Assembly (NCBI RefSeq): GCF_009883055.1
Contig: NZ_WWVR01000021.1
Span: forward strand, 1 to 55,897
Source: Blautia sp. BIOML-A1
Lineage (GTDB): Bacteria; Bacillota; Clostridia; Lachnospirales; Lachnospiraceae
Reading direction: 5' to 3'
DNA: 55,897 nt
The position numbers and the translations under genes are program-made. The stretch's first letter is position 1; each line of letters opens with the position of its first letter. This document shows positions 1-55,897 of the stretch, piece by piece. The notes beneath the pieces were generated by a model. It was not told where the DNA came from and searched no databases. It saw nothing but the letters and a program-made list of their open reading frames with translations.

Positions 1-75
1 TGTTTTTTCTATCTGCACACGTTGTTCTGCATTTGGATAGATTCTTATTTTTACTGCCCGGTTTATTTTCCTCAC
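1..75 (-). CDS. tnpB: IS200/IS605-family TnpB, N-terminal fragment cut by the window edge
   Basis: Reading leftwards from a GTG at 75, the frame gives 25 residues that include VKIRIYPNAEQRVQIEKT. This matches the helix-turn-helix start of TnpB/OrfB proteins (typically K.RIYPN..Q...I..TFG). TnpB is the RNA-guided RuvC-type nuclease of IS200/IS605 elements and the ancestor of Cas12. Only the first domain is inside the window, so catalytic residues cannot be checked. The start is inferred from the family pattern; the ribosome site is weak (AGAGG just upstream). A promoter-like pair lies about 60 bp upstream. The family call rests on this short motif alone. Confidence 0.6.
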   Translation of the reverse strand, partial: MRKINRAVKIRIYPNAEQRVQIEKT

Positions 76-136
76 CTCTTATTTCTATATGTTGATAAAT
101 GATTTCAATCATTGCTTTTGAACATCTTGTTCTTTT

Positions 137-165
137 ATTATAATACAAAACCGCCACCAGAACAA
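137..165 (-). promoter_or_regulatory. Promoter-like pair upstream of the tnpB start
   Basis: On the minus strand TATAAT (137-142) is preceded after 17 bp by TTGTTC (160-165). An inverted repeat AATGATT/AATCATT lies between it and the tnpB start and could be the left-end hairpin of an IS200/IS605 element. Confidence 0.4.
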
Positions 166-197
166 GTGTTTCTTCTCTTTATTTACAAGATTCTTTT

Positions 198-274
198 GAG
201 CATTTATGCTCAGAGCCACAATTCATCTCACTACCTGAAGAGGTAGGAGAATTCTTGCTAAGCTTTGTTAAAGC
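198..274 (-). other. IS200/IS605 right-end / omega-RNA-like segment
   Basis: The minus strand contains GCTTTAACAAAGC (274-262), then AGCAAGAATTCTCC, then a hairpin CTACCT-CTTC-AGGTAG (246-231), then a GAGCAT/ATGCTC hairpin (211-198). From memory, a short stem, GCAAGAAT and a C-rich/G-rich hairpin form the usual 3' end of TnpB-associated guide-RNA scaffolds and IS605 right ends. No tnpB reading frame precedes it here, so this would be a solitary end. The hairpins are seen; the family assignment is inference. The rest of 76-525 holds no convincing gene. Confidence 0.4.
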
Positions 275-487
275 GGATCTTATTTATTTTATTAGTACAA
301 TAAAATTGAGGCATTCCACACGTAATGATATGACGTAGAAAAACATCTGATTCACCCTTCCCATTCATGGCAGCAAGTCTGTGTTTGAAGTGCAACCAGA
401 AATTGAAAAAAATAACCTGAAGATATAGACTATACTCACACCAAACCAAAATCCGAATAATTTTTATTACAAAACTTTATGATTTCA

Positions 488-496
488 TGGTATACT
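488..496 (+). promoter_or_regulatory. Extended -10 promoter of the secreted Asp/Ser/Thr-rich protein
   Basis: TGGTATACT (488-496) is an extended -10 element. No good -35 is visible. The ribosome site GAAGGA follows at 516-521. Confidence 0.45.
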
Positions 497-531
497 TATG
501 AAAAACAGATATGAAGAAGGAATGAGTGATT

Positions 532-1092
532 ATGAGATACAAAGACGAGATAAGGATCGGGGTCATGGCGGCATGCTTCTGCTGTGTGATGGTTCTGATT
601 TACGCAGCCGTCCCCAAGGATGTCAGTGTCCTTAAGGCACGCAGCACTAGTACATTTAAGGAGGCGCCGGAAACTGCTGCCGAGGCACAGGCACAGGCAG
701 AGTCTGACGCCGAGGATACCGGATTTACTATCTATTCCCAGGACAGCAATTATGACTACGATACTTCTTCGGATACCGCTGCCTCTGACAGCACTCAGGA
801 TACCACCACTACGGATCCTGCCCCGGACACGACAGACACTTCCCAGTCTTCGGATCCGTCTTACGACAGCACTGCTTCCGGTGACTATGCCAACGAGGAC
901 AGTGATTCCGGTGATTATGATACTTCCGATCAGATCACATATCCGACAGAAGATTCTACTGATGGCACGCAGGATACCGATACTTCTGGAGATGCTTCCG
1001 GTGATACTCAGATCGATTATGATACCGGTGGTTCGGATTCCGATTCTGAGCTTTTTAATGAAAATCTGGTCCAGGAAGAAACTTACTATTAA
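532..1092 (+). CDS. Secreted or membrane-anchored Asp/Ser/Thr-rich low-complexity protein
   Basis: The N-terminus is basic (MRYKDEIRIG) and followed by one hydrophobic segment, about residues 8-26, that would act as an uncleaved signal anchor. The rest, about 150 residues, is almost entirely D, S, T, E, Q, G and Y in irregular short repeats (DTSSDTAASDS, TQDTTTTDPAPDTTDT), an acidic disordered tail of the kind seen on cell-surface proteins. The GAAGGA ribosome site at 516-521 suits the ATG at 532 (spacing 10) better than an in-frame GTG at 526. The gene has its own promoter and a terminator right behind it, so it is a single-gene unit. No family is recognised. The long antisense frame is a shadow of its repetitive composition. 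Confidence 0.65.
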   Translation: MRYKDEIRIGVMAACFCCVMVLIYAAVPKDVSVLKARSTSTFKEAPETAAEAQAQAESDAEDTGFTIYSQDSNYDYDTSSDTAASDSTQDTTTTDPAPDTTDTSQSSDPSYDSTASGDYANEDSDSGDYDTSDQITYPTEDSTDGTQDTDTSGDASGDTQIDYDTGGSDSDSELFNENLVQEETYY

Positions 1093-1107
1093 GATTTCCA
1101 CAGACCT

Positions 1108-1160
1108 AAGAAATGGCAGGTATGATCTCTATAATGAGAAACATATCTGCCATTTCTTTA
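1108..1160. terminator. Bidirectional hairpin terminator
   Basis: AAGAAATGGCAGGTATG pairs with CATATCTGCCATTTCTT across a short A+T-rich loop and is followed by T-rich sequence on the plus strand. It sits between the convergent ends of the secreted protein gene and dus. Confidence 0.75.
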
Positions 1161-2117
1161 TCTTATTAAATTTCCTGGATCAAACACCGCACTTTCACTG
1201 CCAAACAGTTCCATCACGGCACTTTCATATACCACGCATTTCTCGCTCTTTTTGATCTTTTTGAGATATTTCTTGTTATCCGAAAACAGTGGTGCCATAT
1301 AAAACCAGAGTTCTTTCATCTTGAAGAGCACGTTCCGGTCTCCGGAAACCTCCTCGCGGTAAGTATGATATACCAGATCGTGAAATTTCCGGAATTCTGA
1401 CTTCGTAAGTTTTTCTCCACCACGAAGTTCTCTTGCAAGAGCCGGGTCTGCCAGCACTCCCCGGCCTGTCATAACAGCTCCCAGCTCCGGAAATTTCTCA
1501 CGGATTCTCCGATAATCTTCTACACAAAAAATATCCCCATTATAACAGACCGGATTTCTGCTTTGGACAAAGGCTTCTGCAAAGGCAGAAAGATTTGGCG
1601 TGTTTTTGTAAAAATCCTTCTGCACCCTTGGATGGATGATCAGTTCTTCCAGAGGAAACTTATTATATACTTTCATCAGTTCAGAAAATTCCGAGGCATC
1701 CTCCATTCCCAGGCGGGTTTTTACCGAAATCTTCATATCGCACTTCTCAAAAACAGTATCCAGGAATCGTTCCAGTTCCCCTGGATCTTCGAGAAAGCCC
1801 GCGCCGCAGCCCTTGGTCACAACCGTTTTTGACGGACAGCCTAAGTTCAGATTGACTTCCCTGTAACCATATTCCTTAAGAAGCTCCACTGTGCGGATAA
1901 AATCCTCTGCCTTTCTTGTAAGGATCTGCGGAACAGCATACATTCCCTTATTATTCTCCGGCAGCAGGTCTTTCTTTTCTCTCCCGCTTAAGTTCAAATT
2001 CTGTTTCGCACGGATAAACGGAATGAAATATTTGTCAAAGCCATCGAAGCAGGTAAAAAGAGCCTTTCGATATACATAATTTGTAATCCCCTCTAACGGG
2101 GCAAGATAAATCTTCAT
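1158..2117 (-). CDS. dus: tRNA-dihydrouridine synthase
   Basis: Flavin enzyme that reduces specific uridines of tRNA to dihydrouridine. The 319-residue protein opens with MKIYLAPLEGITN, the usual Dus start (PLxGxTN), has the catalytic cysteine in NLGCPSKTV (about Cys94) followed by a glycine-rich loop GCGAGF, and the VKTRLGM motif. The start at 2117 is chosen because translation from further upstream adds residues not seen in the family, and GGAAGAG lies at proper distance. Its ATG overlaps the miaB stop by 4 bp (ATGA), so the two tRNA-modification genes are translationally coupled. Which uridine it modifies cannot be told from sequence. Confidence 0.93.
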   Translation of the reverse strand: MKIYLAPLEGITNYVYRKALFTCFDGFDKYFIPFIRAKQNLNLSGREKKDLLPENNKGMYAVPQILTRKAEDFIRTVELLKEYGYREVNLNLGCPSKTVVTKGCGAGFLEDPGELERFLDTVFEKCDMKISVKTRLGMEDASEFSELMKVYNKFPLEELIIHPRVQKDFYKNTPNLSAFAEAFVQSRNPVCYNGDIFCVEDYRRIREKFPELGAVMTGRGVLADPALARELRGGEKLTKSEFRKFHDLVYHTYREEVSGDRNVLFKMKELWFYMAPLFSDNKKYLKKIKKSEKCVVYESAVMELFGSESAVFDPGNLIR

Positions 2118-3550
2118 TCGTTCTCTTCCAGGGTTCCCAGATAATAGAAACCTTTGCATTCATCAAGATGTACTTTGACATATTTGCCAAGAAGGGATTC
2201 ATCTCCTGCAAAATGTACCAGAAGATTATACTGGGTTCTTCCGGTGAAAATTCCCTTTTCCTTACTTTCTTCTTCTACAAGGACTTCCTGCACACTTCCC
2301 TCGAATCTGGAGGAACGTTTGCGTCCTTCGTTCTGTACCAGTGCCAGAAGGCGGTTAAATCTTTCTTTTGCCACGTCCTGCGGTACCTGATTCTCCATAG
2401 CTGCTGCCGGTGTATCACTTCGTTTGGAATACAGGAAGGTAAAGGCTGTGTCATATTCACATTTTGCGACAACGTCCAGAGTTTCCTGGAAGTCTTCTTC
2501 TGTCTCACCCGGGAAACCGACAATGATATCCGTAGTCAGAGAGATATCCGGGATTGCTGTGCGGATCCGCTCTACCAGATCCAGATACTTCTCTTTGTCA
2601 TAGCGGCGGTTCATTACCTTCAGAACACGGCTGCTGCCGGACTGGAGCGGAAGATGAAGGTGATGACAGATTTTTTTGCTCTTAGCCATGGTTTCGATCA
2701 GCTCATCGGAGAGATCCTTCGGATGAGAGGTCATAAAGCGGATTCTCTTAAGACCTTCAATATCCTCCAGCATTTCCAGAAGCTGTGCAAATGTAACCGG
2801 ATTTTCCAGAGTCTTTCCATAAGAGTTTACGTTCTGACCAAGGAGCATAACCTCAGAGACACCATCTGCAGCCAGACGCTTTACTTCTTTGATGATAGCC
2901 TCCGGCTCGCGGCTTCGTTCACGTCCGCGGACATACGGCACAATACAGTAGCTGCAGAAGTTGTTGCATCCAAACATGATATTAACACCGGATTTAAAGG
3001 TATAATTTCGTTCTGTAGGAAGGTCTTCCACAATCTGGTCTGTTCCCTCCCAGATATCTACAATCTGCTGCTCAGACTGCTGCATTTCATAAAAGAGCTC
3101 AGCAAATTTAAAAATGTTGTGCGTACCAAAAACAAGGTTTACAAATGGATAGGTCTTCCTGATCTTCTCCACAACATGTGGCTCCTGCATCATACAGCCA
3201 AAAAGCACGATCTGCATATCCGGGTTCTTGTCCTTCAGGCTGTGAAGATGTCCGAGTCTTCCATAAACCTTAAGGTTTGCATTCTCACGTACCGTACAGG
3301 TATTGTAGATCACCACATCGGCATCCTCGCTATCCTGTCTGTGATATCCGATCTCGTCCATGATCCCGGCCACAACCTCAGACTGTTTCTCGTTCATCTG
3401 GCATCCGAAGGTGGTCAGACAATAAGTAAGAGGGCGTCCAAGTGTGTTGGATTTCTGTGCACTAAGAGTCTGTGCCAGTTCGATAAAAGAATTCTGGCGT
3501 GCAGTTTCTTCGGCAGTCATTGTATTTGTTTTCTGTGATTCTTTTGTCAT
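2114..3550 (-). CDS. miaB: tRNA-2-methylthio-N6-dimethylallyladenosine synthase MiaB
   Basis: Radical SAM methylthiotransferase that converts i6A37 to ms2i6A37 in tRNAs reading UNN codons. The 478-residue protein shows the N-terminal UPF0004 domain with three iron-sulfur cysteines (TTFGCQMN about Cys50, YNTCTVREN about Cys85, LFGCMMQ about Cys119), the radical SAM CX3CX2C motif (GCNNFCSYC, Cys195/199/202) and a C-terminal TRAM domain. The ATG at 3550 is preceded by TAAGGAG with 6-bp spacing. Longer upstream readings run into non-coding DNA that includes the intergenic repeat. It forms a two-gene unit with dus downstream. Confidence 0.96.
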   Translation of the reverse strand: MTKESQKTNTMTAEETARQNSFIELAQTLSAQKSNTLGRPLTYCLTTFGCQMNEKQSEVVAGIMDEIGYHRQDSEDADVVIYNTCTVRENANLKVYGRLGHLHSLKDKNPDMQIVLFGCMMQEPHVVEKIRKTYPFVNLVFGTHNIFKFAELFYEMQQSEQQIVDIWEGTDQIVEDLPTERNYTFKSGVNIMFGCNNFCSYCIVPYVRGRERSREPEAIIKEVKRLAADGVSEVMLLGQNVNSYGKTLENPVTFAQLLEMLEDIEGLKRIRFMTSHPKDLSDELIETMAKSKKICHHLHLPLQSGSSRVLKVMNRRYDKEKYLDLVERIRTAIPDISLTTDIIVGFPGETEEDFQETLDVVAKCEYDTAFTFLYSKRSDTPAAAMENQVPQDVAKERFNRLLALVQNEGRKRSSRFEGSVQEVLVEEESKEKGIFTGRTQYNLLVHFAGDESLLGKYVKVHLDECKGFYYLGTLEENE

Positions 3551-3640
3551 TTGATAACTCCTTATCCATATACAGGTCGTACACCGGTTCGACCTGAATG
3601 TATTCTGTTTATGCATCTGCAATTCTTGTTGAAACTGTTC

Positions 3641-3697
3641 GTAACTATTCAGAAGGTGGCATTTTTCCTTATAACTGTGAAGATACTGAACAGTTAT
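3641..3697. mobile_element. MITE-like palindromic element, 57 bp (copy 1)
   Basis: GTAACTATTCAGAAGG at the left end and CTGAACAGTTAT at the right end enclose an inner TAACTGTGAAGATAC arm. Same family as the elements at 9268, 13287, 14258, 17569, 23263 and 33758. It lies 41 bp beyond the stop of the M14-like gene. No clear target duplication remains. Confidence 0.75.
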
Positions 3698-3738
3698 CTG
3701 TATTTTACAAAAAAATCGGAATATGTGCAAGCGTTATA

Positions 3739-4635
3739 TCAAAGAGAAAACAGGTACTCAAGCGGAAGCGTATGGATCTTCCGGTACTCGTTCTGTCTCT
3801 GTTCCTCCTTATCCTCGCTTTCTTCTTTCAGTGTTTCAATCCGAAACGATGGTTTATGACAGATTTCTGCATAAAACTGCTCGGGTGAACCGCTTCCCGG
3901 ACGACCGGCAACAGAAAAATCTCCCTGTCCCGCCGGCAGATTGTCCATATAGTAGCTGCTGCATTTCTGCAGATGTCTGGCCAGACGATAGCTTTTCTGG
4001 TTCGCGGCAAAGGATCGGGACTGTTTAAAGTACAGAATGCGATTCCTGAAATGATTGAATGACAGAAGTCCGCTGCTTGGATATTCCTGAAAGATACGGA
4101 TCAGCGCCTTTGTTTCATTTTCACTTGCAGGCTGCTGCATGACCTGTCTGCGCTGATAGTACTGCGTAGGAAAATTTTTGCGTAAATCTATCCCTCGTCC
4201 ATTTCCCGTATATTCTTTTGCCGGAATTTCCTGCATCCGAAGCATCTGCCGATAGATCGGATTGCGGATCGCCTGAAAATCCCTTTCATAAATCTCATAC
4301 CCATCCGGATTCAGAAGAGGGATGAAACACAGTCGCCACTTATCTAAAGCCTCCCTGACATCGTAGATTTCTTCTATCTTCCATCCGCTTTCCCAGGCTT
4401 TGGTATATTCCTGGATCATCCGAATCAGAAACTTCGGTGTCTGCCTGTCCGGGCCGGTAAGCCCCGAAAGACAAAAAATACAGCTATTTCCTTTTCCAAG
4501 TTCTATCATGGGGATCATTCTTTCATCGTGACTCTTTCCGATGATCCGAAACTGTGCGATCTGGCGGTAACGCTGAGACATCTCCCACATTTCATAATAA
4601 AGATCTTCATATGTACAGGAACGTGTATCTGGCAT
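3739..4635 (-). CDS. Peptidase M14 (zinc carboxypeptidase)-like protein with lost zinc ligands
   Basis: The fold markers of M14 carboxypeptidases are in order: LLNPDGYEIY (108-116), GRGIDLRKNFP (147-157), SENETKAL (171-178) and the segment holding the catalytic glutamate, FRIETL (Glu267). But the zinc-binding HxxE is replaced by TGPD (residues 60-63 in SGLTGPDRQTP), and the third ligand region reads SFNHFRNRILYF, with Asn194 where His is expected unless the alignment slips by one to His195. It therefore looks like a non-catalytic relative or a strongly diverged enzyme. No signal peptide is seen, suggesting a cytoplasmic role. GGAGGG at proper distance supports the ATG at 4635. Family assignment good, function unknown. 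Confidence 0.75.
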   Translation of the reverse strand: MPDTRSCTYEDLYYEMWEMSQRYRQIAQFRIIGKSHDERMIPMIELGKGNSCIFCLSGLTGPDRQTPKFLIRMIQEYTKAWESGWKIEEIYDVREALDKWRLCFIPLLNPDGYEIYERDFQAIRNPIYRQMLRMQEIPAKEYTGNGRGIDLRKNFPTQYYQRRQVMQQPASENETKALIRIFQEYPSSGLLSFNHFRNRILYFKQSRSFAANQKSYRLARHLQKCSSYYMDNLPAGQGDFSVAGRPGSGSPEQFYAEICHKPSFRIETLKEESEDKEEQRQNEYRKIHTLPLEYLFSL

Positions 4636-4709
4636 AATCTTTTCCCTCCATTTCTTGTAAAAAAACTTTATCCAGAATCATGTATCTGCCCTGTATTAAT
4701 ATATGAAAA

Positions 4710-4734
4710 GAGGCAGGTCAAAAGAACCTGCCTC
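4710..4734. terminator. Terminator of the surface protein gene
   Basis: Perfect 9-bp stem GAGGCAGGT/ACCTGCCTC with a 7-nt loop, A-run on the left and on the right, so a T-run follows in either direction. Placed 27 bp after the surface protein stop on the minus strand. Confidence 0.85.
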
Positions 4735-4761
4735 CAAAAAAATATTCAGTTTTGTACATTA

Positions 4762-6990
4762 TCAGATATCTTTTTTACGTTTACGGATCAGGATATAGCC
4801 TCCTGCCAGCAGTGAGAGTGCTGCCAGTGCCACCATGGCTCCGATCGGAGATTCATCGAGAGTAGAAACTGCTGACTTGGAACTGGAGCCGCCATCCTTC
4901 TCTGATGCTGCTTCCGTTGCAGTCAGCTCGGCATCTGTCTTATCACCACTGCCGCTTCCGTCTCCGCCTCCACCAGAACCATTATCGCCTGCAGCTCCGG
5001 TCGGAGTTACTGTAAGATCCTCCGGAGAAAGCTTCTGTGAACTGAACTGTGTCTTCACAGACTCAATCACATCTGTATCCTGCCATTCTGATCCATTGTA
5101 AATCTGTTTCTTGAAGAATACATAGATGTTGTAAGTCTTGGCATCTGCAATACCCTTCGGGGAACCGATCCTGAATGTGGTATTCTTCTCACCTGATTTC
5201 GTAGGATTCTCTGAAAGACTCCAGTACATCGGAATCCATCTCTCATCCCCGGAAACATATGGCTTCTCGTCATTCTGTCCTGCACCTGTTACGCTGAATT
5301 CATAGAAAGTGCCAGGAGTGAATTTCAGTGGATTCTCCAGACCTGTGATCGTACTCTTAGTAACCGCATAGGTACGTGCCGGACGAGTAGATGTAGTTGC
5401 CGCACCCGGACGTTTCTTCTTAAAGGATGCGGTATTTAATTTAAAAATACTCATCTTGGCCTTGCCAGAATCAGGTTTCGCACAGACAACCAGCCAGGTA
5501 TCTGCCTCCGGAACATTCTCTGCCTTAACGGTAAAACTTGTGTTTGCTTTCGCTACGTTTGTGGCACGACTTGCATCATACATGTTCTGGATCACCTTTG
5601 TATCAGTATCTGCATCTACAAAGAAGTAATACCATTTGCAGTGCTGTGTGGTAGACATCTGCAGGGAAACTGTTGTATGATCTGTCCATTTCAGTGAACC
5701 ACTCTTATACTTCAGGAAAGAAGGTGTCTTGGTTGGGGTCACTGTCGGCTTCGTTGTCGGTTTTGCTGTCGTAGTTGGCTTAACAGACGGACTTACCGAC
5801 GGGCTCACGGATGGACTCACGGACGGCTCTGTTGCTTTCTTTTTAAGTGTTGCTTTGTTTGTCTCTGTATCTGGATTCAATATATATTCCTCTGTATCAT
5901 AACTGAATTGTTCTGCCACAGTTTTAAAATCTACAACTGTCACACCCTCTGCCACGGCAAGTACCTCTGTACCCTCTGCCGCACCGGCATGGGTGAAAGA
6001 AATATCAGAACCGGTAAGTTCATCTGTGATAACAAACTCCGCTGTCCCATCCAGATATACGTTTGCCTGTGCATCACCGATCTTATTATCCTTCACTGCG
6101 ACAGTTCCCTGAACGCAAACAGCTGAATCACTGTAGACAGCACCTTTGGCACCGGTGTTTCCGGTGATCGTGCCGCCTGCCAGAACAATCTGTCCGCCTG
6201 TACAGTTGACAGCCGCACCGTCTGCACTGCTGATGTTTCCGCTGAGCACTACATTGGAAAATAATCCAAAGCTTCCACTGTCACTCACGTTGACGATAGA
6301 GCCTTCTGCTGTCACCGCTGCATCCGTAAATGCACCGCTGACTGTCAGGCTGCCTCCGTCCTTTGTTTCAAATGACAGGGAACTGTTCTCACCGGATACC
6401 TTAAACATATCTCCGGTAAAGGAATCTGTCTCTCGGGCAATGGAGATATCTCCAACTGCACAGATGGAGATTTTCCTGCCGGATACGTTAACTGTAGATG
6501 ATAAGGCAATCGGCTTGGAAACTTCGATCACTGTAGCAGATGACTCCGCTGTTGCGGCCTTTGCTGCATCTATCGCCTCCTGAAGGCTGTTATAATATTT
6601 CGGTGTGACATTTCCATCTGCATCAACTTCATTAATCGCAATTCCGGTGTCGGTCTGCTCCTCAGCCGGTGCTTCAGTCGGTTCTTTGTTCTCCTCCGTT
6701 GTCTCAGCCGGGGTTTCTGTTTCCTGCTTCTCTTCCTGTGCAGGCTCGGCCGGTGCTTCTGCAGGATTGGACTCAGCTGGTGCTTCCGCCGGCTGCTCTG
6801 CAGGTGCCTCAGTCGGTTCTTTATTCTCCTCTGCTGGCTGTTCTTCTGCCGCAGATTCCTCTGTATTCTCACCAGCTCCAAGATCTCCTGCTTCTTCTGC
6901 CGCAGTATCTGCCGCCATTGCAGTAACCGGTACTCCTCCGGCTGCAAGTGCTCCGGCCAGGATCATTGCATATAACTGTTTACGTCTCAA
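4762..6990 (-). CDS. Large secreted surface protein with beta-helix-like region and C-terminal membrane anchor
   Basis: A signal peptide (RRKQLYAMILAGALAAGG, cleavage likely after TAMA) leads into a Glu/Pro/Ala-rich region of near-repeats (EEQPAEENKEPTEAPAEQP and variants). Then come about 230 residues of short beta-strand repeats like right-handed beta-helix proteins (DGGSLTVSGAF, GGTITGNTGAKGAVYS), a Pro/Ser/Thr linker (SPSVSPSVSPSVKPTT), two probably globular modules, a glycine linker and a final membrane helix followed by RKRKKDI. No LPxTG motif is visible before the helix, where STLDESPIG stands. A GGGAGG site suits a TTG start at 6990; an in-frame ATG at 7005 has no good ribosome site. 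Function unknown; adhesion or glycan binding is only a guess. Confidence 0.8.
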   Translation of the reverse strand: MRRKQLYAMILAGALAAGGVPVTAMAADTAAEEAGDLGAGENTEESAAEEQPAEENKEPTEAPAEQPAEAPAESNPAEAPAEPAQEEKQETETPAETTEENKEPTEAPAEEQTDTGIAINEVDADGNVTPKYYNSLQEAIDAAKAATAESSATVIEVSKPIALSSTVNVSGRKISICAVGDISIARETDSFTGDMFKVSGENSSLSFETKDGGSLTVSGAFTDAAVTAEGSIVNVSDSGSFGLFSNVVLSGNISSADGAAVNCTGGQIVLAGGTITGNTGAKGAVYSDSAVCVQGTVAVKDNKIGDAQANVYLDGTAEFVITDELTGSDISFTHAGAAEGTEVLAVAEGVTVVDFKTVAEQFSYDTEEYILNPDTETNKATLKKKATEPSVSPSVSPSVSPSVKPTTTAKPTTKPTVTPTKTPSFLKYKSGSLKWTDHTTVSLQMSTTQHCKWYYFFVDADTDTKVIQNMYDASRATNVAKANTSFTVKAENVPEADTWLVVCAKPDSGKAKMSIFKLNTASFKKKRPGAATTSTRPARTYAVTKSTITGLENPLKFTPGTFYEFSVTGAGQNDEKPYVSGDERWIPMYWSLSENPTKSGEKNTTFRIGSPKGIADAKTYNIYVFFKKQIYNGSEWQDTDVIESVKTQFSSQKLSPEDLTVTPTGAAGDNGSGGGGDGSGSGDKTDAELTATEAASEKDGGSSSKSAVSTLDESPIGAMVALAALSLLAGGYILIRKRKKDI

Positions 6991-7122
6991 TTTAAATCCT
7001 CCCATGTGTCTTCATTTCACAATCACAAATATGTAAACTTCGTATTGTCGATTGTAAATAAATATGCAGCATCGTCAAAACGCTTCTTTTCAGTTAAAGT
7101 TTGTAATAATAAACTGTATTTC

Positions 7123-7151
7123 ATTATACACACGCCTCTGTGAAATGTCAA
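7123..7151 (-). promoter_or_regulatory. Consensus sigma-A promoter of the surface protein gene
   Basis: Minus strand TTGACA (7151-7146), 17 bp, TATAAT (7128-7123): a perfect consensus, leaving a leader of about 125 nt before the start codon. Confidence 0.85.
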
Positions 7152-7198
7152 ATCAACGATGCCTGTTTCCGGTCATTATCGTTCGACCTTTTTTGCCT

Positions 7199-8449
7199 TT
7201 ACTGTCGAATCTGGCCGTTTCCATAGATAATGTATTTGGTTGTTGTCAAAGCAAGGAGACCCATAGGACCTCTCGCATGAAGTTTCTGTGTACTGATCCC
7301 GATCTCAGCTCCATAACCAAATTCAAATCCGTCTGTGAATCTGGTAGAAGCGTTTACATATACTGCTGCCGCATCTACCTCATCCAGGAATTTCTGTGCA
7401 TTCGTGTAATTCTCTGTGATGATCGCCTCAGAATGGCCTGTGTTATATTGATTAATATGTGCGATTGCTTCCTCTACATTATGCACAACCTTGATCGAAA
7501 GAATGTAATCCAGATATTCCGTTCCCCAGTCTTCCTCTGTCGCAGAAACCGCACCCGGCATCAGTTCTTTTGATTCCTTATCGGCACGCATTTCGACATG
7601 CTTCTCTTTCAGCTTCTCTGCAAGAACCGGAAGAAGTTTTTCTTTCACATTTTCATGGACCAGAAGCGATTCACAGGCATTGCAGACACCGACTCTCTGC
7701 GTCTTGGCATTCATGATGATATTGACCGCCATCGTAAGATCTGCACTCTCATCTACATAAATGTGGCAGTTTCCGGTTCCGGTCTCGATCACCGGGATGG
7801 TGCTCTGGTTTACCACTGCCTTGATAAGTCCTCTTCCACCTCTCGGGATCAGAACATCGACATATTCATTCATTTTCATGAATTCTGCTGCCGTTTCACG
7901 GGAGGTATCCTCAATAAGCTGGATGGCATCTTCTGTCACTCCATGAGAACGTAAGGTTTCTCTGATGCAGTCCACGATTGCCTTATTTGAATGAATTGCG
8001 TCACTGCCGCCTTTGAGAATTACAACATTTCCTGTCTTGAAACAAAGACCAAACGCATCTGCCGTAACATTCGGACGTGCCTCATAGATGATTCCCACAA
8101 CACCAAGCGGAACTCTTTTCTGCCCGATCAGAAGACCGTTCGGGCGTTTTTTCATTCCTGTTACCTCACCGATCGGATCCTCCAGGGAAACGAGCTGGCG
8201 AAGTCCCTCTGCCATTCCCTCGATTCTTTCCTTTGTGAGGAGAAGACGATCCACCAGACCTTCCGGCATCTGATTCTCTCGTCCGTGTGCGACATCGACT
8301 GCATTTGCTTTAAGCAGCTGTTCGGTACACTCTACAAGATGCTCTGCCACAGCCTCAAGGACCTCATTCTTCTTGTTTGTTGTTATGTTTCGAAGCTCTG
8401 TCTCAGCTTTTTTGGCGTTTTTTCCAAGCTGCAGTAACCTTTCATTCAT
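7199..8449 (-). CDS. proA: Gamma-glutamyl phosphate reductase
   Basis: Second step of proline synthesis: NADPH-dependent reduction of gamma-glutamyl phosphate to glutamate semialdehyde. The 416-residue protein has the aldehyde dehydrogenase-like pattern of Pro[32 protein letters not shown], and the active-site cysteine in [20 protein letters not shown] is 8 bp before the ATG at 8449 and too close to the in-frame TTG six bases earlier. It is the last gene of the operon that holds proB, DUF896 and fthC; no strong terminator is seen behind it. Confidence 0.96.
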
Positions 8450-8478
8450 GGCCAAAACCTCCTTCGGAAATATGTCTT

Positions 8479-9036
8479 TTATTTTGTAAGTGAATAGATT
8501 GTATTTTCGGTAACGATAAACTCCGGAGAAATATCCGTCGGTTCCGTCGGAACAGAGGGCAGAATCTGGAATTCAAAAGCCACAGCCACCCTCTTTATCA
8601 TCGGATGCTTCTCAAGAAAGCGGTCATAAAAGCCACCTCCATAGCCTACCCTGTGGTTCTGCGGATCAAATGCCACTCCCGGCATGATCATCATGGCATC
8701 CTCCCACTGAATGATCTCACCGCGTGCAGGTTCCGGGATCCCGAAGTATCCCTTCTCAAGCTGTGCAAAATCCGTCAGCTTATAAAATACCATATCCTGT
8801 CCGACAACCTTCGGAACCGCTACTTCCTTTCCCTGCTTCCATGCTTCTTCGATCATAAAACCAGTCATAACCTCATGATTGTAATCCGCATAGGCAAGGA
8901 TCCTCTGTGCATTTCGAAATTCAGGGAGTGCGGCCATTCTGGCTGCGATCTCACGGCTCCAGGTTTCCACCTGTTCATCGGTACATTCTTTTCTGAGCTT
9001 AAAAATCTGCTTTCTAATGAGTTTTTTTGTTTCCAT
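8479..9036 (-). CDS. 5-formyltetrahydrofolate cyclo-ligase
   Basis: ATP-dependent conversion of 5-formyl-THF to 5,10-methenyl-THF. The 185-residue protein has the N-terminal RKQIFKLR segment, the central EVAVPKV and the family signature [26 protein letters not shown]. The ATG at 9036 is chosen over an in-frame GTG at 9045 because AGGTG is 6 bp upstream of the ATG. It overlaps the DUF896 gene by 23 bp, indicating coupled translation between DUF896 and proA. Confidence 0.94.
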
Positions 9037-9241
9037 ATTTTTCACCTAAGTTTGTGACAGATCCATCGGATTCCTTAATGCTGATGTTATTGAGCTGTGC
9101 CTTCAGATTACCTTTGACCGCTGCAATATATTCCTTACGCAGTTCTGCCTGCTCAGCCTTTTCTTCTTCTGTAAGTCCTACACTCTTGGCCTTGTGTGCC
9201 AGAGTATTGATGCGGTCTATTTTTGTATTATCCATTCCCAT
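9014..9241 (-). CDS. DUF896 (YnzC-like) small protein
   Basis: A 75-residue protein with the DUF896 pattern: [44 protein letters not shown], two helices expected to form a helical hairpin, followed by a polar tail. YnzC-type proteins of Bacilli and Clostridia have no settled biochemical role. AAGGAG sits 8 bp before the ATG at 9241. The gene overlaps fthC downstream and is separated from proB upstream by the MITE at 9268-9304. Confidence 0.9.
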
Positions 9242-9267
9242 TGTGGTATCTCCTTTTTAAGTAATCT

Positions 9268-9304
9268 GTAACTGTTCATTACCCTCGCAGTTCTGAATAG
9301 TTAC
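9268..9304. mobile_element. MITE-like element, 37 bp, with 7/8 target duplication (copy 2)
   Basis: GTAACTGTTCATTACC at the left and TGAATAGTTAC at the right. Flanks AGTAATCT (9260-9267) and AGTAATTT (9305-9312) match in 7 of 8 bases, as expected for a target-site duplication. Its right end supplies the proB stop codon. Confidence 0.85.
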
Positions 9305-10155
9305 AGTAATTTTTCGATGTAGTCGATCAGGAAAAATTCTTCCTTCTTATCACTGACAAACAGAGTTCCATAGTCACGGCCCTCCACGATCTTGTGGATG
9401 ATGTGGAAATCCGCGCCATTTGCAATGACCATGTCCGCGCCTGCTGCCGTCGCGATCTCGGCAGCTGTAAGCTTCGTTGCCATTCCCCCTGTTCCGACTT
9501 TACTCTTCGGTCCTTTGCCCATGCTCAGAAGTTTCTCATCCAGCTTCTCTACCACATGAATAAATTCTGCATCCGGATTGCTGTTCGGATCATCTGTAAA
9601 CAGTCCGTCAATATCGGAGAGCAGAATCAGAAGGTCCGCTCCGATCAGGCCTGTGATCACGGCTGACAGGGTATCATTGTCGCCAAAGGACTCCATCATC
9701 TCCAGCTCATAGCTGGAAACAGAGTCGTTCTCATTTACGATCGGAATCGCTCCGACGCTCAAAAGCTCTTCGAAGGTATTTCTGGCATTCCTGCGGTTCA
9801 GATTGTTGACCATGGTACTCTTGGTCATCAGTATCTGTGCTGCCACCTGATTGTATTCAGCAAACAGCTTCTGGTAGATCATCATAAGCTTTGCCTGTCC
9901 AACGGCCGAACATGCCTGTTTCTGTTTAAGTTCTGCCGGCTTTCCATGAAATCCAAGTGCGGAAGCTCCTACTGCCACGGCTCCTGAAGTTACCAGTACT
10001 ACATCCTTGCCCTGATTGTGAAGATCACTTAATTCACGAACCAGCACTTCAAGCTTACGCAGATCCAGTTTGTTTGTCTCTTTGTGGATCAGAGAAGAGG
10101 AACCTACCTTCACCACAATTCGTTTTTTATCCTTTAACATCTCACGGTAATTCAT
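9301..10155 (-). CDS. proB: Glutamate 5-kinase (short form without PUA domain)
   Basis: First step of proline synthesis: ATP-dependent phosphorylation of glutamate. The 284-residue protein is an amino-acid-kinase fold with VVKVGSSSL, VTSGAVAVGASALG, IVNENDSVS, LLSDIDGLFTDDP and the GTGGMATKLTAA segment. It lacks the C-terminal PUA domain found in the longer enzyme of many bacteria, as is common in Clostridia. The ATG at 10155 has GGAGAG upstream. The TAA stop lies in the terminal GTAA of the neighbouring MITE: codons TTA CT/G TAA cross the insertion point, so the C-terminus was set by the insertion. Confidence 0.95.
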   Translation of the reverse strand: MNYREMLKDKKRIVVKVGSSSLIHKETNKLDLRKLEVLVRELSDLHNQGKDVVLVTSGAVAVGASALGFHGKPAELKQKQACSAVGQAKLMMIYQKLFAEYNQVAAQILMTKSTMVNNLNRRNARNTFEELLSVGAIPIVNENDSVSSYELEMMESFGDNDTLSAVITGLIGADLLILLSDIDGLFTDDPNSNPDAEFIHVVEKLDEKLLSMGKGPKSKVGTGGMATKLTAAEIATAAGADMVIANGADFHIIHKIVEGRDYGTLFVSDKKEEFFLIDYIEKLL

Positions 10156-10218
10156 TGTTTCGTATCTCTCCAAGTATAATTTATTGTCGTATCCTTCTGC
10201 TGCCCTGAGAAAGACAGA

Positions 10219-10713
10219 TTATCTGGTAATCCCGAGATCATCCAGGGCTTTGGCCTGTTTCTGCTCCATTACGGCAGCCTCCTCGGGTGTCATATGATCG
10301 TATCCGAGAAGATGGAGCATGCTGTGTGCAAACAGGAAACTGAATTCACGTTCGATGCTGTGTCCATATTCCTGTGCCTGAGAATAAACTCTGTCTACAG
10401 AGATCATCACATCTCCAAGGAGCAGTTCATCGGTATCCAGATCAAAATATTCATCCTGATCATCGATCACCGAATAATCTGCCGGCTTCTCAAACGGGAT
10501 CATCGGGAAAGAGAGCACATCTGTCGGCGAATCGATCAGGCGGAATTCTGCATTTACTTTGCGAATCTCTTCATTATCTGTAATAACCAGGTTCACGCTG
10601 ATCTCATACGGACATTTCTCCAGTTCCAGAATGTGGGAAGCTATTTTTTCTGCAAGTTTCTCATAGGGTATTTCCAGTTTTCGTTCTGTTTCATACTCAA
10701 TCTGAATGGTCAT
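10219..10713 (-). CDS. ybeY: Endoribonuclease YbeY (rRNA maturation factor)
   Basis: Zinc-dependent endoribonuclease involved in 16S rRNA 3'-end maturation and ribosome quality control. The 164-residue protein carries the metal motif HSMLHLLGYDH, the pattern HxxxHxxxxxH, near the C-terminus, and PTDVLSFPM upstream, both typical of the family. The ATG overlaps the stop of phoH by 4 bp (ATGA), the common phoH-ybeY arrangement. Confidence 0.96.
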   Translation of the reverse strand: MTIQIEYETERKLEIPYEKLAEKIASHILELEKCPYEISVNLVITDNEEIRKVNAEFRLIDSPTDVLSFPMIPFEKPADYSVIDDQDEYFDLDTDELLLGDVMISVDRVYSQAQEYGHSIEREFSFLFAHSMLHLLGYDHMTPEEAAVMEQKQAKALDDLGITR

Positions 10714-11723
10714 TTTTTCTTCTCCTCACTGCGTCTCGCCGTACTTCGTCTTACCGGCTTCTGCTTCTTTTCGTAATCATCGTAGGCCTGTACGATCTGC
10801 TGTACCAGCGGATGACGGACAACATCCTTACTGGTAAGCTGACAAAATCCTATATCATCTATTTTCTTAAGTACCTTGGCCGCAACATCAAGTCCGGACA
10901 CAGCATCCCTTGGCAGGTCCTTCTGAGAGGCATCACCGGTTACGACTACCTTGGAACCAAAACCGATACGGGTCAGGAACATTTTCATCTGTGCCGGTGT
11001 TGTATTCTGTGCCTCATCCAGAATAATAAACGCATTATCCAGTGTACGTCCTCTCATATAGGCAAGCGGTGCAACCTCGATCAGCCCGCGCTCCATGTTT
11101 TTGGCAAAGCTGTCGGCTCCCATGATCTGATACAGAGCATCATACAAGGGACGAAGATATGGATCTACCTTGCTCTGAAGATCTCCCGGAAGAAATCCAA
11201 GCTTCTCCCCTGCCTCGATCGCCGGTCTGGTCAGAATGATCCGGCTGACCTCCTCATTGCGGAAGGCTGTTACCGCCATTGCCATCGCCAGATACGTCTT
11301 ACCGGTTCCCGCCGGTCCGATTCCAAATACGATCATCTTCTTACGGATCTGCTCAACATATTCCTTCTGACCCAGTGTCTTGGGTTTGATCGGACGTCCC
11401 TGGATCGTGTTGCAGATAAAATCCTTATCTATCTCTGTAAGTACCTGATTTCTCGCTTCCATCGCAAGGGATAATGCATATGTCACATTCTGCCGGGTGA
11501 TGGTGTTTCCCCTGCCCGCAAGCGTTACCAGTTCCTCTATCAGCTTCTTCGCCTGAGTTGCGCTTCCATCTGTACCCAGAATCTTGAGCATTCCGTCTCT
11601 GGATATCAGTGTCACATTCAATGTACGCTCGATCAGCTTCAGATGTTCGTCAAACTGGCCGAATACATTTCCTTCCAGATCTGCGGGTACCTGAGTGTGT
11701 AACTCAATAATGCTGTCAGTCAT
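10710..11723 (-). CDS. PhoH-like ATPase
   Basis: Predicted RNA-associated P-loop ATPase, usually next to ybeY (YbeZ-type). Walker A GPAGTGKTYLA, Walker B FIILDEAQN and the following TTPAQMKMFLTRIG segment are present; the N-terminal 100 residues resemble the KH-like extension of the family. The ATG at 11723 follows AAAGGA and lies 8 bp inside the end of yqfD, so translation is coupled. Its biochemical role with YbeY is not established. Confidence 0.93.
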   Translation of the reverse strand: MTDSIIELHTQVPADLEGNVFGQFDEHLKLIERTLNVTLISRDGMLKILGTDGSATQAKKLIEELVTLAGRGNTITRQNVTYALSLAMEARNQVLTEIDKDFICNTIQGRPIKPKTLGQKEYVEQIRKKMIVFGIGPAGTGKTYLAMAMAVTAFRNEEVSRIILTRPAIEAGEKLGFLPGDLQSKVDPYLRPLYDALYQIMGADSFAKNMERGLIEVAPLAYMRGRTLDNAFIILDEAQNTTPAQMKMFLTRIGFGSKVVVTGDASQKDLPRDAVSGLDVAAKVLKKIDDIGFCQLTSKDVVRHPLVQQIVQAYDDYEKKQKPVRRSTARRSEEKKK

Positions 11724-12942
11724 TCTCTGTTGTCCTTTCTTCGGGCTGCTCCCTTCTCTCAATGGGAACCTCCCTTCCGGTTTTTTCTATAATTTCCAAA
11801 GACCCTTTACTGATGCAGGTCTCATGGTCAACCTCTATTTTAACATTATTTGCAGATATTTGAACCCCTTTTTCCATTAATTTTTTCTCATAAGCCTGTA
11901 AAATCTCCCAGGAAAGAAGCTTTGCTTCCTGTTCCGTGTACTTTCTGGCAGTTTTTTTATATTCTTTCCGGATGATTTTTCCATAAGAAACCGGCAGAAA
12001 AAAGCTCTCCGTCACCTGAAACGGGTGATATTCTATGGAACGCTCAAACCCTTTTTCTGCCTTCTCTCCAATGGCCAGACACCAGTTTCCCGCCCGAAAA
12101 AAGACACCTCTTTTCTCTTTTCCGGTAAAAATTTCCACCTGGTATGCAAGTGGTACTTCATGATAATATGCCTGTTTATATTGAATATAGATATCCGCAT
12201 CTGCCTTTACATACTGATACTGATAAACCTCCTGGCTGTCGTTTTTTAATTCCAGTTCACCCGATACCAGGATATCTCCTTTTTTGCATACCTCTCCCAC
12301 ATGAAAAAGCGGTACACCTGCGCGGGTGATCATCTTTACGATCTTTCCGTCTTTTTCTGCTGCCAGGCTAAAAGCGTTCTGCGTAGTCTCTTCCTTCCTT
12401 TCGCTCAGGATCCCCTCCCGGATCTCCAGACTCAGGCTGGTTCCCTCCATCTTTACCGAAACCCAGGTCATCTCCGGATATTCTTCCCTCAGTGCCTCGG
12501 CAAGCCTGCCACAGTTTACTTTTTTCCTTGAAATACCATGCACGACTCCCTGCTCTTCCAGAAAATCCAGGATTTCCTGTGTACTGCATCGGCGGTTTCC
12601 CTCGACATGGATATTCCAGATATGTCCCGATAAAAAAATAAAAAGACCGATCCACAGTAAAATACCAAGAAAAAAAGCCTTTCTCTTTTTACTTCTGTAA
12701 AAAAAGAAGGGCATTCCATGTTTTTCGACAATATGTATTCTGACCCGGGTCTTACGATGAAGCGGTCCAAGAAGGAAGAAATCTCTGATTGCAATGATCC
12801 CGGTAAGCTCTCCGTCAGGATGACGCAAAAGCTTTCTGACGCAGATATTTCTTCCCCTGCAGAGATTCAGGAAACGCTCCGTCTGTTCTCCCCGTATCCG
12901 GATCTTGATATAACCCTTCCAAAAATAGATCAGTTTTTCCAT
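11716..12942 (-). CDS. yqfD: Sporulation protein YqfD
   Basis: Membrane protein made in the mother cell during sporulation, needed for efficient sporulation in Bacillus. The 408-residue protein has a soluble N-terminal part, one membrane helix (AFFLGILLWIGLFIFLSGHIWN) and a long extracytoplasmic part with VEGN, EEYPEMTWVSVKMEGTSL and GVPLFHVGEVCKKGDILVSGEL typical of YqfD. AGAGGTG precedes the ATG at 12942. It directly follows yqfC (8 bp). Confidence 0.93.
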   Translation of the reverse strand: MEKLIYFWKGYIKIRIRGEQTERFLNLCRGRNICVRKLLRHPDGELTGIIAIRDFFLLGPLHRKTRVRIHIVEKHGMPFFFYRSKKRKAFFLGILLWIGLFIFLSGHIWNIHVEGNRRCSTQEILDFLEEQGVVHGISRKKVNCGRLAEALREEYPEMTWVSVKMEGTSLSLEIREGILSERKEETTQNAFSLAAEKDGKIVKMITRAGVPLFHVGEVCKKGDILVSGELELKNDSQEVYQYQYVKADADIYIQYKQAYYHEVPLAYQVEIFTGKEKRGVFFRAGNWCLAIGEKAEKGFERSIEYHPFQVTESFFLPVSYGKIIRKEYKKTARKYTEQEAKLLSWEILQAYEKKLMEKGVQISANNVKIEVDHETCISKGSLEIIEKTGREVPIERREQPEERTTEND

Positions 12943-12950
12943 AAACACCT

Positions 12951-13226
12951 CTACTGTTCCAGGATTATTTCTGATAAACTTCCCTGAATCTGCATTTCTT
13001 CCGGTGTGTAGCACAGGATCCGAAGTGATTTCCCATGAATGATCAGTTTCCCCGAAAACGTCAGGATCACCAGCTCCTGTGTCTCATAACGAAGAATACA
13101 GCGATAATTTTCTATTCTTATCCGGCTGTTCCCGGTGACAGTAAATACAGATTCCTTCAAAGCCAGATCCCTCGGAACCTCCAGCGCCTCTGCCAGATTT
13201 TCCTTCCACTGATGTTTCTTTTTCAC
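12951..13226 (-). CDS. yqfC: YabP/YqfC-family sporulation protein
   Basis: 91 residues with the family pattern LTFSGKLIIHGKSLRIL preceded by a region with NYRCILRYETQELVI. In Bacillus yqfC lies next to yqfD under sigma-E control; here too it is the first gene of the operon. The start is a GTG at 13226 with GGAG 6 bp before it. This GGAG lies in the 3' arm of a strong hairpin, so translation may be controlled. Confidence 0.92.
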   Translation of the reverse strand: MKKKHQWKENLAEALEVPRDLALKESVFTVTGNSRIRIENYRCILRYETQELVILTFSGKLIIHGKSLRILCYTPEEMQIQGSLSEIILEQ

Positions 13227-13230
13227 AAAA

Positions 13231-13265
13231 ATCTCCGGCTTTTCTTTTAAATATATGCCGGAGAT
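13231..13265 (-). promoter_or_regulatory. Hairpin with T-run that encloses the yqfC ribosome site
   Basis: On the minus strand ATCTCCGGC (13265-13257), a 17-nt loop and GCCGGAGAT (13239-13231) form a perfect 9-bp stem, followed by TTTT and the GTG start. The stem contains the GGAG ribosome site, and hairpin plus T-run also resembles an intrinsic terminator. Confidence 0.6.
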
Positions 13266-13286
13266 TTCTGTTTAGAATCTTAACTT

Positions 13287-13313
13287 GTAACTGTGAGGAT
13301 ACTGAACAGTTAT
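13287..13313. mobile_element. Minimal MITE, 27 bp, with perfect 8-bp target duplication (copy 3)
   Basis: GTAACTGTGAGG through CTGAACAGTTAT. Flanks CTTAACTT (13279-13286) and CTTAACTT (13314-13321) are identical. Confidence 0.85.
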
Positions 13314-13329
13314 CTTAACTTTATGCAGG

Positions 13330-13878
13330 TTAGCGGAACAAAACCATGGAAAACCACAGAATTGTATTGCCTCCCAGATTATATTCCATCTGCTTCTGCT
13401 CTACGATCTCACTCACCACGACGCCATGGCTTTCCAGGCAGGGATGCATCCGCTCAGGATGTCTGCAGGGTTCTCCCTTCAGATAGGCACATTCCTTACA
13501 GATGTCACAGGATTCGGTTGAAAGCGTGAAGGTACAAAAGCCTTCTCCCTTCAGATATTCCGCTACCTTCGTAGTCAGTTCTTCATGGGCATCCCTTGTT
13601 GCAAGCATTTCTTCCATATTCATAAGATCAGAAACTTCCGCAACACTGGAAAAAAAGACGGCCCGGTCATAACTGTGGATGCGGGCTTCGCACTCTTTGA
13701 GCGTACCAACCGCTGGCGGACAGGCCCAGGTTGTCCCATATCGTTCACATTCCTGCTTGCAGACGATCCTCACCCGCTCTGCCACAGACAGATCCTTGGT
13801 GTCCAGAAGGCGATATTCATAAATCGGATATTCTGCTATAAAATCTTCAAATTTCTCAGTATTTAATTCTGCCGCCAT
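13330..13878 (-). CDS. DUF2284 protein, probable metal-binding
   Basis: A 182-residue cysteine-rich cytoplasmic protein. The order CKQECERYGTTWACPPAVG near residue 40, then CDICKECAYLKGEPCRHPERMHPCLE near residue 125 and a final NTILWFSMVLF is that of DUF2284 (predicted metal-binding proteins of anaerobes, often annotated as possible iron-sulfur or corrinoid-linked). The nine or so cysteines suggest an iron-sulfur cluster, but no function is proven for the family. AGGAGGAG precedes the ATG. It follows the cupin gene by 16 bp. Confidence 0.88.
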   Translation of the reverse strand: MAAELNTEKFEDFIAEYPIYEYRLLDTKDLSVAERVRIVCKQECERYGTTWACPPAVGTLKECEARIHSYDRAVFFSSVAEVSDLMNMEEMLATRDAHEELTTKVAEYLKGEGFCTFTLSTESCDICKECAYLKGEPCRHPERMHPCLESHGVVVSEIVEQKQMEYNLGGNTILWFSMVLFR

Positions 13879-13894
13879 CGGACATCTCCTCCTG

Positions 13895-14221
13895 TTAATC
13901 CAGAATGATCAGTGCCATGAAAACAAGGTCTTCATCGCCGCTGTTTGTCAATCCGTGGCCTTTGCCGTCCGGTGTAAAGGTAACGTCTCCGGCATTTACC
14001 ATGCGGAGAGTTCCGTTATCACTGTAAATTCCCTTACCGGAAAGGATATAATAAGTCTCGCTTTCGTTATGATGCTCATGATATCCAAGAGAACATCCCG
14101 GCTCCAGCGTAACCTCTGCATACATTTTGCATTTGCCGTTTAACTGTTTCTCGTCCAGAAGACGTTTGATCAGCACATGTCCTGTACCGCCTGCCATGTT
14201 TTCTACGCGTTCTGTTGTCAT
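13895..14221 (-). CDS. Small single-domain cupin protein
   Basis: 108 residues with both cupin motifs: GYHEHHNESETYYILSGKG (motif 1, metal-binding His and Glu) and PDGKGHGLTNSGDEDLVFMAL (motif 2 with His). Such small cupins bind a metal and serve as isomerases, dioxygenases or sugar/ligand sensors; substrate cannot be told. AGAGGAGG gives a strong ribosome site. Likely co-transcribed with the DUF2284 gene. Confidence 0.85.
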   Translation of the reverse strand: MTTERVENMAGGTGHVLIKRLLDEKQLNGKCKMYAEVTLEPGCSLGYHEHHNESETYYILSGKGIYSDNGTLRMVNAGDVTFTPDGKGHGLTNSGDEDLVFMALIILD

Positions 14222-14257
14222 AATTGTTTCCTCCTCTTGTAGATAGAATTTTGATCC

Positions 14258-14284
14258 GTAACTATGATAGTACTGAACAATTAC
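14258..14284. mobile_element. Minimal MITE-like element, 27 bp (copy 4)
   Basis: GTAACTATGATAG through CTGAACAATTAC, same length as copy 3. It lies 3 bp from the rlmH stop codon. Flanks do not match, so either old or altered by recombination. Confidence 0.65.
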
Positions 14285-14287
14285 AGA

Positions 14288-14767
14288 TTATTTATGATAA
14301 GGCTCGTGGTTCAGAATCCGGTATCCTCGGTAGATCTGTTCCAGGAGTATCATCTGCATTAACTGATGCGGAAAAGTCATCTTCGAAAAGCTCAGCTTAA
14401 AATCGGCTCGTCTGAGCACCTGATCCCCAAGTCCAAGAGAACCTCCAATCACAAAAGCGATCGAACTCTTTCCTTCCACGCCAAGCTGACCGATCTTTTG
14501 TGACAGCTGCACAGAATCCAGCATCTTGCCATCAATTGCAAGTGCGATCACATAATCCTGATCGCGTATGTGTTTCATCAGCCGCTCAGCTTCCGTTGCC
14601 TTGATCTGCTCGTTCAGTGCATCAGAAGCTTTATCCGGTGTCTTTTCGTCCGGTACCTGACAGAATGTAAGCTTACAGTACCGCCCAAGACGCTTTGCAT
14701 ACTCCGCAATTCCGTCATTTAAATATTTTTCTTTGATCTTTCCAACTGTTAAAATTCGGATTTCCAT
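14288..14767 (-). CDS. rlmH: 23S rRNA (pseudouridine-1915 N3)-methyltransferase
   Basis: SPOUT-class SAM methyltransferase acting on helix 69 of 23S rRNA in assembled ribosomes. The 159-residue protein is the usual length, starts [15 protein letters not shown], has the SAM knot FVIGGSLGLGDQVL and ends in the conserved LLEQIYRGYRILNHEPYHK. Its ATG overlaps the stop of the ftsK gene by one base (TAATG), so translation is coupled. Confidence 0.97.
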   Translation of the reverse strand: MEIRILTVGKIKEKYLNDGIAEYAKRLGRYCKLTFCQVPDEKTPDKASDALNEQIKATEAERLMKHIRDQDYVIALAIDGKMLDSVQLSQKIGQLGVEGKSSIAFVIGGSLGLGDQVLRRADFKLSFSKMTFPHQLMQMILLEQIYRGYRILNHEPYHK

Positions 14768-17535
14768 TATACGTTGTGTTCCTCTATATAAGTCTCAAAT
14801 TCTTCCATTGACATCAGTACCTTACGTGGCTTTGTGCCTTCCTCCGGCCCGACCACTCCGGCATCCGAAAGCTGATCCATGATCCTTGCAGCCCGGTTAA
14901 AGCCTATCTTGAACATTCGCTGAAGCATGCCGATCGAAGCTTTCTCCTTCTCAATGATAAATTTACCTGCATCTACAAAATATACGTCATTTGCGTCACT
15001 ACCGCCGGAAGAACCTCCCGACAGGCTGATCGTATTTACCTGCTGTTCGATCTGTGTGTTATAACTCACCTTGGGATTCTTATCTGCAAGAAATTCCACA
15101 ATGCCACTTACCTCCTCATCAGAGACAAAAGCACCCTGCAGTCTCGCCGGTTTCTGATATCCCTGCGGATAAAACAGCATATCACCCTTTCCGAGAAGCT
15201 TCTCGGCACCGTTCATATCCAGAATTGTCCGGGAATCGACCCCGGATGAAACAGAAAATGCGATTCGGGAAGGCATATTTGCCTTGATAAGACCTGTGAT
15301 GACATTGACAGAAGGTCTCTGCGTTGCAATGATCAGATGGATGCCCGCCGCACGTGCAAGCTGTGCCAGACGGCAGATCGCATCTTCCACCTCACCCGGT
15401 GCAACCATCATAAGATCCGCAAGCTCATCGACGATGATCACGATCTGAGGCATTGGTTTCTTCGGTTCCTCTCCCTCCGGAACCTCCATCTTCGCAATCT
15501 TGCGATTATATTCTCCAAGATTCCGGACTCCGTATTCCGCAAATGTATTATATCGGCCCATCATCTCAGATACTGCCCAGTTTAAGGCGCCTGCTGCCTT
15601 CTTCGGATCTGTGACAACCGGAATAAACAGATGCGGGATTCCGTTATAGACACTCAGCTCGACCACCTTGGGGTCGATCATGATCAGTTTCACCTCATCC
15701 GGTGATGCCTTGTAGAGAATACTGATGATCAGAGTATTGATACACACCGACTTACCGGAGCCCGTGGCACCCGCGATCAGAAGATGCGGCATCTTGGCGA
15801 TATCTGTCACCACCGGCTTGCCTGCAATGTCCTTACCTACGGCAAAGGACAGCTTTGATTTTGCCGTCTGGAATTCCTGTGACTGCAGGATCTCCCTGAG
15901 CATGACCGCATGATTTTCTTTGTTCGGAACTTCGATCCCCACAGCTGCCTTGCCCGGGATCGGGGCCTCAATACGAATATCCGGCGTTGCCAAATTCAGC
16001 TTGATATCATCTGCCAGATTCACGATCTTGCTTACCTTAACACCCATCTCCGGCTGTAATTCATAACGGGTGACCGTCGGACCGCAGCTTACATTTGTGA
16101 TCGTGACATTTACCCCGAAATTATGCAGGGTTTCCTGCAGTTTCTTTGCAGTCCTGCGAAGATGCTCATCGGAATCTCCCTGGGATCTGCCGTCTCCCCG
16201 TTTAAGGAGCTTAAGCGGCGGATAATGGTATTCCACCGGCACTTCCTCGGCCTGGGAGGTGATCTCCTTCTGAATGTTGGTGATGCCGCTCTGAATCTCC
16301 TCCTTTGAGGATTTCGGATTTTTCTTCTGCGATGCCGGAGATGATTCCTCAGCTTCTTTCCCGGCAGTCTGTGCTTCTTCTCTTGGTTCAGGGCGGACTT
16401 CATTTCTTAACTGCTCCTGCCAGTCCGCATCCTCATAGGCATCCTCCGCATCATCTGCAGATGTCACTTCTGTTCTGTCCATTGGTGCTTCACTTGTTTC
16501 CTTAACAGGTATCTCTTCCACTTCCTGCGGCAGATTCTCTTCTTCAGTCTCTGATCTGGCAAAGACAGGGAAAGAAGGCTTCTCTTCTTCTTCCTGCACA
16601 GGAACATCAGATGTTTCCGCACGATGTATCTTAAATTCGACCTGTCCCTGGCTGCTCTCTTCCATCTCCACTCTTTCTTCCGAAGATGCTGTTTCCTCGG
16701 CCGGAACCGGTTTCATCTCCCGCTCAGCAGACGGAGGTGTCAGTTTCGTTCCCGCCAGAAATTCCTGTTTCTCAGGCTCCGTCTCCTCTTCTTCGGCAAG
16801 TGCCTCCTCCAGCTCTTTCATTCTCTCTGCACGCCGCTGTTCCCTGCGCATCCTGCGCTCCTGCTGGCGGAGCTCCTTCTTAAGGTCACGCTCCGGCTGA
16901 CCTTCCATATATAGTGCATGTCTGTCTCTGGCCATTGCACAGACAGCATCCCAGACACGGAAAATAAAACCAAAAAAAGATTTCTGCGTGATCAGTATCA
17001 GTGTGATCAGCAGAACCAGTAAAATGATCACACAGCCACCGACGGTACCAAAGGCAGACGTCGTTGAAATGCAGATCGCACCTCCGATCACACCACCGCC
17101 TGTATGATAACTGGAAGAAATCCTGTAATATTCAGCAAATGTCGTCTCCGCCATATAGCCTTCTGTCAGAAGCTGGACCAGTCCGCACAGAAAAATCCAG
17201 AATACCAGTCCTGCCAGAAGCTTCTTGTATGCAAGCGGATTCTTTCTGTTGGATATAAAAAACACTGCACATCCAAAAAGCAGCACCGGGAAAAGATAGG
17301 CCAGAAGCCCCATGATCCCGAATGAAGCCTGGCTGATGCTGCCTCCGACAGTTCCTCCCATACCCAGGTTGCTGATGATAAGAATTATTGAAGCGGCAAA
17401 GAAAATCCATAAAATAATCTCTGTCTGGAATCCACTGGCAACTCCCTGGTCTTTTGCAGTTTTCTTCCTGGTGTTTTTTTTCTTGGAAGTAGTCTTGGCG
17501 GTTCCTCTTCTGTTGTTCTGTTTCTTTGCTGCCAT
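14767..17535 (-). CDS. DNA translocase FtsK/SpoIIIE
   Basis: Septal DNA pump for chromosome segregation at division and into the forespore. The 922-residue protein has a basic N-terminus, four membrane helices within the first 190 residues, a long acidic Glu/Pro/Ala-rich linker to about residue 430, then the motor with Walker [14 protein letters not shown] and Walker [14 protein letters not shown] and a C-terminal gamma winged-helix domain ([21 protein letters not shown]). AGGAGG precedes the ATG at 17535. Whether it is the division-type FtsK or sporulation-type SpoIIIE cannot be decided from sequence. Confidence 0.96.
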
Positions 17536-17568
17536 TTAGGGCACCCTCCTACTAAAATTTCAGTCAAA

Positions 17569-17637
17569 GTAACTGTTCATTACCTTCACAGTTACGAGTC
17601 AAAATGTCTCGCGGGATACTACCTTATGAATAGTTAC
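17569..17637. mobile_element. MITE-like element, 69 bp, with 7/8 target duplication (copy 5)
   Basis: GTAACTGTTCATTACC at the left and TATGAATAGTTAC at the right. Its interior (CACAGTTACGAGTCAAAATG and TCTCGCGGGATACTACC) matches the ends of the 142-bp copy at 33758, so it is an internally deleted version. Flanks CAGTCAAA (17561-17568) and CAATCAAA (17638-17645) match in 7 of 8. Confidence 0.88.
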
Positions 17638-17640
17638 CAA

Positions 17641-18519
17641 TCAAAGCATATGATTTATGATCAGCGTTACAAGACCGATCACAAAACAATAAATCGCAAA
17701 TACGCGAAATCTTCCCTTATGGACAAGTTTCAGACAATAACGGATCACAAAAAACGCAGTTACCCCTGAAACGATCATTCCTAACACATAGGCAAATCCA
17801 AGTCCCACTGTCATGGCAGGTGAACCAAACTGTCCAAGTTCCATGATCAGTGATCCGATAATTGCCGGGATTGACAAAATATAAGAATACTTCACTGCAA
17901 ACGTGCGGCTGAAGCCACTCATTAGACCGGCACTGATCGTAAGACCACTTCTGGAAAGTCCCGGAAATACGGAAATACCCTGGCAGAGTCCGATCCACAT
18001 CGCATCCGAAAGATTCGCATCCTTAGCGGCCTTGGTTCCTCCGGTCCGTGCAAGGTCGATCACAAGAAGAACGATTCCTGTGACAAGCAGTCCGGCACTT
18101 GGGATCAGTACAGAGTCCGCCGCCAGAACGACCAGCCTTCTTGCTGTGTAACCGAGAAGAGCGGTCGGGATCATGGAAACAAGAAGAAGTACAGCAAACT
18201 TACGATAGGTGTTGCTGATAATCCTCGCATAATGAAGCTGCTTCCCCGTCCTCCTGTTATGTATATACAGATGAGCGTTTCCCACAATGTCCAGGATCAT
18301 ATCCAGGATCTCATATAGAATATGGCGGATATCCTTCTGAAAAGTCATAAATACCGCACCCAGAGTCCCCAAATGCAGCATTGCCTCCAGAAGGACTCCC
18401 GCATCATGATCCATTCCAAAAAAATTCTCCAGAATGCACAGATGCCCAAAACTGCTCACCGGAACAAATTCTGTGATCCCCTGTACAATCGCTAATAAAA
18501 TAATATATAAGACTGTCAT
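17641..18519 (-). CDS. uppP: Undecaprenyl-diphosphatase
   Basis: Integral membrane phosphatase that recycles undecaprenyl diphosphate for wall and capsule synthesis; also confers bacitracin tolerance. The 292-residue BacA/UppP-type protein has the two signature regions: QGITEFVPVSSFGHL near the N-terminus and PGLSRSGLTISAGL in the middle, plus about eight hydrophobic segments. AAAGG boxes precede the ATG. It has its own promoter and a structured leader. Confidence 0.96.
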   Translation of the reverse strand: MTVLYIILLAIVQGITEFVPVSSFGHLCILENFFGMDHDAGVLLEAMLHLGTLGAVFMTFQKDIRHILYEILDMILDIVGNAHLYIHNRRTGKQLHYARIISNTYRKFAVLLLVSMIPTALLGYTARRLVVLAADSVLIPSAGLLVTGIVLLVIDLARTGGTKAAKDANLSDAMWIGLCQGISVFPGLSRSGLTISAGLMSGFSRTFAVKYSYILSIPAIIGSLIMELGQFGSPAMTVGLGFAYVLGMIVSGVTAFFVIRYCLKLVHKGRFRVFAIYCFVIGLVTLIINHML

Positions 18520-18549
18520 ACCTTTTTCCTTTTCCTTTAATACTACATA

Positions 18550-18594
18550 CTGCTGCGTCCGCTACGGTTCACTCCGTTCACAGCAGCCTGCGTC
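18550..18594 (-). promoter_or_regulatory. Structured leader of uppP
   Basis: On the minus strand GGACGCAG occurs twice, enclosing CTGCTGTG, an inner hairpin ACGG-AGTGAA-CCGT and a closing CAGCAG that pairs with CTGCTG. It lies between the promoter and the start codon, so the transcript would carry it. No known riboswitch class is recognised. Confidence 0.4.
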
Positions 18595-18619
18595 CTTATA
18601 ACAGCTATCAGTTCAGGTC

Positions 18620-18648
18620 AGTATAACATATTTCAGTTCAAGTTACAA
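18620..18648 (-). promoter_or_regulatory. Promoter of uppP
   Basis: Minus strand TTGTAA (18648-18643), 17 bp, TATACT (18625-18620). Confidence 0.65.
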
Positions 18649-18690
18649 GTTTCCAAACATTTGTTTGTGAAAATGTCCAGAGTTTTCAGA

Positions 18691-18733
18691 AAAAAAGATT
18701 CCCTGCCAGCCCACTTAAGAACCGACAGGGAAT
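18691..18733 (-). terminator. Terminator of the nfnAB operon
   Basis: ATTCCCTG (18733-18726 read on minus) pairs with CAGGGAAT (18705-18698), followed by TTTTTT on the minus strand. Confidence 0.85.
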
Positions 18734-18750
18734 TCCAATATGTTCAGATA

Positions 18751-20145
18751 TTATTTATTTTTGAGATATTCATCGATACCTTTGGCACCGGCTTTACCTG
18801 CTCCCATAGCAAGGATAACTGTAGCTGCACCTGTAACGGCATCACCACCGGCATATACGCCGTCCTTGGATGTCTTACCTGTTTCTTCTTCAGCAACAAT
18901 ACATCTTCTTCTGTTGACTTCCAGACCCTTGGTTGTGGAAGAGATCAGCGGGTTCGGGGAGGTACCAAGTGACATGATAACGGTATCTACGTCCATATCA
19001 TACTCAGATCCCGGGATTTCAACAGGACGTCTTCTTCCGGAAGCATCCGGCTCGCCCAGTTCCATCTTGACAACCTTCATTCCATTTACATGGCCGTTTT
19101 CGTCAACATGGATTTCTTTCGGGTTGGTAAGAAGATCAAAGATGATTCCCTCTTCTTTTGCGTGATGAACTTCCTCTGCTCGTGCAGGAAGCTCTGCTTC
19201 ACTTCTTCTGTATACGATGTGAACCTCAGCACCAAGTCTTAATGCTGTTCTTGCAGCATCCATGGCAACGTTTCCACCACCGACAACAGCAACCTTCTTG
19301 CCTGCTGCGATCGGTGTATCATAAGAGTCATCAAACGCTTTCATCAGGTTGCTTCTTGTCAGGTATTCGTTTGCAGAGAATACACCGCTTGCATTCTCTC
19401 CTGGAATTCCCATGAACATCGGAAGACCTGCACCAGAGCCGATAAATACAGCTTCAAATCCCTCGTCCTCGATCAGCTGATCGATGGTTGTGGATTTACC
19501 GATAACAACGTTTGTTTCAAATTTAACGCCGAGTTCTTTAACCTTCTCAATTTCTTTCTTAACGACTTTCTGCTTCGGAAGACGGAATTCCGGAATACCA
19601 TAAACAAGAACGCCGCCGAGCTCATGAAGAGCTTCGAATACAGTTACATCATAGCCTGCTTTTGCAAGATCTCCTGCACAGGTAAGTCCGGACGGACCGG
19701 AACCGATAACTGCAACCTTATGTCCGTTCTTAACTTCTGCTCCGGCTGGTTTAATGTCATGCTCAAGAGCATAGTCAGCAACAAATCTCTCCAGTTTGCC
19801 GATAGAAACTGCCTCACCCTTGACTCCACGGATACACTTGCCTTCACACTGGGATTCCTGTGGGCATACACGTCCGCAGATCGCCGGCAGAGCGGAAGAT
19901 AAACCGATCACCTTATAGGCTTCTTCGATGTTGCCATCTTTGATATGTTCAATAAATCCTGGAATATTGATGGATACAGGACAGCCTTCCACACATTTCG
20001 GTTTCTTGCAGCCTAAGCATCTCTGTGCTTCTTCCATTGCTTCTTCCTGGTTATATCCAAGACAAACTTCTTCAAAGTTTGTTGCACGTACCTTCGGATC
20101 CTGCTCTCTTACAGGAACTTTCTTTAACATTTTTGCATCTGCCAT
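18751..20145 (-). CDS. NfnB-type NADPH-binding subunit (glutamate synthase small-chain-like)
   Basis: With the gene upstream this forms a pair like NfnAB, the electron-bifurcating NADH-dependent ferredoxin:NADP+ oxidoreductase of anaerobes. The 464-residue protein shows two 4Fe-4S cysteine sets at the N-terminus (CLGCKKPKCVEGCP and ICGRVCPQESQCEGKC), an FAD-binding motif VIGSGPSGLTCAGDLAKAG and an NADPH-binding motif VVGGGNVAMDAARTALRLG. It is often annotated as NADPH-dependent glutamate synthase small subunit, but no large subunit is nearby and the NfnA partner is, which favours Nfn. Its ATG overlaps the NfnA stop (TAATG) with a perfect GGAGGTGA upstream. Confidence 0.9.
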   Translation of the reverse strand: MADAKMLKKVPVREQDPKVRATNFEEVCLGYNQEEAMEEAQRCLGCKKPKCVEGCPVSINIPGFIEHIKDGNIEEAYKVIGLSSALPAICGRVCPQESQCEGKCIRGVKGEAVSIGKLERFVADYALEHDIKPAGAEVKNGHKVAVIGSGPSGLTCAGDLAKAGYDVTVFEALHELGGVLVYGIPEFRLPKQKVVKKEIEKVKELGVKFETNVVIGKSTTIDQLIEDEGFEAVFIGSGAGLPMFMGIPGENASGVFSANEYLTRSNLMKAFDDSYDTPIAAGKKVAVVGGGNVAMDAARTALRLGAEVHIVYRRSEAELPARAEEVHHAKEEGIIFDLLTNPKEIHVDENGHVNGMKVVKMELGEPDASGRRRPVEIPGSEYDMDVDTVIMSLGTSPNPLISSTTKGLEVNRRRCIVAEEETGKTSKDGVYAGGDAVTGAATVILAMGAGKAGAKGIDEYLKNK

Positions 20146-21032
20146 TATTCGTCACCTCCGCAATGTCCGCATCCGCCGTGGTGGGTATCACCCTCCTGAA
20201 GCTTCAGTAATGCACGTCCCTCTTCGGTCTTGTACATCTGGCTTCTCTTCATAGCCTGATCAAAATCAACGAGATGTCCGTCGAATTCCGGTCCATCTAC
20301 GCAGGCGAATTTGATCTCATCGCCAACCTGAAGACGGCAGGCTCCGCACATACCTGTTCCATCAACCATGATCGGGTTCATGCTGACAATTGTATGGATG
20401 CCGAGTTTCTTGGTAAGCAGACAGACAAATTTCATCATGATCATCGGTCCGATCGCAACACAGACATCGTAATGCTTGCCTTCGTTTGTGACAAGGTCTT
20501 CCAGAGTCTTTGTTACCATACCGGAACGGCCATAGGAACCGTCGTCTGTTGTAACATAAAGGTTGGAAACAGCCGCAAGTTCCTTCTCAAGGATCACCAT
20601 GTCTTTGGTCTTGGAGCCAAGGATCACGTCCGCTGTGATTCCATGCTCATGAAGCCATTTTACCTGCGGGTAAACCGGTGCTGTACCAACACCTCCTGCA
20701 ACAAATACCATTTTTTTCTTCTTGAGTTCTTCAATGTCCTCATGAACAAATTCAGAAGGACATCCCAGAGGTCCTACAAAATCACGGAAAGAATCTCCTG
20801 CTTTTAACTGAGCCATCTTGATTGTAGATGCTCCGATCTCCTGGAACACGATAGTTACGGTTCCTTCTTCGCGGTCGTAATCGCAGATTGTAAGTGGGAT
20901 TCTCTCACCCTTCTCGTCCATTTTGACGATGATGAACTGTCCTGGCTGACAATGGCTTGCAACACGCGGTGCATGTACAACCATAAGATGAATCTTAGCT
21001 GCCAGTGTTTCGGCTTTTAAAATCTTATACAT
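20145..21032 (-). CDS. NfnA-type FAD/NAD-binding subunit with 2Fe-2S cluster
   Basis: A 295-residue ferredoxin-NADP reductase-like protein. FAD-binding beta-barrel first (PGQFIIVKMDEKGERIPLTI), then NAD-binding VFVAGGVGTAPVYPQVKWL, then a cysteine set GMCGACRLQV ... FACVDGPEFDGH for the 2Fe-2S cluster, as in dihydroorotate dehydrogenase electron-transfer subunits and NfnA. The tail GGCGHCGGDE is extra. Placed directly before NfnB. AGGAGG precedes the ATG at 21032 and a promoter lies about 40 bp upstream. Confidence 0.9.
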   Translation of the reverse strand: MYKILKAETLAAKIHLMVVHAPRVASHCQPGQFIIVKMDEKGERIPLTICDYDREEGTVTIVFQEIGASTIKMAQLKAGDSFRDFVGPLGCPSEFVHEDIEELKKKKMVFVAGGVGTAPVYPQVKWLHEHGITADVILGSKTKDMVILEKELAAVSNLYVTTDDGSYGRSGMVTKTLEDLVTNEGKHYDVCVAIGPMIMMKFVCLLTKKLGIHTIVSMNPIMVDGTGMCGACRLQVGDEIKFACVDGPEFDGHLVDFDQAMKRSQMYKTEEGRALLKLQEGDTHHGGCGHCGGDE

Positions 21033-21071
21033 TGTTCCCCTCCTAGCGTATATTCATTCAATCCTTTATTA

Positions 21072-21100
21072 ATAATACGCTAAAATTCCTTCTAATACAA
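21072..21100 (-). promoter_or_regulatory. Promoter of the nfnAB operon
   Basis: Minus strand TTGTAT (21100-21095), 17 bp, TATTAT (21077-21072). Confidence 0.7.
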
Positions 21101-21150
21101 GGGGAATATTCAAAAACACACTAATTATGCACTCTTTTTTCTATATGTTT

Positions 21151-21876
21151 CTACAATTTCTCTCCGGATTTTTCTCTGTTTGTCTCTATCATCTGATGAA
21201 GCTTCATCAGTGCCTCCCTGATTCCGCCCACTTCATCGATCAGCCCCTCCTTTACCGCTTCCTCACCTTCCAGTAAAGTCCCTACATCCTTTACAAGCTG
21301 ACTGGTATCCAGCATCAGTTCTTCCAAACGTTCCCTGGATGCCCTGGAATGGGCAGCGATAAAACCTGTGATACGGTCCTGGATCTTTTCCATATTTCGG
21401 TAGGTCTGTGCCACTCCTATGAACATGCCGCTTGACCGTACCGGATGGATCACCATCGTTGCACTTGCAACAGCAAAGGAATAATCCGCCGATACAGCCA
21501 TGGGAATTCCAATGGAATGTCCTCCTCCGAGCACCAGAGAGACCGTGGGAATACTTAAGGATGCGATCATTTCCGCAATGGCAAGCCCGGCCTCCACATC
21601 TCCGCCGACCGTATTCAGAAGGATCAAAAGCCCCTCAACCTCCTTATCATCCTCAATCATCGCAAGCTTCGGAAGAACATGCTCGTATTTGGTCGTCTTG
21701 CTCTGTGAGGGAGCCGTCTCATGCCCTTCCACTTCTCCAATGACTGTCAGAAGTTCAATCCTGTGATCCAGTCGATTCTGATCCAGAACCGCCTCTCCCG
21801 TTTCCCTGATCTGTGCATTCTGCTGCTCCTGACAATCTAGTTCTTTCTGCTTCTCATCCTTATTTCTCTCAGACAT
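21151..21876 (-). CDS. ClpP-family serine protease, TepA-like
   Basis: A 241-residue member of the ClpP/crotonase superfamily resembling Bacillus TepA. The catalytic serine lies in GGGHSIGIPMAVSADYSFA and the histidine in VIHPVRSSGMFIG; VEGLLILLNTVGGDVEAGLAIAE forms the usual glycine-rich strand. A charged N-terminal extension of about 50 residues and no clear signal peptide suggest a cytoplasmic or membrane-associated protease. The ATG at 21876 has GGAGG upstream; this site lies in a hairpin. No ClpX/ClpA partner is near. Confidence 0.88.
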   Translation of the reverse strand: MSERNKDEKQKELDCQEQQNAQIRETGEAVLDQNRLDHRIELLTVIGEVEGHETAPSQSKTTKYEHVLPKLAMIEDDKEVEGLLILLNTVGGDVEAGLAIAEMIASLSIPTVSLVLGGGHSIGIPMAVSADYSFAVASATMVIHPVRSSGMFIGVAQTYRNMEKIQDRITGFIAAHSRASRERLEELMLDTSQLVKDVGTLLEGEEAVKEGLIDEVGGIREALMKLHQMIETNREKSGEKL

Positions 21877-21880
21877 AAAA

Positions 21881-21909
21881 ATACCTCCATGTATCATTCA
21901 TGGAGGTAT
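21881..21909 (-). promoter_or_regulatory. Perfect hairpin with T-run that encloses the tepA-like ribosome site
   Basis: On the minus strand ATACCTCCATG (21909-21899), a 7-nt loop and CATGGAGGTAT (21891-21881) form a perfect 11-bp stem followed by TTTT and ATG. It can act both as terminator of yebC and as lid on the GGAGG site. Confidence 0.7.
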
Positions 21910-21949
21910 TCTGTGCAAAAATATAGATTGTTATACGTACTCTCTCAGA

Positions 21950-22678
21950 TCATTCGTCCCAGTTCGTCCAGACATCTGTGACGTCATCGTCCTCATCGAG
22001 GAGATCCAGAGTCCTCTGAAGGTTCTTGATATCCTTCTCATCGGTAAGCTCTACATAAGTCTGAGGAACCATGGCAACCTGTGCCTCAAGCATCGGTACG
22101 CCAGCCTGCTCGAGTGCCTCTCTTACTGCGCTGAAATCATCCGGAGCAGTGAGAACCTCATAGCTGTCCTCTTCTTCACTGAAATCCTCAGCACCTGCAT
22201 CCAGTGCAGTCATCATCAGATCATCCGCATCCATCTCGCATTCTTCTTTGTCGATGATGATCTGACCTTTCTGGTCGAACATGAAGGATACACATCCCTG
22301 TGTTCCGATGCTTCCATATCCCTTGGTGAAAGCATTTCTTACATTACTTGCTGTACGGTTCTTATTGTCAGTCAGAGTTTCAACGATGATCGCCACACCG
22401 TTCGGGCCATAACCTTCATATGTAGCATGCTCATAGTTGTCAGCAGAATCAGCTCCTGCTGCCTTCTTGATTCCACGCTCGATCGTATCGTTCGGCATGT
22501 TGTTTGCCTTTGCCTTCGCAATGACATCACGAAGCTTGCTGTTGTTGTTCGGATCCGCACCGCCGGCTTTGACTGCCATAACGATCTCACGGCCGATCAC
22601 GGTAAAGATCTTACCTTTTTTGGCATCGTTCTTTTCTTTTTTATGCTTGATATTCGCAAATTTTGAATGTCCTGACAT
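21950..22678 (-). CDS. yebC: YebC/PmpR-family DNA-binding regulator
   Basis: A 242-residue protein with the typical start [21 protein letters not shown], the central [23 protein letters not shown] and a C-terminal [24 protein letters not shown]. Family members act as transcriptional regulators or, for some, help ribosomes through proline-rich stretches; which applies here is unknown. AAGGAG precedes the ATG, and a good promoter is present. Probably monocistronic, ended by the hairpin before tepA. Confidence 0.94.
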
Positions 22679-22755
22679 TTTTCTCGCTCCTTTTATTTCT
22701 TATCTTCCTGTAAACCATGCTCAAAAAGCCGGTAAACCTGCGTAATTACTGATAA

Positions 22756-22784
22756 AATATAGCACTTTCCATGAAATTCGTCAA
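22756..22784 (-). promoter_or_regulatory. Promoter of yebC
   Basis: Minus strand TTGACG (22784-22779), 17 bp, TATATT (22761-22756). It begins within 11 bp of the mazF stop codon. Confidence 0.75.
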
Positions 22785-22794
22785 GGATAACTGC

Positions 22795-23142
22795 TCAAAA
22801 AGTAAGCTCAAGACTGATTTCCAGTGCATGATTCACCTTATCCAGCATTGCCTGGTCCAGGTGACAGACCTTATCCTTCAGCCTTCGTTTGTCGATCGTC
22901 CGCAGTTGCTCCAGAAGGATCACAGAATCCCTCTCGATCCCATAGGCAGACGCATCGATCTCAATATGTGTCGGCAGTTTCGCTTTATTCATCTTTGATG
23001 TAATTGCTGCGCAGATCACAGTCGGGCTGTGCCGGTTGCCCACATCATTCTGGATGATCAGCACCGGACGGATACCGCCCTGCTCGCTTCCGACCACAGG
23101 CCGCAGATCTGCATAAAAGATATCTCCTCTTTTAATTACCAC
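22795..23142 (-). CDS. MazF/EndoA-type mRNA interferase
   Basis: A 115-residue PemK/MazF-fold toxin: [30 protein letters not shown], then [20 protein letters not shown] and [13 protein letters not shown], very close to EndoA of Bacillus, which cleaves mRNA at UACAU. A GTG at 23142 has GGAG ten bases upstream; an in-frame GTG at 23151 is too close to it. In Bacillus the antitoxin gene lies between alr and this gene. Here only about 150 bp separate alr and mazF and hold no antitoxin-sized frame, so the toxin appears unpaired at this locus. Confidence 0.92.
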
Positions 23143-23262
23143 ACAATTCACACTCCGATTCTTCTGTTACTGTCCCTTATGGAACATCCCATTCTTTTTC
23201 TCTGGAATTAGTATTTCCATTTTTTTCTCGTGTATACATGTGTGGTGTTTCCATCTGATTTC

Positions 23263-23286
23263 GTAACTGCTCAGCCTCACAGTTAC
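23263..23286. mobile_element. MITE relic, 24 bp (copy 6)
   Basis: GTAACTGCTCAGCCTCACAGTTAC, followed by GAATC as in the longer copies. No target duplication left. It lies between alr and mazF. Confidence 0.55.
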
Positions 23287-23298
23287 GAATCATCTTCC

Positions 23299-24465
23299 TT
23301 AGTTAAAGAAGGTAAGCTCTCCCCATTCTCTGCCGTCTCTGATATAGACTCTCGGAACACGCTTGCTGATATCGCAGGCAAATTCATAGGAAAAACGTCC
23401 GGACAGATCCCCGAAGGTTTCCATGCTGATAAATTCCTTTCCGTCTTTTCCGATCAGAGTCACCTCGTCACCCATATCCGCCTCCGGAATCTTTGTGACA
23501 TCCACCATAAACTGATCCATACAGACCCTTCCAAGGATCGGAGCCTTCTTACCGCGGATCAGCACCCAGCCTTTATTTGACAGAGAACGCGGATATCCAT
23601 CTGCGTATCCGACCGGGATCGTTGCCACTCTCATTTCCTTCTTGACGGTAAAGGTTCCGCCATAGCTGATCGCAGCCCCTGGCTCCAGAGTCTTGACATA
23701 GGCGATGTGGCTCTTAAGCTCCATAGCCGGGATCAGTTTCAGATTGTCTCTCTCTACTTCGTTAGAAGGATACATTCCATAGATCGTGATACCTGCCCGT
23801 ACTGCATTCAGATTCGCCTCCGGAATACGGATAATTCCGGCACTGTTGGAACAGTGTTTCATCGGAATCTGAACTCCGGCATCCTCCAGAAGCTTTGCAA
23901 AATTCAGATAACGCTTCAGCTGATCCATAGCCGGACTTCTGTCTGTTTCATCCGCTCTCGCAAAATGAGTGAACATTCCCTCAATCTCGACATTCGGAAG
24001 CTCTTTGATCTTTTTGATCTGGGCGACACTTTCCTGCCTGTCTGCAAATCCGATCCGGCTCATTCCGGTATCCAGACCAATATGAATATGTACATTTCTT
24101 CCCTGACGCTTTGCTTCCTCTGAGAGTTCTTGTGCCATCTCATAAGTACAGACCGTCAGACGAATCTCTTTTGCGATCATTTCTGTATAATATTCCTCAA
24201 AAACAATCCCCAGGATCAGAATCGGTTTTTTGACGCCGAAGGTACGAAGCTGAAGTGCCTCCTCAGGTGTTGCAACCGCAAATCCCCAGATATAATCATA
24301 GTCTTCGATCAGACGGGCGATTGCCTCTGCCCCATGTCCGTATCCATCTGCCTTGATCACCGCAACGATCTGCGTTCCCTCTGCAATATTTTTCTTCATT
24401 TCCGCAAAGTTATGTGCGATCGCATCTAATGATACAACCGCTTTTACTCTCTCGAATTTCTTCAT
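23299..24465 (-). CDS. alr: Alanine racemase
   Basis: PLP enzyme producing D-alanine for peptidoglycan. The 388-residue protein has the PLP lysine in VVAVIKADGYGHGAEAIA, the glycine-rich HCSNSAGIIR region, the catalytic tyrosine in ISYGGTFTVK, and VGYADGYPRSLSNKG. GAGGAG and AAAGGA precede the ATG at 24465. It lies in the nnr-alr-mazF run common in Firmicutes. Confidence 0.97.
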   Translation of the reverse strand: MKKFERVKAVVSLDAIAHNFAEMKKNIAEGTQIVAVIKADGYGHGAEAIARLIEDYDYIWGFAVATPEEALQLRTFGVKKPILILGIVFEEYYTEMIAKEIRLTVCTYEMAQELSEEAKRQGRNVHIHIGLDTGMSRIGFADRQESVAQIKKIKELPNVEIEGMFTHFARADETDRSPAMDQLKRYLNFAKLLEDAGVQIPMKHCSNSAGIIRIPEANLNAVRAGITIYGMYPSNEVERDNLKLIPAMELKSHIAYVKTLEPGAAISYGGTFTVKKEMRVATIPVGYADGYPRSLSNKGWVLIRGKKAPILGRVCMDQFMVDVTKIPEADMGDEVTLIGKDGKEFISMETFGDLSGRFSYEFACDISKRVPRVYIRDGREWGELTFFN

Positions 24466-24504
24466 AATCCTTTATCTCCTCACTGCATATCGCAAATATT
24501 CTTA

Positions 24505-26106
24505 TCAAATATATTCTAACATATTTTCCCGTTCTCTGAGGACCTTCGCCGCGGCTTTTGCAATGTCTCCGGCCTTCATTCCGTAAGTGCCCTTATCCTG
24601 TGCCGCCCTGTCTCCTGCAAGCCCATGAAGAAAAACACCCAGGGCCGCCATCTCCGCCAGTTTCACTCTGCCGTCATGTTCTGAAAGGAACGTACACAAA
24701 ACACCTGCCAAAATTCCCGACAGGACATCTCCGCTTCCCGCCGTCGCCATTCCCGGATTTCCGCTCTGATTGATCCAGCAAAAATCGTCCTCCGGGCCTG
24801 TGATGACCGTCGACGCATCCTTTAACACACAGACCACACCGTTTTGCATGGCAAACTTCTCAGCCGTTCCAATAAGATCCTTCTGTATTTCCGGTATTGA
24901 TAACCTGGATACCTGTTTTTCAGATAAAGACCGACTGGATTCCGGCTTTTTGGACATAAACTCCTCACTCAGCCGGCTCATCTCTCCCAGGTGCGGGGTA
25001 CAGATCACCTGACTGCCATGAAAATATTTCTTCCACGTCGGGTTCTTCGAAAGCAGATTCAGTCCATCCGCATCCAGGATCACAGGTTTCCCCATTCTCT
25101 GTGCGAAAGAGAGAAAAGATTCTGTTTTCTGTGTACTTTTTTCTGACTGTCCAAGCCCCGGTCCGATCACGATCACATCACACCAGCGTGCCGCATCAGA
25201 CCATGTATCTTCCCCACTGGAATCATCCGCAAACATCGCCTCCGGAAGAAGCGTCTGCAGCGGAATACGATTCTCTTCATCTGTCAGGATCTTCACCATC
25301 CCGGCACCCGCGGCAAACGCTCCCTCTGCACAGAGATATGCGGCACCGCACATCCCCTTACTTCCTGCAACAATAAGAACCTTGCCAAAGGTACCTTTAT
25401 TTCCATTCGCAATACGCTTCGGGATTTTCCGGAGATCTTTCTTCTCCAGAACCCCTTTCTCCGGCAAAAGCTCCGGATTCTCATAGATGCCGACATCCGC
25501 CGTGACAACCCTTCCTGCAAACATCTTCCCGGGATAAAGACATAAGCCCGTTTTGCCAAAAGCAAAGGTCACTGTCAGATCTGCATGAAAGGCAATCCCA
25601 AGTTCTTCCCCGGTGCTGCTGCTCACGCCGGACGGAAGATCGACCGCCACTTTCCAGGCAGACGCCTGATTCATTGCACTCAGCACATCCCGGTAACGTC
25701 CCTCGATCGCACGGTCCAGTCCGACGCCGAAAATGGCATCTACTATAGTAGTATATTCCCTCAGTTCCAGGTTATTCACCAGAGGAACCTGATAATTTCC
25801 GGCAATTTCCAGCTGACGGCGCGTTTCCTCTGTCCGATGATCCGGGTTTCCCATCATATAGATTTCTGCAGCATATCCATGAAGGTGCAGGATCCTGGCA
25901 ATGGCAACACCGTCTCCGCCGTTGTTTCCGCCTCCGCAGACGCATAAGATCCGCTCTTTTTGCTTCGTATCCGCAAAATGCCGTTCCATCTCATCCACGA
26001 CCGCCAGTGCCGCTCTCTCCATCAGAACGCAGGACGGCACACCCATCCTGTCAATCGTATAACGATCCAATGTCTTCATTTCCGGTCCGTTCACAATCCG
26101 TCTCAT
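24505..26106 (-). CDS. nnr: Bifunctional NAD(P)H-hydrate epimerase / ADP-dependent NAD(P)H-hydrate dehydratase
   Basis: Repairs hydrated NADH and NADPH. The 533-residue protein joins an N-terminal epimerase domain (YjeF_N: CVCGGGNNGGDGVAIARIL, VDAIFGVGLDRAIEG, VDLPSGVSSSTG) to a C-terminal ribokinase-like dehydratase (GTFGKVLIVAGSKGMCGAAYL, VIGPGLGQSE, HLGEMSRL, NPGMATAGSGDVLSGILAG). GGAGAGGAG precedes the ATG. Next to alr as in many Firmicutes. Confidence 0.96.
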   Translation of the reverse strand: MRRIVNGPEMKTLDRYTIDRMGVPSCVLMERAALAVVDEMERHFADTKQKERILCVCGGGNNGGDGVAIARILHLHGYAAEIYMMGNPDHRTEETRRQLEIAGNYQVPLVNNLELREYTTIVDAIFGVGLDRAIEGRYRDVLSAMNQASAWKVAVDLPSGVSSSTGEELGIAFHADLTVTFAFGKTGLCLYPGKMFAGRVVTADVGIYENPELLPEKGVLEKKDLRKIPKRIANGNKGTFGKVLIVAGSKGMCGAAYLCAEGAFAAGAGMVKILTDEENRIPLQTLLPEAMFADDSSGEDTWSDAARWCDVIVIGPGLGQSEKSTQKTESFLSFAQRMGKPVILDADGLNLLSKNPTWKKYFHGSQVICTPHLGEMSRLSEEFMSKKPESSRSLSEKQVSRLSIPEIQKDLIGTAEKFAMQNGVVCVLKDASTVITGPEDDFCWINQSGNPGMATAGSGDVLSGILAGVLCTFLSEHDGRVKLAEMAALGVFLHGLAGDRAAQDKGTYGMKAGDIAKAAAKVLRERENMLEYI

Positions 26107-26131
26107 TTCGTCTCCTCTCCAAAAACAACAG

Positions 26132-26181
26132 AAAGGCTGTTACGCAGCCTCCTTAATGCAAGGAGCCGGGTAACAGCCTTT
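26132..26181 (-). terminator. Terminator of rex
   Basis: A 12-bp outer stem AAAGGCTGTTAC/GTAACAGCCTTT encloses a second stem (GCTCCTT/AAGGAG). Followed on the minus strand by T-rich TTTCTGTTGTTTTT. It separates rex from nnr. Confidence 0.85.
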
Positions 26182-26194
26182 CACTGTCCTCTTT

Positions 26195-26851
26195 TTATGA
26201 ATGCTGCTCTTCTACATGTTCCTGTCGATATTGACTGAGATTGTAGGATAAAGTCATCAGACTCTCCGAAAGATGAACATTCTCTACAATTACGTCATCC
26301 GGAGTATCCAGATCAATATGAGCAAAATTCCAGATCGCCTTGATACCATTCTCGATCAGGATATCCGCCATATCCTTCGCCTTATTCTTCGGAAGTGTAA
26401 GGATTGCGATCTCAATATTATTCTCTCTTAAGAAAAATGGAAGATTGCTGATCATCTGGATCTCAATTCCGCGAACAGCAATACCTTCAAGTACCGGGTT
26501 CACATCAAAGATTCCTAGTAACTTAAAACCACGTTTTTCAAAGTCAACATAATTGGCAAGTGCCTGTCCAAGATTACCGGCACCAACGATGATCATCGGG
26601 TGTACCTCATCCAGTCCCAGGATCTTACCGATCTCTGTATAAAGATATTTTACATTATAACCGTATCCCTGCTGCCCAAACCCTCCGAAATTATTCAAAT
26701 CCTGACGGATCTGAGATGCTGTGACACGCATTTTCTTACTAAGATCATTGGAAGATATACGCTCAACATTGTCTTCCAGTAATTCGCCAAGATAGCGATA
26801 ATACCGGGGCAGTCTCTTAATTACAGCTTTTGATATCTGTTTTGCCTCCAC
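26195..26851 (-). CDS. rex: Redox-sensing transcriptional repressor Rex
   Basis: Senses the NADH/NAD+ ratio and represses fermentation and energy genes. The 218-residue protein has the N-terminal winged helix (ISKAVIKRLPRYYRYLGELL, ASQIRQDLNNFGGFGQQGYGYNV) and a Rossmann domain with PMIIVGAGNLGQALANY. The GTG start at 26851 has GGGAGG upstream. Its promoter's -10 lies within GTTATAATTAAC, an inverted repeat vaguely like a Rex site but with spacing 2 bp too short; autoregulation is only a possibility. Confidence 0.96.
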   Translation of the reverse strand: MEAKQISKAVIKRLPRYYRYLGELLEDNVERISSNDLSKKMRVTASQIRQDLNNFGGFGQQGYGYNVKYLYTEIGKILGLDEVHPMIIVGAGNLGQALANYVDFEKRGFKLLGIFDVNPVLEGIAVRGIEIQMISNLPFFLRENNIEIAILTLPKNKAKDMADILIENGIKAIWNFAHIDLDTPDDVIVENVHLSESLMTLSYNLSQYRQEHVEEQHS

Positions 26852-26881
26852 CGTTGTCCCTCCCTTAATACTTTCCTGTTA

Positions 26882-26910
26882 ATTATAACGAAATGACATT
26901 TTATTGTCAA
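26882..26910 (-). promoter_or_regulatory. Consensus promoter of rex
   Basis: Minus strand TTGACA (26910-26905), 17 bp, TATAAT (26887-26882), a perfect sigma-A consensus. Confidence 0.85.
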
Positions 26911-26961
26911 TCTATGTTGGTAATTCTGTGCAATTTTTGCTGTTTTTTCGTTGGTTTTTCC

Positions 26962-26990
26962 TTTACAAAGATAATTTTTCCCCTTATAAT
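26962..26990 (+). promoter_or_regulatory. Promoter of the ABC-F gene
   Basis: TTTACA (26962-26967), 17 bp, TATAAT (26985-26990), 32 bp before the start codon. Confidence 0.8.
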
Positions 26991-27021
26991 CATAGCGTAT
27001 ATTGATTTTGGAGGAATATTT

Positions 27022-28944
27022 ATGATCTTATCATGTCAGAGCATCTATAAGTCTTTTGGCGAAAAAGTCATTCTGAACGATGCCTCTTTTCATATAGAAG
27101 AGCGTGAGAAAGCCGCTCTTATCGGCAACAACGGAGCAGGAAAGACAACCCTTCTCCGTATTATAATGGAAGAAATTTCCGCAGATTCCGGTCAGGTCGT
27201 TCTGATGAAAGACAAGAAGATCGGTTATCTCGCACAGTATCAGGAGATCAAGGGACACCGCACCATCTACGAGGAGCTGCTCTCAACCAAGCAGTACATC
27301 ATTGATATGGAAGACCGCATGCGTGCAGCAGAAATACAGATGAAGCATGCCTCCGGCGAGGAGCTCGAGCGTCTGATGAACACCTATACCCGGCTGACCC
27401 ATGAATTCGAGCTCGAAAACGGCTACGCTTACAGGAGTGAACTGATGGGTGTCCTCAAGGGTCTTGGTTTCACCGAAGAAGATTTCAACAAGCAGATTGA
27501 AACGCTCTCCGGTGGACAGAAGACACGCGTTGCACTTGGTAAGCTTCTGATCTCTAAGCCTGACATTCTTCTTCTCGATGAGCCGACCAACCATCTGGAT
27601 ATGGAGAGTATTGCCTGGCTGGAAACCTATCTCCTGAACTATCCAGGTGCTGTATTTATTGTTTCCCATGACCGTTATTTCCTGGATAAGGTTGTAACCA
27701 AGGTCATTGAGATCGATGCCGGACAGGTCCGTATGTACAGTGGAAACTACTCTGCCTACGCAGAAAAGAAGGCTCAGCTGCGTGATGCACAGTACAAGGC
27801 TTATCTGAACCAGCAGAGAGAGATCAAGCACCAGGAGGCAGTCATTGTCAAGCTGAAATCCTTCAACCGTGAAAAATCCATCCGCCGCGCCGAGAGCCGT
27901 GAAAAAATGCTCGGCAAGATCCAGCGAATCGAGAAGCCGACAGAGGTACAGAGCCAGATGCGCCTCTCTCTCGAACCAAGAGTCATCAGTGGAAATGACG
28001 TTCTTACCGTGGAGGAGCTTTCCAAGAGTTTCCCGGAGCAGACTCTTTTTACCGATATCTCCTTCCAGATCAAGCGAGGCGAACGCGTTGCCCTGATCGG
28101 AAACAACGGTACCGGCAAGACAACCATGCTCAAGATCCTCAACGATCTTATTCCCGCTGATTCCGGAACCTTCACCCTAGGTTCAAAGGTTCAGATCGGC
28201 TATTACGATCAGGAGCATCACGTACTGCATCCGGAAAAAACCATCTTTGAAGAAATTTCCGACACCTATCCGACCCTTACCGAGACAGAGATCCGAAACA
28301 TGCTCGCCGCCTTTCTTTTTACCAACGATGATGTATTTAAGCTGATCTCTTCCCTCTCCGGTGGTGAGCGCGGTCGTGTCTCTCTCGCAAAGCTGATGCT
28401 CTCCGAGGCCAACTTCCTGATCCTCGATGAGCCGACCAACCATCTGGATATCGCATCCAAGGAAATCCTGGAGGAGGCACTGAACAGCTACACCGGTACG
28501 GTTCTCTATGTTTCTCATGACCGATACTTTATCAACCAGACCGCGACCAGGATCCTGGAGCTTACCAATCAGGCCGTTGTCAACTACATCGGTGATTACG
28601 ATTATTACCTTGAGAAAAAAGAAGAACTCACTGAAAAATATGCTCCGATACAGCAGATAGAAGAAACCACTTCCGATGAAGCAGCACCTGCGGCATCCGA
28701 AGGAAAGCTTACCTGGCAGCAGCAGAAAGAAGAACAGGCACGTAAGCGTAAGCAGGAGGCGGAACTTAAGAAGACAGAACAGAGGATTGAAGAACTCGAA
28801 ACCAGAGACAAAGAAATTGATGAAACACTGGTTCTTCCGGATGTCTGTACCAACGTCGGACGCTGTGCAGAACTCAGCCGCGAAAAAGACAAAATTCAGG
28901 CAGAGCTTGAAGAACTTTACGAAAAATGGGAAACCCTGGCGTAA
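27022..28944 (+). CDS. ABC-F family ATP-binding protein
   Basis: Cytosolic translation-associated ATPase with two ABC modules and no membrane domain. Module 1: GNNGAGKTTLLR, LSGGQKTRVALGK, ILLLDEPTNHLDMES; module 2: GNNGTGKTTMLK, LSGGERGRVSLAK, FLILDEPTNHLDIAS. Between them is the helical P-site linker rich in Lys/Arg/Glu, and the C-terminus is a charged coiled coil as in Uup/YdiF-type members. The ATG at 27022 follows TTGGAGGA; an upstream in-frame hydrophobic extension is leader DNA. Which ABC-F subgroup (housekeeping or antibiotic protection) cannot be told. Confidence 0.95.
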   Translation: MILSCQSIYKSFGEKVILNDASFHIEEREKAALIGNNGAGKTTLLRIIMEEISADSGQVVLMKDKKIGYLAQYQEIKGHRTIYEELLSTKQYIIDMEDRMRAAEIQMKHASGEELERLMNTYTRLTHEFELENGYAYRSELMGVLKGLGFTEEDFNKQIETLSGGQKTRVALGKLLISKPDILLLDEPTNHLDMESIAWLETYLLNYPGAVFIVSHDRYFLDKVVTKVIEIDAGQVRMYSGNYSAYAEKKAQLRDAQYKAYLNQQREIKHQEAVIVKLKSFNREKSIRRAESREKMLGKIQRIEKPTEVQSQMRLSLEPRVISGNDVLTVEELSKSFPEQTLFTDISFQIKRGERVALIGNNGTGKTTMLKILNDLIPADSGTFTLGSKVQIGYYDQEHHVLHPEKTIFEEISDTYPTLTETEIRNMLAAFLFTNDDVFKLISSLSGGERGRVSLAKLMLSEANFLILDEPTNHLDIASKEILEEALNSYTGTVLYVSHDRYFINQTATRILELTNQAVVNYIGDYDYYLEKKEELTEKYAPIQQIEETTSDEAAPAASEGKLTWQQQKEEQARKRKQEAELKKTEQRIEELETRDKEIDETLVLPDVCTNVGRCAELSREKDKIQAELEELYEKWETLA

Positions 28945-28962
28945 TGCCGTGGGTTTCCCATT
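28925..28962 (+). terminator. Terminator overlapping the ABC-F stop codon
   Basis: AATGGGAAACCC (28925-28936) pairs with GGGTTTCCCATT (28951-28962), followed by TCTTTATA. The stop codon sits in the loop, so the last codons form the stem. Confidence 0.8.
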
Positions 28963-28995
28963 TCTTTATATCCGTATTGCTCTGGTTAATTTTTA

Positions 28996-30207
28996 CTATT
29001 TAAGAAGAGTATCCAACGTTTCTCTGATCGCAAGAATAAATCCCTCGCTGTTCAATACGGTCGGGTTTTCGATAGTAGTGATCAGTGCCAGATCCTTGGT
29101 CATCTTACCAGACTCAATAGTAGTAAGAGTTGCTTTCTCCAGCTTATCCGCGAACTGTGCCAGTTCCGCATTTCCGTCAAGTTCTCCACGCTTACGAAGA
29201 GCTCCTGTCCATGCAAAAATAGTTGCCACAGAGTTTGTGGAGGTTTCACCGCCCTCCAGATGACGATAATAATGTCTCTGTACCGTTCCGTGAGCAGCCT
29301 CATACTCATAATATCCATTCGGAGAAACCAAAACAGATGTCATCATTGCAAGGGAACCAAATGCAGAAGATACCATATCACTCATAACATCTCCGTCATA
29401 ATTCTTGCATGCCCAGATAAATCCACCCTCTGCTTTCATGACACGAGCAACGATATCATCGATCAGACTGTAGAAGTAAGTAAGACCGGCTTCCTCGAAT
29501 TTCTCCTTGAATTCCTCATCAAATATAGTCTGGAAGACCTGTTTGAATTTGGCATCATAAGTCTTAGAAATCGTATCCTTGGCACCAAACCATACATCCT
29601 GCTTTGTATCCAGTGCATAGTTGAAGCAGCTTCTTGCAAAGCTCTCGATGGATGCCTCCATGTTGTGCATACCCATGGCAACTCCCGGAGCCTTGAAATC
29701 CTGTACCAGGGCACGCTTCTCTTCTCCGTCCTCTGAAGTATAAACAAGCTCAACCTTGCCCGGTTTGTCAATATACATCTCTGTATTCTTATAGATATCA
29801 CCATATGCATGACGTGCAAGAGTGATCGGTTTCTTCCAGTTTCGTACACATGGTTCAATTCCCTTCACTACGATCGGAGCACGGAATACCGTTCCGTCCA
29901 GGATCGCACGGATCGTTCCGTTCGGGCTCTTGTACATCTTCTTGAGATCATACTCGTCCATACGCGCATGGTTCGGGGTGATCGTCGCACATTTAACTGC
30001 AACACCATATTTCTTGGTTGCCTCTGCTGCATCGATCGTTACCTGATCATCTGTGTCATTACGGTGTGCAAGACCAAGATCATAGTATTCTGTATTCAGG
30101 TCAATATACGGAAGCAGTAATTCATCCTTGATCATCTTCCAGAGAATTCTGGTCATCTCATCTCCGTCCATTTCTACTAACGGCGTTGTCATCTGAATTT
30201 TTGTCAT
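28996..30207 (-). CDS. icd: NADP-dependent isocitrate dehydrogenase
   Basis: Oxidative decarboxylation of isocitrate to 2-oxoglutarate. At 403 residues with [41 protein letters not shown] and [29 protein letters not shown] it is of the type II, eukaryote-like homodimeric class rather than the E. coli type. GAGGAG precedes the ATG at 30207. Monocistronic with its own promoter. It supplies 2-oxoglutarate for glutamate, the precursor used by proB and proA. Confidence 0.96.
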
Positions 30208-30296
30208 AAGTTTCTCCTCTCTGTGTAGCATTTATTTTACTGTTCACAGTAAGTTACTATACGCTGCTCCTGTTGCTTTGAACAGCGATTTGTTAC

Positions 30297-30325
30297 ATTG
30301 TAGCGAAAAAAACTCTGTCCGTCAA
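30297..30325 (-). promoter_or_regulatory. Promoter of icd
   Basis: Minus strand TTGACG (30325-30320), 17 bp, TACAAT (30302-30297). Confidence 0.75.
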
Positions 30326-30371
30326 TACTTTCGGGCTTTACCATAGTAAATCTTACAAATTTTCCAGAAAA

Positions 30372-31208
30372 TTACAGCGAAAGGAACTTTTTACAGTTAA
30401 ATTTCCCCCATCCCTGCTGATTCCTGGAAAGGCCCAGATCATCCGCGCTGTCACGCAGCATCATCTTGATATCCACATTTGTAAGCATCGGATCCTTTTC
30501 CAGGGCAAGTGCCGCCGCTCCGGATATCACCGGTGTAGACATCGAAGTGCCGCTTTTCATTGCATAGGTATTCCCCACTCCCGGTGCACATGCCATGATC
30601 CGCCGCCCCGGTGCAACCAGATCCGGTTTGCAGACACACTCAAACGTCGGTCCTCTTCCAGAGATTGCCGTCTTTCCCAGAAGCATATCACTAGAGCCCA
30701 CCGTGATCACCTTCTTACTGCATCCCGGCGCGGTAATGCTGCCCGGCTCCGGACCACGATTTCCCGCCGCCGCAACCACCACCAGTCCCTGGTCCCAGAG
30801 AGCCTCCACTCCACGGACCAGAACATCCTTGTCACTTCTGGTCTTATATGTTGTTCCGACCGAAATATTTACGATCCGGATCTTGTATTCCTCCCGGTGA
30901 TTCTCGATCCACCGAAACGCCGCCAGAATATCCTCCTTGTTTCCATTTCCGAAACGGTCCAGCACCTTAAGGCTTATCAGAAAACATCCCGGTGCCATTC
31001 CCTTATACTTTCCCATGGAAGCCTCTCCGCTTCCGCCAAGAATCCCCGCAACACACGTTCCATGTCCGTTGTCATCATAGGGAAAGGTTCTATATGAAAT
31101 AAAATCTGCAAAAGCATAAATACGATCACCAAAATCCATATGAGGATAAATTCCCGTATCCAGAAGTACCACACCGATGCCTTTTCCGGTATAAACTGAC
31201 TGCTTCAT
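30372..31208 (-). CDS. Subtilisin-like (S8) serine protease, probably intracellular
   Basis: The catalytic triad is complete: Asp in GVVLLDTGIYPHMDF, His in DDNGHGTCVAGILGG, Ser in SGTSMSTPVISGAAAL; oxyanion Asn in AAAGNRGPEPG. There is no signal peptide and no propeptide: the 278-residue protein starts MKQSVYTGKG just before the catalytic core, as in intracellular subtilases such as AprX/ISP. AGGAG precedes the ATG at 31208. Monocistronic. Confidence 0.94.
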   Translation of the reverse strand: MKQSVYTGKGIGVVLLDTGIYPHMDFGDRIYAFADFISYRTFPYDDNGHGTCVAGILGGSGEASMGKYKGMAPGCFLISLKVLDRFGNGNKEDILAAFRWIENHREEYKIRIVNISVGTTYKTRSDKDVLVRGVEALWDQGLVVVAAAGNRGPEPGSITAPGCSKKVITVGSSDMLLGKTAISGRGPTFECVCKPDLVAPGRRIMACAPGVGNTYAMKSGTSMSTPVISGAAALALEKDPMLTNVDIKMMLRDSADDLGLSRNQQGWGKFNCKKFLSL

Positions 31209-31322
31209 GAATATACTCCTGATAAATGGACTTATTTTAATGTATTCAAAAAAGTACAATGATGCATAATTTTTGAAAAAATGCCAATACTGAAAGCCAT
31301 AGAAACCAGAAGGAGGCTTTTT

Positions 31323-31478
31323 ATGTTGATCATTTTTCTGATACTCTTTTTTCTGCTGCAGATACTTGTACTCTTCTGCTGTCTTGCCGCCGGAAACGAT
31401 CCGGCTTCACAGGAATTATCCGACCGGGAGCAGATGGAATATATCCAGAACTGGATGAAAAAGCATTCCGGATCATGA
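31323..31478 (+). CDS. Small single-pass membrane protein
   Basis: 51 residues: MLIIFLILFFLLQILVLFCCLAA forms one membrane helix at the N-terminus, followed by a polar tail (DPASQELSDREQMEYIQNWMKKH). AGAAGGAGG with a 5-bp T-run before the ATG gives a very strong ribosome site, which makes this a real gene although no family is recognised. It is divergent from the subtilase gene and may share the intergenic control region with it. Role unknown. Confidence 0.6.
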   Translation: MLIIFLILFFLLQILVLFCCLAAGNDPASQELSDREQMEYIQNWMKKHSGS

Positions 31479-31572
31479 AACCGCCATATGAAATTTCAAC
31501 CGGTTCATCTGCTTTCTCTTGTTCTCATTGGTATCTTCTCCTTTTTTACAGAATATTATAAAACACCAAAAA

Positions 31573-31613
31573 GCAGAGGGTACAGTCATTCATAGCAATG
31601 ATTGTCCCTCTGC
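31573..31613 (-). terminator. Terminator of glmS
   Basis: GCAGAGGG/CCCTCTGC with inner ACAATCATT/AATGACTGT pairing; TTTTT follows on the minus strand. Confidence 0.85.
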
Positions 31614-31636
31614 CTGATTTCATTCATTATTTTTTT

Positions 31637-31648
31637 CTGAATAGTTAC
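31637..31648. repeat. Solo end of the MITE family
   Basis: CTGAATAGTTAC equals the right terminal repeat of copies 5 and 7. No partner end is seen; it lies 2 bp from the glmS stop codon. Confidence 0.4.
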
Positions 31649-31650
31649 TA

Positions 31651-33489
31651 TTATTCTACAGTAACGCTTTTTGCGAGGTTTCTCGGTTTATCTACATCGA
31701 GGCCCTTAGAAACACTTACATAATATCCCAGAAGCTGAAGCGGGATCACTGCAAGTGAGGTAGCAAAGTGAGGATCTGTCTTTGGAATATAAACTGTGAA
31801 GTCTGCAGTATCTTCAATATTGTAATTTCCAAATGTGGTCAGACCCATCAGATAGGCACCGCGGCTCTTACACTCTACCATATTGCTGACGGTTTTTTCG
31901 TAAAGAGCCGGCTGGGTGAGAACACCGATCACCAGCGTTCCGTCCTCGATCAGAGAAATGGTTCCGTGCTTCAGCTCACCTGCCGCATATGCCTCCGAAT
32001 GGATGTAGCTGATCTCCTTCATCTTGAGACTGCCTTCCATACTGATCGCATAATCGATTCCACGTCCTACAAAGAAAACATCATGTGCATTTGCCTGCTT
32101 GGAGGCAAACCACTGGATTCTTTCTTTATCATCAATAATTCTCTGCACTTTCTCCGGAAGAGTTTTGAGATCTTCAATATATCCTGTATACTGCTCCTCT
32201 GTGATCTGCTCCCTGGTCTTGGCAAACTGGATTGCAAGTAGATAAGCTGCGATCAGCTGTGTACTGTATGCCTTGGTCGTAGCAACGGAAATCTCCGGTC
32301 CTGCAAGTGTGTAGAAGATATTATCCGCCTCACGGGCAATAGAAGAACCAACTACATTAACGATTGCAAGCGTACGGATTCCATGCTTCTTACAAAGACG
32401 CAGTGCGGCAAGACTGTCTGCGGTCTCTCCGGACTGACTGATCACAACCGCCAGTGCATGAGGATCCAGAATCGGATTACGATAACGGAATTCAGATGCA
32501 AGCTCTACACGCACCGGAATCCTTGCCATATCCTCGATCACATACTGTGCTGCCATACCTACATGATAGGCGGATCCACAGGCAATGATATAAATCTGGG
32601 AAATATCCCTGATTTCTTCCTCTGTAAGTCCAACCTCTGTGAGATCGATTCTGTCATCCTTCAGGGCAGAATTCAGAGTATCCTGGATTGCCTTCGGCTG
32701 CTCATGGATCTCTTTCATCATGAAATGCTCAAAACCGGCCTTCTCTGCCGCCTCTGCGTCCCAGTCGACTACCTTCAGTTCTTTCTCGATCTCTTCACCG
32801 TCCAGATTATAGAATGTAATCTCGCCCTTATGCACACGGGCCATCTCCATATTCCCTATATAATAAACATTTCTTGTATATTTCAGGATTGCCGGAACAT
32901 CTGATGCAATATAGGATTCACCATTCTCAACACCCAGGATCATCGGGCTGTCTTTTCTTGCCACATAAATCTCTTCCGGATAATCCTTGAACATGATTGC
33001 CATTGCATAAGAACCACGGATACGAACCATGGAATGATTGATCGCATCTACCGGAGTTCCTTCATATTTCTTATAATAATAATCGATCAGCTTTACAGCC
33101 ACCTCTGTGTCTGTCTCGGAATAGAAAGTATAACCCTTACGAAGTAGCTTATCCTTCAGTTCCTGATAATTCTCAATGATTCCGTTGTGTACAGCTACAA
33201 CATTTCCGTCATCACTGATATGTGGATGTGCATTATTCTCCGAAGGCTCTCCATGAGTCGCCCAGCGAGTATGACCAATACCACAGGTGCCTGGAACAGA
33301 TTCTCCGTTGTTTGTCTTCTCAGCAAGCCCTTTCAGACGACCTTTTGCCTTGATAACTCTGGTCTCCTTCCCCCCATCGCGCACTGCGATTCCGGCAGAG
33401 TCATAGCCACGATATTCAAGCTTGGAAAGTCCATCCAGCAAGATCGGTGCTGCCTGATGATCACCTGTAAATCCTACGATTCCACACAT
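31651..33489 (-). CDS. glmS: Glucosamine-fructose-6-phosphate aminotransferase (isomerizing)
   Basis: Makes glucosamine-6-phosphate from fructose-6-phosphate and glutamine for cell-wall and capsule amino sugars. The 612-residue protein starts with the nucleophile Cys in MCGIVGFTG, has CGIGHTRWATHGEP and the glutaminase domain, then two SIS domains (SQSGETADSLAAL, EISYIHSEAYAAGELKHG) and ends DKPRNLAKSVTVE. GAGGAG precedes the ATG. Only about 50 nt lie between the promoter and the start, so a glmS ribozyme is not present. A diverged 5' copy of glmS exists at 45810-46676. Confidence 0.97.
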   Translation of the reverse strand: MCGIVGFTGDHQAAPILLDGLSKLEYRGYDSAGIAVRDGGKETRVIKAKGRLKGLAEKTNNGESVPGTCGIGHTRWATHGEPSENNAHPHISDDGNVVAVHNGIIENYQELKDKLLRKGYTFYSETDTEVAVKLIDYYYKKYEGTPVDAINHSMVRIRGSYAMAIMFKDYPEEIYVARKDSPMILGVENGESYIASDVPAILKYTRNVYYIGNMEMARVHKGEITFYNLDGEEIEKELKVVDWDAEAAEKAGFEHFMMKEIHEQPKAIQDTLNSALKDDRIDLTEVGLTEEEIRDISQIYIIACGSAYHVGMAAQYVIEDMARIPVRVELASEFRYRNPILDPHALAVVISQSGETADSLAALRLCKKHGIRTLAIVNVVGSSIAREADNIFYTLAGPEISVATTKAYSTQLIAAYLLAIQFAKTREQITEEQYTGYIEDLKTLPEKVQRIIDDKERIQWFASKQANAHDVFFVGRGIDYAISMEGSLKMKEISYIHSEAYAAGELKHGTISLIEDGTLVIGVLTQPALYEKTVSNMVECKSRGAYLMGLTTFGNYNIEDTADFTVYIPKTDPHFATSLAVIPLQLLGYYVSVSKGLDVDKPRNLAKSVTVE

Positions 33490-33545
33490 AAATATATCTC
33501 CTCTTATTCCTTCAATGCATATTAAAAGTAAAAAAATTCTAGCTT

Positions 33546-33574
33546 ATAATAGCACAATCCGATGATGATTTCAA
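33546..33574 (-). promoter_or_regulatory. Promoter of glmS
   Basis: Minus strand TTGAAA (33574-33569), 17 bp, TATTAT (33551-33546). Confidence 0.75.
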
Positions 33575-33673
33575 TGTCTTTATATTATTGTCCTTTTTTA
33601 TTGCATTTTCACATATTTTTTTTGCAGAGATATTTTATTTTCATTCTACAGTTTTATGTTATTTTAAACGACA

Positions 33674-33716
33674 TTATTTATTCTATTACAAAAAATATTT
33701 TTTATTTATTCTATTA
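33674..33716 (+). repeat. 15-bp direct repeats upstream of the hth-ugd promoter
   Basis: TTATTTATTCTATTA occurs at 33674-33688 and again at 33702-33716, 28 bp apart start to start, ending 3 bp before the -35 box. This spacing suits binding of a dimeric regulator on one DNA face; the HTH domain of the downstream protein is a candidate. The rest of 33575-33670 is plain A+T-rich DNA. Confidence 0.55.
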
Positions 33717-33719
33717 TAA

Positions 33720-33748
33720 TTGACATTTCAATTACTATCTGCTATGCT
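33720..33748 (+). promoter_or_regulatory. Distal promoter of hth-ugd
   Basis: TTGACA (33720-33725), 17 bp, TATGCT (33743-33748) with TGC before the -10. Confidence 0.6.
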
Positions 33749-33757
33749 CACCTTATC

Positions 33758-33899
33758 GTAATTGTTCAGTACCCTCACAGTTACGAGTCAAAATGCATTC
33801 CAAATCACCTTCGGTGATGGCATTTTGCCTTGTATGTCTCGGGATTTTGGCAAAAATATGCCAAAACGCCTCGCGGGATACTACCTTCTGAATAGTTAC
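33758..33899. mobile_element. MITE, 142 bp, longest copy, with perfect 8-bp target duplication (copy 7)
   Basis: Ends GTAATTGTTCAG and CTGAATAGTTAC; identical flanks ACCTTATC at 33750-33757 and 33900-33907. The interior has two stem-loops: CAAAATGC/GCATTTTG enclosing ATCACC/GGTGAT, and TTTTGGCA/TGCCAAAA. It carries no gene. It lies between two promoters of hth-ugd, so transcripts from the distal promoter would contain it. Confidence 0.92.
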
Positions 33900-33920
33900 A
33901 CCTTATCATATCAAATGCAA

Positions 33921-33948
33921 TTGACACTTTCATAATAATTTATAAGAT
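33921..33948 (+). promoter_or_regulatory. Proximal promoter of hth-ugd
   Basis: TTGACA (33921-33926), 16 bp, TAAGAT (33943-33948), giving a very short leader. Confidence 0.5.
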
Positions 33949-33967
33949 TAAGATTTGGAGAGGAATC

Positions 33968-35446
33968 ATGAAGAAATTATCTATTACAAAAATGGCCGAT
34001 ACCATTATCACCAGAAGAAAAGCTCAGAAACTCACACAGGCACAGCTCGCCGAGATGACCAATATCAACCGCGGCATGATCAGCCGTCTGGAAAGTCTTG
34101 ACTACACCCCGTCAATCGATCAGCTTCAGGCTATCGCTGAAGTACTTGGTTTTGAGGTAGTCGACTTATTCGAAGACGATAAGCCTGCTGTAAACAAACC
34201 GGTTCTTGACAGAAGGTACAATATCGCCGTTGCCGGCACCGGTTATGTAGGACTTTCTATCGCCACCCTTCTTTCTCAGCACAACCATGTGACAGCTGTC
34301 GATATCATCCCTGAAAAAGTCGATCTTATCAACAACAGGAAGTCTCCGATCCAGGATGACTATATTGAGAAGTATCTTGCGGAAAAAGACCTCGACCTTA
34401 CTGCTACACTTGACGGTGAGGAAGCATACAAAAACGCGGACTTTGTTGTGATTGCTGCACCGACAAACTACGACAGCAAGAAGAATTTCTTCGACTGCTC
34501 AGCTGTAGAGGCGGTGATCGAACTCGTATTAAAGGTTAATCCGGCTGCAACCATGATCATCAAATCAACCATTCCGGTGGGATACACCGCTTCCGTAAGA
34601 AAGAAATACAATACCAGAAATATCATCTTCAGCCCGGAATTTCTCCGTGAATCGAAGGCTCTTTATGACAATCTTTACCCGTCAAGAATCATTGTATCCT
34701 GTGATGAGGAATCCTCAGAGCAGGCTCATACCTTTGCCGCCCTTCTTAAGCAGGGGGCGATCAAGGAGAATATAGATACTCTGTTCATGGGATTCACCGA
34801 GGCCGAAGCTGTTAAGCTGTTTGCAAACACATATCTCGCTCTTCGTGTATCTTATTTCAACGAACTCGACACCTACGCAGAGACAAAAGGATTAAATACA
34901 CAGCAGATCATCGAGGGTGTCTGCCTGGATCCACGTATCGGAACACATTACAACAATCCAAGCTTCGGATACGGCGGATACTGCCTGCCAAAGGATACCA
35001 AGCAGCTTCTCGCAAACTTCAACGATGTACCGCAGAATATGATCTCTGCTATCGTAGAAAGCAATCGTACACGAAAAGATTTTATCGCCGACCAGGTACT
35101 GAATATGGCAGGATATTATGATTATTATAATCGCGGAGATTATGCTCCGGATCAGGAGAAAACCTGTGTTATCGGCGTGTACCGCTTAACTATGAAATCT
35201 AATTCAGACAATTTCAGACAGTCATCTATTCAGGGCGTTATGAAACGAATCAAAGCCAAGGGTGCTTCTGTGATCATTTATGAGCCAACATTAAAGGACG
35301 GAGACACCTTCTTCGGTTCCCTGGTTGTAAATGATCTGAACAAATTCAAAAAGAAAAGCCAGGCGATCATCGCAAACAGATATGATTCCTGCCTCGATGA
35401 TGTGAAGGACAAGGTGTATACACGAGACATCTTCAAGAGAGACTGA
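33968..35446 (+). CDS. XRE helix-turn-helix / UDP-glucose 6-dehydrogenase fusion
   Basis: Residues 1-75 are a complete XRE/Cro-type HTH domain ([53 protein letters not shown]). After a short linker, residues 83-492 are a full UDP-glucose/nucleotide-sugar 6-dehydrogenase: NAD motif [47 protein letters not shown] and the catalytic cysteine in [12 protein letters not shown]. Both halves look functional. The second half is a close paralogue of the ugd at 49074-50312, which has no HTH. GGAGAGGA precedes the ATG. It may be a sugar-nucleotide- or NAD-responsive regulator of capsule genes; this is inference. Confidence 0.93.
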
Positions 35447-35486
35447 TAAATATAGTAAGATCTATGTATCCCTGAAAATGGGCATA

Positions 35487-35518
35487 AAAACCCCCGTTGA
35501 TTTCTCAACGGGGGTTTT
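35487..35518. terminator. Terminator of hth-ugd
   Basis: CCCCCGTTGA-TTTC-TCAACGGGGG with AAAA before and TTTT after. The 24-nt core is identical to the terminator at 39685-39708. Confidence 0.92.
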
Positions 35519-35571
35519 CAGGTTCATCCCGGATACCTTCAGATACTCCCATTCACCCGGGTCTATTACAT

Positions 35572-36279
35572 TCAGCTCGGAATCAATATACATGCACAAT
35601 ACCCCGGATGCGGCTGAAAGCAATAAATAGACAGATCTTTCCCGATTTCCGGACTGTAATCATGTAAAATGACCTTTGTTCCGTTTAAAGCTACGTCGGC
35701 ATAAATAACCAGCCATTTTTTATCTCCATTTTTAAACACCTCATAAAACGAATTATTCAGCATTTCTGAAACCGGAATTCCCTCTACAACAGCCATCTCC
35801 TCATTACAATAACGAAATACAAAATCTACGCCCCTGCCGTTCGCATCAAATACAAGTTCAATAACACAAAAAGCAAGCGGCATGTCATTGAGAATACTAC
35901 ATTTTTCCAACAATTCAAGGGGGCTCATTTTCTCTGCTTTTGCATCCTGTTCTTTGGACAATCCTAGCGCCTGTCTAAGCTGTTTATGTTGACTGATATT
36001 CCTTTTTCGTCCCTGAAATACACTTCCATCTGTCATAGTATATAATCCGTCATCTGAAATATTTACAATCTGTGATTTTCGAAGAAGAATACCTTTTGTA
36101 ATATTCACAAATTCTTCATCCGGAAGATAAATTGCAATCTCTTTCACCGGAATTGCAGTCAGGATCTCTTTTCCATCAAAAAATGTAATTTTTGTATGTG
36201 GATTTTGACGTGTAAGATAAAGAATATTAGCTATATCAATATTCTTACGTTCAAAAAAATGAAGTACATTATATCTCAT
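35572..36279 (-). CDS. LytTR-type DNA-binding regulator with C-terminal PAS-like domain
   Basis: The first 100 residues follow the LytTR fold: IDIANILYLTRQNPHTKITFFDGKEIL, then EEFVNITKGILLRKSQIVNISDDG, and TDGSVFQGRKRN near the end. Residues 115-235 look like a PAS sensor (LLEKCSILNDMPLAFCVIELVFD, FRYCNEEMAVVEGIP, NSFYEVFKNGDKKWL). No receiver domain is present, so it is not a classical response regulator; the order DNA-binding then sensor is unusual. Cytoplasmic. Target unknown; the neighbouring membrane genes or the hth-ugd gene are candidates by position only. Confidence 0.75.
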   Translation of the reverse strand: MRYNVLHFFERKNIDIANILYLTRQNPHTKITFFDGKEILTAIPVKEIAIYLPDEEFVNITKGILLRKSQIVNISDDGLYTMTDGSVFQGRKRNISQHKQLRQALGLSKEQDAKAEKMSPLELLEKCSILNDMPLAFCVIELVFDANGRGVDFVFRYCNEEMAVVEGIPVSEMLNNSFYEVFKNGDKKWLVIYADVALNGTKVILHDYSPEIGKDLSIYCFQPHPGYCACILIPS

Positions 36280-36474
36280 GTAAAAGTACCTGCTTTCTGT
36301 TCATTAATAATTTTCTGACTTTTATGTTACTATAACTTTCGTCAAAATACAATAAAACTTTTCATAATTTCATTTTAAACTCTTAATTGTTATTTGTTTT
36401 TTGAGTTTAAATTAATATATTAAAAAAGCATTTAAGATTTACATGCGTTTACTCGTTTTAAATTCACAAAGTCA

Positions 36475-36503
36475 TTGCTGTTTAAATGTATTTATGTTAA
36501 AAT
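36475..36503 (+). promoter_or_regulatory. Promoter of the DUF2238-like gene
   Basis: TTGCTG (36475-36480), 17 bp, TAAAAT (36498-36503). The A+T-rich stretch 36290-36470 shows nothing else. Confidence 0.55.
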
Positions 36504-36546
36504 AAAAACAGCGAGGATAACGATACAAAGAAAGGAGGGAAAGAAA

Positions 36547-37335
36547 ATGAGAACTGATTCAGGTTTGAAAAAGAACAGAACAAAGATCCAGATGGTGCTT
36601 ACCGCCCTGGTGATCTTATCCGTTGTACGTCAGTTTTTTCTGGGAAATTACCACAATATGTTTCTGGGAATCTTAACATTGATCCTTTTTATGGTTCCAC
36701 AGTTTCTGGACAGGAAACTGAGTGTCACAATACCACCGGGACTGGAGACAGTCATTCTGATTTTTATCTTTTCAGCAGAGATTCTTGGCGAGATCAATGC
36801 CTTTTATGTAAAAATCCCCATCTGGGATACCATTTTACATACTACTAACGGCTTTCTGATGGCTGCCATCGGATTTGCACTGATTGATCTTTTTAACCGC
36901 AGTGACAGGTTTTCCATTAAAATGTCACCGTATTTTGTAGCTTTTTTTGCATTCTGTTTTTCAATGACTGTTGGTGTTATGTGGGAATTCTTTGAATTCA
37001 GTATGGACTGGTTCTTTGGAATGGATATGCAGAAAGACTGGATCGTACCGGCCATCAACTCTGTGAAGCTGAATCCTACCGGTGCAAATGTTCCGATCCA
37101 TGTAGATGTTCAGTCTCTGGTCGTTAACGGCGAGACCTGGAATCTGGGCGGCTATCTTGATATCGGTATTGTTGACACCATGAAAGATCTGATCGTAAAC
37201 TTTATCGGTGCAGTCGTATTTTCTATCATCGGTATTCTGTATCTGCGAAACCGCGGAAGAGGAAAGCTGGCAGCTTCTCTGATTCCACAGGTACGCAGCA
37301 AACAGGAAGAAGATCATTCTTCCAAGAATCAGTAA
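36547..37335 (+). CDS. Multi-pass membrane protein, DUF2238/YjdF-like
   Basis: 262 residues with about six hydrophobic segments. WDTILHTTNGFLMAAIGFALID, MTVGVMWEFFEFSMDWFFG and the final DTMKDLIVNFIGAVVFSIIGILYL match the pattern of DUF2238 membrane proteins (LH..GF, WE.FE, D...D...G). The C-terminus is a short basic cytoplasmic tail. AAAGGAGG precedes the ATG at 36547. Function of the family is unknown. Monocistronic, convergent with the ion channel gene. Confidence 0.65.
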   Translation: MRTDSGLKKNRTKIQMVLTALVILSVVRQFFLGNYHNMFLGILTLILFMVPQFLDRKLSVTIPPGLETVILIFIFSAEILGEINAFYVKIPIWDTILHTTNGFLMAAIGFALIDLFNRSDRFSIKMSPYFVAFFAFCFSMTVGVMWEFFEFSMDWFFGMDMQKDWIVPAINSVKLNPTGANVPIHVDVQSLVVNGETWNLGGYLDIGIVDTMKDLIVNFIGAVVFSIIGILYLRNRGRGKLAASLIPQVRSKQEEDHSSKNQ

Positions 37336-37344
37336 GATCCACAG

Positions 37345-37758
37345 CTACCGAAACTGGCGCACTTTTCTGGAAATATTCTCCAGTTCTTCTCTGGAAAGCT
37401 CAGGAAGTCTTTCCAGCTGATCCATAAACATGGCAAGTGTCTCTTTTCGCTGCAATTCCACCATCTGGGTGTAGAAATTAACCACTACCCCGGTGGCAAT
37501 GGCAACTACAAAAATCGAATAGATCGTCAGAAGAACGGAACACATTTTTCCAATAAAAGTAACCGCAACCACATCACCAAATCCGGCAGTGGAGATCACC
37601 GCATAGCAATACCACAGCGCATCTCCGTATCGGTTAATGTCCGGTTCAACCAGCTGGATCACTGCTGCGACAGCAAAAATAAACACAATAAAACCAATGA
37701 TAATTTTATCTGCGCGAGTCCGTTTTAAAACACTGCCTAATACTTTAATTCTTTTCAT
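37345..37758 (-). CDS. Two-TM potassium-channel-like protein
   Basis: 137 residues: basic start MKRIKVLGSVLKRTRADK, first helix IIIGFIVFIFAVAAVIQLV, pore loop with filter STAGFGDVVA, second helix VLLTIYSIFVVAIATGVVVNFY and a short coiled cytoplasmic tail. The filter TAGFGD differs slightly from the usual TVGYGD, but such variants occur in bacterial channels. GGAGG precedes the ATG at 37758. Subunits of this kind form tetramers. Divergent from the DUF308 gene. Confidence 0.8.
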   Translation of the reverse strand: MKRIKVLGSVLKRTRADKIIIGFIVFIFAVAAVIQLVEPDINRYGDALWYCYAVISTAGFGDVVAVTFIGKMCSVLLTIYSIFVVAIATGVVVNFYTQMVELQRKETLAMFMDQLERLPELSREELENISRKVRQFR

Positions 37759-37852
37759 GCCCCTGTCCTCCAATGAAATAATCTGTTGTCTGAAATTAAT
37801 TGAAGTATAGTATAAAACGGTTTCACTTGCAATATGAAAGGAGCTTAACAGT

Positions 37853-38389
37853 ATGAAAGATAATAAAGCAATGAAATACATCACTTTGATCACCGGAGTT
37901 TTAACACTGTTGTTAGGAATTTACACTCTTGTAAGGCCAATGAGGACTTTTCTCACGATCGGCTGGATCCTGGGAATCCTTCTGTTTGTAAATGGTATTG
38001 AACTTGTAATCCTTTCTTTATCCAAAGAAAAGAAAGAGATCGGGGGATGTATTCTCGGTGTTCTGGAAGGACTTGCAGGTATTATCTTATTATTCAGCGG
38101 CATCCAGCGTTTCATCACAGATGTAATGGCTGCTTATCTGGTTGGTGCAAGTATTCTGGTTTATGGTATTTTCCAGATTGTCAGCGGCACAAAGGTATAT
38201 AAAACTTCTAAAGGAAAAGGTATCCTGAGCATTGTGTGCGGTGTTTTATCCGTGATTGTCAGCATCATTTCATTTACCCATCCTGTGCTTACCATGATCT
38301 CTGCAGGATATATGATCGCTTTTTCTGTTTTCATGCAGGGTATCAATATGATCGTACTTGGAATCAATTTTGGAAAGGCAGAAAGCTGA
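37853..38389 (+). CDS. DUF308/HdeD-like membrane protein
   Basis: 178 residues with six hydrophobic segments arranged as three similar pairs (ITLITGVLTLLLGIYTLV, GWILGILLFVNGIELVIL, GCILGVLEGLAGIILLFSG and so on), the pattern of DUF308. HdeD of E. coli belongs here and is linked to acid resistance, but a general role is not known. AAAGGAG precedes the ATG. The ClC gene follows after 18 bp, so both are probably one transcript. Confidence 0.8.
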   Translation: MKDNKAMKYITLITGVLTLLLGIYTLVRPMRTFLTIGWILGILLFVNGIELVILSLSKEKKEIGGCILGVLEGLAGIILLFSGIQRFITDVMAAYLVGASILVYGIFQIVSGTKVYKTSKGKGILSIVCGVLSVIVSIISFTHPVLTMISAGYMIAFSVFMQGINMIVLGINFGKAES

Positions 38390-38407
38390 CAAAAAGGGTA
38401 TAACTGT

Positions 38408-39670
38408 ATGAATAACGCAAAAAACCCCAAAAACGTATCTTTAAAAAATCAGCTTGAATTGTGGCTGTTCTGTGCACTCATTGGTGCTGTTGCCGGTGCA
38501 CTGGTATGGATCCTGCTGAAAATAATGGCAGTCGGAACTGAATTTCTATGGAAATGGCTTCCCGGAAAAACCTCTGTTCCCTATTATACGATTCTTATCT
38601 GTGCAGCCTGTGCGGCAATTATCGGTATTTTCCGAAAAATATTCGGAGACTATCCCGAAGATCTGGAAACCGTTATGGAAAAAGTCAGAACAGAAAAAAG
38701 ATACGAATACAAAAACATGCTTGTAATGATGGTTGCAGCATTGCTGCCATTACTCATGGGAAGCAGTGTAGGTCCCGAAGCCGGACTTACCGGAATCATC
38801 GTAGGTTTATGCTACTGGGCCGGAGACAACCTGAAATATGCCAGACAGAATACCAGAAATTATTCACAGATCGGTGCCGCAGTCTCCATGAGTGTGCTGT
38901 TTCATGCACCTCTGTTCGGCATTTTCGAAGTAGAAGAAAACTCTGAGGAAGATCTTGCCGCCTTAACAAAGGGTTCCAAATTATTTCTTTACGGAATCGC
39001 GCTGGCTGCAGGCACTGGTATTTATGCAGGTTTATCTGCACTTTTTGGTGCAGGGCTCTCCGGATTTCCATCCTTTGATATGGTGGAAATCCAGAGAAAA
39101 GACTATCTGCTTATGATTCTGTATATTTTGTGTGGTCTTATCCTGGCCTGCTTCTATCAGGCAACACACAAACTGACCAGAAGTATTTCCAGCAGATTCC
39201 CGGCAGTTGTCAAAGAGATTTTTGCAGGTATATGCCTTGGAGTCACGGGTTCCTTCTTACCTGCACTTATGTTTTCCGGAGAAGAACAGATGGGAACGCT
39301 TATGAAAACCTATACCTCTTATCTGCCACTGGCACTTATTGGCATTGCGTTTCTCAAGCTCCTGCTGACAAATCTGTGTATTCAGTTCGGTTTAAAGGGA
39401 GGACATTTTTTCCCTGTCATCTTTGCCGGAGTATGTATGGGATACGGCATGGCAATGCTGACCTGCGGGCCGGACGGGGGACATGTGGTATTTGGAGCTG
39501 CAATCGTTACCGCATCACTTCTCGGCGGAATTATGAAAAAACCGCTGGCAGTAACCATGCTTCTCTTCCTCTGCTTCCCAGTCAAAATGTTTATCTGGAT
39601 TTTCATTGCAGCAGCAGTTGGAAGCAAACTCTCCACATTAAAACCAGAGCAGGTAAGTTCTGCCGTTTAA
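38408..39670 (+). CDS. ClC-family chloride channel / transporter
   Basis: 420 residues, about ten membrane segments. The region LPLLMGSSVGPEAGLTGIIVGL corresponds to the ion-binding GxEGP-type segment with the gating glutamate, and FGLKGGHFFPVIFAGVCMGYGMA to the second selectivity segment (GxFxP). Lacks CBS domains. A likely Cl-/H+ exchanger or Cl- channel in the cytoplasmic membrane. GGG at suitable distance precedes the ATG. Joined with the DUF308 gene. Confidence 0.88.
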   Translation: MNNAKNPKNVSLKNQLELWLFCALIGAVAGALVWILLKIMAVGTEFLWKWLPGKTSVPYYTILICAACAAIIGIFRKIFGDYPEDLETVMEKVRTEKRYEYKNMLVMMVAALLPLLMGSSVGPEAGLTGIIVGLCYWAGDNLKYARQNTRNYSQIGAAVSMSVLFHAPLFGIFEVEENSEEDLAALTKGSKLFLYGIALAAGTGIYAGLSALFGAGLSGFPSFDMVEIQRKDYLLMILYILCGLILACFYQATHKLTRSISSRFPAVVKEIFAGICLGVTGSFLPALMFSGEEQMGTLMKTYTSYLPLALIGIAFLKLLLTNLCIQFGLKGGHFFPVIFAGVCMGYGMAMLTCGPDGGHVVFGAAIVTASLLGGIMKKPLAVTMLLFLCFPVKMFIWIFIAAAVGSKLSTLKPEQVSSAV

Positions 39671-39684
39671 CAAAACAACCAAGC

Positions 39685-39708
39685 CCCCCGTTGATTTCTC
39701 AACGGGGG
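39685..39708. terminator. Shared terminator between clc and pgcA
   Basis: CCCCCGTTGA-TTTC-TCAACGGGGG. On the minus strand one arm encodes the last residues of the phosphoglucomutase (NPR and the stop). Same 24-nt core as at 35491. Confidence 0.88.
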
Positions 39709-41402
39709 TTTCTTATATCCATTTTTGGTACATTCAGACACTCTTCTGCACTCCTGCAGATTTCCTCTTCTGTTTTTTCAGCGGTCTCTTTATCTTCTGC
39801 GCTGACAGAAATATACATCTTAAGTTTCGGCTCTGTACCAGACGGACGGATTACAATGGAGCAGTTATCTTCCAGCAGAAACTTCAATACATCGGATTTC
39901 GGAAGGCCATCAAGACCTGCTGCATAATCCAGAAGTTTAAGCACCTTCTTATTACCAAATTTCTCAACATCACCACGAAACGCCTTCATGATCTTCTGCA
40001 TTTTGACAAATCCGGCACTGCCATCAAATTCATAACTGTGCAGGGTATTCAGACAGTATCCATACATCCGGTACAATTCATCCAGTTTATCCAGAAGACC
40101 AATGCCTTTCGTAGCATAATAGCTGAACATCTCACAGATCATGCAGGCACCGTTCACGCCATCTTTGTCGCGGACATAGGAGCCGGTCAGATAACCATAG
40201 CTTTCCTCAAAGCCAAAGACATAACTGTCGGCTTTCTTCTGCTCTTCCAGTTTGCCGATCTGCTCACCGATAAACTTAAAGCCCGTCAGAACATTGATCG
40301 TACGCAATCCATAATGCTCTGCGATCTGCTGTGCCATGTCCATCGTTACAATGGTTTTGACCATAACCGGATCTGCGGGCATTTTATGGTGCTTCTGACG
40401 CTGGCTGCAAATATAATCCAACAATAACATCCCCGTCTGATTCCCCGTCAGCAATTCATACTCTCCCGCATGATTCTTAACCGCAATCCCCACACGGTCA
40501 CAGTCCGGGTCTGTAGCCAGCATCAGATCTGCATTGCATCTTTTGGCATATTCTATCCCCAGTGCCATTGCTTCCTTAATTTCCGGATTCGGATACGGAC
40601 AGGTCGGAAATCTTCCGTCGGGCTGCTCCTGCTCTCTCACCACCGTAATATTCGTATATCCCATCTCTTTCAGGGTACGGGTAACAGGTTTTAAGCCACT
40701 TCCATTCAATGGACTGTATACGATCGCAATATTCTTATCAACTTCCTCACCAAATAAAACAGACTGGCTTTTCACCTGCTCTATAAACGCGGTAAATACC
40801 TCATCCTGAATATACTGAATGCTGCCATTTGCAATTCCTGTCTCAAAATCACTGTTTCTGACATCCGCAAAAATATCCAGCTTCTCAATCTCTTTCAGGA
40901 TGTTATCCGCTGCCTCCACTGTGATCTGGCAGCCATCCGGTCCATAAACCTTATAACCATTATATTTGGATGGATTATGCGATGCCGTGATCATCACACC
41001 CGCAGAGGTATGCAGATATCTTGCTGCAAAAGAGACGGTCGGAACCGGCATAAGAACCGGCCAGATACTGACTCTGACACCGTTCGCTGCAAACACTCCG
41101 GCAGCAGTTCTGGCAAACACATCACTCTTGATCCGGCTGTCATAACCGATTGCCACAGACGGTTCCTCAAAATTTTTCTTCAGATAATCAGCCAGCCCCT
41201 GCGAAGCCTTTGCTATGGTATAAATATTTATACGGTTTGTTCCGGCACCGATCACACCACGCAGGCCGCCGGTACCAAAAGCAAGATCCCGATAAAAAGC
41301 ATCTTCCATCTTTGCATCATCCATTGATCTCAATTCTTCAACGATATCTTCATCCATCGCTGCCTGTTTCATCCAACGCTCATATTCTTTCCTGTAATCC
41401 AT
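39699..41402 (-). CDS. pgcA: Phosphoglucomutase / phosphomannomutase
   Basis: Interconverts hexose-6-phosphate and hexose-1-phosphate, feeding UDP-glucose and, next to manA and manC, probably GDP-mannose. The 567-residue alpha-D-phosphohexomutase has the phosphoserine loop GVMITASHNPSKYNGYKVYG, metal loop DPDCDRVGIA, sugar loop GFEESYGYLTG and phosphate loop RPSGTEPKLKMY. GAGGAG suits the ATG at 41402, not the in-frame ATG two codons earlier. Last gene of the capsule operon. Confidence 0.93.
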   Translation of the reverse strand: MDYRKEYERWMKQAAMDEDIVEELRSMDDAKMEDAFYRDLAFGTGGLRGVIGAGTNRINIYTIAKASQGLADYLKKNFEEPSVAIGYDSRIKSDVFARTAAGVFAANGVRVSIWPVLMPVPTVSFAARYLHTSAGVMITASHNPSKYNGYKVYGPDGCQITVEAADNILKEIEKLDIFADVRNSDFETGIANGSIQYIQDEVFTAFIEQVKSQSVLFGEEVDKNIAIVYSPLNGSGLKPVTRTLKEMGYTNITVVREQEQPDGRFPTCPYPNPEIKEAMALGIEYAKRCNADLMLATDPDCDRVGIAVKNHAGEYELLTGNQTGMLLLDYICSQRQKHHKMPADPVMVKTIVTMDMAQQIAEHYGLRTINVLTGFKFIGEQIGKLEEQKKADSYVFGFEESYGYLTGSYVRDKDGVNGACMICEMFSYYATKGIGLLDKLDELYRMYGYCLNTLHSYEFDGSAGFVKMQKIMKAFRGDVEKFGNKKVLKLLDYAAGLDGLPKSDVLKFLLEDNCSIVIRPSGTEPKLKMYISVSAEDKETAEKTEEEICRSAEECLNVPKMDIRNPR

Positions 41403-41418
41403 TTCCATCTCCTCATTC

Positions 41419-42405
41419 TTATCCTCTCACATCAAGAAACTGCGCCTGTCCACTGATGGTAAGCACTTCAGAATCCGCCGGGACAAAAATACAGTCCCCC
41501 TTATAAAACTCCATGCTTCCATCCTCACAGGAGATCGTACCGCATCCATTCACGCACAAAAGCACACGGAAGGCAATCTCATCTGCACGATAATGCACCT
41601 TCTGGCGGCGTTCAGTATTTATCAGCATCCGATATACTTCAAAGTATTTACAGCGCGTCAACAGTTCCAAGGCAACTCCCTGACGATATCTCAGCACACG
41701 AAGCGGCTGCCGGGGTTCCGTACTGCTTTTCAGATTCGCTACCTTCAGAGCCTTGTCAATGTGAAGTTCCCTCTTTTTGCCGTCTTTTCCCGTGCGGTCA
41801 TAATCATACAGCCGATAAGTCAGATTTGAATTCTCCTGTATCTCTGCCACCAGCGTACCAGCTCCAATTGCATGGATCGTACCCGCCTCAATAAAAAACA
41901 GATCATCCTTTCTGACCGGAACCTGCTGCAGATAATTCATAAGTGTCCCATTTGCAATAGCTTTTCGCACCTCCGCTTCGGAGCTGTCACGCTTCAGACC
42001 ATACACCAGCTTTGCATCTCTGCCGGCATCCAGCACATACCACATTTCCGTCTTTCCCAGCTGTCCCTTCTCGTGCTCCCATGCATATTCATCCGTAGGA
42101 TGCACCTGAACGGAGAGATCCTTTTTTGCATCAATAAATTTGATCAAAATCGGAAGCTCCGTCATTCCTCTGTGACGCTCTCCCAGATACTCCGGGTGAT
42201 TTCGCAGCACCTCTGCCAGCTTCATACCAGCAAACTCACCACCGACCACATAACTCGGACCGTCCGGGTGCGTAGAACATTCCCAGGTCTCTGCCACGGG
42301 TGACAGATTGATTCCCTTTTCAAATTCATCATTCAGTCTGCTTCCGCCCCAAAGATAGTCCTTTCCGGACGGTCTGAGCAAAAGAGGCATATTTCCGTCA
42401 TTCAT
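41419..42405 (-). CDS. manA: Mannose-6-phosphate isomerase, class I
   Basis: Zinc cupin enzyme converting fructose-6-phosphate to mannose-6-phosphate. The 328-residue protein has the ligand segments IKFIDAKKDLSVQVHPTDEYA, GKTEMWYVLDA, FFIEAGTIHAIGAGTLVAEIQENSNLTYRLYDYDR and a cupin-like C-terminus. GGAAGG precedes the ATG at 42405; a TTG eight codons upstream lies inside the end of manC. Second of three GDP-mannose genes in order manC-manA-pgcA. Confidence 0.95.
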   Translation of the reverse strand: MNDGNMPLLLRPSGKDYLWGGSRLNDEFEKGINLSPVAETWECSTHPDGPSYVVGGEFAGMKLAEVLRNHPEYLGERHRGMTELPILIKFIDAKKDLSVQVHPTDEYAWEHEKGQLGKTEMWYVLDAGRDAKLVYGLKRDSSEAEVRKAIANGTLMNYLQQVPVRKDDLFFIEAGTIHAIGAGTLVAEIQENSNLTYRLYDYDRTGKDGKKRELHIDKALKVANLKSSTEPRQPLRVLRYRQGVALELLTRCKYFEVYRMLINTERRQKVHYRADEIAFRVLLCVNGCGTISCEDGSMEFYKGDCIFVPADSEVLTISGQAQFLDVRG

Positions 42406-42425
42406 CAAAAGCTTCCTTCCATTTC

Positions 42426-43742
42426 TCAATACTCAAGTTCAAATTTCTGCTTATCATGAACATTGATGTCTTCCCCAAGCTGCACCTCGATCAACTTCAG
42501 TTCCGTTTCAGCGATCACCGTATGGCGGCATCCGGCAGCCATCGTGATCACATCTCCTACCCTGACACTCTGCTCCATACCATCTACGACCGTTTTTCCC
42601 TTACCCGAAATAACGACCCAGACCTCATCTCGATTCTTATGACTATGATAATTCATCTTATGACCCGGATTCAACGTCACTTTGATGGTTATGGATTCAC
42701 TGTCAATATCAATAATCTTAAAACTGCCCCACGACTTCTCAGCAAACATCACACGATGATCCAGAGTACTCACAAACGGTTTAATGTAGGAGCTCTGTTC
42801 CTTATCCGATACAAGAATTCCCTCCGGTGACGCGGAAATGACCACATCATTCAGCCCCATGCAGAGGATCGGAATATCCAGTTCATTGACAACGTGGACA
42901 TTTTCACAATTCTCATTGAACAGAGCCTCACCCACTGCACGGCTGTCCATGGCCTCCGTCAGCGTATTCCACGTACCCAGATCCTTCCATATACCTGCAA
43001 AACGCATAACTTCAATCTCCGGCTCATGCTCGACAACCGCATAGTCAAAACTGATCTTTTTCAGAGTCTCATATTTACAGAACAGATCATCATAATCCAG
43101 AAAATCGATCAGCTCATGTGCCCGCTCCAGAACATAGCCCAGTCTGAAGGCAAACACACCACCATTCCACAGCGCACCCTTTTCGATATATTCCTTTGCC
43201 ACTTCCTGTGTCGGTTTCTCCTTAAACATAGAAACCCTGCTTATTGCTTCCTTGCCAAGCGGAATGATGTAGCCATATTTTTCACTCGGATAGGTAGGCT
43301 CAATCCCCATCAGGACAAGATTCGAATCGCTTTTCTGTGCTCTCTCGCCCAATGCCTTCAATGCTTCAAAATAGTCATCCTCCACATAAGGATCCACCGG
43401 GCAGACAACCACAGATTCCTCCTCCCCGACTCCCTGCACATCCTTCAGATAAGCTGCTGCAAGTGCAATCGCCGGAAAGGTGTCACGGCGGCACGGCTCC
43501 ACACTGATTCCCACGTTCTCCCCGAGCTGGTTATGGATTGCAGATACCTGCGACTTTGAAGTTGCAATCGTAACCGTAGCATCCATGTCAATCGTCTTAA
43601 TCTGCCGATATACACGCTGCACCATAGATTCCAGGGAACCATCCTCCTTATGAAAAATCTTGATAAACTGCTTGGAACGGATATCATTGGAAAGCGGCCA
43701 CAGACGCTGGCCGGAACCACCCGATAATAAAACTATATTCAT
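42426..43742 (-). CDS. manC: Mannose-1-phosphate guanylyltransferase (with cupin isomerase-like domain)
   Basis: Makes GDP-mannose from mannose-1-phosphate and GTP. The 438-residue protein starts MNIVLLSGGSGQRLWPLS, the pyrophosphorylase motif, followed by FKEKPTQEVAKEYIEKGALWNGGVFAF and a C-terminal cupin (GHKMNYHSHKNRDEVWVVISGKG), the usual bifunctional type II layout although 30-40 residues shorter than the AlgA class. GGAGGAG precedes the ATG at 43742. First gene after the terminator at 43792. Confidence 0.94.
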   Translation of the reverse strand: MNIVLLSGGSGQRLWPLSNDIRSKQFIKIFHKEDGSLESMVQRVYRQIKTIDMDATVTIATSKSQVSAIHNQLGENVGISVEPCRRDTFPAIALAAAYLKDVQGVGEEESVVVCPVDPYVEDDYFEALKALGERAQKSDSNLVLMGIEPTYPSEKYGYIIPLGKEAISRVSMFKEKPTQEVAKEYIEKGALWNGGVFAFRLGYVLERAHELIDFLDYDDLFCKYETLKKISFDYAVVEHEPEIEVMRFAGIWKDLGTWNTLTEAMDSRAVGEALFNENCENVHVVNELDIPILCMGLNDVVISASPEGILVSDKEQSSYIKPFVSTLDHRVMFAEKSWGSFKIIDIDSESITIKVTLNPGHKMNYHSHKNRDEVWVVISGKGKTVVDGMEQSVRVGDVITMAAGCRHTVIAETELKLIEVQLGEDINVHDKQKFELEY

Positions 43743-43791
43743 AACAAAACTCCTCCATAAAATATAACCACACGATGTATAAAAATAAAAA

Positions 43792-43819
43792 GCCGCATCC
43801 ATATCTCTACAAATGCGGC
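43792..43819 (-). terminator. Terminator behind fcl
   Basis: GCCGCAT/ATGCGGC stem with TTTTTATTTTT on the minus strand. It separates the fcl group from manC-manA-pgcA, which must have another promoter or read-through. Confidence 0.8.
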
Positions 43820-43848
43820 CAAAATACATTATCGATCACAGCAGCCTG

Positions 43849-44793
43849 TTATCGTTCTGCGCGCATCGGATTATGCAGAAAGTCCTCATAAGACAGGCGC
43901 AGTCCGTCTTCTAACTCCGTCTTGTAAGTCCAGCCAAGCTTCGCTGCCTTGGAAACATCCAGAAGCTTCCGCGGTGTACCATTCGGTCTGGAAGTATCCC
44001 ATTCGATCTTGCCAGTATATCCGACCACTTTTGCCACCAGCTCCGTCAGCTCCCGGATGGTCAGTTCCTTACCCGTACCGGCATTGACAGTCTCATTACC
44101 GGAATAATGATTCATCAGGAACACACACAGGTTTGCAAGATCATCCACATACAAAAACTCACGCAGCGGAGAACCATCTCCCCAGCAGACAACACTTTCT
44201 AAACCATTCACCTTCGCTTCATGGAAACGGCGGATCAAAGCAGGCACGACATGACTGTGCGTCGGATGATAGTTGTCATTCGGTCCGTACAGGTTGGTCG
44301 GCATGACAGAAATATAATCCGTACCATATTGACGATTCAGAAACTCACAGTACTTAAGCCCGGAAATCTTGGCAAGTGCATAGGCCTCATTGGTCTTTTC
44401 CAGTTCACTTGTCAAAAGGCAGTCCTCCTTCATCGGCTGAGGCGCCATGCGCGGATAGATACAGGAAGAACCAAGGAACTCCAGCTTTTTACATCCGTTT
44501 TTCCATGCAGAATGGATAACATTCATCTCCAGCGTCATGTTATCGTACATAAAATCTGCCAGTGCTTCCTGATTTGCAATAATACCTCCGACCTTTGCAG
44601 CAGCAAGAAAAACATAATCCGGCTTTTCCTCTGCAAAAAACGCTTCCACCGCATCCTGACGAATCAGATCAAGCTCCTTATGTGTACGGGTAACAATATT
44701 CGTATATCCCTGACGTTTAAGCTCACGTACAATCGCAGAACCTACCATTCCACGATGACCTGCAACATAGATTTTTGCATTTTTTTCCATCAT
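43849..44793 (-). CDS. fcl: GDP-L-fucose synthase
   Basis: Epimerises and reduces GDP-4-keto-6-deoxymannose to GDP-L-fucose. The 314-residue SDR protein has the NADP motif VAGHRGMVGSAIVREL, the catalytic SSCIYP and YALAKISGLKYCE (Tyr-x3-Lys), LPTNLYGPNDNY-like PTNLYGPNDNYHPTHSHVVPALIRRFHEAK and NAGTGKELTIRELTELVAKVVGY. It is intact, whereas its partner gmd just upstream is broken. Confidence 0.96.
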   Translation of the reverse strand: MMEKNAKIYVAGHRGMVGSAIVRELKRQGYTNIVTRTHKELDLIRQDAVEAFFAEEKPDYVFLAAAKVGGIIANQEALADFMYDNMTLEMNVIHSAWKNGCKKLEFLGSSCIYPRMAPQPMKEDCLLTSELEKTNEAYALAKISGLKYCEFLNRQYGTDYISVMPTNLYGPNDNYHPTHSHVVPALIRRFHEAKVNGLESVVCWGDGSPLREFLYVDDLANLCVFLMNHYSGNETVNAGTGKELTIRELTELVAKVVGYTGKIEWDTSRPNGTPRKLLDVSKAAKLGWTYKTELEDGLRLSYEDFLHNPMRAER

Positions 44794-44811
44794 TATCCTC
44801 TGCCTTCTTTC

Positions 44812-45885
44812 TTATAAAACAGCCTTCATGGCCTTCTCACGCTTTGCACGTTCCCGGTCATGCCTGGCCATGATCTCAACAAGCTGCTCATAGGTCGTGG
44901 ACTGCGGATTCCAGCCAAGAACCGTCTTTGCCTTGGTCGGATCTCCCCACAGATTGTCAACATCTGTCGGACGGAACCACTGCGGATTGACACATACAAG
45001 CATTTTTCCGGTAGCCACATCATAACCTTTTTCCTCGATACCGGAGCCTTCCCAGCGGATCGTGATACCGTTGGCTGCAAACGCTTTCTCCGTAAAATCA
45101 CGCACGGTATGCTGAACACCCGTTGCGATCACAAAGTCCTCCGGCTTGTCCTGCTGCATGATCAGCCACATACACTCGACATAGTCCTTTGCATAACCCC
45201 AGTCACGAAGAGAATTCATATTTCCAAGCTCCAGATGATCCTGAAGTCCCTCCGCAATACGTCCCGCAGCCAGAGTGATCTTACGGGTAACAAAGTTTTC
45301 GCCGCGACGCTCCGATTCATGATTAAACAAAATTCCATTTACAGCAAACATGCCATAAGCATCACGGTACTCCTTCACCATCCAGAAACCATACTGCTTC
45401 GCAACCGCATATGGGGAATATGGATGAAACGGCGTTGTCTCACGCTGAGGAACCTCCTCCACCTTGCCGTACAGCTCAGAAGTAGAAGCCTGATAAACCT
45501 TACTGATGCTCATCTCCAAACCCATCGTATTTCCAATATAATTATTACTGTCATACTGGGAATTGACTGCAATCACACGTACACCTAAGATTGGGAATAT
45601 CTGTTCCAGATAATCTCCCACACCAATATAATCTCTTCCGATTCTGGATAAATCTTTTACAAGAATAACCTCTATCTTCCCACGTTTTGCATCTTCCACC
45701 ATTGCCTGAAATGCCGGACGGTTAAAGTTCGTTCCAGTATGCCCATCATCGACATATTCTGTAACATCCCCATCCAGTTCATCCATAGATTCTACAAAGT
45801 TCTGTAAAATCAATCTCTGGTTTTCAATACTATTGCTCTCATCCTTATTATTTTTACCAAGATCACCATCTGCCAGTGACAGTCT
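44812..45885 (-). pseudogene. gmd: Chimera: serine-recombinase fragment joined in frame to the 3' part of GDP-mannose 4,6-dehydratase
   Basis: From 45885 to about 45501 the reading frame is the catalytic domain of a resolvase-type serine recombinase (RLSLADGDLG, DESNSIENQ, DDGHTGTNFNRPAFQAM, VILVKDLSRIGRDYIGVGDYLE). From about 45500 onwards it is GMD from KVYQASTSELYGKVEEVP through the catalytic SPYAVAKQYG to the normal C-terminus. The first 115-125 residues of GMD, with the NADP-binding glycine motif, are missing. The frame is open across the joint; translation could begin at TTG 45813, excluding the recombinase serine (RLS), since a TGA stands just before it. A functional dehydratase is not expected. 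Confidence 0.88.
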
Positions 45886-46676
45886 TCAAATCCTGCTTTT
45901 TCGGCTGCCTCAGCATCCCACTTAATTTCTGTTGTCTGCTTTTCAATCTCATCCCCATCAAGGTTAAAGAAATGAGCTTCTCCGGGTGTCAATCTAGCAA
46001 ATTCCAGATTACCAATATAATAAACATTTCTGGTATATTTCAGAATAGCCGGAACATCAGAAGCTACATAGGTTTCGCCGTCTGTCACTCCAATAATCAT
46101 TGGACTGTCTTTTCTTGCTACCCAAATTTCTCCCGGATAATCTTTGAACATAAGTTCCAAGGCATAAGAACCACGCACACGAACCATCGTTTTGGCAATC
46201 GCATCAATCGGTCCGAGATTATACTTCTTATAATAATAGTCCACTAATTTAATTACTACCTCTGTATCAGTCTGACTGTAAAAAGTATATCCATGCTTTA
46301 ATAATTTTTCTTTAAGTTCCGTATAATTTTCAATAATACCATTGTGTACGCCAACCACTTCTGATTCTACTTCTCCAGAACCTGATCTTGTACAATTTCC
46401 AGATACATGCGGATGTGCATTAATCTGGCTTGGCTCGCCATGTGTTGCCCAACGTGTATGTCCGATTCCACATGTTCCTATCAATACTTTTCCTTCATCT
46501 GTTTTTTCAATCAGATTGCTTAATCTTCCCTTGGCTTTAACCACCTGTGCCAGACGCTCCCCATCTCGCACAGCGATTCCAGCCGAATCGTACCCTCGGT
46601 ACTCTAATTTAGACAGACCATTTAATAAAATAGGTGCTGCCTGCTGTGTTCCAGTAAAACCAACTATTCCACACAT
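45810..46676 (-). pseudogene. glmS: 5' fragment of a second, diverged glmS
   Basis: Residues 1-265 form the glutaminase domain of GlmS (MCGIVGFTGTQQAAPILLNG, GTCGIGHTRWATHGEP, DAEAAEKAGFE), then the frame passes into the recombinase DNA in a wrong frame and stops after 23 nonsense residues. Both isomerase domains are missing. It is clearly diverged from the intact glmS at 31651-33489 (different residues and an insertion near NCTRSGSGEVESEVV), so it is a different glmS allele probably acquired by transfer, not a recent local copy. The glutaminase domain alone could fold but would not make glucosamine-6-phosphate. Confidence 0.88.
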
Positions 46677-46730
46677 TTTATTTTTATCTCCCCGTTTTTA
46701 CAATTACTTTTTCAATATTAACAAAACAAA

Positions 46731-47477
46731 TTATTTTTCTGCCACTATAATAATTTCATGTCCTTTTTCGAGTGAACACTTATCATACCAGCCATATTTC
46801 TCTTTTATCTTAAAACCCACACTTTCTAATAACGTTACTATTTCCTTATATTCATAATATCTAAGTTCCATATACGCTTTTTGAGTTTGATGAAAATTAT
46901 TATCCTTTTCTATTTCATATGTATGTGTGGTATGAACAATCTTATTTTTTTTGTCAATAAGATTACATGCATACTTCATTGTTATTTTTTCATTTCCAAC
47001 CGTTTTTGAAAATATAGTTTTATCATCTTTACATTGATACTTCAAAAATGTTTCCGGTTGAAACAAATCTAAAATAAACAACCCACCCTGAAAAAGATGT
47101 TGGTATATACAACTCAACGCACTTATAATATCCTTCTGCTCAGATAAACTTTGAAATGATCTCCCTGGTGTCAATATTAATGAAAACCTTTTATTTAAAT
47201 GAAAATCTGACATATTTCCACAAATAACTTCCAAATTACAGTTTTGTTCATTTTTCTTTCTTTCTACTATCTGAATCATTTCTTTTGATAAATCTAAAGC
47301 AGTAACATCATATCCCAAAGATGCAAGCCGTAGGCTCACTCTTCCAGTTCCACATCCCAGTTCTAAAATATTACCTTTACATTTTTGTGCATACTCAATA
47401 TAGAAATCCATATCCTCTTGTTGATACTCACTTTCTTCTATATCGTAGTATTTTGCAACTCCTTCATATAAATTCAT
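46731..47477 (-). CDS. Class I SAM-dependent methyltransferase
   Basis: 248 residues with motif I ILELGCGTGRVSLRLASLG, motif II VTALDLSKEMIQIVERK and a motif IV-like RFSLILTPGRSFQSL; the middle of the protein has a beta-sheet insert typical of small-molecule or peptide methyltransferases of this fold. The ATG at 47477 has GGAG upstream; translation from further up would run through a hairpin. It follows the peptide precursor gene in the same direction, so it may act on the RiPP product, or be an unrelated capsule gene (sugar methylation). The DNA is more A+T-rich than the housekeeping part of the window. Confidence 0.8.
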   Translation of the reverse strand: MNLYEGVAKYYDIEESEYQQEDMDFYIEYAQKCKGNILELGCGTGRVSLRLASLGYDVTALDLSKEMIQIVERKKNEQNCNLEVICGNMSDFHLNKRFSLILTPGRSFQSLSEQKDIISALSCIYQHLFQGGLFILDLFQPETFLKYQCKDDKTIFSKTVGNEKITMKYACNLIDKKNKIVHTTHTYEIEKDNNFHQTQKAYMELRYYEYKEIVTLLESVGFKIKEKYGWYDKCSLEKGHEIIIVAEK

Positions 47478-47502
47478 CAAACCACTCCATATATCCATAC
47501 TT

Positions 47503-47533
47503 AGGCTTATCAAAGAAACACCTTGATAAGCCT
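47503..47533 (-). terminator. Stem-loop between precursor gene and methyltransferase
   Basis: Perfect 11-bp stem AGGCTTATCAA/TTGATAAGCCT with a 9-nt loop. No T-run on the minus strand, so it may be a processing or stabilising hairpin that leaves the precursor message more abundant, rather than a full terminator. Confidence 0.55.
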
Positions 47534-47572
47534 GTTTATAATAATTCTATCGCCTATTAATAAAAAAGTTAA

Positions 47573-47701
47573 TTAGTTATTGCATTCCTCACATCTACAA
47601 TCAGGACAATAGCAATATGGATACTCGCCTTTATTCTCTTTTTTGATATTCTGATTCTTCAAGAATTTCTTAGGTTCAACAATTTTTTTAATCTTGCTCA
47701 T
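47573..47701 (-). CDS. Cys-rich RiPP precursor peptide
   Basis: A 42-residue frame. A Lys-rich leader (MSKIKKIVEPKKFLKNQN) is followed by GEYPY and a tail CYCPDCRCEECNN with five cysteines at 30, 32, 35, 37 and 40 (CxCxxCxCxxC). The ribosome site GGAGG (47715-47711) is 9 bp before the ATG. The ATG lies inside the last 14 bases of the radical SAM gene, so both are translated from one message. Small peptides with a C-terminal cysteine cluster beside a SPASM radical SAM enzyme are the hallmark of ranthi-/sactipeptide-like RiPPs and of clostridial Cys-rich peptide (CcpM-type) systems; thioether links from the cysteines are the expected modification. Confidence 0.75.
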   Translation of the reverse strand: MSKIKKIVEPKKFLKNQNIKKENKGEYPYCYCPDCRCEECNN

Positions 47702-49034
47702 TTATTATTGCCTCCTTTATTTTCTCGACAACAAAATAATCTGTAATATATTTCCACTCTACGCAAATAGGCTCAGTAGAATTATTATCGTATAACGTAT
47801 ATGGGCAACCACACATACACAATGGTAAAAATTGACATTCTGTACATTTTGAATATTCAAATGGTGACCACTCTGCCCAATTTATTTCCTGTATTGCTTC
47901 TTTTCTAGTTTGATTCTCTAGATTTAACACATTTCCTATCTTTTTATCCAGTTCTCCAGTTTGTGTTCTACACTTAAAAATATTTCCGTTGCAATCAATC
48001 ACTGCTGAGTCTGGACGACAGGCCATACAAGCTCTTGCTGCTGTTGGATAATGATCATCCATACCATAAGGAAATCCTCTATCCTTCAATACCTCATATA
48101 ATTTTACAATCGTATCTGAAAATTCCTCTATATTCATGTAGATTTCCGAAGTATTTCCAGACGAATAATCCAATAATTGTCCAAAATATAGTTTCACTTT
48201 CTTTAAATCTTCATATTCCAAAACATCAAAAACATTTGAAATGGTATGTATATTTTTTTTATTCAGATTAATTCTAACACTTACATTAAATTTCTCTAAA
48301 TATAATATTTTTATGGCTTTTACAACATCTTCAAATGTACCTTGACCATCACTTGCATATTTTCTTGTTTGGTCATGATGTTCTCTATCTCCATCTAATG
48401 TAATCTGAATATTAGAAATTTTATTTTTCTTTAATCTATTGCACACGTCTGGAATATACTTTAACCGAGTGCCATTAGTAGTCATTGAAGCTGTATAATC
48501 CACCCCATATTTTTCTGTCAATGCAATTAACTTTTCACTTAAATCATCTATCTCCTTGATTTTCAATAAGGGTTCGCCACCAAACCATGCAATATTAAGT
48601 GTTTTTACATATGGAAGTTTTTCCTCAATATAATGAAGAATTCCTTCTGTTACTTTATTCCAATCAAAACTATCTTCTTGCTTTATATGATGTTGCCTCT
48701 CAAAACAATAAAAACAAGCGCAATTACATTCCAACGTGGGAATAATTGTAACAGACATATAATCTCGTTTGTATTTATCATTATGGAACAGATTTTTAAT
48801 AGTTTTCAATTCATTATAATTTTCAAAAACAACAAATTCATTTTCTATCAATTCATTAATATCTTCCACCATATCTTGGTCACATTTTTCGATATCGAAC
48901 TTATTGTTTTGCAGCAATCGGAAACTCTGCTCTGGCACCTCTAATAACCCTTGATTTAACGTATTAAAAATCCAATATCGACCGCCCACTTCATAAAACC
49001 TATTGTAAAATGATGATTTATAAAGTTCTCCCAT
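47688..49034 (-). CDS. Radical SAM/SPASM peptide maturase
   Basis: 448 residues. An N-terminal region of about 95 residues (YEVGGRYWIFNTLNQGLLEVPEQSF, leader-recognition-like) precedes the radical SAM motif CNCACFYCFE (CX3CX2C at about 103/107/110), FGGEPLL and TTNGTRLKYIP. The C-terminus is a SPASM domain with many cysteines (ACMACRPDSAVIDCNGNIFKC, CTECQFLPLCMCGCP, ICVEW) for auxiliary 4Fe-4S clusters. This is the layout of enzymes that introduce thioether bonds in peptides, most like clostridial Cys-rich peptide maturases. The ATG at 49034 with GGGAG is preferred to the ATG at 49046. It follows ugd by about 40 bp. Confidence 0.85.
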   Translation of the reverse strand: MGELYKSSFYNRFYEVGGRYWIFNTLNQGLLEVPEQSFRLLQNNKFDIEKCDQDMVEDINELIENEFVVFENYNELKTIKNLFHNDKYKRDYMSVTIIPTLECNCACFYCFERQHHIKQEDSFDWNKVTEGILHYIEEKLPYVKTLNIAWFGGEPLLKIKEIDDLSEKLIALTEKYGVDYTASMTTNGTRLKYIPDVCNRLKKNKISNIQITLDGDREHHDQTRKYASDGQGTFEDVVKAIKILYLEKFNVSVRINLNKKNIHTISNVFDVLEYEDLKKVKLYFGQLLDYSSGNTSEIYMNIEEFSDTIVKLYEVLKDRGFPYGMDDHYPTAARACMACRPDSAVIDCNGNIFKCRTQTGELDKKIGNVLNLENQTRKEAIQEINWAEWSPFEYSKCTECQFLPLCMCGCPYTLYDNNSTEPICVEWKYITDYFVVEKIKEAIINEQD

Positions 49035-49073
49035 ATTTTCTCCCATTCCCTGAAATATCTTCTTACATATTAT

Positions 49074-50312
49074 TTAATCTCTGCCATACAAATCTCTTGT
49101 ATATACTTTGTCTTTCACATCATCCAAGCAACTATCATATCTATTAGCAATAATTGCCTGGCTCTGTTCTTTAAATTTGTCCAGATCATTCACAACCTTG
49201 CTTCCAAAGAAAGTACTTCCATCTTCCAATGTTGGCTCATAAATAATCACAGCTGCCCCTTTAGCTTTGATTCTCTTCATAACTCCCTGTATAGAAGACT
49301 GGCGGAAATTATCTGAATTTGATTTCATAGTAAGACGATATACACCAATCACAACCTCTTTTTCCATAGAAGCATCATATGTATTCTCATCTCCATAAGC
49401 GTAATATCCTGCTTTCTGTAAAACACGATCTGCTATGAAATCTTTCCTTGTTCTATTAGACTCAACGATTGCAGACATCATATTCTGAGGAACATCTGCA
49501 TAATTTGCCAGAAGCTGCTTTGTGTCTTTCGGTAAGCAATATCCACCATAACCAAATGACGGATTGTTATAATGAGAACCAATTCTCGGATCAAGGCACA
49601 CCCCATTAATAATCTGCTGCGTGTTCAGTCCCTTCATTTCTGCATAAGTATCAAGCTCATTAAAATATGAAACTCTGAGAGCCAAGTATGTATTGGCAAA
49701 TAGTTTTACCGCTTCTGCTTCTGTAAATCCCATTATCAAAGTATCAATATTTTCTTTAATCGCACCCTCCTGTAACAATCCAGCAAACGTGTTCGCAGCT
49801 TTTACAAGTCTAGCATTTTCAACATCTGTTCCCACAATAATTCTGGATGGGTACAGATTATCATATAATGCTTTTGACTCTCGTAAAAATTCCGGACTGA
49901 AGATAATATTATCACAGTGGAATTTTTCTCTAATACTTGCGGTATACCCTACCGGAATTGTAGATTTAATTACCATAATTGCATCTGGGTTATATTCAAT
50001 AACCAGCTTGATTACAGCTTCTACCGCTGATGTATCAAAGAAATTTTTCTTGCTGTCATAGTTTGTCGGTGCAGCAATAACTACAAAATCCGCATCCTTA
50101 TATGCAGCCTCCGCATCTAACGTAGCTGTCAGATTTAACTCTTTTTCTTTTAAGTATTTTTCAATATACTCATCCTGAATTGGACTGATCCTTTTATTGA
50201 TTTTCTCTACCTTTTCCGGGACAATATCAACTGCCATTACCTCGTGATTTTGAGATAACAATGTAGCAATAGAAAGCCCTACATATCCGGTTCCCGCAAC
50301 TGCAATCTTCAT
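49074..50312 (-). CDS. ugd: UDP-glucose/nucleotide-sugar 6-dehydrogenase
   Basis: NAD-dependent four-electron oxidation of UDP-glucose to UDP-glucuronate (or a related UDP-hexose). The 412-residue protein starts [20 protein letters not shown], with [29 protein letters not shown] and the catalytic cysteine in [12 protein letters not shown]. It is a close paralogue of the second half of the fusion protein at 33968-35446. AAGGAG precedes the ATG. Part of the capsule operon; 31 bp after the hypothetical gene. Confidence 0.94.
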
Positions 50313-50343
50313 TATATCGTTTCTCTCCTTAAATTCCCTGAAA

Positions 50344-50799
50344 TTAAATACCTAATATTTTAAAAGCTCTTTCCATATATTTATCCAAAGTACTCTTGCT
50401 ACTGACTTGATAGGCTTCAATATCTTGGCTTTTCCATCCCTTCGCTTTTGTCAGATCAGCCATATATTCGTCAATCAACATATCTGGCTCAGCTACTGAT
50501 TCCAGTTTTTTAGGTACTACTTTAATTCCTTCTGCCGCTAATTCCATTCGTCTTTCAATTTCATATTCATTCTCTTCTGGAATTTTATAATCCCGCCCTA
50601 AATACATAACTGTCTGAACAAATTTCACAGTATCCAAATCTGTTTGCATCAGGAAGTCATATACTTTATCACTATATGGCTGACCAGATTTTATTCTGTC
50701 TATCACATCTACTTTTTCTTCAGATTTTCTTATTTTGGATAAATGATAAACCTCTTTTAAAATGCCTTCGTATTGCTCATATTTTTTCAATCTACTCAT
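50344..50799 (-). CDS. Hypothetical protein in capsule locus (possibly DUF3775-like)
   Basis: 151 residues, soluble and mostly helical, rich in Lys and Glu. [23 protein letters not shown] recalls DUF3775 proteins (L..LMYLGRG), but the similarity is short and uncertain. The C-terminal 50 residues ([38 protein letters not shown]) are not recognised. It lies between capF and ugd in the same direction with 31-32-bp gaps, so it is co-transcribed, but nothing indicates an enzymatic role in sugar synthesis. Confidence 0.7.
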
Positions 50800-50831
50800 A
50801 ACCCCTCCATTGAAATCATACTTTATATTTC

Positions 50832-52028
50832 CTAAACTATTTCAAAAAATGTATCCGGTCTTTCTGGGTTAAAAATCTCATTACATGTCATAACAGTCAC
50901 AAGATTTTCTGTTTCACTCAAGTTGATAATATTATGTGTCCAGCCTGGAATCATATGTATAGCCTCAATTTTATCTCCACTTACTTCAAATTCCACCTTT
51001 TCTCCTGTATTAATATTGCGTTCCTGAATCAATCCATGACCTGCCACAACGATGAAAAGTTCCCATTTGGAGTTATGCCAATGCTGCCCTTTTGTAATTC
51101 CCGGCCTGCTAATATTAATTGACACCTGACCACAATCCTGAGTATGCACTAATTCTGTAAAACTTCCACGGTCATCCACATTCATTTTTAAAGCATATTT
51201 GAATTTTTCTGTTGGCAAATATGTCAAATATAAACTATATAATTTCTTTGCGAAAGAACCTTCTGGCATTTTTGGCATCATAAGTGTCGTTGGCTGTTCT
51301 TTAAATTGCTGCAATAAGTCCACGATTTCTCCCAATGTAACTTTATGTGTCACTGGAACACAGCAATATTTTCCATCTTCTTTTATAACCGTTTCCACAC
51401 CATCAAATTCACAGTGCTTCTCCTTGCCCTCCATCAGATCAAACATGCCTTCTACTAAATCATCAATGTACAGTAATTCCAATTCTGTACTACTGTCATT
51501 TACCATAAATTCTTCATCATTTGCTACTGCCCAGCAGAAAGTTGATACTGCGGAATTATACTTTGGTCTTGAATGTCCCATCAAATTAGGGAAACGGTAT
51601 ACGGCAACCTTAGCTCCTGTTTCATTTGCATAATCAAAAAACAATTCTTCGCCTGCTTTTTTTGAACGTCCATACTCTGAGTTTCCAAAACGTCCTGCAA
51701 GCGTAGCCTGTATTGATGAAGAAAGCATAATTGTTGCTTTATTATTGTATTTCTTTAATGTATTCATTAAATCAGAAGCAAATCCAAAATTTCCCTTCAT
51801 AAAATCTTCTGGATTTTCAGGGCGATTTACTCCCGCCAGATTAAATACAAAATCAGCCTTCTGACAATACTGATCTAATTCTTCTGGCGTTGAATCAAGA
51901 TCATACTCATAGATATCTTCTACTGAGATATTCGGTCTTGTCCTATTTTTGTTATCCCGGATATTTTTTAAATTATTTACTAAGGCAGTGCCTACCATGC
52001 CTTTCGCACCTGTTACTAAAATATTCAT
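50832..52028 (-). CDS. capF: CapF-type UDP-sugar reductase/epimerase with C-terminal cupin
   Basis: Second enzyme of the UDP-N-acetyl-L-fucosamine pathway. The 398-residue protein joins an SDR domain (MNILVTGAKGMVGTALVNNL, FVFNLAGVNRPENPEDF, MLSSSIQATLAGRFGNSEYGRSKKAGEE) to a C-terminal cupin with zinc ligands (SRPGITKGQHWHNSKWELFIVVAG, IPGWTHNIINLS). This order is characteristic of CapF/WbjC. AAGGA precedes the ATG at 52028. capG lies directly upstream; the first enzyme CapE is not in the window. Confidence 0.93.
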   Translation of the reverse strand: MNILVTGAKGMVGTALVNNLKNIRDNKNRTRPNISVEDIYEYDLDSTPEELDQYCQKADFVFNLAGVNRPENPEDFMKGNFGFASDLMNTLKKYNNKATIMLSSSIQATLAGRFGNSEYGRSKKAGEELFFDYANETGAKVAVYRFPNLMGHSRPKYNSAVSTFCWAVANDEEFMVNDSSTELELLYIDDLVEGMFDLMEGKEKHCEFDGVETVIKEDGKYCCVPVTHKVTLGEIVDLLQQFKEQPTTLMMPKMPEGSFAKKLYSLYLTYLPTEKFKYALKMNVDDRGSFTELVHTQDCGQVSINISRPGITKGQHWHNSKWELFIVVAGHGLIQERNINTGEKVEFEVSGDKIEAIHMIPGWTHNIINLSETENLVTVMTCNEIFNPERPDTFFEIV

Positions 52029-52078
52029 ACAACTCACATCCTTATTCCATTTGTTATAGAATCTGTGCAACACTCCAT

Positions 52079-53257
52079 TTACACTTCTTTTCTCCAAACC
52101 ATTTTATTAACAACACCTGTATAGCTCTGAATAATCTTTACAACTTTTGAACTAACATTTTCTTCAATATAATCTGGAACTGGGATACCATAATCTCCTG
52201 CTCGGTTCATTTCAACTGCAGTATCTACAGACTGTAACAATCCTTTTTCATCAATCCCTGAAAGAATAAAACACGCTTTATCCAATGCTTCCGGACGTTC
52301 TGTTGATGTACGGATACATACAGCCGGGAATGGATGTCCAACCGATGTGAAAAAGCTGCTCTCTTCCGGTAATGTTCCAGAATCTGACACTACTGCAAAC
52401 GCATTCATCTGCAGACAGTTATAATCGTGGAACCCAAGTGGTTCATGCTGAATTACTCTCGGATCAAGTTTAAATCCAGTGGATTCAATTCTCTTTTTGC
52501 TTCTTGGATGGCATGAATATAAAATTGGCATATCATACTTCTCAGCCATCTTGTTGATTGCATTAAATAAAGATAAGAAATTCTTTTCTGTATCAATATT
52601 TTCCTCTCGATGTGCTGACAGCAAAATATATTTTCCTTTTTCCAAGCCAAGTCTGCTATGAATGTCTGATGCTTCAATCTCTGACAGATTATTATGCAAT
52701 ACCTCTGCCATAGGCGAACCAGTTACATAAGTACGCTCTTTTGGTAAACCACAATCTGCCAAATATCTACGAGCATGTTCAGAATATGCCATATTCACAT
52801 CGGAAATAATATCCACAATACGTCTGTTTGTTTCTTCCGGAAGACATTCATCCTTGCAACGATTACCTGCCTCCATATGGAAAATCGGGATATGCAATCT
52901 CTTCGCACCAATCACTGACAAACAGCTATTAGTATCTCCAAGAACCAGCACTGCATCTGGTTTAATCTCTGCCATCAGCTTATAACTCTGTGCAATAATA
53001 TTTCCACAAGTTTCTCCAAGATCTGCTCCAACAGCGTTCAAATATACTTCCGGATTCTCCAGCTTTAAGTCCTTAAAAAATACACCATTTAAGTTATAAT
53101 CATAATTCTGTCCTGTATGGGCAAGAATCACATCGAAATACTTACGTGTTTTATTAATTACAGCAGCCAAACGGATAATCTCTGGTCTGGTTCCTACAAT
53201 AATTAACAATTTTAACTTTCCATTTTCTTTCCATTTTACAGTATCATATGTTCCCAT
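52079..53257 (-). CDS. capG: CapG-type UDP-N-acetyl sugar 2-epimerase
   Basis: Non-hydrolysing UDP-HexNAc 2-epimerase, third enzyme of UDP-L-FucNAc synthesis. 392 residues: LKLLIIVGTRPEIIRLAAVI, AHTGQNYDYNLNGVFF, VLVLGDTNSCLSVIGAKRLHIPIFHMEAGNRCKDECLPEETNRRI (nearly the WbjD/CapG signature), LLSAHREENID and DSGTLPEESSFF. The ribosome site is weak (AGAGAG). Adjacent to capF supports CapG rather than plain WecB. Confidence 0.92.
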   Translation of the reverse strand: MGTYDTVKWKENGKLKLLIIVGTRPEIIRLAAVINKTRKYFDVILAHTGQNYDYNLNGVFFKDLKLENPEVYLNAVGADLGETCGNIIAQSYKLMAEIKPDAVLVLGDTNSCLSVIGAKRLHIPIFHMEAGNRCKDECLPEETNRRIVDIISDVNMAYSEHARRYLADCGLPKERTYVTGSPMAEVLHNNLSEIEASDIHSRLGLEKGKYILLSAHREENIDTEKNFLSLFNAINKMAEKYDMPILYSCHPRSKKRIESTGFKLDPRVIQHEPLGFHDYNCLQMNAFAVVSDSGTLPEESSFFTSVGHPFPAVCIRTSTERPEALDKACFILSGIDEKGLLQSVDTAVEMNRAGDYGIPVPDYIEENVSSKVVKIIQSYTGVVNKMVWRKEV

Positions 53258-53310
53258 TATTATTCACACTCTCTTTCTTTGAATATTTATCATACATATT
53301 TTAATTCCTA

Positions 53311-53625
53311 TTATGTAATGCTTGCAGATTCCTTACTTGTCGAATCTATCATGATTACTTCTGGAACTTTTTTACCTTCATCTATATCTCGATTATAACG
53401 ATCAAGAACTTTTTTTACCTTTCCTGGATTTCCAACATCAACCAATACATAAACCATATTGTCCGTCTGCTCAGCTTTTGCATATTCCTCCACCTGTGTG
53501 TCATATCCATGCATATACTGACCATTAGAAGACAATTTTACTTCTATAACCGTTATATCTTGTCCTCGGCTAATTTTAAAGTCAACAGGCCCTCTTCCCT
53601 CATCAGCTTCACAACTCAGACTTAA
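53311..53625 (-). pseudogene. C-terminal remnant of a PD-(D/E)XK nuclease-like protein
   Basis: The frame reads SLSCEADEGRGPVDFKISRG, then DITVIEVKLSSNGQYMHGYDTQVEEYAKAE and ends after 70 more residues. GPVDF followed by IEVK is the D...ExK active-site pattern of the restriction-endonuclease fold, here from the C-terminal part of a larger protein whose beginning is missing. The upstream joint runs into the 3' end of wzx. Probably a leftover of a defence or restriction-type gene, unlikely to be expressed. Confidence 0.6.
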
Positions 53626-54865
53626 AAATTGTAGTTAAACATGAAATATATTTATTCATTTTTATATATTGCCAAACACAACTCACCAATTCTGCCACTA
53701 ATGTACCAATAACTGCTCCTAATGCTCCTAACCTTGATATTAAAAACCAATTCACCACAAAATTGACACCTGCACCGCAAAATACAGACTCTATAAATAT
53801 TTTTTCTTTATGATTTGGTATTAAATATTGCATTCGAGCAATTTCTGAAAGACCTTTTATTACGAGAACCGGGGATAGCGCAATAATTAATCTGATACAT
53901 TCATCATAACCCTTCCCAAAAAAGAACGGTGTAAACTCTTTTGAAATTGCAGAAATTCCACATGCCATTGCTACAGCAACTACAATGATTAATTCAATAG
54001 AAAGTAAAAAAAGTTTTCTTGCTTCCTCTAATTTTCCTTCTTTATTTAAAGAAGTCATCCTCGGTAACATAACAGTCCCAACACCCGTTAATATGCCTAT
54101 TGGAATGTTAATAATTTTATCAGCGTTATAGTAATAGCCTACTTGTTTATAAGTACTTAATAAGCCCAACATCGTTTTATCCATAATGTGATAAACTGAC
54201 ATTGCCATCAATGGAACAAACAAAACTAAATTAGGTTTTATGTGGCTAGCAACTTCAAACCATGAAATCTTTTTAATAGCTTTTAATTCTATCTCTTTTG
54301 ATGCAAAAAACCAAAGTATTGCATTACTAAGAAACGTACTACCAGACATAATTACTGTGTATATCCAAAGATCACTCGGCTTTCTAACCAACATTAAAAT
54401 CAATATTACAGAGCAAATTCGAATAACCATATTTCTTGACACAGTTATCTTAAATTTCTCTACTCCAAAAAATAGCCAGTTGATATCGACCAATGATCCT
54501 AATAAGTAAAAAATTTGTAAAAAAGCTATGTATATATTTTGAGAACATATCTGGGTTAAATAAAACGCATACACGCTTATTGAAATTACTGTACAGCATA
54601 ATTGAAGCATATATATATTCCAAAACGTCTTACTTCTTTTTCCCCTATCTTTCCCACAATCTGCAATAGTTCTCGTTCCATAATTCACTACACCAAGCAT
54701 TGCAAATAATGTAAAATAATTAACGATAGATTGTGTATATGAAAAAACCCCTTGCTTTTCAGCTCCTAATACTCTCGCTAAATACGGTGATGTAATTAAC
54801 GGGATACATGTATTTAATATTTGATATATTGTCTGATATCCTAAATTTTTTTTAAGTTTACTCAT
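53609..54865 (-). CDS. Wzx-type oligosaccharide flippase
   Basis: 418 residues with about 11-12 hydrophobic segments; start GYQTIYQILNTCIPLITSPYLARVLG is that of polysaccharide-type MATE-like flippases that move lipid-linked repeat units across the membrane. It is 50 or so residues shorter than usual, and the last residues (CLTTIFKSEL) coincide with the joint to the nuclease remnant, so the C-terminus may be cut. GGAAG precedes the ATG. Follows wzy by 19 bp. DNA is A+T-rich. Confidence 0.85.
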   Translation of the reverse strand: MSKLKKNLGYQTIYQILNTCIPLITSPYLARVLGAEKQGVFSYTQSIVNYFTLFAMLGVVNYGTRTIADCGKDRGKRSKTFWNIYMLQLCCTVISISVYAFYLTQICSQNIYIAFLQIFYLLGSLVDINWLFFGVEKFKITVSRNMVIRICSVILILMLVRKPSDLWIYTVIMSGSTFLSNAILWFFASKEIELKAIKKISWFEVASHIKPNLVLFVPLMAMSVYHIMDKTMLGLLSTYKQVGYYYNADKIINIPIGILTGVGTVMLPRMTSLNKEGKLEEARKLFLLSIELIIVVAVAMACGISAISKEFTPFFFGKGYDECIRLIIALSPVLVIKGLSEIARMQYLIPNHKEKIFIESVFCGAGVNFVVNWFLISRLGALGAVIGTLVAELVSCVWQYIKMNKYISCLTTIFKSEL

Positions 54866-54884
54866 TTGAACTTCCTTTTACTTA

Positions 54885-55820
54885 TTAAGCATATTTTTCT
54901 ATACCACGCGCAAACAATATGCCATACATTAACCACATATAATAACATTTAACACCTGGTCCTATAGGAGCTAATCCCTCAAATATGCTATTTATTCCAT
55001 AACCTATACATACAATGACAAGTATCGAGGAATAAACATTTGTTCTGTCAAGTTTTAAACTTTTTATAACTGGTAAATATGCTATTCCAATTATAATGCT
55101 TCCTGTAATAATGCCAAATTGTAATATACATGATAAAGGGAAACATTCAAAATACAAAGAACCTATTCCAGTCAACCAATGTCCTTCTATTAAAGTTGGA
55201 AATTCTGATACAATAGAAACTCTTCCAGATGTTAGCGAATCTAAACTAGAAGCGTTTCTTCCTGCAAACAATATATTACCCACGAACATATCAAATAAAT
55301 TTTCATTCATAAGTAAAGCTAATGTGCCAATTACCACAACTACCGTTAATAAATATTTTATCTTACGATTGAATTGCTTTCCTAAAATAATGTAAAGTAA
55401 ACATATTGCAAATCCAACAATCGTAGCCCTTGATTTTAAAAACATCAGCAAAATCACCTCAAAAAGTATGACTACTATTTTTAGCAAATTGAAAATTCTA
55501 AATTTATCAAAATGGATAAACATAAGTATAACAATAGCTGTAAATATAATTTGCGATATTGAATTTTTTGATGCGTACGCATATTGACGTGACGTAATAT
55601 CAAATCCAACGGAAAAATATTCTACATATATCGAAAAGGCTACTATTGTTGCAGATATTACATATGACATAGAAACAATTTTTAGATCTTTATCCGAAAA
55701 CTGTTCTCCTACAAAAGTTCCTAAACAATAAATAAAAAACGACAAAATCAAGCATTGTAATACCGAAGAATTAAAATATAAATTATTCGTCACAATAGAT
55801 GACAATAATATTAATACGAA
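54885..55820 (-). CDS. O-antigen/capsule polymerase (Wzy-like), 5' end missing
   Basis: At least 306 residues of hydrophobic segments with the large extracytoplasmic loop typical of Wzy: DMFVGNILFAGRNASSLDSLTSGRVSIVSEFPTLIEGHWLTGIGSLYFE, which contains the SGR and W..G.G pattern of O-antigen ligase/polymerase proteins. The 5' part is replaced at about 55820 by the interior of an IS256-type transposase gene in the opposite direction; the frame remains open but the sequence beyond is antisense transposase. So the protein lacks its first helices. Strongly A+T-rich. Confidence 0.7.
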   Translation of the reverse strand, partial: FVLILLSSIVTNNLYFNSSVLQCLILSFFIYCLGTFVGEQFSDKDLKIVSMSYVISATIVAFSIYVEYFSVGFDITSRQYAYASKNSISQIIFTAIVILMFIHFDKFRIFNLLKIVVILFEVILLMFLKSRATIVGFAICLLYIILGKQFNRKIKYLLTVVVVIGTLALLMNENLFDMFVGNILFAGRNASSLDSLTSGRVSIVSEFPTLIEGHWLTGIGSLYFECFPLSCILQFGIITGSIIIGIAYLPVIKSLKLDRTNVYSSILVIVCIGYGINSIFEGLAPIGPGVKCYYMWLMYGILFARGIEKYA

Positions 55821-55897
55821 TACTGTCAGCCGGATTACTGATAAGATCCTGCCAATAGTAAAAGAATGGCAGGAAAGGCCATTAGAAAGTGTGTATG
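55819..55897 (+). mobile_element. Interior fragment of an IS256-family (mutator type) transposase
   Basis: On the plus strand the last 79 bases read TVSRITDKILPIVKEWQERP, then LESVY, the segment that precedes the first catalytic Asp in IS256-family transposases. Neither the IS terminal repeat nor the transposase start is present to the left, so the element is cut by a deletion or by the joint. It continues beyond the window. Confidence 0.75.

Follow-up and report, generated by a model that had tools for sequence, protein, structure and literature searches.

Seven short palindromic repeats lie between positions 3641 and 33899 of a 55,897-nt stretch of DNA from Blautia sp. BIOML-A1 (contig NZ_WWVR01000021.1; from here: the window). 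They raise the question of what kind of element they are, which enzymes inserted them and whether the shortest of them moved at their present length. The first-pass annotation had proposed a family of miniature inverted-repeat transposable elements (MITEs) with IS66-type ends and 8-bp target duplications, and this proposal was supported. We consider it probable that the repeats form a MITE family which Blautia shares with other Lachnospiraceae, that IS66-type transposases mobilise it in trans, and that most short copies arose by deletion in place.

Palindromic MITEs of other bacteria, among them ERIC, NEMIS/Correia and RUP, are short, intergenic and non-coding and occur in many copies. Their ends, duplication lengths and host groups differ from those of the Blautia family, in which, unlike in these elements, hairpin modules are exchanged while the ends and flanking motifs stay. 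The 100-nt non-coding MITEPsy1 of Pseudomonas syringae transposes in the cell, and its terminal repeats closely match those of ISPsy2, a full insertion sequence (PMC3189936); it is unlike the Blautia family in its 4-nt duplication, its 18-nt terminal repeats and its partner, given there as 'IS5?'. Titles and abstract openings of the literature on MITEs of Blautia and Lachnospiraceae, insertion sequences and IS66, in a collection that most subscription papers fall outside, contained no description of the family. We regard it as new as a family and ordinary in kind. It explains small intergenic repeats in the genomes of gut Blautia, provides markers of recent transposition and comes with probable partner transposases.

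Seven copies in the window

The positions, the lengths (57, 37, 27, 27, 69, 24 and 142 bp) and the end sequences first given for the seven repeats are correct. The only full-length element, of 142 bp, lies at 33758–33899 (+), folds with a z-score of −6.5 and is flanked by a perfect (8/8) target duplication ACCTTATC at 33750–33757 and 33900–33907. A second perfect duplication, CTTAACTT at 13279–13286 and 13314–13321, encloses the 27-bp copy at 13287–13313 (−). The flanks match at 7/8 positions around the 37-bp derivative at 9268–9304 (+) and around the 69-bp derivative at 17569–17637 (+), which retains the 27-bp hairpin on the left as well as the right end. These four results agree with what had been reported. 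For the other three copies, namely the 57-bp derivative upstream of miaB at 3641–3697 (−), the diverged 27-bp derivative at 14258–14284 (−) and the 24-bp remnant at 23263–23286 (+), flank identity is 3/8, 0/8 and 2/8, respectively, so that a duplication is absent at three of seven sites. The reading of the shorter copies as internal deletions of the long form was upheld; the 27-bp and 24-bp forms, however short, are not a left end joined to a right end and consist of the left-end hairpin alone. Both 27-bp copies are in reverse orientation. With up to two mismatches, the end motif GTAACTRTTCAG occurs at 17 sites in the window, whereas 100 shuffles averaged 6.69 and never exceeded 13. One isolated 12-bp instance, at 31637–31648 (−) directly 3′ of the glmS stop codon, may be a remnant or due to chance.

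Compared with the genes that have family matches, all window copies are intergenic or located at a stop codon. Four of the seven lie 3–16 bp 3′ of a stop codon, and another contributes a stop codon itself: the in-frame TAA (9301–9303) of a proB-like frame (9301–10173) comes from the GTAAC end of the 37-bp copy. The frame 2114–3730, which overlaps the copy at 3641–3697, encodes MiaB; its TTG start is probably placed too early, because the match to the MiaB family begins only at residue 102–103. Small plus-strand frames with no assigned function overlap the copies at 3641 and 23263.

Several other features of the window were recorded in passing. A PemK/MazF-like gene (22795–23151, −) adjoins the 24-bp remnant. 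A UDP-glucose 6-dehydrogenase gene (33968–35446, +) carries an N-terminal HTH_3 domain, and a second UDP-glucose dehydrogenase gene at 49074–50312 has no HTH match. Two identical 27-bp terminator-like hairpins, CCCCCGTTGA...TCAACGGGGGTTT, are located at 35491–35517 and 39685–39711. Over 209 bp, positions 46003–46211 and 32846–33054 are 78% identical, a similarity between a smaller gene with a glutamine amidotransferase domain (45810–46676) and glmS.

Mobility, distribution and anatomy of the family

The window and related loci were scanned for end pairs spaced by 18–260 or 2,000–2,400 bp, a procedure that leaves copies lacking a duplication uncounted. Flanks identical at 7/8 or 8/8 positions were found for 97 pairs (60 perfect, 37 with one mismatch); from shifted flanks, 0.7 pairs at 7/8 and none at 8/8 would be expected. 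These pairs represent 92 distinct elements, including 49 of 141–145 bp, 12 of 27 bp, four of 46 bp and three of 109 bp. One of the 27-bp instances (17569–17595) is the hairpin within the 69-bp window copy and was dropped, leaving 11. A few others, of 34, 67, 131 and 220 bp, could reflect nested or accidental pairing of ends and are included in the 92. At 24 further loci from a family-wide search, 11 duplications of 8/8 and five of 7/8 were observed (16/24), and none in 72 control comparisons; five of the 29 loci found by that search (L308, L309, L310, L323 and L334) were excluded from this count as their match was off-centre. Identical copies were also found at different sites, in sets of four, two and two. 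Because of the 8-bp duplications and the identical copies at unrelated loci, we conclude that the elements are mobile.

Comparison with relatives yielded the empty sites that had been suggested as a check. The 13287 copy is absent in all four aligned relatives, and at 14258 no element is visible in the same four, the spacer alignment being loose at both sites. Among 14 aligned orthologues of another locus, two (G032 and G024) share a 27-bp copy that the remaining 12 lack; in both genomes its GTAAC end provides the stop codon of the gene, as seen for the proB-like frame. At the corresponding place just 3′ of the stop codon, a third genome (G022, locus L368) was seen by eye to have a different 26-bp palindrome, GTTACTGT...ACAGTAAC, which may be a short element of the other end type or an unrelated hairpin. 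As is typical of a MITE, the 142-bp element is short, lacks a transposase gene and has two 12-bp terminal inverted repeats that pair with each other in the fold; copies of the family are flanked by target duplications and occupy sites where relatives have no element. Long open frames contain only five of 84 element sites, whereas they contain 692 of 1,680 positions drawn at random from these loci.

Among named genomes, Blautia sp. MSJ-19 (G001) and Blautia sp. Marseille-P3087 (G003) are closest to the window, with identities of 73% and 71%, respectively, for the FtsK-like protein and of 74–77% for the DNA around 13–15 kb. The 142-bp copy matches 24 places in the former and 26 in the latter at up to 97% identity, some of these places being parts of one copy. 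Matches were obtained in 32 of 64 genomes of the genus of Marseille-P3087, with about 13 candidates scored per genome. In the 4.69-Mb genome G067, the motif GTWACTRTTCA occurs 142 + 134 times (276), against 6 + 8 (14) for the reversed-pattern control. When 29 copies were used to build a covariance model, it matched 31 of 250 sampled Lachnospiraceae genomes, including Marseille-P3087, under strict filters that lose weak matches. Hence, this is an abundant, real and widespread MITE family in Blautia and other Lachnospiraceae. Three patterns found zero, zero and one stretches in viral contigs, and the 142-bp copy had no match on plasmids; carriage on phages or plasmids was rejected on these results. 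Separately, G001 (contig C13, locus L358), G035 (C158) and G050 (C62) share a stretch that contains a 27-bp copy and shows no difference in any aligned part (100% identity), over 1,051 bp in two of the genomes and in two parts of 649 and 232 bp in the third; this identity across three genomes suggests recent horizontal transfer.

From left to right, a full copy consists of a 27-bp left hairpin end (the outer repeat and, behind it, an inverted copy of itself), hairpin B, the segment TRTGTCTCGGG, hairpin D, the segment CRCCTCGCGGGATA and the right end. The two segments on either side of hairpin D hardly vary. The hairpins are modular: in some copies, hairpin B or D is replaced by an unrelated one within an unchanged frame, and elsewhere in the family there are genomes whose copies keep the ends and have another D module. 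As single strands, five copies fold far better than their shuffles (z −5.0 to −8.5). For hairpin B, 94.4% of cells are paired across 22 sequences, against 33–51% in slid controls, and double-sided changes occur in 42 cells, against 1–7 in the controls. These changes affect seven of 17 pairs, a number reached by 34 of 500 shuffles, and the observed number of pair types was reached by 297 of 500. In an RNAalifold consensus of whole copies, five of 27 pairs show double-sided changes and the covariation term is small. On one reading, the covariation reflects selection on structure; on another, template-guided correction of imperfect palindromes. Rfam 15 gave no gathering-level match in the window and none at E ≤1 in four related loci, and membership in a known structured RNA family was rejected.

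Insertion sequences with matching ends

No autonomous partner was seen in the window, as had been noted: with one 557-aa partner transposase as the tblastn query, the best E value was 2.6. The IS66 transposase profile PF03050 has no match in MSJ-19 or Marseille-P3087 either; that no such working partner is seen in these two genomes at present counts against the proposed mobilisation. Other species of the genus did contain the kind of element for which a search had been proposed, with the ends in agreement and duplications of 8 bp. PF03050 matched 31 of its 64 genomes, and ten distinct insertion sequences combine a PF03050 match with GTWAC-type ends and perfect 8-bp duplications. Such end pairs occurred in 11 of 45 loci of a first scan and four of 15 loci of a second, where the 11 include one element with GTAAGCG ends, left out of the ten, and several instances of the same element fetched twice.

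IS66-family elements have ends that begin with GTAA. The partner ends begin with GTAA in L292, L296 and L299 and with GTTA in L168, L170–172, L179, L181 and L298. In G067 and G022, a 557-aa protein is encoded within an element of 2,237–2,242 bp that has GTTACTGTTCAA ends and perfect 8-bp duplications. Both ends plus a perfect duplication were present in one of three partner-type copies fetched from G067 and in three of five from G022; L173 has both ends and no duplication, and L167, L169 and L174 have one end only by the motif used. Perfect duplications also flank the elements with the ends GTTACTGTTCAC (L179, in G016), GTTACTATTCAC (L298), GTAACAGTTCAG (L292 and L299) and GTTACTTTTCAC (L181), as well as the 1,696-bp element L296 in G035, which has the ends GTAACTATTCAG. 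The last 14 bp of the 142-bp window copy are exactly both ends of L296, the best match to the window ends, yet its transposase gene is broken, which counts against a working partner. In a G067-type copy (L121), the terminal 14 bp equal one end of L179 exactly and the other at 13 of 14 positions. The partners have one long frame, preceded in L170 by frames of 54 and 82 aa.

All six transposases examined score 50.3–92.3 bits against PF03050 (cut-off 23.1) and 136.8–156.8 bits against the NCBIfam model NF033517 (cut-off 180), one of the six being a broken 328-aa piece. Since they lie above the former cut-off and below the latter, they are, judged by these profile scores, divergent members of IS66. 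An element of the ISBst12 group of IS66, ISDge4 of Deinococcus geothermalis, has the ends GTAACTGCTCAGCA/GTGACTACTCAGCA and a single transposase gene and generates an 8-bp direct repeat upon insertion (PMC12898284). The Blautia partners resemble this group in their ends and 8-bp duplication and perhaps also in having a single gene. The window element differs in being 142 bp long and geneless, and only its terminal 11–14 bp match the Blautia partners. A derivation of the MITE interior by internal deletion of a partner was rejected, as two MITE copies compared to seven elements shared no stretch longer than 11 bp beyond the ends.

The shared ends and duplication length suggest that the MITE is probably mobilised in trans by IS66-type transposases. 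Full copies (141–145 bp, ends GTWACTRTTCA[GC]) would have inserted with 8-bp target duplications, most likely through the transposases of putatively single-gene, ISBst12-like IS66-family elements with the same ends, and the interior would be a modular set of hairpins not drawn from the partner elements examined. An IS66-type element of 2,546 bp that is bounded by GTAAGCG ends and flanked by a perfect duplication of 8 bp was noticed in G019 (L145), a genome with five hits of equal score.

Origin of the short copies and alternative explanations

From the perfect duplication around a 27-bp copy it had been concluded that extremely short derivatives still moved. This does not follow, as a 27-bp form with its duplication is also the expected deletion product of a full copy. 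The 27-bp form is the left-end hairpin. In a full copy, AGTTAC (ACAGTAAC in copies of the GTTAC type) occurs as a direct repeat, once in the inner arm of this hairpin and once in the right end. A deletion from one of these 6–8 bp repeats to the other leaves exactly 27 bp and keeps the duplication; because the same product arises from direct repeats inherent in the full copy, the 27-bp form need not have moved. Other internal repeats make similar predictions. CGGGAT repeats predict 108–109 bp, and three copies of 109 bp were observed; CAAAA repeats predict 69–70 bp, and of two 69-bp copies one has a fitting junction. Products of about 121 bp, predicted from ATTTTG/GGGATTTTG repeats, and of 30 and 66 bp were absent among the 92 elements, the missing 121-bp product being a point against the model. 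We suggest that most short copies (57, 37, 27, 69 and 24 bp) would be the result of deletions that took place once the element had inserted and that joined short direct repeats flanking the hairpins, possibly by replication slippage over the folded strand, with the original duplication left in place.

The junctions of 27 derivatives bear on this proposal. Five of six 27-bp copies (13287, L224, L236, L247 and L280) share 6–9 bp, and the diverged 14258 copy shares 1 bp; the five are part of the 11 27-bp copies that have a duplication. Random deletions share 0.65 bp on average and 6 bp or more in 0.27% of cases. The other 21 derivatives, split automatically, share 0–3 bp, which counts against repeat-mediated deletion. 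Perfect duplications are about equally frequent around 27-bp copies (six of 11) and around full copies (34 of 49; Fisher p 0.48), and derivatives of 18 and 22 bp retain duplications of 8/8 and 7/8, the 18-bp one being weaker evidence in that its flanks themselves contain GTAAC. As a further point against in-place deletion, no case of a full and a 27-bp copy at the same site was found at the G001/G035/G050 or G032/G024 loci: the identical stretches of the former offer no length contrast, the latter have the same 27-bp copy without an informative length difference, and at a second locus G024 and G032 are not close (~70% identity).

Alternatively, the 27-bp left hairpin might itself be mobile, with its outer end and inverted inner arm serving as the two ends. 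The inner arm does approximate an inverted copy of the end (12 of 12 bases in L321), 27-bp copies have perfect 8-bp duplications in several genomes, including two located 2.7 kb apart in MSJ-19, and they are absent at the same places in relatives. Against these points stand the equivalent deletion product described above and the 18- and 22-bp copies, which are too short for two 12-bp ends and still retain duplications. In addition, the end-pair scan of G067 contains three copies of 27 bp against 24 of 141–145 bp, and joining both ends of 27 bp of DNA is physically hard. We consider this alternative improbable; the very short copies are most likely later in-place deletions, for which movement of the 27-bp form is possible and unneeded. 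Resemblance of AT-rich intergenic DNA by chance or low complexity, to which one might attribute the three window copies without a duplication, is refuted by matches of up to 97% identity over 142 bp elsewhere and by the excess of both duplications and end motifs, and deserves practically no credence.

The host could also retain the repeats downstream of its genes primarily for a function as structured RNA or DNA, similar to REP or ERIC, with only incidental mobility. The double-sided changes in hairpin B, the near-invariant segments around hairpin D, the avoidance of open frames and the position of most window copies just past or at stop codons would fit this idea. However, duplications and identical copies at unrelated loci demonstrate mobility, the copies tested are not co-located in other species, Rfam has no match, the standard pair types of hairpin B do not exceed shuffles, and template-guided correction of imperfect palindromes could yield covariation without selection. 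As a primary explanation it appears unlikely. A comparably tentative extension of the MITE reading is that of a family-wide mobile scaffold, in which selection keeps exchangeable hairpins paired for a function as RNA or single-stranded DNA, e.g. in shaping transcript 3′ ends past stop codons, and the 27-bp double-ended hairpin is perhaps the smallest unit movable by an IS66-type transposase.

The modular, covarying hairpins together with the graded series of probable in-place deletions merit the attention of specialists, as this natural series, from ~18 to 145 bp, offers a test of the in-place shrinkage of palindromic elements and of the minimal IS66-type substrate. Among the 27-bp copies, inspection by eye pointed to a candidate distinct lineage marked by a T at position 15.
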